Source: Pseudoalteromonas piscicida (GTDB taxonomy: Bacteria; Pseudomonadota; Gammaproteobacteria; Enterobacterales; Alteromonadaceae). From it: DNA of 64,000 bases. A program made the position numbers and the translations under genes. The stretch lies in contig NZ_CP011924.1 of the NCBI RefSeq assembly GCF_000238315.3, positions 3,742,001 to 3,806,000 of the forward strand, in the 5' to 3' direction. The notes under the pieces are model-generated. The model was not told the origin of the DNA. It did no database searches and was given only the letters and a program-made list of their open reading frames with translations. Shown here piece by piece: positions 1 to 64,000 of this stretch (position 1 is the stretch's first letter; each line of letters begins with the position of its first letter).

Positions 1-16
1 TATATCTGAGTAGAAT

Positions 17-53
17 AAAAAATAAAACCCGCGGGAGCGGGCTTTATTTTTTA
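17..53. terminator. Hairpin terminator beyond the first gene
   Basis: CCCGC (28-32) and GCGGG (37-41) form a stem around a GGGA loop, flanked by A-rich and T-rich arms that extend the pairing. It lies just past the stop of the minus-strand gene at 66-722 and has a T/A run on both sides, so it could act in either direction. Confidence 0.75.
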
Positions 54-65
54 CAAGCTATTGCC

Positions 66-722
66 CTATTTGGGTTCGCTTTCTAATTCCTCATCTGGCG
101 TATCAGGGCGCTGTCGTTCGACAAAAATGGTAGCTAATATGGTGGTGACTACGCAGGAAAGTAAAATCGACTTTAGGATTTCGTAGTTATAGTATATTAA
201 GCCCCAGCTCCAGAATTGTTTGGCAAAGCTTTCATCTACGCCGAAATGTTCTAAATTACGAATAATATTTTCACCGAAGGCCGCGAGGTCAACTAGAATA
301 AACGCAAAGTAAATGCCATATAGGATAGGGTCTGCATGAGTCATATATATGGAACGCCAATTATCAGGTGCTGTGCGTCTAACATAACGAAGAGATAATC
401 GAACGCGATATTTCATTATCATTAGGATTGTTAGATCAACAAGGAAATGGGATCCAAACATCAAAAGGTTGCCTTGAAAAGGTGGTAGTCCCATACTATT
501 TAACGAAACAACGTAACTCACTAAACCATATTCTATAGCTGTCATTATTAACAGTAGTGCCACAATGTGCTTTATATTTTCATGGTTTTTAGCCATAAAG
601 CAAAATATAATAATGCAGGCAAGCATTACAGTATCTGCATAATGATTGAAATGGATATAAATTACTGAAAGTGAAGCTGCAATTGCTGCACAGATAAGTA
701 AAAAGATCCAAGATGTTCGCAT
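66..722 (-). CDS. Multi-pass membrane protein of unknown function
   Basis: I do not recognise the family of this 218-residue protein. The sequence shows about six hydrophobic stretches (roughly residues 5-23, 28-45, 50-72, 85-103, 131-150 and 180-200). A basic segment with RVRLSLRYVRR lies near residues 106-116, and the C-terminal tail is short, hydrophilic and acidic. No catalytic motif is evident. It is followed by a strong hairpin terminator. Its neighbour at 804-1271 is on the same strand 81 bases upstream, so the two could be co-transcribed. Inner-membrane location is inferred from hydrophobicity only. Confidence 0.7.
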   Translation of the reverse strand: MRTSWIFLLICAAIAASLSVIYIHFNHYADTVMLACIIIFCFMAKNHENIKHIVALLLIMTAIEYGLVSYVVSLNSMGLPPFQGNLLMFGSHFLVDLTILMIMKYRVRLSLRYVRRTAPDNWRSIYMTHADPILYGIYFAFILVDLAAFGENIIRNLEHFGVDESFAKQFWSWGLIYYNYEILKSILLSCVVTTILATIFVERQRPDTPDEELESEPK

Positions 723-803
723 TTTATTTCCTTACAGTAAGCCCTATAACTTTCAGCTTTCGGTGGCTTAGTTTTAGATGCTAATAGTGATTGTAATTTT
801 GGC

Positions 804-1271
804 CTATGGTTTTTCGGATGGTTCCAACTTCGGCTCATCTATTTTTGCGCCACCGGTTCCGCCGATGGTTTTTCTAATTTCATCAATACCTAAGACTGTA
901 AAGTTGAAGGTACTAGCTTTTGCATCTGCGAATAGCACCCTAGGAGCATCACCTTTAGCTCCCCCAGCTCCGCCAAAAACTTGCTTAATATTACCGTCAG
1001 TTAAATAAACTCGGTCGGAAGCTGTAAATTTATTATGTGATTTTTTAACTTTAGGGTCATCAGCTTGTCCTCCTGTAGTGCCACCAATCACCTGATTAAC
1101 TGAGTCAGCACTAAGTGATGATTTTTTACTTGGCGCTACTGAGTCACTTTCGACTTTTGGGTCTTTTACTTTTGGCCCAAGCGATCCACAGGATACCCTG
1201 TTAGCTTGTTTTTGGGTAAGTGCTGTTAAAGTTACGAGCCGGTTAGCTATATTTTTTATAAAAAAGCGCAT
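804..1271 (-). CDS. Small protein of four 26-residue repeats with Gly-Gly motifs
   Basis: I do not recognise this 155-residue protein as a named family. It is built from four gapless 26-residue units at residues 18-43, 53-78, 90-115 and 127-152, spaced 35-37 residues apart. Each unit begins with Leu plus Ser, Thr or Gly, has a short helix-like stretch ending in Val/Ile/Thr plus an aliphatic or aromatic residue, then Gly-Gly (Cys-Gly in unit 1), a Gly-rich segment such as TGGAK, and a closing D-x-P-(K/R)-(V/L). The first half of each unit resembles a double-glycine leader peptide (L-S-x-x-x-V-x-x-V-x-G-G), as removed by C39-peptidase exporters. That similarity is an observation; a precursor-peptide role is inference, and no C39 transporter or modifying enzyme lies nearby. 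Confidence 0.7.
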   Translation of the reverse strand: MRFFIKNIANRLVTLTALTQKQANRVSCGSLGPKVKDPKVESDSVAPSKKSSLSADSVNQVIGGTTGGQADDPKVKKSHNKFTASDRVYLTDGNIKQVFGGAGGAKGDAPRVLFADAKASTFNFTVLGIDEIRKTIGGTGGAKIDEPKLEPSEKP

Positions 1272-1428
1272 AATGACGTCCTTTCTAAGTTAAGTTTTGC
1301 GGTGTTTAGTTTCCACTCCACTTTACTCCTTAACAATAAAGTTGAAAACATCGTGTTGCAAATAGACCTTATTCGTAACTTTATTATTTGCCACTTTAAT
1401 GAGGGGCAATGAAAGTGCGCGTCTTTCA

Positions 1429-1779
1429 TTAGCCGTTATCCTCATTGCTTGGTTTGTTATTTCGCGGAGTTGGCGACTTGCGCCACAATTTGGCGTCGTC
1501 AATTTTGTCTCTTAAGGCAAGGATTTGTTCTCTAAGTGGATTAAGGTTGATACCGCAGGCGTCGCACCATACTTCAAAATATTCGTAGGGAAATTTGCTT
1601 ACGCCTTTTTCGTAGTTTTCATAAGTGCCACGCTCCACGCCGACCAAGTTAGCCATTTCTTGCGTGGTTTTGCCGGCGACTTTGCGCATGCGGCGCAGGT
1701 CGTCTCCTGTAAAGCGCTTATCAAATTTCCCCACCAACTCAATCCTTTTTGCCTGTCGCACTCGCGTCACAAACAGCAT
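1429..1779 (-). CDS. XRE-family helix-turn-helix regulator
   Basis: A 116-residue protein with a Cro/C1-type helix-turn-helix at about residues 24-65: a helix around DDLRRMRKVAGKTTQEMANL, a turn, and the recognition helix VERGTYENYEKGVSKFP. The pattern 'T-x-x-x-x-A-x-x-x-G-V-x-x-x-T-Y-x-x-Y-E-x-G' is typical of XRE DNA-binding domains. The C-terminal half is charged and unrecognised, with a predicted helix around ILALRDKIDD. The ATG is preceded by AGGGA at good spacing. Nothing in the window shows its target; autoregulation through the AT-rich region upstream is possible but unproven. Confidence 0.8.
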   Translation of the reverse strand: MLFVTRVRQAKRIELVGKFDKRFTGDDLRRMRKVAGKTTQEMANLVGVERGTYENYEKGVSKFPYEYFEVWCDACGINLNPLREQILALRDKIDDAKLWRKSPTPRNNKPSNEDNG

Positions 1780-2125
1780 CAGTCCCTATGTAGCCGGATG
1801 TATGCTATTTGTTTGTCTCTATTGTTCGCTTAACCAAGTTGCATTTTTGTATCTAAACCGTAAACGCGAGTCTATCGTAGAAAATTTCTTTTTCAAGAGT
1901 AGTCCGTCTAAAAATGAACATTTTGTTGCATTTAATTAATCTTCGCTCGATTTTTTAGGCGAAGCCTGAGATGAGTAACTCATTATTTAACTGAGGTGTT
2001 GCGATGATGATTTTGGCGTTTTTAATTAATTTACAAATAAATTCAAAAAAATTTTCTTCGCGCAGATTTTTGCTCGAAGCTTTTGTTACTTTAGTGTGAA
2101 ATAAAGTGACATGTTGGAGAGCAAT
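1780..2125. other. AT-rich divergent intergenic region
   Basis: This gap lies between the XRE gene (minus) and the small gene starting at 2126 (plus). It is AT-rich and holds several short dyads, including CTTCGC/GCGAAG around 1943-1966 and ATGAG-TAA-CTCAT near 1971-1983, any of which could be regulator sites. A possible 31-codon reading frame lies at 2004-2099. I see no RNA gene. Confidence 0.5.
2004..2099 (+). CDS. Possible 31-residue small protein
   Basis: A short frame starting ATGATG, with GAGGTG about seven bases upstream as a possible ribosome-binding site, ends in TGA at 2097-2099. The peptide begins MMILAFLINL, then becomes basic and Ser/Phe-rich. It is too short to identify and sits in AT-rich DNA where chance frames are common. 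It could be a leader peptide for the gene at 2126. Confidence 0.2.
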   Translation: MMILAFLINLQINSKKFSSRRFLLEAFVTLV

Positions 2126-2359
2126 ATGGATTATCTACGCCAATATCATGACTTAACGATTTATTACGATGCCCTCAAGAAGGCGGCAAGGCAGGGTAAC
2201 GAGGTGCCAGACACTACAACCAAATGGTTAGCACTGGTGGAAACAACCTTGTTTGAACTGCAAGAGCTTGCCCATATGGAAAAGGCTTACATGCAGAAGT
2301 CAAAAACGATGAATAATCTGGTTGAGTTGGTGTATTCCAGTGCCCCAAGCATGGAATAA
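2126..2359 (+). CDS. Small helical protein of unknown function
   Basis: The product is 77 residues from the ATG at 2126, chosen because GGAGA lies five bases upstream. An in-frame ATG at 2111 lies before that Shine-Dalgarno sequence and is less likely. The protein begins MDYLRQYHDLT, has no hydrophobic segment, and is mostly predicted helix with several acidic and aromatic residues (TTLFELQELAHMEKAY). I do not recognise the family. It ends before a strong rho-independent terminator and appears monocistronic. Confidence 0.55.
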   Translation: MDYLRQYHDLTIYYDALKKAARQGNEVPDTTTKWLALVETTLFELQELAHMEKAYMQKSKTMNNLVELVYSSAPSME

Positions 2360-2393
2360 CTAAAAGGGTAATTGCTTTTTGAGTTTTTGCGGT

Positions 2394-2435
2394 GAGGGGG
2401 AGCGTTTTACTCTAATTTTACGTTCCCCCTTTTTT
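2394..2435 (+). terminator. Rho-independent terminator
   Basis: AGGGGGAGCG (2395-2404) pairs with CGTTCCCCCT (2421-2430), with one G-U pair, across a 16-base loop, and a run of T follows. It terminates the small gene ending at 2359. Confidence 0.85.
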
Positions 2436-2447
2436 CTTTTTGTACGT

Positions 2448-2476
2448 GTTTATCGCCTTATGTGTAGGCGATAAAC
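2448..2476. other. Perfect 11-bp hairpin between convergent genes
   Basis: GTTTATCGCCT (2448-2458) is perfectly complementary to AGGCGATAAAC (2466-2476) with a 7-base loop. It lies just past the stop of the minus-strand TonB receptor. No T run follows on the minus strand, so it may be a 3'-end stabilising hairpin or a weak terminator. Confidence 0.5.
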
Positions 2477-2484
2477 GGGTCGTA

Positions 2485-4563
2485 CTATAGTTCGTAAGTA
2501 AAACTTAGGCCATAAACGCGCGGCTCGCCGTATTGTACATAGGTATTGTCTTGCCAGCCGTCTAATGGATTATTACCAAACCTAAAGCCACGTACTACAA
2601 TGTCTTCGTCTGCTAGGTTTCTACCCCAAGCCGTTAATGACCAGTTGTCACCATAGTAACTAAGGCTTGCGTTGATCAGGTTATGATTGCGCGCTTGCTC
2701 GTTGTGACTGTCCGAGAGGTAATAGTTGTCTTTGCCTTCTACACCCAATTCAACCACTAGGTTATCCATTAACTCGTAATTGACGGCAAACGAGTATTGA
2801 TAATTTGGCGCTTGTGCTTGGTCGCGACCATCAAGGTTTAGGCCACTGGCAGCCACAAAGTCTTCAATTTCGGTCTCTAAATAGCCTGCGCTATAGCTAA
2901 AACCAAGGCGGTCCGTGTATTGTAGGTTGCCTTCAACTTCTAGGCCGTAGTTACTGCCTTTACTGGCGTTGTCGATGTAGCCTGCAAATTGCTGGTTAGA
3001 AACTTGCCATTGTTTTAGCTGGATATCATCGCGTTGCATATAAAACGCGGTAACACGCACAAGGTGACGCTTGTCTTCAGACTCACCTTTTACACCAAAC
3101 TCAGCGTTCCAAACATACTCAGGGTCAAAGTAATGGTGTTCAGCCGGAATATTTAAACCTTCATCTTTGGCTTTTGCCAGTGCTTCGCCGTTTACACCGC
3201 CGACTTTGTAACCGCGAGTAAGGCTGGTGTAGATCATAGTGCGCGGTACAACTTGATATTCAAGTGCGACTTTTCCGCCCCACATTACATCATCGGTTTC
3301 GATACTAAAGCCGTTACTATCTAAATAGTCAGCGTCATATTGCTCTGCGCGAAGACCACCGATTAGGCGAGTTTTGTCTGAAAGGTGATGCACGTATTGA
3401 CCAAAAATCGCCTTACTTTCTACGGTGTATGCTGACGTAAATGGGTTCTCAAGCCAAGTGTAATGACGGGTCAAATCAACATCGTTACGCTTTGCGAAAA
3501 CACCTACCACCCAGTCATTTTGTTTATCTTTGATTAAAAACTCTATGTTGCCATTTTCATGGTTACGCTCGTAGGCATCGGTTGAGCTGTATCCTTCTGG
3601 GTGTAATCCTGCTGCGCATAGCGCTGGCTGAGCTGCGTCATTACATACCCAATCTTCGTCGTAGCTATATAAAGTATCAGCATCTAGCCCAGATACTTTA
3701 AATTCGACATTGAATAAGTCTGAGCGAGTATAAATTCCGCGTAGTGAAAACGCATCGGAGCTGAGGTTGTCTTGGCCCGGGTCATCAGCAACACTGTTAC
3801 GTGAATTATCTAGGGTGAAACCGTCGTACCCGTTTTCAGTATCAATATGGTGATAAGCAAACTCTAGTGCGAAATTATCGCTCACTTGAGAGTTAAGCTT
3901 CACTCTTGCTACTTGCTCGTCTTGTTGCTGAGTAGGTTTGTTTAGGTAGAGGTTATCTACGTAGCCGTCAGACTCTCGTTGATAAAGGCTGACGCGCACA
4001 GCGGTGTCGTCGCTTAACCCTGTGCCCGCCGCAAGGCCTGCTTCGTAGCTACCATAATTACCTGCGCCTAACTTCACTTTTAATGAGGGCGCTGTGGTAG
4101 CGGCTTGGGTATTTACTTCAACGATTCCTGCTAAAGCATCTGAACCGAATTTAGTGCCTTGAGGGCCGCGATACACCACCACTGACTCAGTATCAAAAAG
4201 CAGCGCACTTGCGCCTAATCCTGAGTAATTAATACCGTCAATTAATAAGCCAACGCTGGGATAAATAGGATCAACAAACTGTGAACGTAAGCCGATCCCT
4301 CGGATTTGCATAAAGCGACCACGAGATGCACCTGCCGTAAAGTTAACGTTAGCGGTGGCACCCAGTATCTCATCTAAATATTGCGCACCACGTTTAGCGA
4401 TAGTGAGTTCATCCACCACCGAAGCGCTTGCACTTAATGTCTGGATAGTTTCATTCTGAAAATCGCCGGTGACGACAATGGTTTCTAGGTTATCGTCGGC
4501 AAGTACCTGATGAGAGAAAAATGGCAGCAGTGCCAGGGTGATCGTAGAGAGTTTTAACTTCAT
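2485..4563 (-). CDS. TonB-dependent outer-membrane receptor
   Basis: A 692-residue TonB-dependent transporter, about the usual length for siderophore or vitamin receptors. I chose the ATG at 4563 because a clean signal peptide starts there (MKLKLSTITLALLPFFSHQVLA); in-frame starts at 4581 and 4605 would put extra polar residues before it. After the signal comes ETIVVTG, a TonB-box-like motif, then the plug domain (about residues 35-150; 'QYLDEILGATANVNF', 'RGIGLRSQF', 'VYRGPQGTKFGSDALAG'). A 22-strand-type beta barrel follows, ending in an aromatic/leucine terminus, YGLSFTYEL, as expected for BAM-dependent assembly. The substrate cannot be read from the sequence. The YGEPRVYGLSF end is common in receptors annotated for iron chelates. 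No energy or regulatory partner is adjacent. Confidence 0.93.
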   Translation of the reverse strand: MKLKLSTITLALLPFFSHQVLADDNLETIVVTGDFQNETIQTLSASASVVDELTIAKRGAQYLDEILGATANVNFTAGASRGRFMQIRGIGLRSQFVDPIYPSVGLLIDGINYSGLGASALLFDTESVVVYRGPQGTKFGSDALAGIVEVNTQAATTAPSLKVKLGAGNYGSYEAGLAAGTGLSDDTAVRVSLYQRESDGYVDNLYLNKPTQQQDEQVARVKLNSQVSDNFALEFAYHHIDTENGYDGFTLDNSRNSVADDPGQDNLSSDAFSLRGIYTRSDLFNVEFKVSGLDADTLYSYDEDWVCNDAAQPALCAAGLHPEGYSSTDAYERNHENGNIEFLIKDKQNDWVVGVFAKRNDVDLTRHYTWLENPFTSAYTVESKAIFGQYVHHLSDKTRLIGGLRAEQYDADYLDSNGFSIETDDVMWGGKVALEYQVVPRTMIYTSLTRGYKVGGVNGEALAKAKDEGLNIPAEHHYFDPEYVWNAEFGVKGESEDKRHLVRVTAFYMQRDDIQLKQWQVSNQQFAGYIDNASKGSNYGLEVEGNLQYTDRLGFSYSAGYLETEIEDFVAASGLNLDGRDQAQAPNYQYSFAVNYELMDNLVVELGVEGKDNYYLSDSHNEQARNHNLINASLSYYGDNWSLTAWGRNLADEDIVVRGFRFGNNPLDGWQDNTYVQYGEPRVYGLSFTYEL

Positions 4564-4674
4564 GCTTAATCTTTGTCCCATTTTTAATTGGGCACAGTTT
4601 AACAAAAGCCAGACCAGTTGACAGTGAAATTGTGTTATATGTTAGCCCGCAAATGTTAAACAAATAGGCCAGAT

Positions 4675-5064
4675 ATGAGTTTTAAAGTTGATTTTAAAGT
4701 CCGAGACTATGAGTGTGACTTACAGGGAATAGTTAATAACAGTGTGTATTTTAATTATTTAGAGCATGCAAGGCATGAGTTTTTATTGGCGAATAACGTT
4801 GATTTTGCAGCGCTTGCAGAGCAAAAAGTGAACTTAGTCGTTATTCGTAGCGAAATGAATTACAAAGACTCGTTACGTCCAGGCGATGAGTTTTATGTTG
4901 AAGTCGCACTTGAGCGTGAAAGCAGAGTAAAGTTTGCATTTAAGCAAAAAGTGATAAGAGCGCATGACAATAAACTCATGCTTGATGCTGTGGTCACTGG
5001 AACTTCGGTGAATGAGCGCGGTAGACCGTTTTTACCTGTCGCTATTACACACTTATTTAATTAA
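4675..5064 (+). CDS. Acyl-CoA thioesterase, YbgC/FadM hotdog family
   Basis: A 129-residue single hotdog-fold protein. The family signature is clear near the N-terminus: VRDYECDLQGIVNNSVYF followed by NYLEHARHEFL, with the catalytic Asp in 'D-x-Q-G' and the downstream Tyr/Glu-His-Ala-Arg helix. Family members hydrolyse acyl-CoA or acyl-ACP thioesters in the cytoplasm, from short-chain and aromatic to long-chain substrates. Chain length cannot be read here. It is transcribed away from the TonB receptor across a gap of about 110 bases and appears monocistronic. Whether it has any link to the lipopeptide cluster 30 kb away is unknown. Confidence 0.88.
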   Translation: MSFKVDFKVRDYECDLQGIVNNSVYFNYLEHARHEFLLANNVDFAALAEQKVNLVVIRSEMNYKDSLRPGDEFYVEVALERESRVKFAFKQKVIRAHDNKLMLDAVVTGTSVNERGRPFLPVAITHLFN

Positions 5065-5189
5065 ATACTACGATATGTAAACATGGCGACGGTAAAATAC
5101 TCAATTGAGTGATTTTTACAGAATTTTACTGCTATTTTTGTATCTTGAAACGTTATAATAAACTCAGGGCATAAAATAGATGGTTTACC

Positions 5190-5609
5190 ATGAAATTCAT
5201 CAGCATAATCGGCGCAATAATGGCGCTTAGTGGATGTATATCGACAGGGAAGGTAGACACGGAAGCGCTTAAGTATTCCGCTTGGCAGTTACAGAGTATT
5301 AATGGCCAAAATATTACGCAATTACAATCAGACGCTGGACTTGGTGAAAAGCCTATTGATATTCGTTTTATCGATGCACTGCAAGTCAATGGTTTTGCGG
5401 GTTGTAATCGCTTTTTTGGCGAAGGCGAAATTGTCGAAGGGCAGTTAAAAGTTAAAAACTTAGGCATGACGCGTAAGTACTGTGGTGAAGAAATCGCTCA
5501 GGTTGAATCGCAGCTTATTAACCAATTACAAATTGGTGTCTTGCTTGAAGTAAATGCTAATAAGTTGACCTTAAAAGGAAAACCTCAGTTTAGTTTTATT
5601 AAACAATAA
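5190..5609 (+). CDS. META-domain lipoprotein (HslJ-like)
   Basis: A 139-residue lipoprotein. The signal peptide (MKFISIIGAIMALSGC) ends in a lipobox LSGC, so the mature protein should be lipidated on Cys16. The rest is a META/HslJ domain: 'AWQLQSINGQ' near the N-terminus and 'VNGFAGCNRFFGEGEI' with the conserved N-G-x-x-G-C-N-R-F motif, then 'GMTRKYCGEE' and a closing beta strand. HslJ-type proteins are linked to heat-shock and novobiocin-resistance phenotypes in E. coli; the molecular role is not established. It precedes the thiamine promoter by about 30 bases and is probably a separate unit. Confidence 0.88.
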   Translation: MKFISIIGAIMALSGCISTGKVDTEALKYSAWQLQSINGQNITQLQSDAGLGEKPIDIRFIDALQVNGFAGCNRFFGEGEIVEGQLKVKNLGMTRKYCGEEIAQVESQLINQLQIGVLLEVNANKLTLKGKPQFSFIKQ

Positions 5610-5638
5610 GCTGAAAATAAGAATTCCAGAGTCAGTGC

Positions 5639-5667
5639 TTGCGAGCTTTCGTGTTAGCAAGTAGACT
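5639..5667 (+). promoter_or_regulatory. Candidate sigma-70 promoter of the thiamine operon
   Basis: TTGCGA (5639-5644) and TAGACT (5662-5667) are separated by exactly 17 bases. Transcription would begin near 5674, a few bases before the riboswitch aptamer. The -10 match is moderate. Confidence 0.45.
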
Positions 5668-5681
5668 GGCGCTAATTCGTT

Positions 5682-5797
5682 ACTTGTCGGAGTGCCTTGA
5701 ATTTTTGCAGCAAATTTGTTGCAGATAGTCGGGCTGAGATCGCATTTTGCGGGATCCGTGGACCTGATCAGGTTAATGCCTGCGTAGGGAACAAGAC
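5682..5797 (+). promoter_or_regulatory. TPP riboswitch (THI element)
   Basis: The aptamer shows the conserved THI-box blocks: GGAGTGCC near the 5' end, GGGCTGAGATC in the middle, and ACCTGATCAGGTTAATGCC followed by TGCGTAGGGAAC. CTTGT (5683-5687) and ACAAG (5791-5795) close the P1 helix. TPP binding normally turns off thiamine synthesis genes, which fits its place 130 bases upstream of thiC. A long platform with several hairpins follows. It has no obvious T-rich terminator, so control of translation initiation is more likely. Confidence 0.95.
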
Positions 5798-5829
5798 AGC
5801 AAACGCGCTGCGTTTGTCTGTAGCAATAG

Positions 5830-7878
<2,049 letters not shown>

Positions 7879-7936
7879 TCTATCCCATCATAGCCACCTT
7901 GATGCCCGTCGGGTGGCTAATTTTAGGAGTGTAGCT

Positions 7937-8950
7937 ATGTCTACTCAAGCACGTGTTGCTATCTTGGGTTTTGGCTTAACTGGGCGCATCGCCGCATTGA
8001 TGCTCGCTGAGCGTTATCAAATCAGCGTGTTTGAACAAGCAAAGCAAGGTACGGAGAGCTCAGCAGGTAGTGTCGCGGCGGCCATGTTAGCGCCGTTGGC
8101 TGAATCTGTGATATGCGATGAAGCATTGGCGCTGCAGGGGCTGGAGTCCATGAAACTCTGGCCACAATTACTGGCGAAACTGGAAAGCCCGGTATTTTTC
8201 CAGCAGCAAGGCTCTCTTATTGTGGCACATGGCCAAGACCGTGGTGATTTAGTGAGTTTTCAGCGGCGCTTAAAACCGTTAAAAGATCATAGTGCGGAAG
8301 TGGTGAACGGTGCTCGGATCGCGCAATTGGAACCAGAGCTTGGCGGTGTGTTCCATCAAGGCTTGTATTTACCTTGCGAAGGCCAGCTTGATAATCAGGC
8401 GTTTTATCAAAGTAGTGTGGCAACATTGACGAAGCAAGGTGTAGAGATTAACTACGGTGTCCATTGTGATGAAGCGCAAAAGGCGCAGCTTAGTCAAGCG
8501 TATGACTGGGTGATTGATTGTCGCGGTCTTGGTGCGAAAGCTACGTGTAATGGGCTTCGTGGTGTGCGTGGCGAAGTAGCGAGAATTTATGCCCCAGAAG
8601 TGACCTTAACTCGACCTGTGCGCTTGATGCACCCCAGATATCCCATTTACATTGCGCCAAAACCAGACCATCAATTTGTTATTGGTGCGACGGAAATTGA
8701 ATCGCAAGATAATGGTGAGATAACGGTACGTTCTACACTCGAATTACTCTCTGCTGCTTATTCAGTTCATCGTGGGTTTGCCGAAGCGCGAGTATTGTCT
8801 TTATTAGCAGGGCTTAGACCTGCGTTTAAAGATAATCACCCCAAAATTGAACAACAAGGTAATGTGATCAGTATTAATGGCCTATATAGACACGGTTATC
8901 TGCTGGCACCGCTTATCGTGAAACAAGCACTATCTAAGGAGTTATTATGA
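7937..8950 (+). CDS. thiO: Glycine oxidase ThiO
   Basis: A 337-residue FAD-dependent D-amino-acid-oxidase-fold protein that oxidises glycine to iminoglycine for the thiazole moiety. The start at 7937 follows AGGAG; an upstream in-frame start at 7913 lacks such a site. The N-terminal Rossmann motif reads 'VAILGFGLTGRIAALMLA', followed by 'VFEQ'. The C-terminal FAD-binding block is 'LLAGLRPAFKDNHPKI' with 'INGLYRHGYLLAPL'. Its stop overlaps the thiS start (ATGA), so the two are translationally coupled. No thiH lies in the operon, so this strain uses the oxygen-dependent ThiO route rather than the anaerobic tyrosine lyase. Confidence 0.93.
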   Translation: MSTQARVAILGFGLTGRIAALMLAERYQISVFEQAKQGTESSAGSVAAAMLAPLAESVICDEALALQGLESMKLWPQLLAKLESPVFFQQQGSLIVAHGQDRGDLVSFQRRLKPLKDHSAEVVNGARIAQLEPELGGVFHQGLYLPCEGQLDNQAFYQSSVATLTKQGVEINYGVHCDEAQKAQLSQAYDWVIDCRGLGAKATCNGLRGVRGEVARIYAPEVTLTRPVRLMHPRYPIYIAPKPDHQFVIGATEIESQDNGEITVRSTLELLSAAYSVHRGFAEARVLSLLAGLRPAFKDNHPKIEQQGNVISINGLYRHGYLLAPLIVKQALSKELL

Positions 8951-9144
8951 AAGTCGAATTTAATGGCGAAACGATTAATATCAACCGCGAGCAAAATATT
9001 CAGGAATTTATTGAAGCCAGAGGTGCCAAACCGCCTTTTGCCGTCGCGCTTAATGGTACTTTTGTTTCTCGTACGGAGCTGCCAAGCGTGACACTAAGCG
9101 ATGGTGATAAGATTGAGCTTTTATCGCCAATTCAAGGGGGATAA
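8947..9144 (+). CDS. thiS: Sulfur carrier protein ThiS
   Basis: A 65-residue ubiquitin-like protein ending in Gly-Gly (LSPIQGG). That C-terminus is adenylated by ThiF and converted to a thiocarboxylate that donates sulfur to ThiG. The fold pattern is typical: '[13 protein letters not shown]' at the start and 'VAVALNG'-type and '[14 protein letters not shown]' blocks later. It overlaps thiO by four bases and is two bases from thiG, indicating tight coupling and stoichiometric expression. Confidence 0.96.
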
Positions 9145-9146
9145 AC

Positions 9147-9944
9147 ATGCAGTCTTTGACTGATACTAAGCTCACCATTTATGGTGAACAATTTACTAGC
9201 CGCATGTTAATTGGTTCAGCACTTTATCCCTCTCCAGAGGTAATGCAGGGGGCTATCGCCACCTCGGGAGCTGAGATTGTTACTGTGTCGCTGAGACGCC
9301 AGCAAACTCAGCAGGCGGGTGATGACTTTTGGTCGCTTATCAAAGAGATGGGACTGCGAGTCTTACCAAACACAGCTGGCTGTCATAGCGTAAAAGAAGC
9401 CGTGACACTGGCGCAAATGTGCCGGGAAGTGTTTGCCACGGATTGGATTAAACTTGAACTTATTGGCGATGAATATAACTTACAGCCAGATCCAATCGCA
9501 CTGCTCGAAGCCACCGAAATTTTGCTAAAAGACGGTTTTAAAGTATTGCCCTATTGCACCGATGATTTGGTGCTATGTCAGCGTTTAGATGCGCTAGGAT
9601 GTGAGGTTTTAATGCCATGGGGCGCGCCAATTGGTACGGGAAAAGGGCTGTTAAATCCATATAACCTGCAAACCATCCGCACGCGTTTACCTCATCAAAC
9701 CTTGATTGTGGACGCGGGACTCGGCTTGCCGTCTCATGCTTGCCAAGCTCTAGAGCTGGGTTATGATGCCGTACTATTGAATTCGGCAGTGGCAGGGGCG
9801 GGTTGTCCCATCACCATGGCAAAAGCGTTTGAAGCCAGCACGGTTGCAGGGCGTCTGTCTTATTTGGCAAAAGCAATGCCACAAAAAGAGGTGGCATCAC
9901 CTTCTACGCCAACCTTAGGCATGCCTTTTTGGCACGCAAACTAA
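9147..9944 (+). CDS. thiG: Thiazole synthase ThiG
   Basis: A 265-residue TIM-barrel enzyme that forms thiazole phosphate from deoxyxylulose phosphate, iminoglycine and ThiS thiocarboxylate. Visible family motifs are '[16 protein letters not shown]', '[12 protein letters not shown]' (which includes the active-site strand), '[14 protein letters not shown]', '[17 protein letters not shown]', '[16 protein letters not shown]' and '[11 protein letters not shown]', which hold the phosphate-binding residues. The length matches the family. It lies immediately after thiS and 34 bases before thiDE. Confidence 0.97.
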
Positions 9945-9978
9945 CTTGAATTGCGGATAACTATATAAGGAGTTCTCT

Positions 9979-11502
9979 TTGTCACATATCGTTTGGAGTA
10001 TTGCGGGTTCTGATTCTGGCGGTGGCGCTGGTATTCAAGCGGATATCAAAGCAACGCAGAGCTTTAATGTTCATTGTTGTACCGTAGTAACTGCGTTGAC
10101 GGCGCAAAATAGTTTAGGGGTGGAAGCGTTAAACCCGGTTTCGACCACGGTTATCGAATCTCAGCTGACGGCGCTTTCGCAAGATATGCCTGCAACGGTG
10201 ATAAAGATTGGCATGCTCGCCAATGTTCAGCAGATCCAACTGATCGCTGAACACCTCGAGCATTATAAAGCAACATGGGAAAAGCCGCCGCTTGTGGTTT
10301 ATGACCCAGTAGCCATCGCGACGAGCGGGGATTCATTAACCGAAGAAGACACGGTGGATGCGTTAAAAACCCATTTATTACCGCTGGTGGATATCATTAC
10401 ACCCAATACACACGAAACTCAGCTGCTGACAGGCGTGTATTTGATAGGTCCTGAAGCGGTAAAAGAGGCTGCTGCCAAATTGCGTGAATTCGGTGCAAAG
10501 TCGGTGATCATTAAAGGCGGTCATTGGGATTACCCAAAAGGCTACTGCATTGATTATGGCTTGGCGGGTGATACCGAGTATTGGCTTGGCAATGAGAAAA
10601 TTCAAACACCGCATAGCCATGGTACTGGGTGTAGTTTATCGTCAGTGATCGCGGCATGTATGGCCAAGGAGTACCCATTTAAAGATGCTTTTATTCTCGC
10701 TAAAGCATACATCAATGCAGGACTAAAAGCGGCGATACGTTATGGTGAAGGTGTGGGCCCTGTTGCGCATACGAGTTTTCCAGTTGATCTCAATGATTAC
10801 CCGCAAGTGATAGAAGCGGGCTCTTGGCTTGCTGATGAACTAGAGTTTGCATTACCTGAGGAATTTAATTTTGCTGCAGGCTTTGCCAACATTGACGACC
10901 CTATTGGGCTTTATGCCGTGGTGGACAGCACTGATTGGGTGGAAAAATGTCTTGCTTTAGGTGTTGATACGGTGCAGCTGAGAATTAAAGATCCAGAGCA
11001 AGCTAACCTTGAAGCTGAAATACAAACCGCCATTGCACTTGGACAAAAATACGATGCGAAGGTGTTTATTAACGACTACTGGCAGTTAGCGATTAAACAC
11101 GGCGCTTATGGAATTCATTTGGGCCAAGAGGATATCGATAAAGCTAATCTTGTTGCCATCCAAGAGGCAGGGCTGCGCTTAGGTATTTCGACCCATGGTT
11201 TTTATGAAATGCTCCGGGCACATAACTATCGCCCAAGTTATTTGGCTTTTGGTGCTATCTACCCAACCACGACCAAAGACATGACCGGCCAAATCCAGGG
11301 GTTGGAAAAGCTGATGCACTTTGTACCTTTGATGCAGAGTAGCTATCCAACAGTCGCTATTGGTGGCATTGATCTTAGCCGAGCACAGGAAGTGGCTGCA
11401 ACTGGCGTATCTAGTATTGCGGTTGTAAGAGCCATCACTGAAGCCCAAGACCCACAGCAAGCTGTACTTGAATTAAAGCAAGCTATGGCGCGGCATGACT
11501 GA
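9979..11502 (+). CDS. thiDE: Bifunctional ThiD-ThiE: HMP(-P) kinase / thiamine-phosphate synthase
   Basis: A 507-residue fusion. Residues 1-265 are ThiD: 'IAGSDSGGGAGIQADIK' at the start, 'DPV' and 'ITPNTHE' in the middle, and 'HGTGCSLSSVIAA' as the anion hole/catalytic loop. It phosphorylates HMP and HMP-P. Residues 308-507 are ThiE: 'GLYAVVDS', 'VQLRIKD', 'INDYWQLAIKHGAYGIHLGQED', 'GISTH' and 'AIGGI', the enzyme that joins HMP-PP to thiazole-P. The linker is about 40 residues. The start is TTG at 9979, six bases after AAGGAG; no ATG with a better site exists upstream. The 3' end overlaps thiF by eight bases. Confidence 0.95.
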   Translation: MSHIVWSIAGSDSGGGAGIQADIKATQSFNVHCCTVVTALTAQNSLGVEALNPVSTTVIESQLTALSQDMPATVIKIGMLANVQQIQLIAEHLEHYKATWEKPPLVVYDPVAIATSGDSLTEEDTVDALKTHLLPLVDIITPNTHETQLLTGVYLIGPEAVKEAAAKLREFGAKSVIIKGGHWDYPKGYCIDYGLAGDTEYWLGNEKIQTPHSHGTGCSLSSVIAACMAKEYPFKDAFILAKAYINAGLKAAIRYGEGVGPVAHTSFPVDLNDYPQVIEAGSWLADELEFALPEEFNFAAGFANIDDPIGLYAVVDSTDWVEKCLALGVDTVQLRIKDPEQANLEAEIQTAIALGQKYDAKVFINDYWQLAIKHGAYGIHLGQEDIDKANLVAIQEAGLRLGISTHGFYEMLRAHNYRPSYLAFGAIYPTTTKDMTGQIQGLEKLMHFVPLMQSSYPTVAIGGIDLSRAQEVAATGVSSIAVVRAITEAQDPQQAVLELKQAMARHD

Positions 11503-12244
11503 ACTCAATGACAAAGAGCGGCTAAGGTATAGTCGCCATTTGCTGTTAAAAGAGGTCGGGGAGCAAGGCCAACTCGCATTGAAGCAGGCGCATGTGGCTG
11601 TGGTTGGCTGCGGTGGGCTGGGAAGCCCAGCGTTGTTTTACTTAGCGGCGAGTGGCATTGGTAAGCTTACTTTTGTTGATGACGACGACGTGGAATTGTC
11701 TAACTTACAAAGGCAAATTCTGTATAAGGTGAACCACCTTGGTCAGCAAAAATCCAAAGCAGCAGCAAAGGTGCTGGCAAGTCTCAATAACGAGATCACA
11801 TTAGTACCAATGAATGCGAGATTGACTGATAAGAACGTCGCCGAGTTGCTCCGTGATGCAGATGTTGTCCTGGATTGTAGCGATAACTTTACTACCCGTT
11901 ATTTGCTCAATCGGTATTGTTATCAAGCGAGCAAGGTGTTGATAGCAGGAGCCGCGATTGCCACGCAAGGCCAACTCATGTGTTTTGATTTTAGGGCTGA
12001 GTCACCTTGTTATGCTTGCGTTTTCCCTGAGGGTTCGCAAACATCAGTGGAGAATTGTGACAACTTTGGCGTCATTAGCCCATTACTGGGGGTGATCGGC
12101 GCGCAGCAAGCTTTATTGACGATAAATGTACTACTTGGACATCATCAAAGAAGTGTATTTTGTACGCTAGATGGTATGAGCTTGCAGCAAAAGCAGTATA
12201 GGCTCAGTAAAAACCCCGAATGTGAATGTTGTGGCTTGAAGTAG
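11495..12244 (+). CDS. thiF: ThiS adenylyltransferase ThiF
   Basis: A 249-residue E1-like enzyme that adenylates the ThiS C-terminus. The nucleotide-binding loop 'VAVVGCGGLGSPALFYLA' is followed by 'FVDDDDVELSNLQRQ', with the conserved Asp and Arg residues. 'DCSDNFTTRYLLN' is the adenylation loop. A zinc site is indicated by CYAC (about residue 170) and CECC near the end. MoeB and HesA share this fold, but the last place in a thiamine operon and overlap with thiDE support ThiF. No terminator is evident before the repeat that follows. Confidence 0.92.
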   Translation: MTELNDKERLRYSRHLLLKEVGEQGQLALKQAHVAVVGCGGLGSPALFYLAASGIGKLTFVDDDDVELSNLQRQILYKVNHLGQQKSKAAAKVLASLNNEITLVPMNARLTDKNVAELLRDADVVLDCSDNFTTRYLLNRYCYQASKVLIAGAAIATQGQLMCFDFRAESPCYACVFPEGSQTSVENCDNFGVISPLLGVIGAQQALLTINVLLGHHQRSVFCTLDGMSLQQKQYRLSKNPECECCGLK

Positions 12245-12257
12245 TTTCAAGCCACTA

Positions 12258-12420
12258 ATACCAATTAGTCTTAATACTTGCTCAATTTGAAGGAGTAAAT
12301 CTGACGCTAACGGCGTTGAAAATTTCTTATTTAGAACAAACTAAATAGCAAAATTTTTGCCTTGTTATCGACAAGATTTTCTTGCCTCAAAATAGGTCAC
12401 TTAATTAAGTAAATTGGTAT
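12258..12420. repeat. MITE-like element with terminal inverted repeats
   Basis: The 163-base AT-rich stretch starts ATACCAATT and ends AATTGGTAT, perfect 9-bp inverted termini whose imperfect similarity continues inward (TAGTCTTAAT against the complement of CTTAATTAAG). It contains no reading frame, and an internal dyad lies around TTGTTATCGACAAGATTTTC. It fills the gap between convergent thiF and psd. A second isolated TACCAATTT occurs near 18455 without a partner. Non-autonomous mobile origin is inference. Confidence 0.5.
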
Positions 12421-12429
12421 AAAAGTAAT

Positions 12430-13296
12430 TTACTCTGCTATTTTTGCGAAAGATGTACCCATGCGTGTGACAGTCTCTGGGTTTTGGCCATCTAAGAACT
12501 CAGCCTTATTTGCCCCCCACGCTAAGATCACGGTAGAACCAAGCTTAAAGCGACCCATCTCTTCGCCTTTTTTCAGCATTATCGCGTTGTCACCTTCTGC
12601 TGGATATGTCCAAGTAAAGACATCTCTTCCGGCTGGTGGTGTCACTGTACCGGCCCAAATCGTCTCAATGCTAGCGACGATAGTTGCACCAACCAATACC
12701 ATAGAAAGCGGACCAATCTCAGTGTCAAAAATAGCAACAACTCGCTCGTTACGAGCAAATAAATTAGGCACATTTTGCGCAGTAAGTGGATTTACTGAGA
12801 ATAAGTCGCCTGGTACATAAATCATTTTACGAAGTGTGCCATCAACCGGCATGTGGATACGGTGATAATCCTTCGGCGCTAGATAAATCGTTGCAAACTT
12901 ACCACCAACATAAGGCGCAACGTCTTCTTCTTTACCACCTAGCAGCGTCTGTAAGCTGTAGTTATGGCCCTTAGCTTGGATAATTTGACCATCGACGACA
13001 TCACCAAGTTGGCTGATTGCACCATCAACTGGGTGGGCAAGGATATCGCTATCTTCTGCCAAAGGACGGATCCCCGGCTTCAGCGGACGGGTAAAAAACT
13101 CGTTAAAGGTTTTATAGTGAGCTGGATCTTCGTGCAATGCCTCGCTCATGTCGATTTTATATTGTTTGATAAACAGCTTAATTAGCTTTGTGGTTAAGGC
13201 GCCAGCTTCTGCTGCGGCAAGCTTACCAACCAAACGAGAAACCGCATGTTTAGGTAATGCATATTGCATGGCAATTTTTAGTTTATCCAAATTCAC
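12430..13296 (-). CDS. psd: Phosphatidylserine decarboxylase proenzyme
   Basis: A 288-residue pyruvoyl enzyme of the inner membrane that makes phosphatidylethanolamine. The self-cleavage site LGST is visible near residues 252-255 ([12 protein letters not shown]), giving a beta chain and a short alpha chain whose Ser becomes the pyruvoyl group. '[10 protein letters not shown]', '[12 protein letters not shown]' and '[10 protein letters not shown]' are family blocks with the catalytic Asp and His residues. The start is GTG, with AGGAA upstream at good spacing. It lies downstream of rsgA on the same strand, separated by about 100 bases with hairpins. Confidence 0.96.
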
Positions 13297-13360
13297 TTTT
13301 AACAGTTCCTAATTATTAGTCTTGTCACTTTCGCTTTTTTGTATTGCGAAGTGGCTATCG

Positions 13361-13378
13361 GGCTCAAGTCATTGAGCC
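13361..13378. other. Hairpin between rsgA and psd
   Basis: GGCTCAA (13361-13367) and TTGAGCC (13372-13378) form a perfect 7-bp stem with a 4-base loop, just past the rsgA stop. No T run follows on the minus strand, so it may be an mRNA processing or stability hairpin within an rsgA-psd transcript. Confidence 0.45.
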
Positions 13379-13394
13379 AATTTAGCAAATATTA

Positions 13395-14447
13395 TCAGAC
13401 TCTCGGCGCGCGCGCACCTGCGCGGCCATCAGCCATAGACTCTAAAATACGATGGTAACTTTCAAAACGTAATTCGCTGATTTTACCTTCATCTACGGCT
13501 TCACGAAGTAAACATCCCGGATCGTTCAGGTGTTTACAGTCTCTAAAGCGGCAACCGCCAATAAACTCCCTAAATTCTTTAAAGCACCAAGTGACGCGTT
13601 CCACGTCTAAGTGCCATAGGCCGAACTCACGGATCCCTGGGCTGTCGATCAGGTTTCCACCGGACGGCAAGTGGTGTAAGCGCGATACTGTGGTTGTATG
13701 TTGCCCTAAGCCGCTATTTTCGGAGACTTCTTTGGTGAGAATATCTGCATTGGGTAGTACCGTATTGACCAACGTTGATTTGCCAACCCCTGATTGTCCA
13801 ACAAAAATGTTATTTTTGTCCTCAAGCATGTGTTTTAACTCGTCAATGCCTTCGCCTGATTTTGTACTGACTAACAGTACGCGATAGCCAAGCTCACGAT
13901 ATATATCTAAGACTTCATCAATATATTCGAGGCTTTCTTGGTCAAGCAAATCAATTTTATTTAGTAATAAAATCGGCTCTATCCCCATATCCTCACAAGC
14001 GACTAAATAGCGATCGATGATTTGAGGGGTAAATTCAGGCACAACGGCCGACACCATCAATATTTGGTCAATATTTGCAGCAACAACTTTCACACCGTCA
14101 TAAAAATCTGGACGAGTGAGTTGTGTGCGCCTTTCATGTACAGCCTCAATTACGCCGGCTAAGTCACCATCACTGACCTTGGCACGACGAAAAATGACTT
14201 CATCACCGCAAACTAAGCTTGTTACGGTACGACGGATATTGCAACGCAAAACCTCTTGGTCTGTGGTTTCTATATCCGCATGTTGGCCGAAGCGGCTGAT
14301 CACCACTGCAGCTTCTGTTGGCCCTAAGTTGTCGTTTTGCCATGAAACATCAGATACTTCTGTCTCTTTCGCTTTATCGATTCGCTTCTGATGATTGGCT
14401 TTAATCCGACGGGATTGGCCCTTACTGAGTTTCTTTTTCTTTGCCAT
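13395..14447 (-). CDS. rsgA: Ribosome biogenesis GTPase RsgA
   Basis: A 350-residue circularly permuted GTPase that acts in late 30S subunit maturation. The motif order is permuted: G4 'LLNKIDLLD' comes first, then G1 '[12 protein letters not shown]', then G3 '[10 protein letters not shown]'. A lysine-rich N-terminus ([22 protein letters not shown]) and an OB-fold region ('[16 protein letters not shown]') precede the GTPase. A C-terminal zinc motif, C-x5-C-x-H-x5-C, is visible in '[14 protein letters not shown]'. It is divergent from orn and upstream of psd, the order common in gammaproteobacteria. Confidence 0.97.
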
Positions 14448-14608
14448 GTTTATAATCTGTTTAAGCTTAGGCGTGCAGAGCGTTCAAATTTAGGCTATAA
14501 ATCAATAAAACGCCGCGCATGGTAAAAAAAGCTTTAGGTCGAGTGTTTAAACTAATATGATATATCTAATTGCATTGGATCTAAAGGAAAGTACCGCTAA
14601 GGTAAAGT

Positions 14609-15154
14609 ATGACTTTTCATGAATCAAACTTGATCTGGCTCGATCTAGAGATGACGGGGCTAGAACCGAAAACAGATAAAATCTTAGAAATCGCGACGGT
14701 GATCACAGACGGTGATCTCAATGTTTTAGCTGAAGGTCCAGTAGTGGCAATTCATCAAAGTGATGAGCTGTTGGACAATATGGATGAGTGGTGCACCAAT
14801 CAACATGGTCGCTCAGGTCTAACTGCTCGCTGTAAAGCGAGTCAGTTCACGGAAGCAGATGCAGTTAAGCAAACACTAGATTTCCTTAAAGAGTGGGTGC
14901 CGCCAGGTGCTTCTCCAATGTGTGGTAACTCTATTGGTCAAGACCGTAGATTCCTCAACAAATACATGCCAGAGCTAGAAGCTTATTTCCACTATCGTAA
15001 TTTGGATGTCAGTACGATAAAAGAACTTGCGAGACGCTGGAAGCCAGAGCTATTGGGTGAAATAAAGAAAAAAAGCTCTCATTTAGCACTGGATGATATC
15101 AAAGACTCCATCATGGAGCTGAAAGTTTATCAAGAAAAATTCTTCAAAGTTTAA
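14609..15154 (+). CDS. orn: Oligoribonuclease
   Basis: A 181-residue DEDDh 3'-5' exonuclease that degrades 2-5-nt RNAs, including pGpG from c-di-GMP turnover. The exonuclease motifs are visible: '[13 protein letters not shown]' (first Asp and Glu), '[16 protein letters not shown]' (second Asp) and '[14 protein letters not shown]' (His and last Asp). The length is standard. It is transcribed away from rsgA. A GC-rich hairpin followed by TTTCTT lies downstream, just before the tRNA array. Confidence 0.97.
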
Positions 15155-15161
15155 AAAACAC

Positions 15162-15189
15162 TTGCAAAGCAAATTTTATCTTGTAGAAT
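15162..15189 (+). promoter_or_regulatory. Promoter of the tRNA-Gly array, with GC-rich discriminator
   Basis: TTGCAA (15162-15167) and TAGAAT (15184-15189) have a 16-base spacer. The bases after the -10, CCTGCCCCGC, are a GC-rich discriminator typical of stringently controlled stable-RNA promoters. This would drive the whole array from about 15195. Confidence 0.65.
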
Positions 15190-15193
15190 CCTG

Positions 15194-15230
15194 CCCCGCT
15201 TGAGATGACAAGCCTTGCGGGGTTTCTTGA
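15194..15230 (+). terminator. GC-rich hairpin with short T tract
   Basis: CCCCGC (15194-15199) pairs with GCGGGG (15217-15222) over a 17-base loop, followed by TTTCTT. It may end orn transcription or form a leader hairpin of the tRNA array transcript; its overlap with the expected start site leaves this open. Confidence 0.45.
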
Positions 15231-15241
15231 GCATAAATAAA

Positions 15242-15307
15242 GCAGTACAAGCTCAGGGCTACAGGTAAGAACGCGACTTAGTGTAGTTACCGACAAATCC
15301 AGAGCTA
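15242..15307 (+). repeat. tRNA-derived element 1 (most diverged, type B)
   Basis: It starts with a degenerate form of the tRNA-Gly 5' end and continues into GGTAAG-AACGC...GTGT-AG-TTACC, a foldable hairpin with G-U pairing in the inner stem, and ends AGAGCTA. It lacks the T arm and the 3' acceptor strand, so it cannot be a functional tRNA. Confidence 0.7.
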
Positions 15308-15318
15308 AATATTGTGAT

Positions 15319-15389
15319 GCAGCACTAGCTCAGCTGCTAAAACGTTAGACGCGACCTTTAGGTTGCGCCCAGCGGAAAATTAAGAGCTA
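15319..15389 (+). repeat. tRNA-derived element 2 (type A)
   Basis: It opens with GCAGCACTAGCTCAGCTG, nearly identical to the tRNA-Gly 5' half, then diverges. GCGACC and GGTTGC form an inner hairpin with a TTTA loop, and TAGCTC near the start can pair with GAGCTA at the end. No T arm is present. Confidence 0.75.
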
Positions 15390-15398
15390 TATCGGAAT

Positions 15399-15474
15399 GC
15401 GGCACTAGCTCAGCTGGTAGAGCGCGACCTTGCCAAGGTCGAGGTCACGAGTTCGAACCTCGTGTGCCGCTCCA
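15399..15474 (+). tRNA. tRNA-Gly (GCC), copy 1
   Basis: This 76-base cloverleaf includes an encoded CCA. The acceptor GCGGCAC pairs with GTGCCGC, the D arm GCTC pairs with GAGC, the anticodon stem CGACC pairs with GGTCG around TTGCCAA (anticodon GCC), and the T arm ACGAG pairs with CTCGT around TTCGAAC. First of six identical copies. Confidence 0.98.
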
Positions 15475-15511
15475 AACACTTGCTTTAGGTGTATAAACTA
15501 AAAAATGTGAT

Positions 15512-15578
15512 GCAGCACTAGCTCAGCTGCTACAGGTAAGGACGCGACCTAGCGTAGTTACCGACAAATTCAGAGCTA
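15512..15578 (+). repeat. tRNA-derived element 3 (type B)
   Basis: The tRNA-Gly 5' half (GCAGCACTAGCTCAGCTG) is followed by GGTAA...TTACC enclosing ACGC...GCGT, and ends GAGCTA. No T arm is present. Confidence 0.75.
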
Positions 15579-15589
15579 AATATTGTGAT

Positions 15590-15658
15590 GCAGCACTAGC
15601 TCAGCTGCTATAGGTAATCAACGCGACCTTGCGTAATTATCGACAACACAATGAGCTA
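15590..15658 (+). repeat. tRNA-derived element 4 (type B)
   Basis: Same plan as element 3. The outer hairpin is GGTAAT with ATTATC, where one pair becomes G-U, and the inner stem is ACGC/GCGT. It ends TGAGCTA, 11 bases before tRNA copy 2. Confidence 0.75.
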
Positions 15659-15668
15659 ACTATGGAAT

Positions 15669-15744
15669 GCGGCACTAGCTCAGCTGGTAGAGCGCGACCT
15701 TGCCAAGGTCGAGGTCACGAGTTCGAACCTCGTGTGCCGCTCCA
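15669..15744 (+). tRNA. tRNA-Gly (GCC), copy 2
   Basis: Identical in all 76 bases to copy 1, including CCA and anticodon GCC. Confidence 0.98.
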
Positions 15745-15792
15745 AACTTCTCAGTTTGTATTCGACTGGAAAAATAAAGAATATGATGTGAT

Positions 15793-15863
15793 GCGGCACT
15801 AGCTCAGCTGCTAAAACGTTAGACGCGACCTTTAGGTTGCGCCCAGCGGAAAATTAAGAGCTA
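15793..15863 (+). repeat. tRNA-derived element 5 (type A)
   Basis: It starts GCGGCACTAGCTCAGCTG, exactly the tRNA-Gly 5' end, then follows the type A sequence of element 2. It precedes tRNA copy 3. Confidence 0.75.
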
Positions 15864-15872
15864 CATCGGAAT

Positions 15873-15948
15873 GCGGCACTAGCTCAGCTGGTAGAGCGCG
15901 ACCTTGCCAAGGTCGAGGTCACGAGTTCGAACCTCGTGTGCCGCTCCA
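15873..15948 (+). tRNA. tRNA-Gly (GCC), copy 3
   Basis: Identical to copy 1. The spacer that precedes the next element (containing TTCTCAGTTTGTATTCGAC) is shared with the spacer after copy 2, showing duplication of a tRNA-plus-spacer unit. Confidence 0.98.
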
Positions 15949-15996
15949 AGCTTCTCAGTTTGTATTCGACTGGAAAAATAAAGAATATGATGTGAT

Positions 15997-16067
15997 GCGG
16001 CACTAGCTCAGCTGCTAAAACGTTAGACGCGACCTTTAGGTTGCGCCCAGCGGAAAATTAAGGGCTA
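15997..16067 (+). repeat. tRNA-derived element 6 (type A)
   Basis: Nearly identical to element 5. The closing arm reads GGGCTA rather than GAGCTA, which still pairs with TAGCTC through a G-U pair. Confidence 0.75.
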
Positions 16068-16076
16068 CATCGGAAT

Positions 16077-16152
16077 GCGGCACTAGCTCAGCTGGTAGAG
16101 CGCGACCTTGCCAAGGTCGAGGTCACGAGTTCGAACCTCGTGTGCCGCTCCA
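16077..16152 (+). tRNA. tRNA-Gly (GCC), copy 4
   Basis: Identical to copy 1 in all arms, anticodon GCC, CCA encoded. Confidence 0.98.
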
Positions 16153-16189
16153 AACACTTGTTTTAGGTGAATAAACTAAAAAATGTGAT

Positions 16190-16257
16190 GCAGCACTAGC
16201 TCAGCTGCTTCAGGTAAGGACGCGACCTTGCGTAATTACCGACAACATAACGAGCTA
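16190..16257 (+). repeat. tRNA-derived element 7 (type B)
   Basis: The tRNA 5' half is followed by GGTAA...TTACC around ACGC...GCGT, ending CGAGCTA, 10 bases before tRNA copy 5. Confidence 0.75.
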
Positions 16258-16267
16258 ACTATGGAAT

Positions 16268-16343
16268 GCGGCACTAGCTCAGCTGGTAGAGCGCGACCTT
16301 GCCAAGGTCGAGGTCACGAGTTCGAACCTCGTGTGCCGCTCCA
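16268..16343 (+). tRNA. tRNA-Gly (GCC), copy 5
   Basis: Identical to copy 1, with CCA. Confidence 0.98.
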
Positions 16344-16380
16344 AACACTTACTTTAGGTGTATAAACTAAAAAATGTGAT

Positions 16381-16447
16381 GCGGCACTAGCTCCGCTGCT
16401 ACAGGTAAGGACGCGACCTAGCGTAGTTACCGACAAATTCAGAGCTA
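16381..16447 (+). repeat. tRNA-derived element 8 (type B)
   Basis: Type B element with one change in the shared 5' block (AGCTCCGCTG instead of AGCTCAGCTG). The GGTAA/TTACC and ACGC/GCGT stems are kept. Confidence 0.75.
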
Positions 16448-16458
16448 AAGATTGTGAT

Positions 16459-16528
16459 GCGGCACTAGCTCAGCTGCAGTAGGTAATCAACGCGACCTTG
16501 CCTTTATTACCGACAACATAACGAGCTA
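16459..16528 (+). repeat. tRNA-derived element 9 (type B, inner stem altered)
   Basis: The tRNA 5' half is followed by GGTAAT...ATTACC. The inner stem is weakened, since GCCT replaces GCGT. It ends CGAGCTA, 10 bases before tRNA copy 6. Confidence 0.7.
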
Positions 16529-16538
16529 ACTATGGAAT

Positions 16539-16614
16539 GCGGCACTAGCTCAGCTGGTAGAGCGCGACCTTGCCAAGGTCGAGGTCACGAGTTCGAACCT
16601 CGTGTGCCGCTCCA
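16539..16614 (+). tRNA. tRNA-Gly (GCC), copy 6
   Basis: Identical to copy 1 and last of the array. No clear rho-independent terminator follows before the rpsF promoter. Confidence 0.98.
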
Positions 16615-16701
16615 ACTCTCCTAAATATTCTTATTTTTCAATCATTCTAAAAACCCCTTGCAGATATAGCTTTATTCCACCAATTTTTCATAACAAACTG
16701 A

Positions 16702-16730
16702 TTGCTTAATTTTAATGCTACGCGTAAAAT
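16702..16730 (+). promoter_or_regulatory. Promoter of the rpsF-priB-rpsR-rplI operon
   Basis: TTGCTT (16702-16707) and TAAAAT (16725-16730) have a 17-base spacer, a good sigma-70 match. Transcription would start near 16737, giving a leader of about 84 bases. Confidence 0.65.
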
Positions 16731-16736
16731 ACGCGC

Positions 16737-16800
16737 TCTTTCGGCCTTACTATTATCGTTCCTTGCCTTACCCCGACTGGCCGAAACGGGACAAGGCTAT
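16737..16800 (+). promoter_or_regulatory. Candidate S6:S18 autoregulatory leader
   Basis: GCCTT (16765-16769) and CCCG (16772-16775) pair with CGGG (16787-16790) and AAGGC (16793-16797), separated by a symmetric AC/AC internal loop. The apical loop contains a CCG. A CCG presented by a stem-loop in the rpsF leader is the known recognition feature of the ribosomal S6:S18 complex. TTTCGGCC at the 5' end of the leader (16739-16746) is perfectly complementary to GGCCGAAA in the loop (16779-16786), offering an alternative fold. Confidence 0.55.
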
Positions 16801-16820
16801 ACTAACCGTAAGGAATATCC

Positions 16821-17162
16821 ATGCGTCATTACGAAATCGTATTCATGGTTCACCCAGACCAAAGTGAGCAAGTACCTGGTATGATCGAGCGTTATACTGG
16901 TGCTATCACTGAAGCTGGCGGTACTATTCACCGTCTAGAAGACTGGGGTCGTCGTCAACTGGCTTACCCAATCGAAAAGCTTCACAAAGCACACTATGTT
17001 CTTTTGAACGTTGAAGCACCAACTGAAGTAATCAACGAGCTTGAAACTTCTTTCCGCTACAACGATGCAGTGCTTCGTAACCTAGTTATGCGTACTAAAA
17101 ACGCGGTAACTGAAGCGTCTCCTCTTGCAAAAGAAGAGAAAAAAGAAGCAGCTTCTGCTTAA
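16821..17162 (+). CDS. rpsF: 30S ribosomal protein S6
   Basis: A 113-residue protein of the 30S platform that binds 16S rRNA together with S18. It begins [18 protein letters not shown], and '[24 protein letters not shown]' is the diagnostic central block. The C-terminus is a short acidic-lysine tail. The start follows AAGGA. It is first of the four-gene operon, downstream of a leader that could bind its own S6:S18 complex. Confidence 0.98.
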
Positions 17163-17200
17163 TCGTTGTTGATTTCGGATTTGACTAACCTTTCGAGGTA

Positions 17201-17530
17201 ATGGTGAGTAATCAGGTTGACCTGTATACCAATCAATATCTGCTTTCGGGCGTGATTTGTAAAACACCTAAATTTAGTCAAAGCCCAGCTGGGATCCCAC
17301 ATTGCATATTTGTACTTGAGCACAAATCAATGCAATTAGAGGCTGACCTTACTCGAAATGCCTACGTGCGTATTCAAGTGGTTGCCAGTGGAGAACAGTT
17401 CCGAAACCAAACTGAGCATTTATACGTTGGGCAAGCATTACAAGTTCGCGGTTTTATAAATCGCCACGAGAGCCGAAATGGCTTGAGTCAGCTGGTATTG
17501 CACGCACAACATATTGAAAGAATTAATTGA
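17201..17530 (+). CDS. priB: Primosomal replication protein N (PriB)
   Basis: A 109-residue single OB-fold, SSB-like protein that binds ssDNA and PriA during replication restart. '[29 protein letters not shown]' and '[30 protein letters not shown]' are family blocks. Its place between rpsF and rpsR is the conserved gammaproteobacterial order. The ATG at 17201 is followed two codons later by a possible alternative start; the AGGTA upstream favours the first. Confidence 0.95.
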
Positions 17531-17541
17531 GGAAATTACTC

Positions 17542-17769
17542 ATGGCACGTTATTTCAGACGTCGTAAGTTCTGCCGTTTTAAAGCGGAAGGCGTACAACA
17601 AATTGATTACAAAGATCTGGCTACTCTTAGAAACTACGTAACAGAAAGTGGCAAAATCGTACCTAGCCGTATCACAGGTACTAGCGCTAAATACCAGCGT
17701 CAGCTAGCAACTGCTATCAAGCGTGCTCGCTACCTAGCCCTTCTTCCATACACTGACTTACACAAGTAA
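17542..17769 (+). CDS. rpsR: 30S ribosomal protein S18
   Basis: A 75-residue basic protein starting [17 protein letters not shown], partner of S6 on the 30S platform. The start at 17542 follows TTGAGGAAATTACTC; an upstream in-frame ATG at 17527 overlaps the priB stop and lacks a site. '[25 protein letters not shown]' and '[19 protein letters not shown]' are the S18 signatures. Confidence 0.98.
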
Positions 17770-17804
17770 GCAGCTGATTACTAGTTTTTAAAAGGTGTAG
17801 AGAC

Positions 17805-18257
17805 ATGCAAGTTATTCTACTAGACAAAATTGCAAACCTAGGTAGCCTAGGTGATCAGGTTAATGTTAAATCTGGCTTCGCACGTAACTTCTTATTCCCT
17901 AAGGGTAAAGCAGTTCCTGCAACTAAATCTAACATTGAAACTTTCGAAGCACGTCGCGCTGAGCTTGAAGCGAAAATCGCTGAAGAGCTAGTTGCTGCAC
18001 AGGCACGCGCTGAAAAACTAGAAGCACTAGCTGAAGTAACTCTAGTTTCTAAAGCGGGTGACGAAGGTAAGCTATTCGGTTCTATCGGTACTCGCGATAT
18101 TGCTGATGCTATCTCTGCAGTAGGTGTTGAGGTTTCTAAGTCAGAAGTTCGTCTACCTCTAGGTACTATCCGTGAGACTGGCGAGTTCGACGTAGCTATC
18201 CAAGTACACTCTGACGTTACAGCTACGATCAAAGTAATCGTAATTGCTGAAGCTTAA
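17805..18257 (+). CDS. rplI: 50S ribosomal protein L9
   Basis: A 150-residue two-domain protein. The N-terminal rRNA-binding domain reads [30 protein letters not shown], followed by a long connecting helix (about residues 40-80) and the C-terminal domain with '[15 protein letters not shown]'. A strong terminator 15 bases downstream ends the operon. Confidence 0.98.
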
Positions 18258-18272
18258 TTTTTAATTGAGCTT

Positions 18273-18306
18273 AAAAAAGCCGTGTATTTTTATACACGGC
18301 TTTTTA
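18273..18306 (+). terminator. Rho-independent terminator of the rplI operon
   Basis: AAAAAGCCGTGTA pairs with TACACGGCTTTTT around a short T-rich loop, followed by T residues. Bidirectional A/T flanks are present. Confidence 0.93.
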
Positions 18307-18671
18307 TTCACTTAATTTACCTAAATGATCCCGAGTTTCGGATAGTAAAAACCTAGTTAACAGATATTCTTAATACTATTGGTTTTGTTGGTATCCAACT
18401 TTTAGGTTGAATTAAGTAACCCCTCGAAGAAAATCATAATAATAATCTTATTCATACCAATTTAAGGTGTGACATGGATGATCCTCTCGCTCAAAGTTTG
18501 CCTTATATCAAAAGGCAATACTGCTGTAATGTGGTGTAATAAGTTTCCTTTTTAGAAACTTTCGCTCCATGTTATGTTTACATATTATAGGTTAGTCCTT
18601 TTCTTTGTCTTTTGTCTGTCATACAGTGGAATAAAATGACAGCGCTATCAATTTAGTGGTGGAATAATTAA
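18307..18671. other. Intergenic region before the pilin cluster
   Basis: AT-rich DNA with no convincing reading frame or RNA. A TACCAATTT half-site near 18455 resembles the end of the repeat at 12258-12420. The pilin promoter should lie in the last 100 bases, but no unambiguous -35/-10 pair stands out. Confidence 0.4.
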
Positions 18672-19085
18672 ATGTCTGTAAATAAAGGTTTTACGCTTAC
18701 GGAGCTATTAATTGCCGTTGCAATAGTGGCGATCACAGCCAGCGTGGCATATCCGTCATATGTGGAATACGTTCTGGATGGACGTCGTTCGCAAGCACAG
18801 CAGCAAATGTTGGAAATGGCGGGGGTGATTGAACGCATATACAGCCGTAATAGTGGCTACCCTGATGCGAGTTTACTTACAGATCTGCCTGAATCTAAAT
18901 TCTACACGTTTAAATATATTCCCACTGATAAACCAAATGGCGCAGTTGGGCAGTACCGTAATTTGGGATATCAATTTACAGCCACGCCAATAGTGGGAAA
19001 AGCACAAGCGACTGATAAATGTGGTGTGCTAAGTATCAACCATCTTGGTGAACAAGGACCGAAGAACAATGATTGCTGGCAATAG
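18672..19085 (+). CDS. Type IV pilin, PilE-like
   Basis: A 137-residue prepilin. The leader is short (MSVNKG) and cleavage before FTLTELLIAVAIVAITASVA gives Phe1 and Glu5, as required for prepilin peptidase and assembly. 'AYPSYVEYVLDGRRSQAQQQMLEMAGVIERIYSRN' matches PilE-like minor pilins of gammaproteobacteria. C-terminal cysteines (TDKCGVL and DCW) could form the D-region disulfide. It overlaps the next gene by 17 bases. In many relatives pilE is last in the fimT-pilV-W-X-Y1-E cluster; here a PilE-like gene comes first and no pilY1 is present. Confidence 0.85.
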   Translation: MSVNKGFTLTELLIAVAIVAITASVAYPSYVEYVLDGRRSQAQQQMLEMAGVIERIYSRNSGYPDASLLTDLPESKFYTFKYIPTDKPNGAVGQYRNLGYQFTATPIVGKAQATDKCGVLSINHLGEQGPKNNDCWQ

Positions 19086-19527
19086 ACATTTAGGGTTTAC
19101 CTTGCTTGAGCTGCTTATTGCCATGGCAATACTTGCAATTTTAGCTTCGATAGCTGCGCCAAGTTTTATAAAGCAAATTCAGCAAGACAGACTTACGACA
19201 CATGCTAATCAACTGCAGGCGGTATATCGCTTGGCCCGCAGTGAAGCGGTTCGACGTGAGCAACAGGTATCACTGGTCGTTGAGGACAGTGACTGGGTTG
19301 TGAAAACCAATGAGAATGGTCAATTGACCGAAGTGGGGCGGTTTTCTATTAAGCATAGCTCGATAGAAGTGGCACTTGCTGACCAAGTTGTGCGTGAAAG
19401 TGGCGAAGTGCTGGCAACAAACAATATATTGATCACCGACAACATTACCGATACCCAGGATTATCGTTTATGTGTGCTGGTCAGTGGTCAAAGTTGGTTA
19501 GCTGAGGCGGAACAAAATTGCAGTTAA
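19069..19527 (+). CDS. Minor pilin, FimT/GspH-like
   Basis: A 152-residue prepilin starting MIAGNRHLG, with mature end FTLLELLIAMAILAILASIAAPSF (Glu5 present). The start at 19069 follows AAGGA by ten bases; an earlier in-frame ATG at 19045 lies inside the upstream gene. 'RLARSEAVRREQQVSL' after the helix is typical of FimT/GspH pseudopilins. It overlaps the upstream pilin and the following one, so the cluster is translationally coupled. Confidence 0.88.
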   Translation: MIAGNRHLGFTLLELLIAMAILAILASIAAPSFIKQIQQDRLTTHANQLQAVYRLARSEAVRREQQVSLVVEDSDWVVKTNENGQLTEVGRFSIKHSSIEVALADQVVRESGEVLATNNILITDNITDTQDYRLCVLVSGQSWLAEAEQNCS

Positions 19528-20426
19528 GTAAGGGGTTTTCTCTCATTGAGGTCGTGGTGTCGATGTTGGTGGCTGGGCTAATGTTGCTTGGTCTTGCTGC
19601 TACGCAGCTTAAGTCATTACAGTTTGCCTCCAATAGCTTTCAATACACGATGGCGTTAATTCATGGTCAAAATGCAATTGAGAGGATATGGCCCTTGTTA
19701 TGTGAATTACAACATAACAACAATGATATGACACTCGCTAATCCACTTATTCAACAGCTGCATCCTGCGGATAGTCGCTTTACGTTAGCGCTGCCTGCGA
19801 CCTATAGCAATAACATGCAGCTTACGGTGAGTTGGGAAGATAAGCGGGTAAAAAAGCTCGCTGAAAACCAAATCTCTTTGACTACCAGTTACCCAAATGT
19901 TGAGGATACTTGCTCTCCACCACCTGGGGGGGGGCTCATGAAACAGATAAATGGGTATACCTTACTGGAACTTATGGTTGCTATGGTTGTTGGGTTGGTA
20001 TTGGTTATGGGGATTGCAACGTCATACACATCGATAAAAGAAACGGTGACGACAAGCCAACAGCTGGCAACATCGCAAGAGATTGTTCGCTATACCAATC
20101 GAGTGATGATGCGCAGCATCAAGCAAACTCAGGAAATCCCTACTGTGACGGCGACCGATATTACGGTCCGGCAATTGGCTGGGGTGCCCGCTTGTGATGG
20201 CAGTGTCCCCACGGTTGACTACACTGAGCGCTATTTTTTACAAGATGGGTATTTAGTGTGCGATCGCGGCACTGGCGATATCAATCTTTTGAAAGGGGTA
20301 ACTGGACTCGCGTTTGCAATCGATGCCAGTGGTCAGTTAATTACAGTCACAATACAAGGTAGTAGTTTTCCGACACAATACGGTACAGGCATACAGATGA
20401 ATTTTTACGCTGGATTAGGTAGCTAA
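19518..20426 (+). CDS. PilV-like minor pilin whose frame runs on into PilW
   Basis: The reading frame starts with TTG at 19518, ten bases after GAGG and overlapping the previous stop. Residues 1-140 are a PilV-like pilin: leader MQLSKG, then FSLIEVVVSMLVAGLMLLGLAA with Glu5. Instead of stopping, the frame crosses nine consecutive G residues (19926-19934) and continues into a second pilin starting MKQINGYTLLEL. With eight G residues the first protein would end SPPPGGGS at a TGA that overlaps the ATG of the second gene, the usual coupled arrangement. As written it is a 302-residue double pilin, which is structurally implausible for assembly because the second hydrophobic helix would be internal. 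Confidence 0.7.
   Translation: MQLSKGFSLIEVVVSMLVAGLMLLGLAATQLKSLQFASNSFQYTMALIHGQNAIERIWPLLCELQHNNNDMTLANPLIQQLHPADSRFTLALPATYSNNMQLTVSWEDKRVKKLAENQISLTTSYPNVEDTCSPPPGGGLMKQINGYTLLELMVAMVVGLVLVMGIATSYTSIKETVTTSQQLATSQEIVRYTNRVMMRSIKQTQEIPTVTATDITVRQLAGVPACDGSVPTVDYTERYFLQDGYLVCDRGTGDINLLKGVTGLAFAIDASGQLITVTIQGSSFPTQYGTGIQMNFYAGLGS
19926..19934 (+). other. Nine-G homopolymer at the PilV/PilW junction
   Basis: One base more or fewer changes whether the PilV-like frame stops at the PilW start. Eight G residues give a TGA overlapping the downstream ATG. Either slippage-prone phase variation or a base-count error. Confidence 0.8.
19938..20426 (+). CDS. Minor pilin, PilW-like
   Basis: A 162-residue pilin from the ATG at 19938. 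The leader MKQING is cleaved before YTLLELMVAMVVGLVLVMGIATSY, with Glu5 present and the M-V-A-M-x-x-G-L-V-L pattern of PilW. 'IVRYTNRVMMRSIKQTQ' follows the helix. It is shorter than many PilW proteins, which exceed 200 residues. It is in the same frame as the PilV-like part only because of the nine-G tract. The gap to the next gene is four bases. Confidence 0.78.
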   Translation: MKQINGYTLLELMVAMVVGLVLVMGIATSYTSIKETVTTSQQLATSQEIVRYTNRVMMRSIKQTQEIPTVTATDITVRQLAGVPACDGSVPTVDYTERYFLQDGYLVCDRGTGDINLLKGVTGLAFAIDASGQLITVTIQGSSFPTQYGTGIQMNFYAGLGS

Positions 20427-20430
20427 TACA

Positions 20431-22173
20431 ATGAAACAACAACAAGGTTTTACACTGGTTAAAGTGATGCTGCTTGGCGGCATGGCTAGCGTTGTGGTAT
20501 TCGCTTCCCTCAAGGAAGGTGTTGTACAAGAAAGATTAAGTGGTAACTTCCAAAAAGACATTAATGCAAGATTAGTGGCTGAACAAGGGATCAGAGAATA
20601 TCGTCAAAAGCTGGATGCGGCGTTAAGTGGTAATCCACAAGATGTCAATGCGCTGATAAATGGTATTAGTAAAACCGGTAGTGGAACGATCTCTGATTCG
20701 CAATATCAGATCTCGGTTAATGCCAATGGCAATGAGTTTGAAATTGAAAGCTTAGGTCAGCGTCATGGTGAGCACGCGAACCATCGGCTAGTTGCGCGCT
20801 TCGAGTTACAGCCAGCAGCGAAAGAGTCCATATTCCAAAATGCGGTTACTGGTTGTAAAGGTGTGAACCTATCTGGTAGTGGCTCTGTTGACAGCTATGA
20901 CTCATCGAAAGGCACTTACGAAGAAACAAAAAGCCATGATGGTGATGTACACACTGTGGTGGGCGATGCAGATGTGGTGCTATCAGGTCACTCTCCGATT
21001 AAAGGCGATGTTGAAGCATCTGGTGTGATTTATTTAAAAGGTTCTTCACCGATTTTGGGTGACGTTAGATCAAATACTGGGGTAGATATTTCGCCGTCAT
21101 CAAGTGGTATTCGAGTAGAAGGTAATGTCTACAGCCGCGGCTTTTTTACCCATAGAGGCGGTAAGATCCAAGGTTATGTGCGCGCCATGGGTGACGCGAA
21201 AATGGAGTGGGGCGCTGAGATCATCAACCAAAATGGCGATGCGTTCGATATTCAATATACTGGCAGTGGTCAATTTAAAGATACTGGCTTGCAAGTTCAA
21301 GATGGTGTGCATTACTCCGATGCTAAATTTAGAGTCGCTGATTTAGTGGTTGAGCCGGTAAAGGTGTACGATCCTGATTCTCCCGACTACGACCCTGTAA
21401 AGCCTAATAAAGAGTGTGATCCTTTGGCGTTACCCTTTAATATGGATAGCATTATCGATCCTCGTAATCGATTTACTCCTCTCAATGTAGGCGCGCAACA
21501 AATCTTACATTTTAAACCAAAACAGGCAGTGTATGAGCGTAATGGATCGAGCGTGTATGTTGCCAAAGAGCACACCATTTATTTATTCCAAGGAGTGGAT
21601 CAAAACCTCGGCACAGCGACAGAAAAAACTCAGCTCGCGTTTCCATTTAAAGGGTTGAAGTTAGGATCTGATGGCAAAATCAAGATCTCAGGTGGCGATG
21701 TGATTTGGTTGATTGATGGTGACCTCACATTAACTGGTGACACCCATATCTGGATAGAAAAAGAAAGTTCTCTGACCGTGTTCACTACTGGCAAAGTTTC
21801 TATTGGTGCAAGTGCTAAGGTTATTGCTGAGCAAGAAGGCTTAACCAAGAACAGCAAACTGCCCGTGTTTAGCGTGTACTCTTCATTTGATGGTCCCGAG
21901 GGTTTTGTATTTAGCGGCGCATCGTCACTATATGCTGCTATTTATTCACCGTTAACTTCTATTCTGTTGAACGGCAGTGGGCAATTGTACGGTACAGTTC
22001 GAGGGGCATCGATTACTGGTACCGGTGGTACAGGGATCCACTTTGATCAAGCATTAAAAAATGCAGGCATTGGCGTACAGCTGCCGGGACAAAAGCCGAA
22101 ATTAGTCTTTAAGGGCTGGCACTATAAACCTTACCAAGTTGCCGACGAGAGCGAGGCTAACAGCGCTGAGTAA
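20431..22173 (+). CDS. PilX-like protein with long repetitive C-terminal domain
   Basis: The product has 580 residues. The N-terminus is prepilin-like (MKQQQG then FTLVKVMLLGGMASVVVFASL), but position 5 after cleavage is Lys, not Glu. 'QERLSGNFQKDINARLVAEQGIREY' matches the PilX N-terminal region. From about residue 140 to 300 the sequence is rich in short strands and turns such as 'VVLSGHSPIKGDVEASGVIYLKG' and 'GIRVEGNVYSRGFF', suggesting a parallel beta-helix like that of polymer-forming or passenger proteins. The last third contains 'GGDVIWLIDGDLTLTGDTHIW'. Known PilX proteins are about 200 residues. I infer a tip-type component, as GspK also lacks Glu5. Confidence 0.7.
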   Translation: MKQQQGFTLVKVMLLGGMASVVVFASLKEGVVQERLSGNFQKDINARLVAEQGIREYRQKLDAALSGNPQDVNALINGISKTGSGTISDSQYQISVNANGNEFEIESLGQRHGEHANHRLVARFELQPAAKESIFQNAVTGCKGVNLSGSGSVDSYDSSKGTYEETKSHDGDVHTVVGDADVVLSGHSPIKGDVEASGVIYLKGSSPILGDVRSNTGVDISPSSSGIRVEGNVYSRGFFTHRGGKIQGYVRAMGDAKMEWGAEIINQNGDAFDIQYTGSGQFKDTGLQVQDGVHYSDAKFRVADLVVEPVKVYDPDSPDYDPVKPNKECDPLALPFNMDSIIDPRNRFTPLNVGAQQILHFKPKQAVYERNGSSVYVAKEHTIYLFQGVDQNLGTATEKTQLAFPFKGLKLGSDGKIKISGGDVIWLIDGDLTLTGDTHIWIEKESSLTVFTTGKVSIGASAKVIAEQEGLTKNSKLPVFSVYSSFDGPEGFVFSGASSLYAAIYSPLTSILLNGSGQLYGTVRGASITGTGGTGIHFDQALKNAGIGVQLPGQKPKLVFKGWHYKPYQVADESEANSAE

Positions 22174-22379
22174 CTTTCCTGAGTGGAGCGTCAGGTTCCA
22201 CTTTTTGCTGCTAAATAAAAAAGTAAAATTTTTTCCAACCCTTTTAAACCATTTCTGATTTTATCTGCGTCTAAATAAGTACTTTATAAAAAAGTAGAAA
22301 TTGGCAATTGAGCGTTGGTGACTTTGTTTGTTCCATTCGATATGCGAAGATGAAGGAATCAACCCAAAGGAACAGACGC

Positions 22380-22931
22380 ATGATAATTAATGCCAAAGAG
22401 GCATTTACACAAGAACAAACCGATGCGCTAGTGGCTAGGTGCCAGCAAGGGGATCAAGGTGCATTTCGCGAACTATTTGAGCAACATCACCGTCGCGTAT
22501 ATGCATTATGTCTTAGATTGCTCGCTGAGCCCGCTCATGCAGAAGATGCATGTCAGGAAGTTTTTGTGCAATTGTGGCAAAAGATAGACCAATTTAAAGG
22601 GCAATCACAATTTACGACTTGGCTACATAGTGTGACCAGTAATATTGCTATCAGCTACCTTAGAAAGCAAAAAAACTGGTTACAAAAGGTCGTAAGCTTT
22701 GAACAATCCGGACTGGATGAGCAAGGAGCTGAGCAGCTAGGAGAGCTAAATGGCCTAGATAAACTCATTGTCAGATTGCCGGAACGTGCCAGGTTGGTCT
22801 TCGTATTACATGCTGTCGAAGGGTATCGCCACGAGGAAATTGCCAATATGTTAAACATGGCCGTAGGGTCGAGTAAATCGCAATATCACCGAGCACGTAA
22901 CTTATTACAGGAGTGGTACAACAATGACTAA
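22380..22931 (+). CDS. ECF-type RNA polymerase sigma factor
   Basis: A 183-residue sigma-70-family factor. The ATG at 22380 follows AAGGA by eight bases; upstream in-frame starts lack a site. Region 2 covers about residues 25-95, with 'FRELFEQHHRRVYALCLRLL', 'AEDACQEVFVQLWQKIDQF' and 'TTWLHSVTSNIAISYLRKQ'. Region 4 covers about 125-175, with 'LPERARLVFVLHAVEGYRHEEIANML' and 'SSKSQYHRAR'. It overlaps the following membrane protein by eight bases, the classical sigma/anti-sigma pairing. The target promoters are unknown; autoregulation is likely but not visible. Confidence 0.93.
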   Translation: MIINAKEAFTQEQTDALVARCQQGDQGAFRELFEQHHRRVYALCLRLLAEPAHAEDACQEVFVQLWQKIDQFKGQSQFTTWLHSVTSNIAISYLRKQKNWLQKVVSFEQSGLDEQGAEQLGELNGLDKLIVRLPERARLVFVLHAVEGYRHEEIANMLNMAVGSSKSQYHRARNLLQEWYNND

Positions 22932-23403
22932 ACCATCTTTTGATGAATTTATGCATACCGCACTGAATGACGAACAGTCGCAGCCAAAGCCACAACGTGA
23001 CTTATGGCAAGGCGTTGAGCGTGCAATCAATCAAGCACAACCGATGCAGTCGCCAAAGCAAAATAATTGGCAAAAGTTATCTGGTATTGCTGCGTGTACT
23101 ATTGCGGGCTTACTCGCTTGGCAAGTCATTATGAATCAGCCCAAGCAAGACTCACTGGCTAATATTAGCGCTTTTTTTGAGCGGCAAAAGCAGTCTTTAC
23201 TGGTTCAATATGAAACGCAGCCAGCGCTGACTTCTGATTGGCAGACACAATTGCAAGAGCTCGAGCAGGCGGAACAAGCGATTAAGCTGTCTTTAAAGCA
23301 AGATCCTGAGAACGCTGCGCTGTTAAAAATGTTAGCTCAGGTTTATCAGCAGCAACTCGACTTAATCAATAAGGTTCACCAACCTCGTTGGCAACAAATT
23401 TAG
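22924..23403 (+). CDS. Probable membrane-anchored anti-sigma factor
   Basis: A 159-residue protein with a hydrophilic N-terminus of about 50 residues, one transmembrane helix (about residues 53-69, GIAACTIAGLLAWQVIM) and a C-terminal coiled-coil-like region rich in Gln/Leu. The N-cytoplasmic, single-pass layout and the 8-base overlap with the sigma gene support an anti-sigma role. I see no zinc-binding H-x3-C-x2-C motif, so it is not a ZAS-type protein. Function is inferred from context. Confidence 0.7.
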   Translation: MTKPSFDEFMHTALNDEQSQPKPQRDLWQGVERAINQAQPMQSPKQNNWQKLSGIAACTIAGLLAWQVIMNQPKQDSLANISAFFERQKQSLLVQYETQPALTSDWQTQLQELEQAEQAIKLSLKQDPENAALLKMLAQVYQQQLDLINKVHQPRWQQI

Positions 23404-23413
23404 GAGAATTAGG

Positions 23414-24352
23414 ATGAAAGCATTAATTATTAGCCTAGCGGCGCTACCTGCGATAGTGTTCGCCGGAGAATCTATCGATAAAGAACTGTCGGTTCCTGCA
23501 AATGGTAAAGTTGTCATCGAGAATCAGCGCGGTGACGTAACGATAAAAACATGGGATAAAAACGTTTTTAAAGTGACAGGCGAGTTAGACGATAAAGCTG
23601 AGGGTTATAAACTTGAAACCTCTGGTGAGGTAACCGAGTTTATCGTGAAGATGCCAAGACGCTATAAAAGTTGGGGCGGGGGTGATGGCTCTAAACTCAC
23701 CATTTACATGCCTCGTAGCAGTGAATTGAATTTTGAAGGGGTGGTGGTTGACGTTGAGGCTGCTGATTTAACGGCGGGCGCCCGTATCAAAACAGTCAAC
23801 GGTAATATTAAAGCGAGTAAAATCAGCGGCAAAATTGCATTAGAAACGGTAAATGGTGATATCGATAGTCGTGACTTAGATGGCAATATTCAGTTTGAAA
23901 CCGTCAATGGGGACATTGAAGATATCGCTTCGAGCGGTAAACTAAGGTTTAACGCCGTTAATGGCGAAATTAAAACGCAAACCACTGCAACCGAGCTGCG
24001 CTTGGAAAACGTCAACGGCGAAGTCGAGTTAAAGATGGCAGAGTTAAAAGACTTGCGCTTATCTACCGTTAACGGCGAAATTGCAGTATATGCGGCAAAG
24101 TTACTGGATAACGCCAATATAAATATGGACAGCGTTAGTGGCGATATTGAGCTTTATTTCCCTGCAGATGTATCGGCAAGGTTTGAAATCAACGCGCATT
24201 CTGGTGGTCATATCACCAATGAGCTAAGTTCAGAGCAAGTTAAAAAAGCCAAATATGGCCCAGCTCGTTCACTTGAGTTTGTGCTTAACGGTGGTAATGC
24301 AGATGTAGAAATTGATACCGTTAGCGGCAATATTGAGCTAAAGCGTAACTAG
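23414..24352 (+). CDS. Secreted DUF4097-family beta-repeat protein
   Basis: A 312-residue protein with a signal peptide (MKALIISLAALPAIVFA) and no lipobox. The mature part is a DUF4097-type beta-helical repeat. At least six units with V-N-G-(D/N/E)-I, each about 20-24 residues, run from about residue 120 to 240, for example 'TVNGNIKASKISGKI' and 'ETVNGDIDSRDLDGN'. The family is common next to sigma/anti-sigma pairs in gammaproteobacteria, but its molecular role is unknown. It is 10 bases after the anti-sigma gene and ends before a perfect terminator, so the three genes form one operon. Confidence 0.88.
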   Translation: MKALIISLAALPAIVFAGESIDKELSVPANGKVVIENQRGDVTIKTWDKNVFKVTGELDDKAEGYKLETSGEVTEFIVKMPRRYKSWGGGDGSKLTIYMPRSSELNFEGVVVDVEAADLTAGARIKTVNGNIKASKISGKIALETVNGDIDSRDLDGNIQFETVNGDIEDIASSGKLRFNAVNGEIKTQTTATELRLENVNGEVELKMAELKDLRLSTVNGEIAVYAAKLLDNANINMDSVSGDIELYFPADVSARFEINAHSGGHITNELSSEQVKKAKYGPARSLEFVLNGGNADVEIDTVSGNIELKRN

Positions 24353-24375
24353 TGAAGCAATAGAGCAGTAAGAAC

Positions 24376-24416
24376 AACAAAAGGCCAGAGTTTCCCCCAA
24401 ACTCTGGCCTTTTGTT
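24376..24416 (+). terminator. Perfect 18-bp terminator hairpin
   Basis: AACAAAAGGCCAGAGTTT pairs perfectly with AAACTCTGGCCTTTTGTT around CCCCC. It separates the sigma-factor operon from dnaB, and the T run within the 3' arm gives termination. Confidence 0.93.
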
Positions 24417-24476
24417 ATTTGCACTTATGGGTAGACCAGATACAATAGAGGGCCTTCAATTTCTCAATGTTGTGAT

Positions 24477-25856
24477 ATGGCTAAACCAGATATACAAGTC
24501 GATACCTTAAAAGTTCCACCGCACTCAATTGAAGCTGAGCAATCTGTGCTCGGTGGCTTGATGCTAGATAATGAAGCCTTTGACCGTGTTGCGGAATTGG
24601 TGGTGTCTCATGACTTTTATACCAGAACCCATAAGCTGATTTTTGAAGCAATGGAAAAGCTGGTAGAGCTTAGTCAACCTATCGACTTAATCACGATTTC
24701 TGAGAATCTAGAAAAGAACAATCAGTTAGAAACCATAGGTGGTTTCTCCTATCTTGCTGAGATTGCTAAAAACACGCCAAGTGCTGCAAACATTGATGCA
24801 TACGCGAGTATCGTCCGTGAGCGTGCGGTTGTTCGCGAAATGATTGGTGTGGCGAATGAAATAGCAGAGGCTGGCTTTAATCCTGAGGGACGAGATAGCC
24901 ATGAGCTGTTAGATTTAGCTGAGAGCAAGGTATTTAAGATTGCTGAGCAGCGCACTAAAAGCACTGAAGGTCCGCAGAGTATTCACAGCATCCTAGAGAA
25001 AACCGTTGATAAAATTGAAGAACTTTACCAATCTCCACAAGATGGTGTTACCGGGGTAAGTACAGGCTACGGCGACTTAGACAAGATGACAGCAGGACTA
25101 CAGCCTTCTGATTTGATCATTGTTGCAGCGCGTCCGTCGATGGGTAAAACCACATTTGCGATGAACTTGGCTGAGCATGCCGCGATGACGCAAGATAAGC
25201 CAGTACTGATCTACTCGCTAGAGATGCCTTCAGAACAGATCATGATGAGGATGCTCGCTTCACTCGGCCGTATCAACCAAACCAAGGTACGTACCGGTCA
25301 ATTAGATGATGACGATTGGGCACGTTTGTCATCCACCATGGGCTTACTGATGGAAAAGGGCAAGATGTACATAGATGATGCATCCGGTCTTACGCCAACA
25401 GATGTGCGTTCACGCGCGAGACGAATTGCGCGCGATCACGGTGGGATCAGCATGATCATGGTGGACTACTTGCAGCTCATGCGCGTACCGAGCCTTTCGG
25501 ACAACCGTACGCTTGAGATTGCTGAAATTTCTCGTTCATTAAAGGCACTAGCCAAAGAGCTGCAGTGTCCAGTTATCGCGCTTTCTCAGCTTAACCGTAC
25601 GCTAGAACAACGTGCAGATAAACGCCCAGTAAACTCCGACTTACGTGAATCAGGCTCTATCGAGCAGGATGCCGACTTAATCATGTTTATTTATCGTGAT
25701 GAAGTTTACAACGACGATAGCCTAGACAAAGGCACGGCCGAAATCATCATAGGTAAGCAACGTAACGGTCCGATCGGTAAGGTTAGGTTAACCTTCCAAG
25801 GTCAATACTCTCGATTCGATAACTATGCGGGTCCAGCAATGGACGACGAATATTAA
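24477..25856 (+). CDS. dnaB: Replicative DNA helicase DnaB
   Basis: A 459-residue hexameric 5'-3' helicase. The N-terminal helical collar begins 'PPHSIEAEQSVLGGLMLDNEAFDRV'. The RecA-type ATPase has Walker A 'ARPSMGKTTFAMN' near residue 220, 'YSLEMPSEQ' after it, Walker B 'MIMVDYLQLM' near 325 and the 'SQLNR' and 'RESGSIEQDAD' motifs. No intein is present. dnaB-alr is the normal order; here it follows rplI only after a 6-kb insertion of pilin and sigma genes. Confidence 0.98.
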   Translation: MAKPDIQVDTLKVPPHSIEAEQSVLGGLMLDNEAFDRVAELVVSHDFYTRTHKLIFEAMEKLVELSQPIDLITISENLEKNNQLETIGGFSYLAEIAKNTPSAANIDAYASIVRERAVVREMIGVANEIAEAGFNPEGRDSHELLDLAESKVFKIAEQRTKSTEGPQSIHSILEKTVDKIEELYQSPQDGVTGVSTGYGDLDKMTAGLQPSDLIIVAARPSMGKTTFAMNLAEHAAMTQDKPVLIYSLEMPSEQIMMRMLASLGRINQTKVRTGQLDDDDWARLSSTMGLLMEKGKMYIDDASGLTPTDVRSRARRIARDHGGISMIMVDYLQLMRVPSLSDNRTLEIAEISRSLKALAKELQCPVIALSQLNRTLEQRADKRPVNSDLRESGSIEQDADLIMFIYRDEVYNDDSLDKGTAEIIIGKQRNGPIGKVRLTFQGQYSRFDNYAGPAMDDEY

Positions 25857-25875
25857 CTGTCAATTGAGTAGTGAA

Positions 25876-26958
25876 ATGCGACTAGCAAGTGCTGAAATCG
25901 ATTTAACCGCGCTGAGAGAAAACCTACAGCTAACACAAAAACTGGCGCCAAAAAGTAAGATTATGGCGGTACTTAAGGCCAACGCTTATGGTCATGGTTT
26001 GGTTAAAATAGCTCAGCATTTGCAAGATGCGGATGCATTCGCTGTGGCGAGAGTTGATGAAGCGCTCGCGCTTAGAACAGGTGGCATCACTAAACCAATT
26101 GTCTTGTTAGAAGGTTTTTTTCATCCTTCTGATTTACCTATTTTACTTGCCAATAATTTGCAAACCATAGTGCATGATATTTCTCAGCTTGAAGCCATTG
26201 AGCGTGCTAATTTAGATGCGCCGCTCACAGTGTGGCTAAAAGTAGATACCGGTATGCATCGTCTCGGCGTTGAGCCTGAAGAGTTTGAAGCGTTTTATGC
26301 TCGCCTTAAGCGCTCAAAAAATGTTGCTGATAAAATCCACTTAATGACACACTTTGCTTGTGCCGATGATATCAAAGACAATAAAACCGAAGTACAACAA
26401 GTGTTATTTAAGTCTTTGGTTGGTCAAAGTCACGCACCATTGTGTTTGGCAAACTCCGCGGGGATCATAGGTTGGCCTGAATCTCATGGCGACTGGATCC
26501 GTCCGGGCCTAATGCTTTATGGCGTTTCACCTATGCTTGCGCGTGTTGGCCAGCAACATGGATTAAAGCCCGTCATGCGCTTGACTACTAAAGTTATTGC
26601 CATCAAGCGGGTGAGAGCACATCAGGCGGTAGGTTATGGCGGACGTTGGCAATGTGAACAGGACACCTATCTTGCCGTTATTGGTGTTGGCTATGGAGAC
26701 GGTTATCCCAGACACGCTAAAATTGGCACTCCGGTGGTTATTGGTAACCAGCGTTACGGTATAGTCGGCACCGTGTCTATGGATATGATCAGTGTGAATA
26801 TTGGTGATAATTCTAATGGCATTCAAGTTGGTGAAGAAGTAGAAATGTGGGGACCAAACCTGCCCGTAGAAGAGATAGCGCAATGTGCAGATACGATTCC
26901 ATATGAGCTGCTGTGTAACGTCACCCCAAGAGTTAGCTACGAATACATCGAAGGCTAA
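25876..26958 (+). CDS. alr: Alanine racemase
   Basis: A 360-residue PLP enzyme that makes D-alanine for peptidoglycan. I chose the ATG at 25876, 20 bases after the dnaB stop; the upstream in-frame start at 25825 lies inside dnaB. The PLP lysine motif 'AVLKANAYGHG' is near residue 35, 'RPGLMLYGVSP' follows the substrate region, and 'GTVSMDMISVN' is the carboxylate-binding block. The stop codon is part of a hairpin shared with the convergent yjbQ gene. Confidence 0.96.
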   Translation: MRLASAEIDLTALRENLQLTQKLAPKSKIMAVLKANAYGHGLVKIAQHLQDADAFAVARVDEALALRTGGITKPIVLLEGFFHPSDLPILLANNLQTIVHDISQLEAIERANLDAPLTVWLKVDTGMHRLGVEPEEFEAFYARLKRSKNVADKIHLMTHFACADDIKDNKTEVQQVLFKSLVGQSHAPLCLANSAGIIGWPESHGDWIRPGLMLYGVSPMLARVGQQHGLKPVMRLTTKVIAIKRVRAHQAVGYGGRWQCEQDTYLAVIGVGYGDGYPRHAKIGTPVVIGNQRYGIVGTVSMDMISVNIGDNSNGIQVGEEVEMWGPNLPVEEIAQCADTIPYELLCNVTPRVSYEYIEG

Positions 26959-26972
26959 GCGCTTAGCCTTTT
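26951..26972 (+). terminator. Terminator formed by the overlapping ends of alr and yjbQ
   Basis: AAGGCTAA-GCGC-TTAGCCTT is a perfect dyad followed by TT on the plus strand. It contains the alr stop (26956-26958) and the yjbQ stop (complement, 26963-26965). Confidence 0.7.
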
Positions 26973-27394
26973 CTGTCACCTTGAAGCGTTGCGATAATGC
27001 GTCTTGCACTACCATGGTCACGATGCTCACCGAGATAAATACCTTGCCAAGTACCTAAACGCAGACGGCCCTCAGAAATGGGGATCGTTACTTCACATCC
27101 TAAAGTGCTGGATTTGATATGTGCTGGCATATCGTCATCGCCCTCATAGTCATGGCGGTAGTAGCTTTGCCTCTGTGGTACAAAATGATTAAAGTGGCTT
27201 TCCATATCCATACGTACCGTTGGGTCGGCATTTTCGTTAATTGTTAGGCTGGCGGAGGTGTGTTGTATAAACAGGTGCAGCAGCCCTATACGATAGTCAT
27301 GTAGTTCAGGAAGCTGAGAGATAATCTCGTCGTCTATCAAGTGAAAGCCTCGTTTTCGAGGCTTCAAGGTAATTTGTTTTTGAGTCCAACTCAT
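26963..27394 (-). CDS. YjbQ family protein (UPF0047)
   Basis: A 143-residue single-domain protein of the YjbQ/UPF0047 family. The diagnostic central block '[21 protein letters not shown]' is followed by '[21 protein letters not shown]' and a C-terminal '[20 protein letters not shown]'. Some members have weak thiamine-phosphate synthase activity; the physiological role is unsettled. Given a complete thi operon 15 kb away, a thiamine role here is only a possibility. It is convergent with alr with four bases between stops. Confidence 0.93.
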
Positions 27395-27417
27395 AAAGTA
27401 ACGTGTGCTTTTAACTA

Positions 27418-27888
27418 TTAGGCGAGTTTGTCGAAGCTGACTTCGATATTGGCATTACCGTCAGGAGAGGTGAATGGCATAATAAGTTTAGGGCCATCAC
27501 ATTTATGGGTGATGGTATGGCCTGGGCCTGAAACGACAACCGGTGTTGCCATATCAAACTCGTAGCCTTTTTCGCCGAGCAGGTTTTTAGCACCGCCAGT
27601 GACCATGTTGGTGATTTCACCAACCATATCAGTGACGTCTTCATTAATGGAATCAGGGCGCTCACCAAGCATACGCTCCATAATGGTTAGCGCTAGGCTC
27701 TCCTCAAAGGTGATCGAAAATGACCCTTTTGTCTGTGGACCAACCATGCCAATCAGACCCGATACATCACCTTGTGCGACTTCGTCTTTCTTCACTTTTG
27801 GCTTACCCGGCGTCAATTCTGTTTGCGCCATTGTAGCCAATACATTGATTAGAGATGATAAAAAGGGGTTGATGAACTCTACATTCAT
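27418..27888 (-). CDS. CheX-like chemotaxis phosphatase
   Basis: A 156-residue CheC/CheX-type protein. It starts '[20 protein letters not shown]'. The catalytic helix '[18 protein letters not shown]' matches the E-x2-N-M-x2-G-x2-K pattern (Glu and Asn are the CheY-P hydrolysis residues). Only one such motif is present, as in CheX. It would dephosphorylate CheY-P or another response regulator in the cytoplasm. No chemotaxis gene is adjacent in the window, so it is an orphan member here. Confidence 0.85.
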
Positions 27889-27968
27889 ATGGACTTTCCC
27901 TTACGCATTTTTAATAAATTAGTGTCGCTCTTAGTGATAAGTGTAGTGGGCTTTTTTGCTCACTGCAC

Positions 27969-28403
27969 TTAATCTTTACATTTTTCGCAACGGCCATGAG
28001 CCTCAATGGTTTGCTCTGTAACCACAAATCCGGTTTCTGCAGCTAGGCTGTTCAGTTCATGCGAGATCGTGTTTGAGTGTAACTCTTGAACGTTACCGCA
28101 ACTATCACAGATCAGTAACTGCACTGGATGTGTGTGGTCGAAGTGATGGCAAAGCATAAACGCATTAGTACTTTCAATTTTATGGATAAAACCCAACTCA
28201 GAAAGAAAGTCTAAGGCACGATATACGGTAGCGGGTTTTGCAGCCGCTTCCGTCAACTTGAGCTCTTCAAGTAAGTCGTATGCGCCAACGCCACCTTGTT
28301 TAGAGGCGAGTAGTCTAAATACTTTTTCTCTAATAGGAGTAAATCGTGCACCACGGTTGTCACATACTTGCTTGGCTTTGCTAACTAGTAACTCTATATT
28401 CAT
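27969..28403 (-). CDS. Fur-family regulator, Zur-like
   Basis: A 144-residue Fur superfamily repressor. The N-terminal winged helix has 'RFTPIREKVFRLL' and 'KPATVYRALDFLSELGFIHKIES'. The dimerisation domain has 'CHHFDHTHPVQLLICDSCGNVQEL' with C-x2-C, and a C-terminal 'HGRCEKCKD' C-x2-C for the structural zinc. The H-H-F-D-H-x-H-P pattern and lack of the Fur-type H-H-H-D motif favour Zur over Fur. No zinc transporter is near. A short imperfect dyad (ACTAA...TTAGT) lies upstream of the start. Confidence 0.83.
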   Translation of the reverse strand: MNIELLVSKAKQVCDNRGARFTPIREKVFRLLASKQGGVGAYDLLEELKLTEAAAKPATVYRALDFLSELGFIHKIESTNAFMLCHHFDHTHPVQLLICDSCGNVQELHSNTISHELNSLAAETGFVVTEQTIEAHGRCEKCKD

Positions 28404-28529
28404 GATTCAAAATCCTTACACTGCCTTGCAATACTAACATATTATTTTTATTAGTCTTGTGTTTACCCTGATTTATTATCTCAAGTGGATATTCGGGCGC
28501 GATGTTACTTTTAAAGTTTGTTTTTCTTG

Positions 28530-30992
28530 CTAAGATGAGCGCTTAACTGGTTCGATCTTAGTATGGTAAAAGGTTTCAAATTGTGCTGCAGAAAGCGGCT
28601 TGCTGATCAAATATCCTTGACCAAAATCACACTCCAGCTGCTGCAATAAACGCAATTGCTCAAGCGTCTCCACGCCTTCGGCGACTACCTTCATCGATAA
28701 ATTATGCGCCATGGCAATAATCGTTTTAACTAACGCTTTAGATTCGTGAGTAGCGAGCATATCGCTGATAAAACTGCGGTCTATTTTGAGTAAATCGAAG
28801 GGGTAATGACGGAGGTAATTCAGTGACGAATAGCCCGTACCAAAATCATCCAAAGATAATTTAAACCCTAACTGATGTAATTGGGTTAGGGTCTGTTTTA
28901 CCTGTGCCTGTCCTGATATCAGTACGCCTTCTGTGATCTCCAGTTCGATAGAACGATTGGCAATCGGGATGTCTTTTACTAATAGCTCTATCTGTTTCAA
29001 TAGGTTAGGATCTTTAAACTGCCTAGGTGATAAATTGATTGCGATACGGATGTCGGAGTCTAAGTGTTGCTGCCATTGGTGTGCTTGGTTAATAGCAGTT
29101 GAGAGCACAAACAATCCGATGTCGATGATCAAACCGCTTTGTTCTGCGACGGGAATAAACTCCGCAGGAGAGACATTACCCAGTGTTTTACTGTGCCAGC
29201 GGAGTAAAGCTTCCGCGCCAAATACATCACTGTCTTCAATATAAAATTGCGGTTGGTAAAACACTTCTAACTCGTTTTCATTCAGTGCTACGCGCAATGC
29301 TTCCTCAATTTCAATGCGCCGAGATAACTGTTGACTCATCTTCTGATTAAATAGACAGTAGTTGTTGCGACCATTACTTTTGGCATTGTACATTGCGGTA
29401 TCAGCGCAGCTAAGTAACTCTTGGGGGGAGTTCGCGTCTAAAGGATAGATAGCAACACCTATACTGACTGAAATATTAAAATCTTTATCGTCGACAATAA
29501 TGGGATGGTGAAAAAGTTTGATGAGCATATCGGCAACAGAGGTAATGTCTGCAGTGTGCTTAAACCCTCCCATCAACACAATAAACTCATCACCACTGAG
29601 GCGTGACACGGTATCTTGCTCACGTAGAGATTGCTTGAGCCTTTCCCCCGAAGCGATGAGAATTTGATCCCCCGTTTCGTGTCCGAGTGAATCATTGATC
29701 CTTTTAAAATCATCTAAATCAATAAAAAACACTACCGCAAGCTCATCGTTGCGTTCCGCATCAAACAGTTGCTGTGCTAGCCGCTCCATCGCTAAAAAGC
29801 GATTTGGTAAATCGGTCAATGAATCATAAAAAGCGTGATGTAAAATGACTTCTTCTTGACGCTTTTTCTCGGTGATATCTCGCACTGCGATAACCAGTTG
29901 ATCTGTTCCTGGAATAGGAGATAACCGAGCTTCGAATAGCTTCGCTTGATCAGCAATTGTCAGTGGATATTCTATTTGGGTTAATTGGTGGCGCTGATTG
30001 GCAGACTTGATGGCTTGGCTAAATTGTTTTGCTGCATGGGAGGGCAGTACCTCCGCCATTTTCTTGTTGATAAACTGCTCAGGCGACATATACAAGTCGT
30101 CTGATTTTCCGGTATGGCATTCTAAGATGGTACCGTCCGTATTGATTATAAAGAATATATCCGGTAAAGCCTCAAAAACACTATTAATAAGAGCGTGCCG
30201 ACGCTGTAATTCTTGGGTGCTTTGTAATTGTTGTTGCCAGTTTTTCTCTAACGTTTGTGCCATGACATTGAATTGCTTAGCAAGGACTCCAAGCTCGCCA
30301 TGTCCCACGATGTCGGCTCTACTGCTCAAAGACTTTGTGGATAATGCATCGCCTACTTGGATCAGTCTTTTGATTGGCTTATGAATGAAGTAATGAGTAA
30401 AGCTTAGTAGCGCGATAATGATGAGTATCAAAAACACCGCTAAAATACTCGCCTTCGTTATCAATTGTTGCTTTAACGAAAGAAAAACGGTGCTTACGTC
30501 ATAAATAGCAATCAGCCTAACTACATCAGCGGACTCAGCGACGGGCACTTTAGGTGAAATGGGAATGGCTGCGAGAAAGTGCTGCTGATTAGGGTCAAAT
30601 GTTACAGTGAGATCAAGTGTGCGTAATGTTGCTGTCGCTTGCGCCTGACTGATAACTTGATTAAATACTTGTAGTCCAATCGCTGAGTGTTGGGTCTCGT
30701 TGATGAGCGTTTCTCCTTGAATAAGGAAGAGTGCTTTATATTTACTGTCAGAATAATAATCCTCGAGAGTCAGGCTAACTTGATTATTGTTGCCCTCCAC
30801 AAACTCAGTAAAAAGATGTTTACCTAAATGAGTTAAATTTTGTCTTAGTTTTGTCTCATAGCTTTCGAGCAGCATGTCTCGTTGGCTAACATATGAAATG
30901 GAGATAATAAGAGACGAGATCACCAAGCCACAGAGTACCGTGCCCCAAGTCAGCGTTTGTTTTAAATTTATAGAAATAACCTGATTACTCAT
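28530..30992 (-). CDS. Membrane GGDEF/EAL protein with HAMP and PAS domains
   Basis: The product has 820 residues from the ATG at 30992 (an upstream in-frame TTG exists at 31007). Order: transmembrane helix 1 (about 13-34), a periplasmic sensor region, helix 2 (about 178-200), HAMP (202-255), PAS (270-375), GGDEF (385-545) and EAL (565-820). The GGDEF signature is SGDEF, a form still found in active cyclases. The EAL domain keeps 'EALLRW', 'DDFGTGYSSLNYL', 'KIDRSFI' and 'AEGVET', so phosphodiesterase activity is expected. It is probably a periplasm-sensing c-di-GMP enzyme. It is divergent from the gamma-glutamyltransferase gene. Confidence 0.95.
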   Translation of the reverse strand: MSNQVISINLKQTLTWGTVLCGLVISSLIISISYVSQRDMLLESYETKLRQNLTHLGKHLFTEFVEGNNNQVSLTLEDYYSDSKYKALFLIQGETLINETQHSAIGLQVFNQVISQAQATATLRTLDLTVTFDPNQQHFLAAIPISPKVPVAESADVVRLIAIYDVSTVFLSLKQQLITKASILAVFLILIIIALLSFTHYFIHKPIKRLIQVGDALSTKSLSSRADIVGHGELGVLAKQFNVMAQTLEKNWQQQLQSTQELQRRHALINSVFEALPDIFFIINTDGTILECHTGKSDDLYMSPEQFINKKMAEVLPSHAAKQFSQAIKSANQRHQLTQIEYPLTIADQAKLFEARLSPIPGTDQLVIAVRDITEKKRQEEVILHHAFYDSLTDLPNRFLAMERLAQQLFDAERNDELAVVFFIDLDDFKRINDSLGHETGDQILIASGERLKQSLREQDTVSRLSGDEFIVLMGGFKHTADITSVADMLIKLFHHPIIVDDKDFNISVSIGVAIYPLDANSPQELLSCADTAMYNAKSNGRNNYCLFNQKMSQQLSRRIEIEEALRVALNENELEVFYQPQFYIEDSDVFGAEALLRWHSKTLGNVSPAEFIPVAEQSGLIIDIGLFVLSTAINQAHQWQQHLDSDIRIAINLSPRQFKDPNLLKQIELLVKDIPIANRSIELEITEGVLISGQAQVKQTLTQLHQLGFKLSLDDFGTGYSSLNYLRHYPFDLLKIDRSFISDMLATHESKALVKTIIAMAHNLSMKVVAEGVETLEQLRLLQQLECDFGQGYLISKPLSAAQFETFYHTKIEPVKRSS

Positions 30993-31252
30993 AAATAACC
31001 AATTCAATTACCCCGATCCCGTTGCGTTTATTTTTTCCTGCAGAACACTCCAACATTAGTGTAGTCCAGCTGCAAAAACCTGTATCAAATTTGGGCGAAT
31101 ATTCTCGTGGTAGAGTGAGTACTATGACAATGGATTGTTGAGTTTTCGCATTAGGTCCAATCTCGTTTTCTTTCGCTTTGACCGCAAATGAATTGCTGTA
31201 AGCAATTTGGCTTTTTATATTGGTTAAAAAGAAAACAACAAAAGAGAAAATA

Positions 31253-32947
31253 ATGAATAAGGTAGTTAAATGCACGCTGGTTACTATGCTTTGTGCATCA
31301 GTAAGCTCAGCGGCTCTCGCTTATGACAGGATCACGGGAAAAGCTTTCGCTAGTCGTTCTGAGGTTATTGCCACCCAGGGCATGGCGGCAACTTCTCAAC
31401 CACTGGCAACACAAGTTGCAATAGAGGTATTGAAGCAAGGCGGAAGCGCCATAGATGCTGCAATTGCAGCCAATGCCATGCTTGGCTTAGTGGAGCCTAC
31501 AGGTTGCGGTATTGGTGGCGACTTATTTGCGATTGTGTGGGACGAGAAGCAACAAAAGTTATTTGGTCTCAATGCTTCGGGGCGCTCACCAAAAAGCCTT
31601 TCGCTAGCAAAATTACAGCAGCAAGGCGATACAATTCCAAGCTATGGGCCGCTTCCTGTTTCTGTCCCCGGTGCGGTCGATGGTTGGTTTGAACTACACA
31701 ACAAATTTGGCAAACTGCCAATGAAACAGTTACTTCAACCCAGTATCGACTACGCTAGAAGCGGCTTTCCAGTTTCTGAGTTGATTGCTTATTATATGCA
31801 GCGCTCGGTGTCGGCTCGTGAGCAATATGCCGGATTTAAAGAAGTATTTATGCCTGATGGGGAAATGCCTAAAAAGGGGGAGATATTTAAGAATCCGGCA
31901 CTCGCTAATACCTATGAGTTACTTGCAGATAAAGGCCGCGATGCTTTTTATAAAGGCGAAATTGCTAAAGAAATTGACCGTTACATGAAGGCAAATGGTG
32001 GATACTTAAGTTACCAAGACTTGGCTGAGCACCACAGTGAGTGGGTTGACCCCGTAAGTGCTGATTATCGCGGCTACACGTTATGGGAACTACCTCCCAA
32101 TGGTCAGGGCATTGCCGCCCAGCAAATTCTCAATATTTTAGAAGGCTATGATATCAAGGCAATGGGATTCGACAGCCCAGAGTATATTCACACCTTTGTT
32201 GAAGCAAAAAAACTAGCCTTTGCGGATAGAGCAAAATACTACGCCGATCCAGACTTTAATGAGATACCAGTCGCGACACTTATTTCGCAAGTATATGCAG
32301 ATAAAAGACGCGCATTGATTGATCCAAATAAAGCAGCAAAACGCGATCATGCAGGGCCTGTAGAAGGGGACACCATTTACCTTACGACTGCAGATAAGGA
32401 AGGGAATATGGTGTCGCTGATCCAAAGTAATTTCCGTGGTATGGGCTCGGGTATGACTCCAGCTAAGCTTGGCTTTGTCTTGCAAAATAGAGGCGAGCTA
32501 TTTGCGTTAGATAAAAACCACTACAACAGTTATGCGCCGGGAAAAAGACCATTTCACACCATTATTCCTGCCTTTGTCACAAAAGATGGTAAACCATGGA
32601 TGAGTTATGGCGTGATGGGAGGTGCGACTCAACCGCAAATGCATGCGCAGATCCTCATTAACATGATTGATTTTGGTATGAATCTACAAGAAGCGGGCGA
32701 TGCGCCAAGAATTTTGCATAGTGGTTCATCGCAACCTACCGGTGAAATCATGACTGATGGAGGGTATGTCAGTCTCGAGTCTGGTTTTTCCATGGAAACC
32801 CGTAGAGAGCTGATAAAAAAGGGTCACAAATTACAAGAAGCAGTTGGTCCCTATGGCGGTTATCAAGCGATTATGCGAGATGGTAAAACTGGAGTGTACT
32901 ACGGTGCATCCGAAACAAGGAAAGATGGTCAAGCAGCAGGTTACTAA
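31253..32947 (+). CDS. Secreted gamma-glutamyltransferase
   Basis: A 564-residue Ntn-hydrolase of the GGT family. I chose the ATG at 31253, which gives the signal peptide MNKVVKCTLVTMLCASVSSAALA. 'GGSAIDAAIAANAMLGLVEPTGCGIGGD' is the GGT large-subunit block. The predicted self-cleavage and catalytic Thr is in 'EGDTIYLTTADKEGN' near residue 374, and 'PGKRPFHTIIPA' and 'GVMGGATQPQ' follow in the small subunit. The D-T-x-Y-L form resembles the YwrD-type branch rather than the classical TTH type. It should act in the periplasm or outside the cell on gamma-glutamyl peptides or amides. Confidence 0.93.
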   Translation: MNKVVKCTLVTMLCASVSSAALAYDRITGKAFASRSEVIATQGMAATSQPLATQVAIEVLKQGGSAIDAAIAANAMLGLVEPTGCGIGGDLFAIVWDEKQQKLFGLNASGRSPKSLSLAKLQQQGDTIPSYGPLPVSVPGAVDGWFELHNKFGKLPMKQLLQPSIDYARSGFPVSELIAYYMQRSVSAREQYAGFKEVFMPDGEMPKKGEIFKNPALANTYELLADKGRDAFYKGEIAKEIDRYMKANGGYLSYQDLAEHHSEWVDPVSADYRGYTLWELPPNGQGIAAQQILNILEGYDIKAMGFDSPEYIHTFVEAKKLAFADRAKYYADPDFNEIPVATLISQVYADKRRALIDPNKAAKRDHAGPVEGDTIYLTTADKEGNMVSLIQSNFRGMGSGMTPAKLGFVLQNRGELFALDKNHYNSYAPGKRPFHTIIPAFVTKDGKPWMSYGVMGGATQPQMHAQILINMIDFGMNLQEAGDAPRILHSGSSQPTGEIMTDGGYVSLESGFSMETRRELIKKGHKLQEAVGPYGGYQAIMRDGKTGVYYGASETRKDGQAAGY

Positions 32948-33059
32948 AAGTCTGATTGAGTGGTGAAATCAACACGAATTGTAACAGTTAAAGCACTTCG
33001 CTTTTTGTTATCTTGATGTAATATCATTGTTGTTAAACGGAAATGTAAGGAACAAGAAC

Positions 33060-35075
33060 ATGACAAAAATAATAACAAAGCGAAGTGCCTTGTCGACACT
33101 CGTTGCGGCGCTTTTAACTACTCAAAGTTGGGCGGTATTTGCTGACACCATTACCAATAATGTTTACTCAGAAAAAGGCTTAGCGGGCACGCTAACCCAA
33201 GAAAAAATCGACGAGCAAAACTATAAAGCTAAAATTGAGTTCGGCTGGAACAACCGTCGGATCTTAATTGATGAAACCTTAAAGTTGAATGAAAAAGGAC
33301 TACCCATCAATTTTAGTCTTAAAGGGCGTTCTGCTTTTGGCTCCGCAATTGATGAAACGTTTAGCTATAACAGAGGCATTGCGCAGTGGAAAAGTGTCAA
33401 TGAATCAGGCATTAAGGCTGACGCGACACTCGATTTCTACGTACCGTCTAATAATCGCCTTGCACTAGATAACGCGACGATGCGTTATGTTCTAAAAAAT
33501 AATAAATACGAATTAGATGTTTACCCTCAAGGTAAAATGCTTATCGAAAAAATGAAGACGATGAAGTTGGGGGAGCAAACCGTTCATCTATTAGTAACGA
33601 GTGGTCTTAGTCTTACTCCTAATTTTGCATGGTATGACGACGATGGTAACTACTTCGCACAAAGTTGGGGATCAATGTATGTCTTGCGTGACGGCTATAC
33701 CAAATCACAGTTCGAAGAGCTTGAGGCTATCCAAAAACAAGCCGAACAGCAGTATTTAGAAAACCTCGCTAGCAAGCTGACACATGATGTCCCTGCATTA
33801 CTGATTGAAAATGTTGCCGTCTTTGATGGTGAGCAGAAAAAACTGCTGAAAAACCATGATGTGTTAATTAAAAATGGCAAGATTGTAGAAATAACTAAAC
33901 ATATTAAAAAACAAAATGGCGTAGCTAGCCTTGATGGAAAAGGGAAAACCTTGATCCCAGGGCTTTGGGATATGCACGGTCATTTATCAAAAGATAACGG
34001 TATTCTTAATATTGCGAACGGTGTTACCAGCGTTAGAGATATGGGGAACGATCATGACAATATTATGGAAATTGAAGCGCTCTTTAATACTAACCAGGTG
34101 CTGGGTTCTCGCGTGTACCGTGCTGGCTTTATGGATAAATACAGCGAAAACTCAGCTGGCTTAAGTGTAAAGTCACTGGAAGAAGCGCTTGAGACGGTCG
34201 ACTTCTTTGCCGATAATGGTTATGTTCAAGTGAAGCTCTATTCTTCTATCGATCCGAACTGGGTAAAGCCTATTTCTGAGCGTGCGCATAGTCGTGGATT
34301 GAGACTTAGCGGTCACGTGCCCGCGTTTATGACGGCAGAGCAAGCCATTGCAAATGGCTATGATGAGATTCAGCACATTAATATGCTGTTCCTGAATTTC
34401 CTTGCGGGTGAAGAAGTGGATACCAGAACACAAAAACGGTTTTCACTGATGGGAGAGCAAGCGTCAGGTTTATCACTCGATAGTCCACAGATGAATGCGT
34501 TCATTAAGCTACTAAGCGATAAGCGCATCGTTGTGGATCCAACTGTATCTACATTCAGAAGTTTATTGATGGCAGAAGATCAAAAGATCAATCCAGAATA
34601 TGCTGCTATTTCAGAGCACATGCCAATTGCATTCGCTCGTGGTTTAAAAGGAGCTGAGATGCATGTTGATGAACAGTTTAAGCTGAGCTACCAAGAGTCG
34701 GGTGAAGCGATGCAACAAATGCTGAAAAAGCTTTATGATGCTGGTGTTCCAATGGTACCTGGAACGGATAACATTGCAGGCTTTACCTTGATCCGTGAGC
34801 TTGCGCTTTACGTTGATGCGGGTATTCCTGCGGCTGACGTGCTGAATATGGCAACGCTAGAAAGCGCCAAATTGATGGGCGTCGCACATCAAACCGGTTC
34901 AATTGCCAAGGGTAAAGTAGCAGATTTAGTGTTGATCGACGGCGATCCTCTTAAGGACATTACAGCACTGCAAAAAGCGACATTGGTGATCAAAGGTGAG
35001 CAAGCGTTTAAGCCTGCTGAAATTTACCAAGCGATTGGAGTGAAGCCGTTTACTACCTCACCTTCGCTAAAGTAA
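33060..35075 (+). CDS. Secreted amidohydrolase-family metal enzyme
   Basis: A 671-residue protein with signal peptide MTKIITKRSALSTLVAALLTTQSWAVFA; the ATG at 33060 follows AAGGA. Residues 30-240 form a domain I do not recognise. The amidohydrolase domain starts near residue 250 ('LLIENVAVFDGEQKKLLKNHDVLIKNGKI'). The metal ligands are visible: 'PGLWDMHGHL' (H-x-H), 'VKLYSS' (possible carboxylated Lys), 'SGHVPA', 'QHINML' and 'PGTDN' (Asp). The C-terminus 'GSIAKGKVADLVLIDGDPL' is the usual composite beta sandwich. Substrate unknown; imidazolonepropionase-like and prolidase-like members exist. It lies 113 bases after the GGT. Confidence 0.88.
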   Translation: MTKIITKRSALSTLVAALLTTQSWAVFADTITNNVYSEKGLAGTLTQEKIDEQNYKAKIEFGWNNRRILIDETLKLNEKGLPINFSLKGRSAFGSAIDETFSYNRGIAQWKSVNESGIKADATLDFYVPSNNRLALDNATMRYVLKNNKYELDVYPQGKMLIEKMKTMKLGEQTVHLLVTSGLSLTPNFAWYDDDGNYFAQSWGSMYVLRDGYTKSQFEELEAIQKQAEQQYLENLASKLTHDVPALLIENVAVFDGEQKKLLKNHDVLIKNGKIVEITKHIKKQNGVASLDGKGKTLIPGLWDMHGHLSKDNGILNIANGVTSVRDMGNDHDNIMEIEALFNTNQVLGSRVYRAGFMDKYSENSAGLSVKSLEEALETVDFFADNGYVQVKLYSSIDPNWVKPISERAHSRGLRLSGHVPAFMTAEQAIANGYDEIQHINMLFLNFLAGEEVDTRTQKRFSLMGEQASGLSLDSPQMNAFIKLLSDKRIVVDPTVSTFRSLLMAEDQKINPEYAAISEHMPIAFARGLKGAEMHVDEQFKLSYQESGEAMQQMLKKLYDAGVPMVPGTDNIAGFTLIRELALYVDAGIPAADVLNMATLESAKLMGVAHQTGSIAKGKVADLVLIDGDPLKDITALQKATLVIKGEQAFKPAEIYQAIGVKPFTTSPSLK

Positions 35076-35112
35076 TATTAAGCACATTACAAAAGTAATA
35101 GTTTGATGCTGT

Positions 35113-35160
35113 AAGACCAGTGCAAATAAATATAAAACTTGCACAGGTCTTGCTTTCGTT
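35113..35160 (+). terminator. Probable terminator after the amidohydrolase gene
   Basis: AAGACC-A-GTGCAA (35113-35125) pairs with TTGCAC-A-GGTCTT (35139-35151), with a single A-A mismatch and a 13-base A/T loop, then GCTTTCGTT. The T tract is weak. Confidence 0.6.
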
Positions 35161-35797
35161 ACCTCGATATCAGGCTAAATTGTATTTCTGAGTTTTATCA
35201 AAAATGTTTCTAAAACAGAGGCTTGTTCAGTAAGTGAACAAATCGTTCTGACTTTCCTGTTACTACCTAATAAAAAGTTCCTAAAAGCGGTTCGGTGTAA
35301 TCTTGTGTAATGGATAAATTTACTTTTTTGTTAATAAAGCGGTTTATTTATCAGTTTCTTGTGCTAGCCTTTTTCAGTACAGATCACGACTCGTTGATGT
35401 GAAGCCACACAAATTGTGTGTGTTTTACCAGCTTAAGTATGGTCTTTTTTATAACTCTATTTGAGACTTTGATGTCGTCACCCTCGCTACAAGGATGGTA
35501 AAAAAGTTGCCATATTCAAGCGTTAAAGTGACAGTGAGTGATTACAGCAATGTTGTATGCATGCTGCAAGCAAATAGCAAAAGGTGCTGTTGATTAACTT
35601 GGCTCGCGGTTTTAGCGGTTAGTTAACCTTTATAGATATACCCTACAAACGTTCTCCTACTTAAGTGGGTACTGTGTTTGTTGCGGTTAAGTAATTGATT
35701 GGTTTTTTACAACGTTACTGATGGTTAACTGTCGCAAGCCAAATTGATACTGCTCGCGCTGTTGCCAAAGGAATCCCAACCAAGTTATGGGGATGGC
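35161..35797. other. Long upstream region of the PKS/NRPS cluster
   Basis: About 640 bases without a gene. It contains TTGTTCA-GTAAG-TGAACAA (35223-35241) and a perfect 15-bp palindrome CACACAA-A-TTGTGTG (35406-35420), both possible operator sites. AT-rich stretches near 35440-35460 could hold a promoter but no clear -35/-10 pair stands out. No regulator gene is linked. Confidence 0.55.
35406..35420. promoter_or_regulatory. Perfect palindrome, candidate operator
   Basis: CACACAA, one central A, then TTGTGTG. It lies about 380 bases before the assembly-line start. The binding protein is unknown. Confidence 0.4.
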
Positions 35798-38700
35798 ATG
35801 AATACAAATATTGTTACTATACTCGCGGGTTTAGCGCGTACTCGATCTCAAGATATTGCCTATCAGTATTTTTACGATGAGGCATTACCAAGTAAAACCA
35901 TTTCCTACCAAGAGCTGCATGAGCGTGCAGCCTCTATTGCTGAGACATTGAGTGAATATTTTGAACCGGGTGACAGAGCATTATTACTGTACAACTCTGG
36001 ATTTGAATTTATTGAAGCCTTTTTTGCTTGTTTATACGCAGAGATTATTGCAGTACCGGTCTATCCACCTAAAAAGAATCAAAATGTTGATCGTCTGCGC
36101 GCCATCATCGAAGACGCAGGTGCCAAAGGTGCGCTTACCAGTGAAAAGATCAATGAAATCGCCAAGCCATTGCTTGATTCTGAGCCAAGTCTAGCGCAGT
36201 TAGCACTATTTACTACCGATAACATTGCACTTAAATCGACGACTCAACAGTGGCCTCGTGCACAGATCCGTGGTGAGCAATTGGCATTTTTGCAATATAC
36301 CTCAGGCTCGACGGGCACACCTAAAGGCGTAATGGTAACCCACGACAATATTCTTGATAATCAGGCGCTAATGAAAGAAGCGTTTGGTCACGATAGCAAC
36401 TCTTCGATTGTAAGTTGGTTGCCTCATTTCCATGATATGGGACTGATTTTTGGCATTATGCACCCAATCTACATTGGTGCGACAGCGGCGCTGATGAATC
36501 CGGCTTATTTCCTGCAAAAACCGCTACGTTGGCTAAAACTGCTTTCACAAACCAAAGCATTGACGTCAAGCGCGCCAAACTTTGCCTATGACCTGTGTGT
36601 GGACACCGTCAAAGATGAAGATCTTAAAGACTTAGATTTGTCCCATTGGCGCTCAGCATTAAATGGCGCAGAACCAGTGCGTGCCAGCACGTTAGAGCGC
36701 TTTTATCAAAAGTTTAAAGTGTGTGGCTTACAAAGAGAAAGTATCGCACCTTGTTACGGCATGGCAGAAACCACCTTATTTGCAACAGGTGGACGTCTTC
36801 TAGAAAAGCCAAGGATATTACGTATTGATGCGACCAAGTTACAGCAGGGTAAAGCCGAACAAGTCGCAGATGAAGATACAGTAGATGCGTTTTATGCGTT
36901 AGATGTGGCTGATGAACAGCAGCCTTATTACGCAGTATCTTCTGGCGTGAGTTGGGGCGAGCATAGTATTGCGATTGTTAACCCAGAGTCTTTTGAAGCC
37001 TGCAATAATGGTGAAACCGGAGAAATTTGGGTAACTGGACCAAGTGTAGCAAAGGGATATTGGAATAACCCAGAAGCAACTAAGGCTACGTTTCATGCCA
37101 GAATTAAAGGTGCTGACGAGCGGGCTTATCTGCGTACTGGTGATTTAGGCTTTATCCTGCGTGGGGAATTATTCGTTACAGGACGCGCCAAAGACGTGCT
37201 TATCTTCCGCGGTAAAAACTACTACCCGCAAGATATAGAACTTACGATTACAGAAGCAAGCGATAGCTTAGAGCAAAATGGCGGTGCGGCGTTTTCGGTA
37301 GCTTCCAATGGCGATGAAGAACGTTTGGTGATTGTGCAGCAAGTTAAGCGTACCGCGCTTAGAAAGTTAGATACTGAGAAGGTATTGCAGCAGATCACCG
37401 CTGCGATCGTTGAGCACCACGGCATTACGCCTTATGACATCGTATTGATAAAGCCTGGTCGCATTCATAAAACATCGAGCGGTAAAATTCAGCGCCAGGA
37501 GAATAAACGCAGTTATTTAACCGATAATTTTGAAGTAATTGCGCGTGCCCGTGAAGAAGCTACGCCACAACAAGCTGAGGTGTCATCATCCTCATCGTCA
37601 CTACAGCAAATTCAGCGGTTATTACAAGAGTTAGTCGCACAAGAAATAGATAAGCCCGCGCGTAGTTTGGATATCGACGCGCCATTCTTGGCATTAGGTG
37701 TGGATTCGATGAAAGCGGTGCGGATCTCAGGGGAGTTAATGGAAGTACACGAGCTAGATCTTGAGCCTACGGTACTTTACGAATATCCCTCAATTCGCGA
37801 ACTAGCCCAGTACTTAAGTCAGTTTAGTACGCTTACTCAAGCTCTAGGACAGACAGAGCTTAACGAGTCGAAAGGTACTGAGCAAGCGAATAAGACGCAA
37901 GCCTCTCGCCGAACTGCACATATTGCGGATACAGATATTGCCGTGATTGGCATGGCCTGTCGTTATCCTTCAGCAAATGGGCTTGAGGCATTTTGGCAGT
38001 TGTTAAGCCAGCAGGGCGATGGCATCACCACGCCAGATCCTAAGCGCCAGCAGCTTTGCCCTAACCTTGAAGCCGACCGTCTCGGTGGTTATCTAGAGAA
38101 TGTCGATGAGTTTGACGCTGCATTATTCGGCATCTCGCCACTCGAAGCTAAGCATATCGACCCACAGCATAGGTTATTGCTCCAAACGACTTATCACGCC
38201 ATACAGCATGCTGGTTACCAACCCGCCACGCTCGCAGGTAGCGATATTGGCGTGTATGTTGGTATATCGCAAAATGACTACTTTTTATTGTCGCAACAAC
38301 AGCAAAAAAGTACCGCGTATTTAGGCACGGGTACAGCGCTGAGCATTGCTGCAAACCGCATTTCTTATAGCTTTAATTTTACCGGCCCAAGTGTGGCAAT
38401 TGATACGGCGTGCTCGTCATCGCTGGTGGCACTTCATCATGCAATTCAAGCACTAAGAAATGGGGAAACGAACGCGGCATTGGTGGCGGGCGTTAATCTT
38501 ATTCTGAGCGATGATGTGACTAAGGCCTGTGAAAACGCACAAATGTTGGCAGCAGACGGCCATTGCAAAACTTTTTCACAGGCAGCGGATGGCTATGTGC
38601 GAAGTGAAGGCGTTGGGGTGGTGATGCTAAAGCCGCTACAACAAGCCATGGCAGACAACGACCCGATTGTTGGTGTACTCAAAGGCAGCGCAATTAATCA

Positions 38701-41700
38701 AGACGGCCGCAGCAATGGTATTACTGCGCCAAATAGTGCCGCGCAACAGGCAGTGATCAATGCAGCCCTTGGTAATGCCAAGATGCAGGCGGGAGATATC
38801 CACTATGTGGAAACCTATGGCACGGGTACGGAGCTTGGCGATCCTATCGAGATCACTGGGTTAAACCGCACGTATGGAGAACACCATAGTCGTCATAATC
38901 CGGTTATTCTCGGTGCGGTAAAAGCGAATATTGGCCACCTTGAGTCCGGCGCGGGTATTGCTGGACTTATCAAAACGCTACTGTGTTTACAGCATGGGCA
39001 AATTCCTGCGCAGCGTTATAGTGAGGTGTTAAATCCGCATATTCCATGGCAAAAACTTCCGTTTATGGTGCCGCAAAGCATGCAGACATGGCCTGTACAA
39101 CAGGGGGGAATAAGAGCCGCTGGATTAAGCTCTTTTGGTTTTGGTGGTACTAATGCACATGTGATCTGCGCACAGGCTCCAGCGCCTAAACCCGACACAC
39201 AAGCTGAAGTAACACCGCCTTCGTTTTATCTATTGCCTCTCGCTGCTAAATCGAAAGCTGCATTGCAGCATCTTGCTGGTCACTATAGTGAACGATTGTC
39301 GAGTCTGACTCCTCAAGCGTTTGATGACTTTTGTGCACAAAATGCCGAGCAAGTGCCGCTTAAGGGGGTGCATAAAACGTTTAGTGGTGTGAGTAGAGAA
39401 ACACTTATTTCGCAACTGAATACTTCTATTATTGCCGAACCGTCCTCGGTAAATGCTGCGCCAGAAGTTGTGTTTTTGTTCACCGGACAAGGTTCGCAAT
39501 ACCCCTTGATGGCTCACTCTTTATATCAACACCATGAAGTGTTTCGTAGCCAGTTAGATGACATTGACAGTTTGGTTGGCGAGCGCTTTGGTGCACGCCT
39601 GTTGGATGTGTTATTCGATGAAAAGTATAGTGAACTACTGGCGCAAACGCGTTGGACGCAAGTGAGCTTGTTTGCCGTTGAGTACAGTGTGGCAAAATTA
39701 TTGATGCATTATGGGGTGAAGCCATCCCAGCTGCTCAGTCATAGCGTTGGTGAATATGCGGCTGCTTGTATTGCTGGCGTGTTTTCGCTTCGTGATGGCG
39801 TTGAGTTGATAGCGGCGCGTGGTCAACTAATGCATGCATTACCGATAAAAGGCAGCATGATCGCCGCAAGATGTGATGAAATAACCGCACGCAATTGCTT
39901 GAGTGAGTATCAAGGGCAAGTGGTGATCTCAGCCTTCCATGGTGAGGCTGGGGTAGTATTCTCCGGTGCTGATGAAGCAATCACAGCCCTCAGTGACGTA
40001 CTTGCAGTACAGCAAATTAAAGTAAAAGCGCTGCATACGGCAAACGCTTTCCACTCTCCATTGATGACTCCCATGTTAGACGCCTTTAGGGAAGTCGCTG
40101 AGCAGGTGAGATTTCAACAGCCTCGGCTGCCTTTTGTTTCATCCATGACAGGACATGTAGAGAGCGCACGTATCGCAAAAGCTGAATATTGGGTTGAGCA
40201 AATTATGGCACCGGTTCGCTTTGTTGACTGTGTAACTGCTCTGGAGTCACTAGAGCATGGCTTCGCGATTGAGCTTGGTCCCAAACCTATTTTGAGTGGC
40301 TTACTGCAAGAAAACAGTAATAACAAAGCGCTCAATTATGCCCATGTATTGCACCCCAAAGGCGATGACAGCATGAAGTTCGCCGAGTGTTTAGGCACAT
40401 ACCTCGATTTAGGCGGGGCGCTCGAATGGCAACAGGTGTATGGCAATCGCCCGAGCGCTAGAGTGAGTTTGCCGCAATATCCATTTGATTGCAGTTCATA
40501 CTGGATTTTTGGTACTGAACAATCACAGCTCGAAGCACAAACAGTGGCAGAAGCGAGTGACCGTGATGCTCAGATCCGCAGCTTTGTGATCAATACCCTA
40601 GCGGGACTCTTGTCGATGCCCGCTGATGCTATCCAAACCAACCTTCCGTTGTTAGAAATGGGGGTTGATTCGTTGATGATCATGCAGGCCGTTAGAGTAT
40701 ACGAACGGGAATTCGGTTTAGAGTTTAGTGTTCGTCAATTTTATCAAGAGCTCAGCGATGTCGATAAGTTAGTAGCCTATATTCAACGCCATAGTAACTA
40801 TCTCAAAGCACCGCAAGGTCCTCAACAAGCGGGCAGTTTGCCATCACCTGTATCGGGCACGACTGATACGCCAAAAGGTAGTGTAGTAGGGGCTGACAAT
40901 CAGACGCTTGTCGCTATCTATCAGGCGCAATTGCAGGCGGCAAGCACTGTGACCAACGCTGAAGCAAGAGCCGCGTTAGAAGCTGTAGTAGGGCAGCAGT
41001 TACGCCATATACAGGGCGTGAAAGTTGAAAACAGTGCAGTTACCTCAACAGCAACCTTGGTATCAAAACCCCATCCAAGCAGAGCCCAATCCGTATTACC
41101 TGGGGCACAACAAAAACAAGTGCAGCGTGCCAATAGTAGCCCGGCCATACGCCAACATCTTGCTGCATTGAGTGATGCTTACATTGCGAAAACGCACAGT
41201 TCAAAAGCGCTAGTGAGCGAATATCGCGCACGCCTTGCGGATTGCCGTGCTTCGGCGGGTTTCAGACTGTCGAGCAAAGAGCTACTTTATCCGGTGTTTT
41301 CTAAGCGCTGTGAAGGCGCATATATCTGGGATATCGATGATAATCGCTATATTGATATCACCATGGACTTTGGTACTAACTTATTTGGTCATAACCCTGA
41401 CTTTATCAAAAAAGCACTGGCGCAACAGCTTGAAGCCGGGATGCAACTGGGGCTTGCAAGTCCTGATGCGCCTGAGGTTGCTGCACTTATCTGTGAACTG
41501 ACTGGGCTTGAGCGTGCATCGTTTTGTAACTCTGGTACAGAGGCGGTCATGACGGCGCTACGTTTGGCAAGAACAGTGACTAAGCGCGATAAAATTGTTC
41601 AGTTCTCAGGCGCGTACCATGGTCACTATGATGGTACTTTAGCTACTGAGTCGCCAGAGCAAGGCGTAGAGGCAATGTGCGCTGGAGTGCGTTATGGCGC

Positions 41701-44700
41701 AATCGCCGATAATCTCGTTTTACCTTATGGTGATGATGAGTCGCTAGAGGTTATTACCCGAGAGGCGCAACATATTGCTGCGGTGATTGTTGAGCCGGTA
41801 CAAAGCCGTCACCCTGAAAATCAACCTTGGGCGTTTTTACGTAAACTACGTATGCTCACTGAAGCACATGGTATTGCCCTTATTTTTGACGAAATGATCA
41901 CCGGCTTTAGAGCACATCCCGGTGGTGTTCAAGGTTTGATAGGGGTTAAGGCCGATATGGCAACCTATGGCAAAATCGTCGGTGGTGGTATGCCTATCGG
42001 TGTGGTCGCGGGGGCCGCTACCTACCTCGATGCCATTGACGGCGGCAATTGGCAATACGGAGATGATTCCTACCCCTTGACCGATACCACCTTCTTTGCT
42101 GGGACTTTCTGCAAACATCCAATGACCATGGCAAGTGCCAAAGCAGTGTTGCAAGCTATTCAGTCGCAAGGTCCAGCGTTACAACAAGGGATCAACGACA
42201 AAACCGCGGCATTTAAAGCACATCTCAATGCGTTTTTTGAAACCCATGACGTACCCATTCGAATAGAAGCGTTTGCCTCATTATTCCGTTTTCGCTTTTC
42301 GCAAAATCTTGATGTGTTCTTTTATGAAATGCTAGAGCGCGGTGTGTTTATCTGGGAAGGACGTAACTGCTTTTTCAGCGCCGCCCATACAGATGAAGAC
42401 ATTGCAGCGGTGATAAACGCAGTTGAAGCCAGTGTACTTAGCTTAAAACGTGCGGGTTATTTTGGTGAAGCGAGCCAAAGTGATGATGCTGCATTTCCAC
42501 TTAGCCATAGCCAGCAACAGCTATTAGCGATGGCGCTGACCTCAAGCGATGGAGCGAGCGCATATCAATTACAAGCGATATTAAAGCTCTCCGGTAAGCT
42601 CGATTTAGCGCGGCTGCAACAAGCTATTACTGCGGTCTGCCGCGACTTCCCAATCTTGCGTTTTAGTGTCGATAGTGATCGCTTAATGCAATATTGCCGA
42701 GTGGAAAAAGCCGAGTTGCATGTTGAGCCATGGAACGAAGAAGACCAAGTAACATTGCAAAGGCGGTTATCCGCGCTGCGTTATCAACCGTTTGACTTTG
42801 TCAAAGACGCACTTTGTAGAGTGACGCTGTTGAGTGATGGCAAAGCACAGCACTATCTAAGTGTTGTGGCCCATCATGTGATCTGCGATGGGCTTTCACT
42901 ACAGATGGTGCTGGCAGCAATCGCTGAGCGCTACAATCAGGATGCAAAACAAAATGAGGTGGCAAGCCGAGCTGTCTCCTTTAGTCACTACGTTGATAGC
43001 TTGCAGGCATATTCGCATTCACCGGAAGCCGCAAAAAACCAAGCTTTTTGGCACCGGTGCTTAGCGAGTTCAACACCACTTGAGCTGCCAAAATCAACGA
43101 CGGTGAGCGTGGCTTCATACCAAGTTAATCAGCTCACATTACCCATTTCTTCGAGTGCAATCCGAAACACTGAGAGCCTTGCTCAGTCTTTACGCTGTGG
43201 GCAATTTGCGACAATGCTTGCACTTTATTGCTTGTGGCTACACAAGTTAAGCGGCCAGACTGTGATAAGTGTAGGAGTGCCGGTATCGGATAGGCAACGA
43301 CTGGCATCGCAGTTTGAGCCTGAGTTACTCGACCAAGCGTTACTGGGCTATTGCACCAATATCTTGCCCATTGTGGTTGATATAGCTGGCCTTAGCGCTA
43401 TCGGTGAGCTGGTACAGCGGGTGCAAAATACTTTACTTGATGCCTTTGATCACCAAACTCATCCGTATGCAAGCCTTGCCGATGATCAGCTAATTCTACC
43501 TAGCACTATGTTTAATCTAGATAAAGTCACCACTTTGCCGAGTTTTAATGGGCTAGAAGTTGAGGTACAGCCAAGTGTAGCTAAATTTGGCCAATTTGAA
43601 CTGACGACAAATATGACCTGTGTTGCAGGACAGTGGTCACTGTTAGTGGAATATCACACAGCGCAATTTGATACTGAGTTAATGACCCAGTACGTGGCTA
43701 AGTTCGTCCATTTGCTGTCGCAGGTTCAAGGCAACACACCTATGGGGGCTCAAAATGAGTTGATACAAAGTAGTGATGATATCCACAGGTTAGTTGAGTT
43801 ACCACTAGAGCAAGAGAAGTCGGTTAAGGTCGCGACGAGTTTCATTGAAACTTGGCAGCACAATGTATCGTGCCGCAGCAAGCGTACGGCACTGGTAACG
43901 GATGATGTGAGTCTCAGTTATGAAGCGCTTGATGCGCGTGTTAACCAGCTGGCTCACTACTTGATGAAGCAGCAGGTAACGCCCAATAGTATCGTGGCGG
44001 TGGCATTACCACGCAGGGCGGAGCTGTTGATAGCACTGATGGCGGTGATGAAAGCTGGAGCGGCATTTTTACCACTCGATCTCACCTTTCCTGACGAGCG
44101 CATCGCGCATATTTTGCATGATGCCAAAGTGAGTGTTGTGCTGTGTGATGCCAGCAGTGCAGAGTCTGCGTTATTCAATCATGGTCGTTTCAAACGAGTC
44201 TGTATGGATAGCGATGCTGAAGACATTGCTAACAGTGCAGTTCGCAGCCCAAGCTTGCTAATTCAAGCTCAGCAGCGTGCTTACGTGATTTATACCTCTG
44301 GTTCCACGGGGTTACCCAAGGGCGTTGAAGTTAATCACGGGGCATTTGTTAATCTGCTTGCATCTATGAGTCGTGAGCCGGGGTTGGTGGCAGATGACCG
44401 CTTATTGGCCATCACCACAGTGGCGTTTGATATTGCCTTGCTTGAGTTGTTTGGGCCATTACTCGTTGGTGCGTCGGTGGTGCTGGCAAGTGATGAAAGT
44501 ATTAGCGATCCTGCTGTGCTCGGCGCGCTTATTGAACAGCAGCAGATCACGGTGATGCAGGCAACGCCAACGCTATGGCAATTAGTGTTAAATGCGGCGC
44601 CAGCATGCACTTCTGGCATAAAAGTATGGAGTGGCGGTGAGCCTTTACCTCAGGCACTGGCCGCGCAGTTATTTAGTCACAGCAAAGCGGTTTATAACTT

Positions 44701-45718
44701 ATACGGGCCAACCGAAACCACGATTTGGTCGGCGGTGGCACATATCGACAATGCCGCAGAGATAACCATTGGTAAAGCGATACAAAATACCAGCTTATTT
44801 GTGCTCCCAACCGAGTGTCATGGTGAAGGGTTGCCTTTACCCGATGGCGTATGGGGCGAGTTATACATTGGTGGTAGTGGTGTTGCTATGGGTTATTTAC
44901 ATCAAGCGGAGCTGACCAAGCAGCGCTTTATCAATCATCAATTTACCGCTTCCATTAGCCGCCGTTTATACAAGACGGGAGATAAAGCGAGGCGTTTAGC
45001 TGATGGCCGTTTTGAAGTAAAAGGACGCTTAGATAATCAAATTAAACTCCATGGTCATCGTATAGAGCTTGGCGACATTAGCCATCACTTGGGGCGGATA
45101 CTCAATACTAGTGAAGTCGATGTTTGCGTACAAACGTTAGAAACTGGCCCATGTCTGTGTGGTTATATGATTGATGATGGTGAGCTATCAACCGAGTGGT
45201 CTTCGCCTCGGCTGCGCCAAGCGCTCGGTGAATGGTTACCAAGTTACATGGTGCCTGAGCATTTTGTTTGGTTAAGTCAATGGCCGATGACACCAAATGG
45301 TAAGCGCGACCGAAAAGCACTACCAATGCCTGCTGCTGAGCAAGTATCAGAAATATGCACGTTGGCTCCTCGCACTGAAACAGAAAAACAGCTACATCAA
45401 CATTATATAGCGCTTCTCCCTGTTGAGCAGCTGGGCGTCACAGCACGTTTTGTGGATAGCGGCGGCAATTCGGTGATTGGTATGCAGTTGGTATCGAGAC
45501 TCAACCGAGCTTTCAATATTAAATTGACCATTGGCGACATTTTTGAGCACGCCTGTATTGCAGAGCTTGCTGAGTGTATAGAAGCGCTAAAACAAGCTCA
45601 TGATGCTATTTCGGTTGAGACGCAAACTCCAAACGTAGAGAAAGTCAGTGATATTGTAAGCGATCGCGATTTGAGTGCTGCGCTAAGTGATAAATCTATG
45701 ACGGAGATGGACTTGTAA
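35798..45718 (+). CDS. Hybrid PKS/NRPS subunit 1: FAAL-ACP-KS-AT-ACP-AMT-C-A-PCP
   Basis: The product has 3306 residues from the ATG at 35798 (an upstream in-frame TTG at 35744 lacks a Shine-Dalgarno sequence). Order: fatty acyl-AMP ligase (1-580, 'YTSGSTGTPKGVM'), ACP (610-680, Ser in LGVDSM), KS (713-1125, Cys in DTACSSS), AT (1226-1528, SHSVGE, and NAFHS suggesting malonyl), ACP (1600-1660), class III aminotransferase (1826-2225, PLP Lys in YGKIVGG), C (2232-2655, HHVICDG), A (2685-3178) and PCP (3188-3258). This is the mycosubtilin/iturin starter plan: activate a fatty acid, extend by malonate, transaminate the beta-keto group. The KS has ETYGTGT, with Tyr for the catalytic His. The A-domain code read by eye is DILQWGLIWK, one residue from the Gly code. 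The acidic C-terminus ends TEMDL. Confidence 0.95.
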   Translation: MNTNIVTILAGLARTRSQDIAYQYFYDEALPSKTISYQELHERAASIAETLSEYFEPGDRALLLYNSGFEFIEAFFACLYAEIIAVPVYPPKKNQNVDRLRAIIEDAGAKGALTSEKINEIAKPLLDSEPSLAQLALFTTDNIALKSTTQQWPRAQIRGEQLAFLQYTSGSTGTPKGVMVTHDNILDNQALMKEAFGHDSNSSIVSWLPHFHDMGLIFGIMHPIYIGATAALMNPAYFLQKPLRWLKLLSQTKALTSSAPNFAYDLCVDTVKDEDLKDLDLSHWRSALNGAEPVRASTLERFYQKFKVCGLQRESIAPCYGMAETTLFATGGRLLEKPRILRIDATKLQQGKAEQVADEDTVDAFYALDVADEQQPYYAVSSGVSWGEHSIAIVNPESFEACNNGETGEIWVTGPSVAKGYWNNPEATKATFHARIKGADERAYLRTGDLGFILRGELFVTGRAKDVLIFRGKNYYPQDIELTITEASDSLEQNGGAAFSVASNGDEERLVIVQQVKRTALRKLDTEKVLQQITAAIVEHHGITPYDIVLIKPGRIHKTSSGKIQRQENKRSYLTDNFEVIARAREEATPQQAEVSSSSSSLQQIQRLLQELVAQEIDKPARSLDIDAPFLALGVDSMKAVRISGELMEVHELDLEPTVLYEYPSIRELAQYLSQFSTLTQALGQTELNESKGTEQANKTQASRRTAHIADTDIAVIGMACRYPSANGLEAFWQLLSQQGDGITTPDPKRQQLCPNLEADRLGGYLENVDEFDAALFGISPLEAKHIDPQHRLLLQTTYHAIQHAGYQPATLAGSDIGVYVGISQNDYFLLSQQQQKSTAYLGTGTALSIAANRISYSFNFTGPSVAIDTACSSSLVALHHAIQALRNGETNAALVAGVNLILSDDVTKACENAQMLAADGHCKTFSQAADGYVRSEGVGVVMLKPLQQAMADNDPIVGVLKGSAINQDGRSNGITAPNSAAQQAVINAALGNAKMQAGDIHYVETYGTGTELGDPIEITGLNRTYGEHHSRHNPVILGAVKANIGHLESGAGIAGLIKTLLCLQHGQIPAQRYSEVLNPHIPWQKLPFMVPQSMQTWPVQQGGIRAAGLSSFGFGGTNAHVICAQAPAPKPDTQAEVTPPSFYLLPLAAKSKAALQHLAGHYSERLSSLTPQAFDDFCAQNAEQVPLKGVHKTFSGVSRETLISQLNTSIIAEPSSVNAAPEVVFLFTGQGSQYPLMAHSLYQHHEVFRSQLDDIDSLVGERFGARLLDVLFDEKYSELLAQTRWTQVSLFAVEYSVAKLLMHYGVKPSQLLSHSVGEYAAACIAGVFSLRDGVELIAARGQLMHALPIKGSMIAARCDEITARNCLSEYQGQVVISAFHGEAGVVFSGADEAITALSDVLAVQQIKVKALHTANAFHSPLMTPMLDAFREVAEQVRFQQPRLPFVSSMTGHVESARIAKAEYWVEQIMAPVRFVDCVTALESLEHGFAIELGPKPILSGLLQENSNNKALNYAHVLHPKGDDSMKFAECLGTYLDLGGALEWQQVYGNRPSARVSLPQYPFDCSSYWIFGTEQSQLEAQTVAEASDRDAQIRSFVINTLAGLLSMPADAIQTNLPLLEMGVDSLMIMQAVRVYEREFGLEFSVRQFYQELSDVDKLVAYIQRHSNYLKAPQGPQQAGSLPSPVSGTTDTPKGSVVGADNQTLVAIYQAQLQAASTVTNAEARAALEAVVGQQLRHIQGVKVENSAVTSTATLVSKPHPSRAQSVLPGAQQKQVQRANSSPAIRQHLAALSDAYIAKTHSSKALVSEYRARLADCRASAGFRLSSKELLYPVFSKRCEGAYIWDIDDNRYIDITMDFGTNLFGHNPDFIKKALAQQLEAGMQLGLASPDAPEVAALICELTGLERASFCNSGTEAVMTALRLARTVTKRDKIVQFSGAYHGHYDGTLATESPEQGVEAMCAGVRYGAIADNLVLPYGDDESLEVITREAQHIAAVIVEPVQSRHPENQPWAFLRKLRMLTEAHGIALIFDEMITGFRAHPGGVQGLIGVKADMATYGKIVGGGMPIGVVAGAATYLDAIDGGNWQYGDDSYPLTDTTFFAGTFCKHPMTMASAKAVLQAIQSQGPALQQGINDKTAAFKAHLNAFFETHDVPIRIEAFASLFRFRFSQNLDVFFYEMLERGVFIWEGRNCFFSAAHTDEDIAAVINAVEASVLSLKRAGYFGEASQSDDAAFPLSHSQQQLLAMALTSSDGASAYQLQAILKLSGKLDLARLQQAITAVCRDFPILRFSVDSDRLMQYCRVEKAELHVEPWNEEDQVTLQRRLSALRYQPFDFVKDALCRVTLLSDGKAQHYLSVVAHHVICDGLSLQMVLAAIAERYNQDAKQNEVASRAVSFSHYVDSLQAYSHSPEAAKNQAFWHRCLASSTPLELPKSTTVSVASYQVNQLTLPISSSAIRNTESLAQSLRCGQFATMLALYCLWLHKLSGQTVISVGVPVSDRQRLASQFEPELLDQALLGYCTNILPIVVDIAGLSAIGELVQRVQNTLLDAFDHQTHPYASLADDQLILPSTMFNLDKVTTLPSFNGLEVEVQPSVAKFGQFELTTNMTCVAGQWSLLVEYHTAQFDTELMTQYVAKFVHLLSQVQGNTPMGAQNELIQSSDDIHRLVELPLEQEKSVKVATSFIETWQHNVSCRSKRTALVTDDVSLSYEALDARVNQLAHYLMKQQVTPNSIVAVALPRRAELLIALMAVMKAGAAFLPLDLTFPDERIAHILHDAKVSVVLCDASSAESALFNHGRFKRVCMDSDAEDIANSAVRSPSLLIQAQQRAYVIYTSGSTGLPKGVEVNHGAFVNLLASMSREPGLVADDRLLAITTVAFDIALLELFGPLLVGASVVLASDESISDPAVLGALIEQQQITVMQATPTLWQLVLNAAPACTSGIKVWSGGEPLPQALAAQLFSHSKAVYNLYGPTETTIWSAVAHIDNAAEITIGKAIQNTSLFVLPTECHGEGLPLPDGVWGELYIGGSGVAMGYLHQAELTKQRFINHQFTASISRRLYKTGDKARRLADGRFEVKGRLDNQIKLHGHRIELGDISHHLGRILNTSEVDVCVQTLETGPCLCGYMIDDGELSTEWSSPRLRQALGEWLPSYMVPEHFVWLSQWPMTPNGKRDRKALPMPAAEQVSEICTLAPRTETEKQLHQHYIALLPVEQLGVTARFVDSGGNSVIGMQLVSRLNRAFNIKLTIGDIFEHACIAELAECIEALKQAHDAISVETQTPNVEKVSDIVSDRDLSAALSDKSMTEMDL

Positions 45719-48700
45719 TGATGGAAAACTTTGCAATAAAACAATGGTTAGATGAGCTTGACCGTCAACAGATTTATGTTTATTTACAGCAGGATAAATT
45801 AAAACTTAGAACACCGCTTGGGCAGGTGCCTGAGGGTATTCTGGATAAGGTAAAGGCGCACAAAGCTGCGCTTATCACCTACCTTCAAGGACAGCAAAAG
45901 CAATCTGCTGCGCTCTCGGCAGCACAGCAAAGAATGTGGTTTATTGATAAATATGAAGGGGGCACTGCGGCGTACAACATGGCTGGGCTAGTTAAGTTAT
46001 CGCAGCCATTTTCAGTCACGGACATTGAACAAGCGTTGAGCCGCTTGATAGCTAAGTACGATATTTTGAGAGCACGATTTATCACGGTTGAAGGGAAGGT
46101 CGTGCAGCAAATTGAACCTGCTGAGGCGATGAAAATTGCTGTGATGACCGTGGATGAAGAAGTGCTACCCAATCAGCTACCAGAGTCGATTAAACAGGCT
46201 GTGCGGTATCAGTTTGATCTTGCCAACGAGTCGCTGCTGCAAGTTACGGCTTTAGTGAGTAACTCTTACACCGCTTGCCGCTGGTTACTCGTTAACATGC
46301 ATCATATTATTAGTGACGGCTGGAGCGTCACTGTGTTTATCAACGCACTGCTGTATGAGCTATCGGAGGCGTGTGTTGAGCTTCCCGATTTACAGTATGT
46401 TGACTATGTGCACTGGGAGCAACAATTAAGGCAATCCCCAGACTATCAACAACAATTGGCTTATTGGACTGAGCAGTTAGAGGCATTTACACCGTTTGAA
46501 TTGCCCACCAGCTATCCAAGAAAAAAAGAAAAGCAGTACCAAGGTGGCACGGTTCGTTGTGCGTTTAATACGGAGCAAATACAACAATTAGATGAAGCCT
46601 GTCACCGCGATGGCGTAACACACTTTACCGCCTTGCTGGGCGTGTTTTACATCTTGCTTTACCGCTACAGTGAACAAGCCGATATTACCTTAGGGGTGCC
46701 GGTTGCAAATCGTCAGCAAAGCGAGTTTGAAGCTATGCTTGGCTGCTTTATTAATACCTTGCCACTGCGTATGCAGATAAACGGCCATCACTCCATGAGT
46801 GAGGCGATTAAGGCACTACAAGGTCAAGTATTGCAAGGGCTTAGTAATCAAAACGCTGCGGTGGAAGACATCATTGAAGCGCTAGAGCTACCCAAATCCG
46901 CCGCGCATTCCGCCTTGTTTCAAGTGTTATTTAACTACAATGGTGTAGCAAGTAGTAAGGTGTCGGTAAATAACCAATTAGAAGCCGAGTTAATTGCCCT
47001 AGATAATGGCACTGCGAAATTTGACTTAACCCTATCTGTTGATGATACAGATGATGGCCTTGTGTGTGACTTTGTTTACGCAACAGGGCTTTATGATCGT
47101 GCGCTTATTCAGCAATTTGCCGATGATTATTTGGCACTCATCCAGTGCTATTGTGCTAAAGAGGCGCTGCCAATTGACTACTTGGTGCTCAAATCAACGA
47201 GCGTACTGACAACGGCGGCGGGTATCAATCACAACATCAACCAGCCGATGCTTGTGCCGCAAGCAATCAGAGATATAGCGCAAACCCAAGGCGAGGCGAT
47301 TGCAGTGGTTGTGCCAAGCAGCAATGGCGAAGCATCGCGGACCCTGACGTATCAGCAGCTACAATCTCAAAGCCTACAAATTGCCAACAACTTAGATGTT
47401 TCAGCGTCAATCATTGCGCTGATAACAACGGGTGATATGAGTGACATTGTCACTATGCTTGGCGTAATGCAAAGTGGCCGCGCGTATCTACCTATTGATG
47501 GCAATATGCCCACTGCCAGAGCGCTACAAATGCTAGCGCAAGCTAATTGTAATACGGTGGTGGTAAGTGTCGAAACGCCACTTTGCCAAGCGCTACGAGA
47601 TGCGGGCATTCAGGTGCTTGACTATAGTGAGCTGAGCCAAAACAAGGGAGCGCCGCAGCAAACTTATTCACCAAGTTTTGATGATAGCGCGTATGTGTTG
47701 TTTACTTCTGGTTCTACTGGTGTGCCCAAAGGGGTTGAGATCAGCCATGGCGCGCTGAGTCACTATTGTAGCAGCATCGCGGCGAGATTGAGTTACAACC
47801 AAGATACGCGAGCGGGCGTGGTTACAGGACTTGCCACGGATTTATGCTTAACGGCTGTCTACCCGGTGCTTACTCATGGCGGCACTGTGGTACTCACTCT
47901 TGCAAACCAAGCGCCAGAACCTGCTGAAATCGCAGCCAAGTTAGTAGCTGAGCAAGTTAATTTGATTAAATTAACCCCTTCTTTTGCCGCGGTGCTTTTG
48001 CCTCAGTTTGCTGAGCAAAAGCCCGCTATTTCGCAGTGGGTGTTAGGTGGAGAAGCATTAGGTGAGCAGCTTGTTGATAGCATTCGTGCGCTGACACCAA
48101 GGGCGCGTATTTTCAACCATTATGGTCCGACGGAGGCTTGTGTTGGAGTGGTTTGTCATGAAGTCACTGACAGCAGACTAACCGGCCACAGTTACCCAAT
48201 CGGTACGCCGTTGGCACATGTTACTACCTGCGTACTCAACAAACAGGGGAAGCTAACACCCGCTGGCATGCCCGGTGAGCTCTATATTGGCGGGCCGAGC
48301 CTCGCCAAAGGGTATATAAATGCGCCTGCAGAGACCGCAGCTCAGTTTACAAGTAGCTTGCAACATAGTGCCCAATGCGCCCGTTTTTACCGCAGTGGTG
48401 ATAGCGTTAGACTGAATGCGAGCGGCGAGCTTGAATTTCTCGGTCGAATTGACAAACAAGCGAAAATTCGCGGTTACCGCGTTGACCTTAATGAAATAGA
48501 AGTTGCACTGTTAGCGCTTGATGAGGTATCGCAGGCAGCAGTCGTCGTGCGTAAGCTCGGCAAACAAGATGCTTTGGTTGCTTTTGTGGTAAGTGTTGAT
48601 GGCAGCCAGTGCGCCGCAACCAATCTGCGCGAGGTGATCCGCCAAGGCTTGAAGCGTCGCTTGCCTGAGCCGATGATCCCAAGCTGGATGGAGCTTTGCC

Positions 48701-50241
48701 AGCACTTACCCACCTTGAGTAATGGCAAGATAGACCGCCAACAATTACAGTCTTTGGCATTAACTTCTCAAAGCCAAAGTAGTGAGGCGACAAGTGCGTT
48801 GCAGCGACAGTTAATCACACTCTATCAAACCTTAACGGGCGCACCAGAAGTGGGGCTGCACGATAGCTTTTTCAGCATCGGTGGTCACTCTTTATTGGCA
48901 ATGCAATTACTCAATGAACTAAGAGCCCAGCTCTCGGTGGAGGTGAGCTTAAAGCAACTGTTTGCCAATCCTAGCGTATTTGAACTAAGCGAGATGTTGG
49001 CTAACGCTCAGTCTCAATCTTCATTACCAAGTCTACAACCTGCGCCATCACAGCCTAGTTATCCTTTGTCATTTGCACAGCGGCGCTTGTGGTTTGTTGA
49101 TCAACTGCAAGGGCACAGCAACCAGTATAACCTACAGGGTATATTCCAATTGCAAGGCAAGCTGAATACCAAGGCCTTAGAGCACGCCTTTATTGCTGTG
49201 ATTAAGCAACATCCAGTCTTGGCGTTTAATTATCATCAAAATGAGCAAGGAGAACCGCAGCAAAGCATTAACCTTGATGCTCGATTTACCCTGGTTAAGC
49301 ACGACTGGACAGATAAATCTGCTGAGCAACAAGCACATGCGTTAGAGCAAGCTATCGCAGAAGATTACGCAACCAGCTTCGATTTAAGCCGTGATTTAAT
49401 GCTGCGCGCCAGTCTTTATCAACAAGAGGCGATGCAGGCTACCCTTGTGATCACCTTACATCATATCGCTGCCGATGGTTGGTCTATTGCGTGTTTGAGT
49501 GACGCTTTAAGACAGGCATACAAAGCTGCTCTCAGCGGCGAAACCTTATCGCTACAAGAGGTGCATTACGTTGATTATGTAATGTGGCAACAGCAGCTGG
49601 AACAGGGGGAGTTATGGCAACAGGAGCTCGACTATTGGCGTATGCAATTACAAGGTCTGCCCAAGGTTCATGAATTACCGCTAGATTGTAGCAGAGAAGC
49701 AAAAACCTCTTTGCGTGGTGCCTTAGTGATTGAGCCCATACCTGCAGCGCTGGTTAGTGCGCTTCGAGCGTATCAAACTCGCTCAGGACAAACCTTATTT
49801 GTGTTACTGCAAACGCTATTTTCATTGTGGTTAAGCCGCTTTTCTCAACAGCGCGATGTGGTTGTTGGTACGCCGGTATCAGGACGTCACCTCAAAGCAT
49901 TTGAAAGTATGATTGGTAATTTTATCAATACCTTAGTGCTTAGAAGCGAATGGAGTGAAGACACCAGTTTTACCCAAGCGCTACAGCAAACCCAAGGCTT
50001 ACTCAATGACGCGTTGCAATATCAACATATTCCCTTCGATGTGTTAGTGGATGAGCTAGACATTGAACGCTCAAGCGCCCAGCATCCGCTGCATCAAATC
50101 GTGTTTCGGGTAAATAATCAGGTAAATGAAAACCTTAGGCTAGCGCAACTGGAAGTGACGCCCTGCCAAAGTAAAGTACGCGGTGCCAAATTAGATTTAG
50201 AAGTCGCAGTGATAGACGGGGGGGGATGTACTCACCGTTGA
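45718..50241 (+). CDS. NRPS subunit 2, first part: docking-C-A-PCP-C
   Basis: A 1507-residue product that overlaps the upstream stop (TAATG). Residues 1-60 resemble a TubC-type N-terminal docking domain. Then C (65-490, HHIISDG), A (525-1010), PCP (Ser in IGGHS near 1055) and a second C domain (from 1115, HHIAADG), which is cut short at 1507. The A-domain code read by eye is DLTKVGHVGK, matching Asp-type codes. The frame breaks at an 8-G tract (50218-50225): with seven G residues, the C domain would read on as VIDGGDVLTVEWLYDSN into the next piece. As written the protein lacks the end of its second C domain and the next two modules. Confidence 0.92.
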   Translation: MMENFAIKQWLDELDRQQIYVYLQQDKLKLRTPLGQVPEGILDKVKAHKAALITYLQGQQKQSAALSAAQQRMWFIDKYEGGTAAYNMAGLVKLSQPFSVTDIEQALSRLIAKYDILRARFITVEGKVVQQIEPAEAMKIAVMTVDEEVLPNQLPESIKQAVRYQFDLANESLLQVTALVSNSYTACRWLLVNMHHIISDGWSVTVFINALLYELSEACVELPDLQYVDYVHWEQQLRQSPDYQQQLAYWTEQLEAFTPFELPTSYPRKKEKQYQGGTVRCAFNTEQIQQLDEACHRDGVTHFTALLGVFYILLYRYSEQADITLGVPVANRQQSEFEAMLGCFINTLPLRMQINGHHSMSEAIKALQGQVLQGLSNQNAAVEDIIEALELPKSAAHSALFQVLFNYNGVASSKVSVNNQLEAELIALDNGTAKFDLTLSVDDTDDGLVCDFVYATGLYDRALIQQFADDYLALIQCYCAKEALPIDYLVLKSTSVLTTAAGINHNINQPMLVPQAIRDIAQTQGEAIAVVVPSSNGEASRTLTYQQLQSQSLQIANNLDVSASIIALITTGDMSDIVTMLGVMQSGRAYLPIDGNMPTARALQMLAQANCNTVVVSVETPLCQALRDAGIQVLDYSELSQNKGAPQQTYSPSFDDSAYVLFTSGSTGVPKGVEISHGALSHYCSSIAARLSYNQDTRAGVVTGLATDLCLTAVYPVLTHGGTVVLTLANQAPEPAEIAAKLVAEQVNLIKLTPSFAAVLLPQFAEQKPAISQWVLGGEALGEQLVDSIRALTPRARIFNHYGPTEACVGVVCHEVTDSRLTGHSYPIGTPLAHVTTCVLNKQGKLTPAGMPGELYIGGPSLAKGYINAPAETAAQFTSSLQHSAQCARFYRSGDSVRLNASGELEFLGRIDKQAKIRGYRVDLNEIEVALLALDEVSQAAVVVRKLGKQDALVAFVVSVDGSQCAATNLREVIRQGLKRRLPEPMIPSWMELCQHLPTLSNGKIDRQQLQSLALTSQSQSSEATSALQRQLITLYQTLTGAPEVGLHDSFFSIGGHSLLAMQLLNELRAQLSVEVSLKQLFANPSVFELSEMLANAQSQSSLPSLQPAPSQPSYPLSFAQRRLWFVDQLQGHSNQYNLQGIFQLQGKLNTKALEHAFIAVIKQHPVLAFNYHQNEQGEPQQSINLDARFTLVKHDWTDKSAEQQAHALEQAIAEDYATSFDLSRDLMLRASLYQQEAMQATLVITLHHIAADGWSIACLSDALRQAYKAALSGETLSLQEVHYVDYVMWQQQLEQGELWQQELDYWRMQLQGLPKVHELPLDCSREAKTSLRGALVIEPIPAALVSALRAYQTRSGQTLFVLLQTLFSLWLSRFSQQRDVVVGTPVSGRHLKAFESMIGNFINTLVLRSEWSEDTSFTQALQQTQGLLNDALQYQHIPFDVLVDELDIERSSAQHPLHQIVFRVNNQVNENLRLAQLEVTPCQSKVRGAKLDLEVAVIDGGGCTHR
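50218..50225 (+). other. Eight-G homopolymer at an NRPS frameshift
   Basis: Seven G residues would keep the C domain in frame with the piece that continues to 51580. The extra base leads to a stop at 50239-50241. Confidence 0.85.
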
Positions 50242-51583
50242 ATGGCTTTATGACAGCAATTTGTGGCAAGAAGCGAGTGTAGTTAGTTTTCATCAGCAGT
50301 TTTGTTATGTGTTATCGCAATGTCTTGCAGAGCCAAATACCCCGTTGTCAGCATTGTCATTGTGGCCAGCTGAGCAGCAGTTAGCTCTATTAAAACAGCA
50401 GCAAAGTGTTGCGGTAGAAGTGACAGAGCAACAGCCATGGGTAACTCAGTTTAGTCAGGTGGCTCTTCAGACCCCACTACAGACTGCGGTGCGCATGGGA
50501 GAGTTTACTTGTAGTTATCTCACCTTAGAAAAATGCGCGAACCAACTTGCTAATAGCTTATTAGAAATGGCATTTGCTGAGCAAAGTCGCATTGCTATTT
50601 TACTGTCGTCTTCGAGTTACATGGTGGCCGCGGTGCTGGCAATATTAAAAGCGCGCCATACCTATGTGCCCATTCATCATGACACGCCAACCGATACCTT
50701 AGCCTATATCATGGATGATGCAGACATCGTATTGACGCTGGCGCTAAGTGAAGATGCCGAGCGCTTGATTGAAGCCGGTAGTGACTTTTTGTTGCTTGAT
50801 GATTTGTTCGAAGCCGAAGGGAACTTTGCGTTTTACGATACCAGTTTGTTGGTAGATGAAGATGCATCTGCATTTAACCAAGCCGAGCTTGCCTATGTTA
50901 TTTATACCTCAGGTTCAACCGGGCAGCCAAAAGGGGTGCCCATTAGTCATGGCAACCTCAATAATTATCTGCGTTTTGCGTCTCAGCGCTACTTGCCACA
51001 ATCGGGTGGCATAACCAAGGCCGTACTCAGTACACCGCTGGCGTTTGATGCGACGGTGACCGCCTTGGTGCCTATTTTAATGCGAGGCGGTGAGCTTGAG
51101 CTGCTCCCTACGGACGCCGAATTGTTGCCTGCGTTACATGAACAGATTTTTGCCGCTACGGAAGCCAAGTTATTCAAGTTAACACCGGCTCACTTACGCG
51201 CGGTATTTGCATTAAGTGACGCACAAACTCATAACAATATCGCCCACCGATTTGTGGTTGGCGGTGAAGGGCTAAGCGCAGCCTTGGTTGATAAGCTGAT
51301 GGATAAGCTCCCTAACGCCCAGTGGATAAACGAATATGGCCCAACAGAGGCAACAGTCGGCTGTAGTATCTATGCTGTAAGCCGTGAGTCACGCCACCTG
51401 TTAGCGGGCCACGAAGAAGTGCCTATCGGTCATACTATCGATAATATGACCCTTGCGGTAGTCGACGAATTTGGTGAACTGGCTTTACCTAACATGCCCG
51501 GAGAGCTTTGGTTGGCGGGAGATGGGGTGTGTGAAGGCTATATTAATCTCGCGAGTGTGACGCAAACACGCTTTGTTGAGTAA
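50225..51583 (+). CDS. NRPS subunit 2, middle fragment: end of C and most of an A domain
   Basis: This frame continues the broken C domain (DVLTVEWLYDSNLWQEAS) and then encodes most of an A domain: 'YTSGSTGQPKGVPISHG' (A3), 'AFDATVTALVP' (A4), 'KLTPAHL', 'NEYGPTEATVG' (A5) and 'GELWLAGDGVCEGY' (A6). It stops at an in-frame TAA (51581-51583) before A7. The code read by eye is DATKVGEVGK, Asn-like. If translated separately it would start at a TTG at 50261 with no good ribosome-binding site, so it is best seen as a fragment. Confidence 0.88.
   Translation, partial: DVLTVEWLYDSNLWQEASVVSFHQQFCYVLSQCLAEPNTPLSALSLWPAEQQLALLKQQQSVAVEVTEQQPWVTQFSQVALQTPLQTAVRMGEFTCSYLTLEKCANQLANSLLEMAFAEQSRIAILLSSSSYMVAAVLAILKARHTYVPIHHDTPTDTLAYIMDDADIVLTLALSEDAERLIEAGSDFLLLDDLFEAEGNFAFYDTSLLVDEDASAFNQAELAYVIYTSGSTGQPKGVPISHGNLNNYLRFASQRYLPQSGGITKAVLSTPLAFDATVTALVPILMRGGELELLPTDAELLPALHEQIFAATEAKLFKLTPAHLRAVFALSDAQTHNNIAHRFVVGGEGLSAALVDKLMDKLPNAQWINEYGPTEATVGCSIYAVSRESRHLLAGHEEVPIGHTIDNMTLAVVDEFGELALPNMPGELWLAGDGVCEGYINLASVTQTRFVE
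51581..51583 (+). other. In-frame TAA inside an adenylation domain
   Basis: The reading frame before (TRFVE) and after (AVPASGTSSLRWYRSGDKA) is continuous A-domain sequence, with no frameshift. A single substitution from CAA, GAA or AAA would create this stop. Confidence 0.9.
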
Positions 51584-54500
51584 GCAGTGCCTGCGTCTGG
51601 TACTTCAAGCTTGCGTTGGTATCGCAGTGGCGACAAGGCAAAGTGGCAGGCGAATGCGCGCGGTGAGGCTGACTACCTTTGTTATTTAGGGCGGTTAGAC
51701 GAGCAAGTAAAACTGCGAGGCTACCGTATTTCTCTTGTGGCAATCGCCCATCAAATCGACGCGTTGGCGCAAGTAAAAAGCTGCGCTGTGAGTGTTGATG
51801 AAGCACAAGAAAGCCTAGTGGCTCATGTGGTTTTAAATGGTGAGGCTAAGCTCACACTCGTGCAGTTGCGCCAAGCTTTATCGCAGTCGTTGCCCAGTTA
51901 TATGTTACCTGCCGCGCTGGATATCGTTGCTGATCTTCCACTGACTGCAAACGGAAAAGTAGACAAGCAAGCACTACAGTTTGCCTATCAGGCACAGGCG
52001 AAAAGCCATGAGGTCGCCGAGGTAGTTGATGGATCTAAGCTCACAGATATACAGCGCTATTTACTTGAGTTATATCGTGAGCTACTACCGAGCCAAGTAC
52101 AGAGTATTAACGATAGTTTCTTTGACCTAGGCGGGCATTCACTGCTTGCCATAAAAGTGATCAGCCGAGTGCGCGGTGAGCAACGGCGAGATATCACTTT
52201 GCCACAACTCTTTGATGCGCCAAGTATTGCAGCGTTTGCTGAAGTAATAACCGCAAGTTCGATGATTGCGCACAGCCATACCATTGAGCCAGTATCAAGA
52301 GCCCAAGCGTTACCTCTGTCTTTTGCTCAGCAGCGTTTGTGGTTAATTGACCAGTTACATGAGCAGAGTCTGCAATACCATATGCCAGCGAGCTATTGGT
52401 GTGAGGGAGCCTTAGATATTGATGCTTTAACACAAGCGTTAAGCGCGATTGTTGCACGTCATGAAGTACTCCGTACGGTCATCGTTCCTGCAAATGGTGA
52501 GCACGGTGCAGTGCAACAGGTTCGTGATCAAGTAGCCTGTCCTGTGGAATTAGTAGATTTGTCTGGGCTGAATAACGCAGAGCAACAGCTGCGTTGGCAA
52601 ACATTGCAGCAACAATCACTCAGCAAACCTTTTGATTTATGCCAAGACACTATGCTGCGCGTTATCTGTGTACAGTTTAGTCACAACCAATTTGGACTCT
52701 TGTTTAACATGCACCACATTGCCAGCGATGGTTGGTCGATGGCGCTGCTGGCCAAAGAGTTCGTGGCGTTTTATCGGCACTTTAGCGAAGCGCCAGCGTA
52801 TCCCTTGCCAGAGCAATACGCTAAACCGCTAGCGGTGCAGTATGCAGATTTTGCCTACTGGCAGCAGCAACAGCAAGATAGATATCAGGCGGATCTTGCC
52901 TATTGGCAAACTCAGTTGCAGCAGTGTCCTGTTGTTCATGAATTACCGCTGGACTTTGAGCGACCACAAGTTCAGTCCCTGGATGGTGAGTGTATTCGTC
53001 ATACCCTTACGACATCGCAAGTTGAGGCGATAAAAGCGCAGTGCCAAGCACAAGGGGTGACCTTGTATATGTGGCTGCAAAGTGCTTTTTCGCTGTTGAT
53101 GCTTCGTCTTAGTCAAACGCAGGATATTGTTATTGGCTCGCCCATTGCCGGACGTGAGGTGAAAGAGTTAGAGGGGTTACTGGGCTGCTTTGTGAATACC
53201 TTGGCTATTCGCGCTCACAAAGTGGGGGCGCCGTCATTTAACGACTGGCTAAGTGAGCAAAAGCAGGTGATCTTGGCGGCGTTTGCCCATCAGAGCTTAC
53301 CCTTTGAGCAACTTGTTGATGCCATTAATCCTCCGCGTAGCCTAGCGCATTCGCCCGTGTTACAAATACTCTTTGCATTACAAAATAACGAACAAAGTGA
53401 CTTCAAGCTACCTCACCTTAAAATTGAGCAACAGCTTGATCTAAAGCCTGCAATGAAGTTCGACTTAGAAGTGAATGCACAAGAATCGGGCAGTGAGATA
53501 GCAGTGCAGTGGAATTATGCCAAAGCCTTGTTTAAACACACTAGCGTACAGGCGATGGTCGACGCTTTTGTGACCTTAATTGATGCTGCGCTCATAAGCC
53601 CTGAGCAAAGCGTGAATACCTTACCATTAGTTGAGAGTAAAGCACTCAGCGAGCTAGGGCTCGCCACGCAAGCACAGCCTCAATCTCCTTGGTTTATCAG
53701 CGATAAAATACAACATTTTGCTCAGCACCACGCGAACCATAATGCAGTGCGAGATATGGCTGGAAAACGGTTAAGTTTTGGCGAGTTGGAGTCCCAAAGT
53801 AATCAACTAGCGCGTTACTTGATTGAGCAAGGCGTTACAGCAAGGTCGCAGGTCGCAATAAGCTTAGCGCCAAGCTGTGAGCAAGTTGTGGCACTGTTGG
53901 CAGTCTTAAAGGTCGGGGCCGTGTATGTGCCGCTTGACCCCAATGCACCGAGTCAGCGTCAGCAATATATAGTGCGTGACAGTAAAGCGGCTTGCCTTAT
54001 CACCACCTCAGCACTACTTCCAAACAGCGCAGATCTCAGCTGCCGTGTGATGCTAATAGACACAGAGCAGGGTTGGCTGAACATGCCTGTAGAAGCGCTT
54101 GCGCCGTTAAGTGATATTGATGCGCCGGCTTATATAATTTATACCTCAGGCACCACAGGGCAACCCAAAGGCGTGGTGGTCAGCCATCGTAATTTGCACC
54201 TTTATCTTGAGCACGTTAGCCACAGTTATCTCCAAGGCGATATACAAGAGAGTGTTGTCAGCACGCCTTTAGCGTTTGATGCGACTGTAACGAGCTTATG
54301 GGGCGCGCTGGTTAATGGTCTTGGTGTAGTACTGCTAAGCGATGGTGAGCAGTTAATCACAGAGCTTAGTGCGTGTTTAGCGCGCGAAGAGTCATTGCTG
54401 TTTAAGCTGACTCCAGCCCACTTGCAAGGCGTGCTGGCACGATTACAACCGAGCAATGCTGCGCACCACATTGTGGTGGGGGGAGAAGCTTTATCTAGCA

Positions 54501-55546
54501 GCGTGGTTGCTCAAGTCGGGGCACTGATGCCACAGGCTCATTTTTATAACGAATATGGCCCAACAGAAGCAACAGTCGGTTGTTGTGTGTATCGCTGTAA
54601 CGGCCAAGATGCAGTGTCGCTTGCACAACAATCGCAGCGCTTTGTGCCAATCGGTAGCGCCATTCAAGGCACTCATTTGGTGGTGCTGGATCAGCATCAA
54701 CAGCCTGTGCCTATGGGCATGCCCGGTGAGCTATACATCGCAGGCGATAATGTGGCTCAGGCGTATTTTGGGTTGCCAGAGCTCAGCGCCAGTAGATTTG
54801 TGTCATTGTCTTTGAGCAATAACTTGCAGCGTTATTATCAGACGGGCGACCAAGTGCGTTGGCTGCTAGATGAAGAGGGCTGCCCTTGCGTGCTGCAATT
54901 TATTGGTCGTCGAGACAACCAAGTTAAGCTGCGTGGTTATCGCATCGAGCTTGAAGAGATCGCGGCGCAACTTGAGCAACTAGATGCAGTGCAACAAGCA
55001 CATGTGTTACTTAACGAAAGTAAAGATAACTTACAGGCCTGTGTGGTGCTAACTACGCCATCCCAAAGAGATACCATCTGTGAGCTTGAACAGGCGCTAC
55101 ACACTCAGATTTTAACCTCGTTAGCAGAGGTCCTACCAAGTTATATGTTGCCTTATAAGCTGTATGCACTGGCTGCTATGCCGCTCACTAATAATGGCAA
55201 AGTAGACTCGGGCGCGCTTGCACAACTGGTGCAATCGCAACAGGCGCAAGCGCTTACGGCACCTTTAGCTCCTATGACTGAACTACAAATGCTGCTGGCA
55301 GAAATTTTTTCTCAAGTGCTCAACACTCAAGTTAGAGATATTAACAGTAACTTCTTTGAGTTAGGGGGGCACTCTTTATCAGCAAGCCAAGCGGTTGCCT
55401 TAATTGAACAGGCGCTTGAGGTGCCTATCACCTTAAAAGTATTGTTCGAGCGGCCAAGTGTAAGCACACTTGCAACTTGGTGTGAGATCCACCGTGCAGC
55501 CAAAGCGGCAGACGAAAGCGGCCAGTCTGAGGAGATGTTTTTGTGA
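51584..55546 (+). CDS. NRPS subunit 2, last part: A(end)-PCP-C-A-PCP
   Basis: It continues the interrupted A domain in the same frame (A7 'RWYRSGDKA', A8 'KLRGYRI', A10 'LTANGKVDKQAL'). Then PCP (Ser in LGGHS near 52135), C (52290-53600, HHIASDG), A (53680-55220) and PCP (55290-55480). The full A domain's code, DATKVGEVGK, is identical to that of the interrupted one. An isolated start would be GTG at 51587 without a ribosome-binding site. The C-terminus is acidic and ends SEEMFL, similar to the TEMDL end of subunit 1. The stop overlaps the next gene (ATGA-type). Confidence 0.92.
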   Translation, partial: AVPASGTSSLRWYRSGDKAKWQANARGEADYLCYLGRLDEQVKLRGYRISLVAIAHQIDALAQVKSCAVSVDEAQESLVAHVVLNGEAKLTLVQLRQALSQSLPSYMLPAALDIVADLPLTANGKVDKQALQFAYQAQAKSHEVAEVVDGSKLTDIQRYLLELYRELLPSQVQSINDSFFDLGGHSLLAIKVISRVRGEQRRDITLPQLFDAPSIAAFAEVITASSMIAHSHTIEPVSRAQALPLSFAQQRLWLIDQLHEQSLQYHMPASYWCEGALDIDALTQALSAIVARHEVLRTVIVPANGEHGAVQQVRDQVACPVELVDLSGLNNAEQQLRWQTLQQQSLSKPFDLCQDTMLRVICVQFSHNQFGLLFNMHHIASDGWSMALLAKEFVAFYRHFSEAPAYPLPEQYAKPLAVQYADFAYWQQQQQDRYQADLAYWQTQLQQCPVVHELPLDFERPQVQSLDGECIRHTLTTSQVEAIKAQCQAQGVTLYMWLQSAFSLLMLRLSQTQDIVIGSPIAGREVKELEGLLGCFVNTLAIRAHKVGAPSFNDWLSEQKQVILAAFAHQSLPFEQLVDAINPPRSLAHSPVLQILFALQNNEQSDFKLPHLKIEQQLDLKPAMKFDLEVNAQESGSEIAVQWNYAKALFKHTSVQAMVDAFVTLIDAALISPEQSVNTLPLVESKALSELGLATQAQPQSPWFISDKIQHFAQHHANHNAVRDMAGKRLSFGELESQSNQLARYLIEQGVTARSQVAISLAPSCEQVVALLAVLKVGAVYVPLDPNAPSQRQQYIVRDSKAACLITTSALLPNSADLSCRVMLIDTEQGWLNMPVEALAPLSDIDAPAYIIYTSGTTGQPKGVVVSHRNLHLYLEHVSHSYLQGDIQESVVSTPLAFDATVTSLWGALVNGLGVVLLSDGEQLITELSACLAREESLLFKLTPAHLQGVLARLQPSNAAHHIVVGGEALSSSVVAQVGALMPQAHFYNEYGPTEATVGCCVYRCNGQDAVSLAQQSQRFVPIGSAIQGTHLVVLDQHQQPVPMGMPGELYIAGDNVAQAYFGLPELSASRFVSLSLSNNLQRYYQTGDQVRWLLDEEGCPCVLQFIGRRDNQVKLRGYRIELEEIAAQLEQLDAVQQAHVLLNESKDNLQACVVLTTPSQRDTICELEQALHTQILTSLAEVLPSYMLPYKLYALAAMPLTNNGKVDSGALAQLVQSQQAQALTAPLAPMTELQMLLAEIFSQVLNTQVRDINSNFFELGGHSLSASQAVALIEQALEVPITLKVLFERPSVSTLATWCEIHRAAKAADESGQSEEMFL

Positions 55547-58500
55547 TGAATGAACAGCAAAGACAGATAGAGGCGTTGATTGCAGAAGCATTGGCAGCTG
55601 GCGTGACCTTGTATGAAAAAAACGGTGGCCTGGCATTTAAGCAAACCGCTGGATTTCCTCCACAGCTAAAACAGCAAGTGGTTGAATATAAATCAGAGAT
55701 CATTGCCTATTTCCAACAGCAAAGCCGTGATGTGGCGAACTCATCGCCGAAAATAGTCGCGCAGCCAAGCGCGGGGAAAGTCTTACCGCTGAGCTTTGCG
55801 CAGGAAGGACTGTGGTTTATTGAGCAACTGCAAGGTAGCAAGCAGTATTATATGCCCGCCGAGTTTTTGTTACGCGGCAAGCTTAATATTCAAGCAATGC
55901 ACAGCGCCGTACAAAATGTGGTGCAGCGCCACGAAATACTGCGCGCTAGGTTTGTAAAAAATGAACAAGATGGCCAACCCCGGCTGCAAATAACGGATGA
56001 CGTGAGTGCGCCGTTTGAGTGGCTTGATGCCAGTGTAGTACCTGAGGAAACAAGGCAAGCCTACATTGCTTCGCGCATCGCAGCACATCAAAACAAGCCT
56101 TTTGACTTGGCTCATGATTGTTTACTTCGCGTGCTGGTGGTGAGTGATGACGATGAGCATCACCTTGCTTTTAATATGCACCATATTGTCTCTGACGGGG
56201 CGTCAATGGCGCTACTCGCACAAGAGATAGAGGCTGGCTATTGCAAACACATAGGTGCACCTTATACAGCACTTGCAACGATGCAGGTACAATATAGTGA
56301 TTTTAGCCTGTGGCAGCGAACACAGTTAACGCCAGATCGCATCGAGGCACCACTGGCGCAATTAAAACAGCAATTTAGCGAATTAGCGCCGTTGCAGTCA
56401 TTGCCTTGTGATTTTGTCCGTCCAGCGGTGCAATCGTTAACGGGGAAAGTATATCGCCAAGCGCTTGATACATCGTTATTTGCGGCGATCTCGACTCAGG
56501 CGAAGTCGCTCCAGTTGACACCCTTTATGTGGCTACTCAATACCTTTATGTTGTTTATCGCAAGGCTTACGCAATCGCAGCAGGTGATTGTAGGCACGCC
56601 AGAGCTTGGCCGCCATCATCCTGAATTAACGCCGTTAATCGGCTTGTTTGTTAATACCCTCGTGATGCATGCAAAGCTTAAAAGTGATATGCCATTTAGC
56701 CAATGGTTGCAGCAACAAAAAGACCTCAACCTAGCGGCGTTTGAATACCGCGATATTCCTTTTGATAAAGTGGTTGAAGCGGTTGGCGCTCCAAGAGATT
56801 TAAGTCACCATCCGCTAGTGCAAATATTATTTACACTGGAAACCCGTGATGAGCGTGCTTTTACGCTTCCGGGATTATCGGTTCAAGAAGTGCAAAAACA
56901 ACAGGCGGATAGCATAGCGGTAAAATGCGACTTAGAACTTAATGCCGTAGTTGATGAGCAGGCACTTTATTTACATTGGAAGTTTGATAGCAACCTCTAC
57001 ACAGCAGAGACCATCAAACATTGGGCGGATTGCTTTCACACGCTGCTTCAAGCTTGTGTTACAGCCCCTCATACCGCCGTTGGTGAACTTGCGTTACTGA
57101 ACCAAAAACAGCAGCAAGCTTTAATAATGGACGCTCAATGCCAAGCGGCAACTTGGCCTAAGCAAGACACCATCACCAGTTTATTCACGCGCTACGCCGA
57201 GCGCTTTGCCACACGCACTGCCGTGCAAGATAGCACGACTGTGCTGAGTTATCGTGACCTTAACGAGCGAGTCGATGCGCTGGCGATAATGCTGTTACAG
57301 AAAGGGGTCACGCCAAGAACCATGTTGGTGGTGAGTGTATCACGCAGCGTTGAGATGATAGTGACCTTGCTGGCAGTGCTTAGAGTCGGTGCTGCCTACG
57401 TGCCAGTAGATCCCAACTATCCGCAAGAACGCATTGAGTATATTTTGGGAGACGTGCAAAGCCCATGGCTACTTTGTGATAACGCTACCCAGGCACAGTT
57501 TAGTCAGCTTTCATATCAGCTAATTAATGTGTCACAGGCAGAGCCTCAGGCCAGCCGCGAAGCCCTCAAGCAGCTTGATGCTATTCAGGTTGAGCCGCAA
57601 GACTTGGCGTATATGATCTATACCTCGGGCACCACAGGGCGACCAAAAGGCGTACAAATTGAGCATCGTCATGTGGTGCGGTTACTTCATGTTGAGCCCA
57701 ACTTGTTCGATTTTAATGAGCAAGATGTTTGGACTTTATTTCATTCCTTCTGCTTTGATTTCTCTGTGTGGGAAATGTATAGCGCGTTGCTCTTTGGTGG
57801 TCGTCTTGTGGTTGTGGATAAAGCGACTACGCAAGACACCCAAGCTTTTGCTCAGTTGTTGGTTGATGCTCAGGTTACGGTCTTAAATCAAACACCAAGT
57901 GCGTTTTACGCGCTACAAGCCACGCTACTCAATGACAGTCAGTTGGCGAGCCAATGTGCAGTGCGGTACGTGATTTTTGGTGGTGAAGCGTTGCAGCCAA
58001 GTAAGCTACAGCCTTGGGCACAGCACTTACCAAATTGTCAGTTAATCAATATGTATGGCATTACCGAAACCACGGTACATGTTACCTTTAAAGCGCTGGA
58101 GCCTGCGGATCTGACGCTTGGCACCAGTAATATAGGTCGTGCGATTCCGACCACCAGCTGCTATGTACTTGATGACAAGCAAAGGCTCTTGCCACAAGGT
58201 GCCGTGGGCGAGTTGTACGTAGGGGGCGAGGGGGTTTGTCGGGGATATTGGCAACGTGATGAATTAAACGCAACCCGCTTTATTCAAAACCCCTTTAATG
58301 AAGGGTCTGAGCAGCGGCTATATCGCTCGGGGGATCTCGTGCGGCTAATGGCCAGCGGTGAGCTGAGCTATGTTGGTCGAATTGACGACCAAGTAAAGGT
58401 TCGAGGTTATCGCATTGAATTAGGCGAAATTGAAAACCAGTTGCGCCAGCATCCCGAAGTGGCTGAGGTCACTGTGCTGTTAAATCGGCAAGACCCAGAA

Positions 58501-61500
58501 AATGTCTGGATCTGCGCCTTTGTGGTGTTACACAAACAAGTCGAGTTCGACGACATCACGTTGGTCATGCAGCAGTTTTTAAAACAAAATTTACCCGACC
58601 ATATGTTGCCTGCCAAAGTGCAAGCGGTTTCAGCCATGCCACTGACCAGCAATGGTAAAGTAGATAAAAAAGCACTACTGCAGCAACTTGATACAAGCCT
58701 TAACGAAAACACTTATGAAGCACCGATTGGCGAGCTTGAAACCCAACTTGCAAGCTATTTTGCCGAGATACTGCAGCGCGAGTTGGTTGGTCGCTATGAC
58801 GACTTTTTTAGACTCGGCGGACACTCGCTACTTGCTGTAAAACTGGCAAACCATATTCGCAAGACGCTGCACATTGAGTTACCGCTGCAAGCGATTTTTA
58901 CGCACCCTACAGTACAAGGTTTAGCGGCTGCACTTGAAAAGCAAGACGCGCAGCTAAGTGCTATTGCTGTGGTGGATAAAACCAATGGCGTAGTGTTGTC
59001 TTTTGCTCAGCAGCGTTTATGGACACTAGATCAAATGCAGCAGGGCAGCCAGCAATATCAAATTCAAGCGTTATTGGCGTTTTCAGGGGAGTTTGATCTG
59101 AGCGCATTCGAGCAAAGTTGGCAAAAGGTGCTGTCACGGCATCAGGTGTTGCACTCGGCTATCACCAACACGAATGATGGGCCTAAACAGTACCTTGTGG
59201 CTTTGTCTGAGCATTTTGTTACGATCATTGATGTCTCCACACAATCGCCGCTTTGGCAAAACTTGGTTTGGCAGCGCGCGGTACGGGACGACCAAGCACA
59301 GGGTTTTGATCTTAGTAAAGATCTAATGATCCGCGCAACTCTAGTTCGATTTTCATCAGGTTATCATCGCCTTATCGTCAATATGCACCATATTGCTAGT
59401 GATGCTCGCTCTATTGAAGTATTAATGCGAGAGCTTACGCAGTTTTATGCCCATTACACCCAAGGCTGTGAACTTGCCCATGACTTAATTGCGCCACCTG
59501 AGGTGCAATACGCGGATTATGCCCATTGGCATCGATCACTGTGCCAAGGCGCGCAGCAAAGTGCAGATATGGCATTTTGGTCAGCGCACCTTGACGATGC
59601 GCCGCCACTGCACCAATTACCGCTCGATACGCCGCGTGGGCAAGCGGTGAATAATAGCGCGCAAGCATTTAATGAGCAGCTAAGCGCAGAGACTTGGCAA
59701 CGGCTACAACAGCATTGTCAGCGCTTGGCAATAACCCCGTTTATTTGGTTGCATAGCGCGTATGCGGTGGTGCTCGCTAAGTTTAGCCAAGTGGATGATA
59801 TTGTGGTTGGTGCGCCATTTTCAGGGCGGCATCACCCGCAAGTGGAGCAGTTGATTGGCTTTTTCGTCAATGCCTTGCCTATTCGCGTGAAGCTCGATTG
59901 GCAGCAGAGTTTCAGTCAGCTACTCGATATACAAAGAGAGCAGATTGAGCAAGTACATCAACATCAATCACTTCCCTTTGAGCAGCTCATTGACCATCTT
60001 GGTGTTAGCCGTGAGCTGAGTCACCAAAGTGTTTTCCAGTTGAGTTTTGCGTTTAATCCGGAGCCACAGCACACACCGGAGTTTGTAGGCCTTAGCACGG
60101 AAGTTTTAGCGTCGGAAAACGCGCGTGCCAAGTTTGACCTAGAGCTCAGCGCAACAATAAATGGGCAAGAGTTAAGGTTGCACTGGCTATACAACAGTGG
60201 ATTATTTGAAAAAGAAACTGTGGCTAGCATTGCAGAGTGTTTTAATGTTGTGATCGCGCAGTTACTCACGCAGCCTGAGTGCCCGCTTGCGGATATAAAA
60301 CTTTGTAAGGATCAGCTGCTAGAGAATCATGCAATTTCAGGTAAATCAGCACCGGAACACTTGGATCTGTCAGTGCTTGAGCAAATTGAGCGAAATTTGG
60401 CTGTGCCCACGCAGGCCAAACAGATAGCGGTAATTGACACAAACTCAAATCAAACCTTGAGTTATGGTGAGCTTACTGAAAGAGCGAAGGCATTGGCGGC
60501 GCTGTTATTAAGTGAAGGGCTGCAACCCGAGCAGCCTGTGCTTGTTGCGATGACGGGTAGCGCAGAGCTCATTGTGGCGATGTTGGCTGTGTTAAAAGCG
60601 GGTGGATGTTATGTACCTGTGGACCCTCATTACCCTCAAGCGCGAGTCAATTACATCGCTAAAGACAGCGGCGCAGCGCTGGTTTTAACAAAGTGTGAGT
60701 TTGCCGCTCGCTTTGAGATAGCTGAGTTAGATGATAATCACCTTGAGGCTGAATATCGCTCGCCACATGTTATGTGTGTTGATGACGCTAACGTGCAAAC
60801 GCGCCTTGCGGCAATACCATTACCTCAGCAGTTTCCAAAAATTAAGGCTGAGCAGCTGGCCTATGTGATTTATACCTCAGGCACAACAGGTAACCCCAAA
60901 GGCGTGATGATAGCCCACCAAGGGCTGGCGAATTTATGTGGTTGGCACCGACGCGCCTTTGCGGTGGATAATCATAGCGTAGCGAGTCAAACCGCCAACC
61001 CCGCCTTTGACGCGGCAACCTGGGAGATTTGGCCTTATCTATGTGCTGGCGCGAGCTTAGTGTGTGTGCCAAAAACCGTGCTGCAGTCACCGGCCGAATT
61101 AACTGCCTGCTTCAATACGCACCAAGTCACGCATAGTTTTATTGCAACGCCAATCGCTCAAGCGCTGCTCACTGAGCCTTTGTTTAATCCACAAAGCTTG
61201 CGCTATTTGCTGGTTGGCGGCGATAAACTCGGTGCGCTGCAAGCAAAAGAGTACGGATTTACCCTAGTCAATAACTATGGACCTACCGAAGCTTCGGTGG
61301 TCGCGACTTCTGGTGTGGTTGAGTTTGACAAACAGGTGCCAGATATCGGCTTGCCCGTCGACAATAGTCAGCTATTTATCTTAGATCCACAACTGCGGGC
61401 TGTGCCACCGGGGATGATCGGTGAGTTATACGTAACAGGGGCAGGACTTGCCAGAGGATATTTGCATCAACCACAGCTTAGCGCTGAGCGTTTTATTGAG

Positions 61501-61977
61501 CTACAAGTCTCTCCATCGCAAGCGGTGCGTGCCTATAAAACCGGAGATTTGGTTCGCCTGCTGAGCAACGGCCGTATCGCCTATATGGGTCGTAACGATG
61601 GACAAGTAAAGCTGCGAGGTTATCGTATTGAGCTGGCCGAAATTGAACAGCAAATTGGGCTACTATCAAGCGTACAAGAATGTGCAGTTCAGATAACCAC
61701 AAGCGCGTCAAGGCAGCCACAGTTACAGGCATTTGTGGTGGCAAACACTGAGCCTCAAGTGCTTCAAGCCCAGCTAAAGGAGAGACTGCCAAGTTATATG
61801 GTACCAGAGCATTTTGTTATGCTCGCAAGACTGCCTTTGACACCGCATGGCAAAGTTGACCATCGTGCCTTGGCAACGCTTAGTAAAACTCAACAGACTA
61901 CCACAGTAACCGAGCAGAGCGCGGTCACATCACAGGCTAACAGCATCGTAGCCCAGTTACTGGCGATTTATCGGTAG
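55543..61977 (+). CDS. NRPS subunit 3, first part: docking-C-A-PCP-C-A
   Basis: A 2144-residue product. Residues 1-65 resemble a TubC-type docking domain like that of subunit 2. Then C (75-500, HHIVSDG), A (543-1047), PCP (Ser in LGGHS near 1090), C (1150-1585) and A (1620-2115). The second C domain reads HHIASDARS in place of HHxxxDGxS. A-domain codes read by eye are DFWNIGMVHK (identical to the Thr code) and DAWFLGNVVK (identical to a Leu code). The frame ends at TAG (61975-61977) between A10 ('LTPHGKVDHRAL') and the PCP, which continues in the same frame. Confidence 0.93.
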   Translation: MMNEQQRQIEALIAEALAAGVTLYEKNGGLAFKQTAGFPPQLKQQVVEYKSEIIAYFQQQSRDVANSSPKIVAQPSAGKVLPLSFAQEGLWFIEQLQGSKQYYMPAEFLLRGKLNIQAMHSAVQNVVQRHEILRARFVKNEQDGQPRLQITDDVSAPFEWLDASVVPEETRQAYIASRIAAHQNKPFDLAHDCLLRVLVVSDDDEHHLAFNMHHIVSDGASMALLAQEIEAGYCKHIGAPYTALATMQVQYSDFSLWQRTQLTPDRIEAPLAQLKQQFSELAPLQSLPCDFVRPAVQSLTGKVYRQALDTSLFAAISTQAKSLQLTPFMWLLNTFMLFIARLTQSQQVIVGTPELGRHHPELTPLIGLFVNTLVMHAKLKSDMPFSQWLQQQKDLNLAAFEYRDIPFDKVVEAVGAPRDLSHHPLVQILFTLETRDERAFTLPGLSVQEVQKQQADSIAVKCDLELNAVVDEQALYLHWKFDSNLYTAETIKHWADCFHTLLQACVTAPHTAVGELALLNQKQQQALIMDAQCQAATWPKQDTITSLFTRYAERFATRTAVQDSTTVLSYRDLNERVDALAIMLLQKGVTPRTMLVVSVSRSVEMIVTLLAVLRVGAAYVPVDPNYPQERIEYILGDVQSPWLLCDNATQAQFSQLSYQLINVSQAEPQASREALKQLDAIQVEPQDLAYMIYTSGTTGRPKGVQIEHRHVVRLLHVEPNLFDFNEQDVWTLFHSFCFDFSVWEMYSALLFGGRLVVVDKATTQDTQAFAQLLVDAQVTVLNQTPSAFYALQATLLNDSQLASQCAVRYVIFGGEALQPSKLQPWAQHLPNCQLINMYGITETTVHVTFKALEPADLTLGTSNIGRAIPTTSCYVLDDKQRLLPQGAVGELYVGGEGVCRGYWQRDELNATRFIQNPFNEGSEQRLYRSGDLVRLMASGELSYVGRIDDQVKVRGYRIELGEIENQLRQHPEVAEVTVLLNRQDPENVWICAFVVLHKQVEFDDITLVMQQFLKQNLPDHMLPAKVQAVSAMPLTSNGKVDKKALLQQLDTSLNENTYEAPIGELETQLASYFAEILQRELVGRYDDFFRLGGHSLLAVKLANHIRKTLHIELPLQAIFTHPTVQGLAAALEKQDAQLSAIAVVDKTNGVVLSFAQQRLWTLDQMQQGSQQYQIQALLAFSGEFDLSAFEQSWQKVLSRHQVLHSAITNTNDGPKQYLVALSEHFVTIIDVSTQSPLWQNLVWQRAVRDDQAQGFDLSKDLMIRATLVRFSSGYHRLIVNMHHIASDARSIEVLMRELTQFYAHYTQGCELAHDLIAPPEVQYADYAHWHRSLCQGAQQSADMAFWSAHLDDAPPLHQLPLDTPRGQAVNNSAQAFNEQLSAETWQRLQQHCQRLAITPFIWLHSAYAVVLAKFSQVDDIVVGAPFSGRHHPQVEQLIGFFVNALPIRVKLDWQQSFSQLLDIQREQIEQVHQHQSLPFEQLIDHLGVSRELSHQSVFQLSFAFNPEPQHTPEFVGLSTEVLASENARAKFDLELSATINGQELRLHWLYNSGLFEKETVASIAECFNVVIAQLLTQPECPLADIKLCKDQLLENHAISGKSAPEHLDLSVLEQIERNLAVPTQAKQIAVIDTNSNQTLSYGELTERAKALAALLLSEGLQPEQPVLVAMTGSAELIVAMLAVLKAGGCYVPVDPHYPQARVNYIAKDSGAALVLTKCEFAARFEIAELDDNHLEAEYRSPHVMCVDDANVQTRLAAIPLPQQFPKIKAEQLAYVIYTSGTTGNPKGVMIAHQGLANLCGWHRRAFAVDNHSVASQTANPAFDAATWEIWPYLCAGASLVCVPKTVLQSPAELTACFNTHQVTHSFIATPIAQALLTEPLFNPQSLRYLLVGGDKLGALQAKEYGFTLVNNYGPTEASVVATSGVVEFDKQVPDIGLPVDNSQLFILDPQLRAVPPGMIGELYVTGAGLARGYLHQPQLSAERFIELQVSPSQAVRAYKTGDLVRLLSNGRIAYMGRNDGQVKLRGYRIELAEIEQQIGLLSSVQECAVQITTSASRQPQLQAFVVANTEPQVLQAQLKERLPSYMVPEHFVMLARLPLTPHGKVDHRALATLSKTQQTTTVTEQSAVTSQANSIVAQLLAIYR
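61975..61977 (+). other. In-frame TAG between A and PCP domains
   Basis: The frame before (LLAIYR) and after (VLNTPSMTAKDDYFALGGDS) is continuous. A normal A-PCP linker would have Gln, Glu or Lys here. One substitution explains the stop. Confidence 0.9.
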
Positions 61978-64000
61978 GTATTAAATACGCCATCCATGAC
62001 CGCTAAAGACGACTATTTTGCTTTAGGCGGCGACTCTATTTTGAGTATTCAAATCGCCAGTAAAGCCAAAGCACTCAAGTTACCTGTTAGCGCTACCGAC
62101 GTGTTTACCTACCCCTGTGTTTCGGCACTTGCAGCAAGACTTGCCCAGCAAGATATTCACCTGTCGATGGGTAAAGAAAGGCAGCCATTGGTAGGTCAAC
62201 TCGATAAATTACCAATTCAGCATTGGTTTTTTGCCCAACAATTTGCCAACCCCAGTCATTGGGATCAGAGCGTGCTGGTGAGTGTAGATAAATCCGTTAC
62301 ACCAGCGCAGCTCATGCAAGTGATAGGGTACTTGATAGCCCAGCACGATGCGCTACGTTTGGTGGTTGCGGATGAAAATACCCTATTTATACGTGATGGC
62401 ATTGATATTCAAAAGGTATTTACGGCGCATACGCTTGAGCGTGACGCATGGCAAGCTGAGCTGAGCGAGTTCAGTGAGCAAGTGCAGCAAGGCTTTGCGT
62501 TTACTGGCACGCCACTGTTTAAAGCGGTGTTATATGTTACGCCTGACAGTGAGGCCAATAATCGCTTGTTGTTCAGCGCACATCACTTGCTAGTGGATGG
62601 CGTCTCTTGGCGTGTGTTACTTGAAGATGTGAGCCAGCTACTACAGCAGCAAATAAACAATGTGCCGTTGGAGCTTCCTGCCGCAAGCGCGAATTTGGCT
62701 GAACTTGCCGATTTTTATCGTGAACTTGCGACCAATGAGCGTGATTTGCGCAAATGGCAGAAGGTAGCTGCACTGGCTGAAACTTCGCACTTATTGAGTC
62801 TTAAAGATACAAGCGCGACCCCAACCATAGCCAAAGTTCGCCACACATTGTCAGCAATGCACACCCGTGCGCTACTGGGAGCCGCCAACACCAGTTATGG
62901 TACGACGGCGCAAGCATTGCTGCTCAGTACACTTGCTTGGTGTGCGCAAAAGCGTGGTGCAGGCAGTGAAGTGATCATGCTAGAAGGACATGGCCGCGAG
63001 TTACTAACCGAGGCACTGGATAGCAGCCGAACTATCGGCTGGTTAACGGCGCTTTATCCAATGCAGTTATTTAGTAATGGCAGCCGCTTGCATGATGTGA
63101 TTTGTAGTATCAAGGCAGAGCTTGAAAGGAGCGCTAAAGTTGCCAGTAGTTATGGTGCTGCACGGTATTTACACCCAGAGCCAAACGTTCGCTCATCGCT
63201 TGAGATTGATACCCGAGGCTTACTGTTTTTCAACTATTTAGGCCAGCTAGATACAGTCATTGAGCAACAAGGTTTGCTGGGAGATGCTCGTGAGTCGACT
63301 GGCACTTTGGTTGCAGAGTCAAACCTCAGTTACTTTGGAGCACAACTAACGGCGGCGGTCGTGGATGGTAAACTGGCGTTAACGCTGGAATTTGACAGCC
63401 AGCGCTTAGCATCTGAAGAAGCAGAGCGATTAAGTAAAGAGATACTCGAAAGTCTAATTCAGGTCATCGAGCATTGCCAATCCCAGCCTCAACGTCATTA
63501 CACAGTCAGTGACTTTGCACTTCTCAGCGGCATTTCTGAAAGGCAGTTACAGCGCATACTTGGGCAGGTTAAAGGAGACGTTGAGGATATTTACCCTCTA
63601 ACTGGTTTGCAGCAAGGCATGTGGTTCCACAGTCAAACGGCACGTGAGGCGGACACTAAAAGCACGCTACCTTACGTAGAGCAAACCAGCTTATTGCTAC
63701 AAGGTTGTGTGGATATAGAGGCGCTGAGTTACGCTTGGCAGCAATTAATTAAACAGCACAGCATATTACGCTCGGCCTTTATAGATGTTGCTGGCGAGCC
63801 GCTACAAGTGGTCTGTAAACATGCCGATGTGCCACTCAAACTGCTGCACAGCAGCGTCATTGCAGAAGAACAATCGCAAATAGTGGAATCACAGGCCGCG
63901 GTGGAGCTTGCCGAGCCGCTTAAGCTCTCGCAAGCGCCTTGTATGCGGTTAAGCTTAATCGCTTTTGATGATGGCAATGTTGGGGTGGTGTGGACCTATC
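61978..64000 (+). CDS. NRPS subunit 3, continuation: PCP-E-C (runs off the window)
   Basis: The frame after the TAG is open to the window end. It encodes the PCP (Ser in ALGGDSIL near 62035) and then an epimerisation domain at about 62200-63520 with its signatures: 'IQHWFFAQQF', 'HHLLVDGVSWR', 'EGHGRE', 'TIGWLTALYP' and 'FNYLGQ'. So the Leu-type residue should become D-Leu. From about 63575 a new C domain starts (EDIYPLTGLQQGMWFHSQ), the form usual after an E domain (DCL type). An independent start would be ATG at 61996, but no ribosome-binding site precedes it. Confidence 0.92.

What the first reader, a model, noticed from the sequence alone, without database searches (positions are those of the whole stretch)
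35798..64000. Iturin/mycosubtilin-type beta-amino lipopeptide assembly line in a Gram-negative marine genome
Seen: FAAL-ACP-KS-AT-ACP-aminotransferase-C-A-PCP, then three C-A-PCP modules, then two modules with E after the last, then a new C domain. Known: MycA/ItuA share the ligase-ACP-KS-ACP-aminotransferase-C-A-PCP order, with the malonyl transferase in a separate protein (FenF/ItuD). Here the AT is in cis. Inference: a beta-amino fatty acid plus at least seven residues, the same peptide length as iturins but different residues.
Basis: partly seen in the sequence, partly recalled or inferred. Interest (0 to 1): 0.8.

Follow-up and report, generated by a model that had tools for sequence, protein, structure and literature searches.

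The report
Known flavipulchrin lipopeptide cluster, interrupted copy
This stretch of a marine Pseudoalteromonas genome encodes the enzyme assembly line for a ring-shaped lipopeptide with a beta-amino fatty acid, a product published in 2026 as flavipulchrin, but in this genome assembly two of its three big genes are interrupted.

Summary
Past the window the line ends in A-PCP-thioesterase: FAAL-ACP-KS-AT-ACP-aminotransferase, then seven NRPS modules. The aminotransferase is MycA-type. A-domain codes read Gly-Asx-Asn-Asn-Thr-Leu-?, with one epimerase after module 6. Module for module this is the Pfl cluster of P. flavipulchra, whose product flavipulchrin (cyclo-3-aminododecanoyl-Gly-Asp-OHAsn-Asn-Thr-D-Leu-Arg) was published in January 2026 (PMC12819058). 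Additions: (1) here genes 2 and 3 each carry a frameshift and an in-frame stop; selection looks normal and the assembly shows other lesions and four perfect tandem duplications, so assembly error is slightly likelier than real decay. (2) The cluster is in 42 of 108 Pseudoalteromonas species genomes. (3) An S12 hydrolase gene and a DUF697 gene accompany it in all 42; I propose a D-peptide hydrolase for self-protection or maturation. (4) The starter domain is a FAAL, not the paper's "Cs domain".

The parts
35744..45718 (+). Gene 1: FAAL-ACP-KS-AT-ACP-aminotransferase-C-A(Gly)-PCP, 3324 aa, intact (first ATG 35798)
   Evidence: one open frame of 3,325-3,433 aa in the 41 other carriers
35798..37540 (+). 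FAAL domain (fatty acyl-AMP ligase, starter activation)
   Evidence: solved relatives 7r7f (named polyketide synthase), 3kxw, FadD23, FadD32, 3pbk (fatty acyl-adenylate ligase); fatty-acid--AMP ligase models, below their cut-offs; PF23024
37619..37816 (+). ACP1
   Evidence: PF00550 626-691
37931..39367 (+). KS
   Evidence: DTACSSS motif
39470..40324 (+). AT in cis, NAFH motif (malonyl-like, motif rule recalled)
   Evidence: PF00698; sequence
40556..40798 (+). ACP2
   Evidence: PF23297 1605-1685; GVDSL motif
41288..42358 (+). PLP aminotransferase domain, MycA type
   Evidence: PF00202; 6kfm MycA aminotransferase, 431 bits
42494..45598 (+). Module 1: C-A-PCP, A code DILQWGLIW (Gly); PCP end approximate
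45718..50241 (+). Gene 2, first open piece: docking domain, module 2 C-A-PCP (DLTKVGHVG, Asp/Asn), most of C of module 3; ends after a frameshift near 50,218
50261..51583 (+). Gene 2, second open piece: A core of module 3 (DATKVGEVG, Asn); ends in an in-frame TAA
51587..55546 (+). Gene 2, third open piece: A C-terminus and PCP of module 3, module 4 C-A-PCP (DATKVGEVG, Asn)
55543..61977 (+). Gene 3, first open piece: docking domain, module 5 C-A-PCP (DFWNIGMVH, Thr), module 6 C-A (DAWILGNVV, Leu-like); ends in an in-frame TAG inside the PCP
61996..64000 (+). Gene 3, second open piece (runs on past the window): rest of PCP6, epimerase domain (62212-63516), C7 from 63580. Beyond the window: A7 (second frameshift, window-equivalent about 65,769), PCP, thioesterase, then TauD oxygenase (67,636), S12 hydrolase (68,659), DUF697 (70,329), cyclic-peptide ABC exporter (71,302)

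Best explanation
It is the flavipulchrin (Pfl) assembly line of Pseudoalteromonas. The FAAL adenylates a free C9-C10 fatty acid and loads it on ACP1; KS and the in-cis AT add one malonyl unit; the beta-ketoacyl-ACP2 is transaminated by the MycA-type domain to a 3-amino fatty acyl chain; seven NRPS modules add Gly, Asp, Asn, Asn, Thr, Leu (turned to D by the E domain) and Arg; the TauD/TfdA oxygenase hydroxylates Asn-3; the thioesterase closes the ring on the beta-amino group; a cyclic-peptide ABC exporter ships it out. Shown in print: the product structure and its link to the Pfl cluster in P. flavipulchra DSM 14401 (deletion mutant and promoter swap). Shown here: that this window carries the same order of domains and specificities. 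Inferred: each chemical step in this strain, and that the strain makes the product at all, since genes 2 and 3 are interrupted in its assembly.
For: Domain order; A codes Gly-Asx-Asn-Asn-Thr-Leu-? (the match of codes to residues is recalled, Arg-7 comes from the paper); one E domain, after module 6; terminal TE and adjacent TauD gene. The paper's Pfl cluster: hybrid NRPS-PKS with aminotransferase, predicted Gly-Asp-Asn-Asn-Thr-D-Leu-Phe, found Gly-Asp-OHAsn-Asn-Thr-D-Leu-Arg with 3-aminododecanoic acid, free-standing TauD PflD, E, TE. MycA-type aminotransferase. FAAL. Cyclic peptide exporter TIGR01194, 350 bits over a cut-off of 286.
Against: I did not have the DSM 14401 sequence by name, so the identity rests on architecture and specificities, not on a direct alignment. 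The paper writes that a 'Cs domain' brings in the starter, while a FAAL stands here and its match lies at 63 % or more in all 42 carriers. Two genes are interrupted in this assembly. My recalled code table gives no residue for module 7, and the script failed to draw that code from this genome because the domain is split. In relatives it failed for module 6 of G018, G013 and G023, and a few other codes (module 1 of G024 and G019, module 2 of G013, module 3 of G024) look mis-anchored.
Confidence: 0.92

Rival explanations
1. The four interruptions are errors of this genome assembly; the strain has an intact cluster.
For: dN/dS of genes 2 and 3 in this genome against six relatives (0.126-0.153) equals that of three pairs of relatives (0.125-0.145), and changes unique to this genome are no richer in amino-acid changes than those unique to the six relatives. 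In a 140-kb control stretch this genome shows a stop or frameshift in 4 of 85 matched ORFs of G095, against 1 of 91 in the other direction, and four perfect tandem duplications of 1.17-1.37 kb that the G095 stretch lacks, as unmerged contig overlaps would give (inference).
Against: Of 60 G014 ORFs compared, 41 found a match in this genome; apart from genes 2 and 3 none of these (39, gene 1 included) is broken, so all four lesions fall in genes 2 and 3. Lesions there are about five times denser than in the control stretch (4 in 7.3 k aa, against 4 in 39.5 k aa).
Confidence: 0.55
2. The strain has really lost the pathway recently: genes 2 and 3 are young pseudogenes.
For: Four separate lesions in the two genes, none in gene 1 or in the 38 other matched ORFs; in one other carrier, G088, the ORFs of genes 2 and 3 are also interrupted.
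Against: No relaxation of selection is seen; the assembly has quality problems elsewhere; 40 of 42 carriers keep gene 3 open at 4,014-4,141 aa.
Confidence: 0.41
3. The pieces are real separate subunits, or the stops are read through, so that the line works as split here.
For: Each piece is open, and the codons of genes 2 and 3 are under purifying selection.
Against: The cuts fall inside a C domain, between an A core and its C-terminus, inside a PCP and inside an A domain, not at linkers; the nine close relatives (91 % or more) keep long open frames for gene 2 (3,235-3,283 aa) and for gene 3 (4,020-4,025 aa).
Confidence: 0.04

Closest known systems
Flavipulchrin (Pfl) cluster, P. flavipulchra DSM 14401 (PMC12819058; abstract, sections 3.3-3.6 and Discussion read, other passages by word search)
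   Same: PKS module with aminotransferase, then Gly-Asp-Asn-Asn-Thr-D-Leu-Arg modules, single E, TE, TauD oxygenase
   Different: Starter domain here is a FAAL, the paper writes Cs; genes 2 and 3 interrupted in this assembly
Mycosubtilin/iturin synthetases (MycA-C, ItuA-C; recalled, with passages on MycA in PMC4219810)
   Same: Fatty acyl ligase-ACP-KS-ACP-aminotransferase-C-A-PCP first subunit; beta-amino fatty acid; heptapeptide ring
   Different: AT in cis instead of a separate malonyl transferase; Gly-Asx-Asn-Asn-Thr-Leu-Arg instead of the Asn-Tyr-Asn start; one E domain
Puwainaphycins (puw cluster, passages of PMC4219810)
   Same: FAAL start, PKS module, class-III aminotransferase, NRPS, TE
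   Different: FAAL and ACP are separate genes there, with a second PKS and a monooxygenase that are absent here
Alterins/ogipeptins of Pseudoalteromonas (passages of PMC7764243)
   Same: Same genus, heptapeptide ring with Leu and Arg, similar mass
   Different: Dab and hydroxy-Dab residues, acyl tail attached by an amide to the heptapeptide ring; not this product

Membership tests
Flavipulchrin (Pfl) cluster | NRPS-PKS hybrid whose seven A domains read Gly-Asp-Asn-Asn-Thr-Leu-Arg in this order | tested here: met
   Asp versus Asn in module 2 and Arg in module 7 are not settled by the code alone
Flavipulchrin (Pfl) cluster | Aminotransferase after the PKS module; E only after module 6; terminal TE; free-standing TauD gene | tested here: met
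Flavipulchrin (Pfl) cluster | High direct sequence identity to the DSM 14401 genes | not tested
Flavipulchrin (Pfl) cluster | Starter unit brought in by a 'Cs domain' (paper's wording) | tested here: not met
   a FAAL stands at this place, with a match in all 42 carriers; I take the wording as loose, so membership is kept on the other features
Iturin family synthetases | Ligase-ACP-KS-ACP-aminotransferase-C-A-PCP in one protein with a MycA-type aminotransferase | tested here: met
Iturin family synthetases | Malonyl transferase in a separate protein (recalled) | tested here: not met
   AT in cis
Iturin family synthetases | Asn-Tyr-Asn first residues with D residues at 2, 3 and 6 (recalled) | tested here: not met
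   Gly-Asx-Asn, one E domain after module 6
D-stereospecific resistance peptidases (for the S12 gene) | S12 fold with Ser-x-x-Lys and Tyr-x-Asn (motifs recalled) | tested here: met
   S105, K108, Y215, N217 invariant in 18 of 18 rows and their counterparts in 25 of 25 rows; fold
D-stereospecific resistance peptidases (for the S12 gene) | Cleaves the cluster's own peptide next to a D residue | not testable with these tools
   needs an enzyme assay

The most novel reading that the evidence does not exclude
The cluster carries a dedicated, undescribed envelope enzyme: an S12 serine-hydrolase lipoprotein, lying next to the cluster in every one of 42 carrier species and without a match (E <= 1e-60) in the 66 other Pseudoalteromonas genomes, which cuts or trims the flavipulchrin ring at a D residue (D-Leu-6 or the D-hydroxy-Asn-3) as self-protection or as a last maturation step. 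That would also mean that the published compounds, inactive in disc tests, might not be the only or the final active form.
Probability: 0.3. Interest if true: 0.5.

Novelty: already known. Interest (0 to 1): 0.28.

Why it matters
The chemistry was published in January 2026 (PMC12819058), so the window adds no new compound class. What is useful is the comparative view: the cluster is a trait of 42 of the 108 Pseudoalteromonas species genomes held here, not a curiosity of one strain; its accessory genes go with it and give concrete targets (S12 hydrolase, DUF697 protein); and the start of the pathway is a FAAL, which changes how one would think about the choice of the acyl chain. The interrupted copy warns that this assembly cannot be taken as evidence for or against production.

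Tried and rejected
Alterins and ogipeptins as the product: rejected, they contain Dab and hydroxy-Dab. Pseudoalteropeptide A: only mentions in a review could be read, its structure is unknown to me, not excluded. Bromoalterochromides: abstract only, lipophilic depsipeptides. The in-cis AT as a novelty: rejected, common. GGT and amidohydrolase genes upstream (31220-35075) as cluster members: present in G014, but no plus-strand ORF of 170 aa or more was listed in the roughly 2.5-2.7 kb upstream of gene 1 in G019, G018, G013 and G023 (plus strand only); left out. Aminotransferase tree: the ten Pseudoalteromonas rows form one clade (100/100) but the deeper forks are weak, so no donor can be named (34 of the 80 loci plus the window; MycA itself is not in the tree). 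C-domain subtypes for the unexplained D-hydroxy-Asn-3 were not re-analysed. Rate of gene-2 interruption across the genus: one search used a threshold that reached only the ten closest genomes, so it says nothing on the other 32 carriers. Searches in print for a role of the S12 gene or a FAAL start in this cluster: searches gave none; the paper's supplement could not be read.
Full report
1. What is there. The window lies at C1:3742001-3806000 of a 5.49-Mb, two-contig genome with 41 condensation-domain matches. The genus is Pseudoalteromonas: the aminotransferase matches at 97-98 % in Pseudoalteromonas sp. HM-SA03, P. piscicida 36Y_RITHPW and P. peptidolytica DSM 14001, and the best protein cluster for gene 1 bears the name Pseudoalteromonas sp. 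XMcav11-Q. I fetched the sequence beyond the window. Gene 1 (35744-45718) is FAAL-ACP-KS-AT-ACP-aminotransferase-C-A-PCP. Gene 2 holds three C-A-PCP modules, gene 3 C-A-PCP, C-A-PCP-E, C-A-PCP-TE. Downstream on the same strand follow a TauD/TfdA oxygenase, an S12 (beta-lactamase-fold) hydrolase, a DUF697 protein, a cyclic-peptide-export ABC transporter (TIGR01194, 350 bits, cut-off 286) and a band-7 protein.

2. The start. The first domain is a fatty acyl-AMP ligase: its best solved relatives are 7r7f (named polyketide synthase), 3kxw (named saframycin Mx1 synthetase B), and then FadD23, FadD32 and a fatty acyl-adenylate ligase 3pbk; after an NRPS/PKS model its NCBIfam matches are fatty-acid--AMP ligase models, all below their curated cut-offs. 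The aminotransferase matches mycosubtilin synthase subunit A (6kfm) with 431 bits, the next family, glutamate-1-semialdehyde aminomutases, with 181. Pfam shows no KR, DH or ER in gene 1 at E <= 1e-5, as a beta-keto intermediate for transamination demands.

3. What it makes. Specificity codes, taken at recalled anchor motifs, are DILQWGLIW, DLTKVGHVG, DATKVGEVG, DATKVGEVG, DFWNIGMVH, DAWILGNVV and, in the seven relatives, DVEMTGAIS; by recalled code tables Gly, Asp/Asn, Asn, Asn, Thr, Leu and unassigned. The seventh code of this genome was not drawn because the domain is split, but its pieces show the same residues. In relatives three module-6 codes (G018, G013, G023) were not drawn and four others look mis-anchored. 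The paper on RECC editing (PMC12819058; abstract, sections 3.3 to 3.6 and Discussion read) reports the Pfl cluster of P. flavipulchra DSM 14401 with the predicted order Gly-Asp-Asn-Asn-Thr-D-Leu-Phe and the isolated products flavipulchrin A and B: cyclic 3-aminododecanoic (or 3-aminoundecanoic) acid-Gly-Asp-OHAsn-Asn-Thr-D-Leu-Arg, tied to the cluster by a 10.5-kb deletion and a promoter swap. They were inactive in disc tests on seven bacterial strains. The order in this window is the same. The paper says that a Cs domain brings in the starter and its main text does not hold the terms FAAL or acyl-AMP ligase; here a FAAL stands in that place. The paper leaves open how Asn-3 becomes D; I did not solve that.

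4. Distribution. The FAAL part of gene 1 has a match of 63-100 % identity in 42 of 108 Pseudoalteromonas genomes, one per species, the next best matches being at 45 % or less; the TE end of gene 3 matches in the same 42 (handle lists compared by eye here and below). In 40 of the 42, gene 3 is one open frame of 4,014-4,141 aa; the exceptions are this genome (629 aa at the TE end) and G088 (2,670 aa). TauD at 70 % or more is in the same 42, with matches of at most 56 % in five further genomes; DUF697 at 73 % or more in the same 42, plus one at 52 %; the S12 hydrolase in the same 42, on the same contig about 1.1-1.2 kb from the TE match, and in no other at E <= 1e-60, with a second copy in seven of them. 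First subunits with an aminotransferase and an AT in one protein are common: 107 of the 120 rows listed (of 5,809 hits). Aminotransferase relatives come from cyanobacteria, Burkholderia, Chitinophaga, Herpetosiphon and others (capped at 80 loci); Pseudoalteromonas forms one clade among the 35 rows that I treed.

5. The interruptions. Gene 2 has a frameshift near 50,218 and a TAA at 51,581; gene 3 a TAG at 61,975 and a frameshift near window-equivalent 65,769. Intact copies exist: in G014, G024, G019, G018, G013, G023, G004, in G067, G055, G098, G076 and, but for a shorter end of gene 2, G075. Of 60 G014 ORFs, 41 had a match in this genome (19 had none, most of them outside the shared stretch); the 39 besides genes 2 and 3, gene 1 included, show no break. 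Yet dN/dS of the interrupted genes is 0.126-0.153 against six relatives, as in three pairs of relatives (0.125-0.145), and substitutions unique to this genome are not enriched in amino-acid changes (N/S 0.53 and 0.50 against 0.41-0.89 for the six others). In a 140-kb control stretch, 11 of 85 matched G095 ORFs were flagged in this genome: by my reading four by stops or a frameshift, six by tandem duplications, one by an insertion; the reverse comparison flagged 1 of 91. The four duplications are perfect and 1.17-1.37 kb long, and absent in the G095 stretch. So the lesions are either assembly errors (my favoured reading, 0.55) or very recent; lesion density is about five times higher in genes 2-3 than in the control stretch, which keeps real decay alive (0.41).

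7. Verdict. The comparative additions are of modest interest. Paper claims above come from the passages named; nothing was taken from supplements.

Noticed in passing
G000:C1:3,420,001-3,560,000 (L130-L136): Four perfect (100 %) tandem duplications of 1.17-1.37 kb, absent from the collinear stretch of G095, and stops or a frameshift in 4 of 85 matched ORFs: signs of assembly trouble in the window's genome.
   Followed up: partly
beyond the window, G000:C1:3,818,547-3,820,136 (L003): Array of about eleven 142-bp direct repeats, 97-99 % alike, downstream of the cluster.
   Followed up: no
G088:C1:242001-278000 (L044, L045): In this other carrier the ORFs of genes 2 and 3 of the cluster are also interrupted (3089, 1384 and 2619 aa).
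   Followed up: no
window:55543-61977, module 6 C domain: The C-domain motif reads HHIASDA instead of HHxxxDG; the HHxxxDG pattern is likewise missing at this place in G014, G024 and G019.
   Followed up: no
window:39470-40324: The AT active-site motif is SHSVGE in the window where G024 and G019 have GHSVGE.
   Followed up: no
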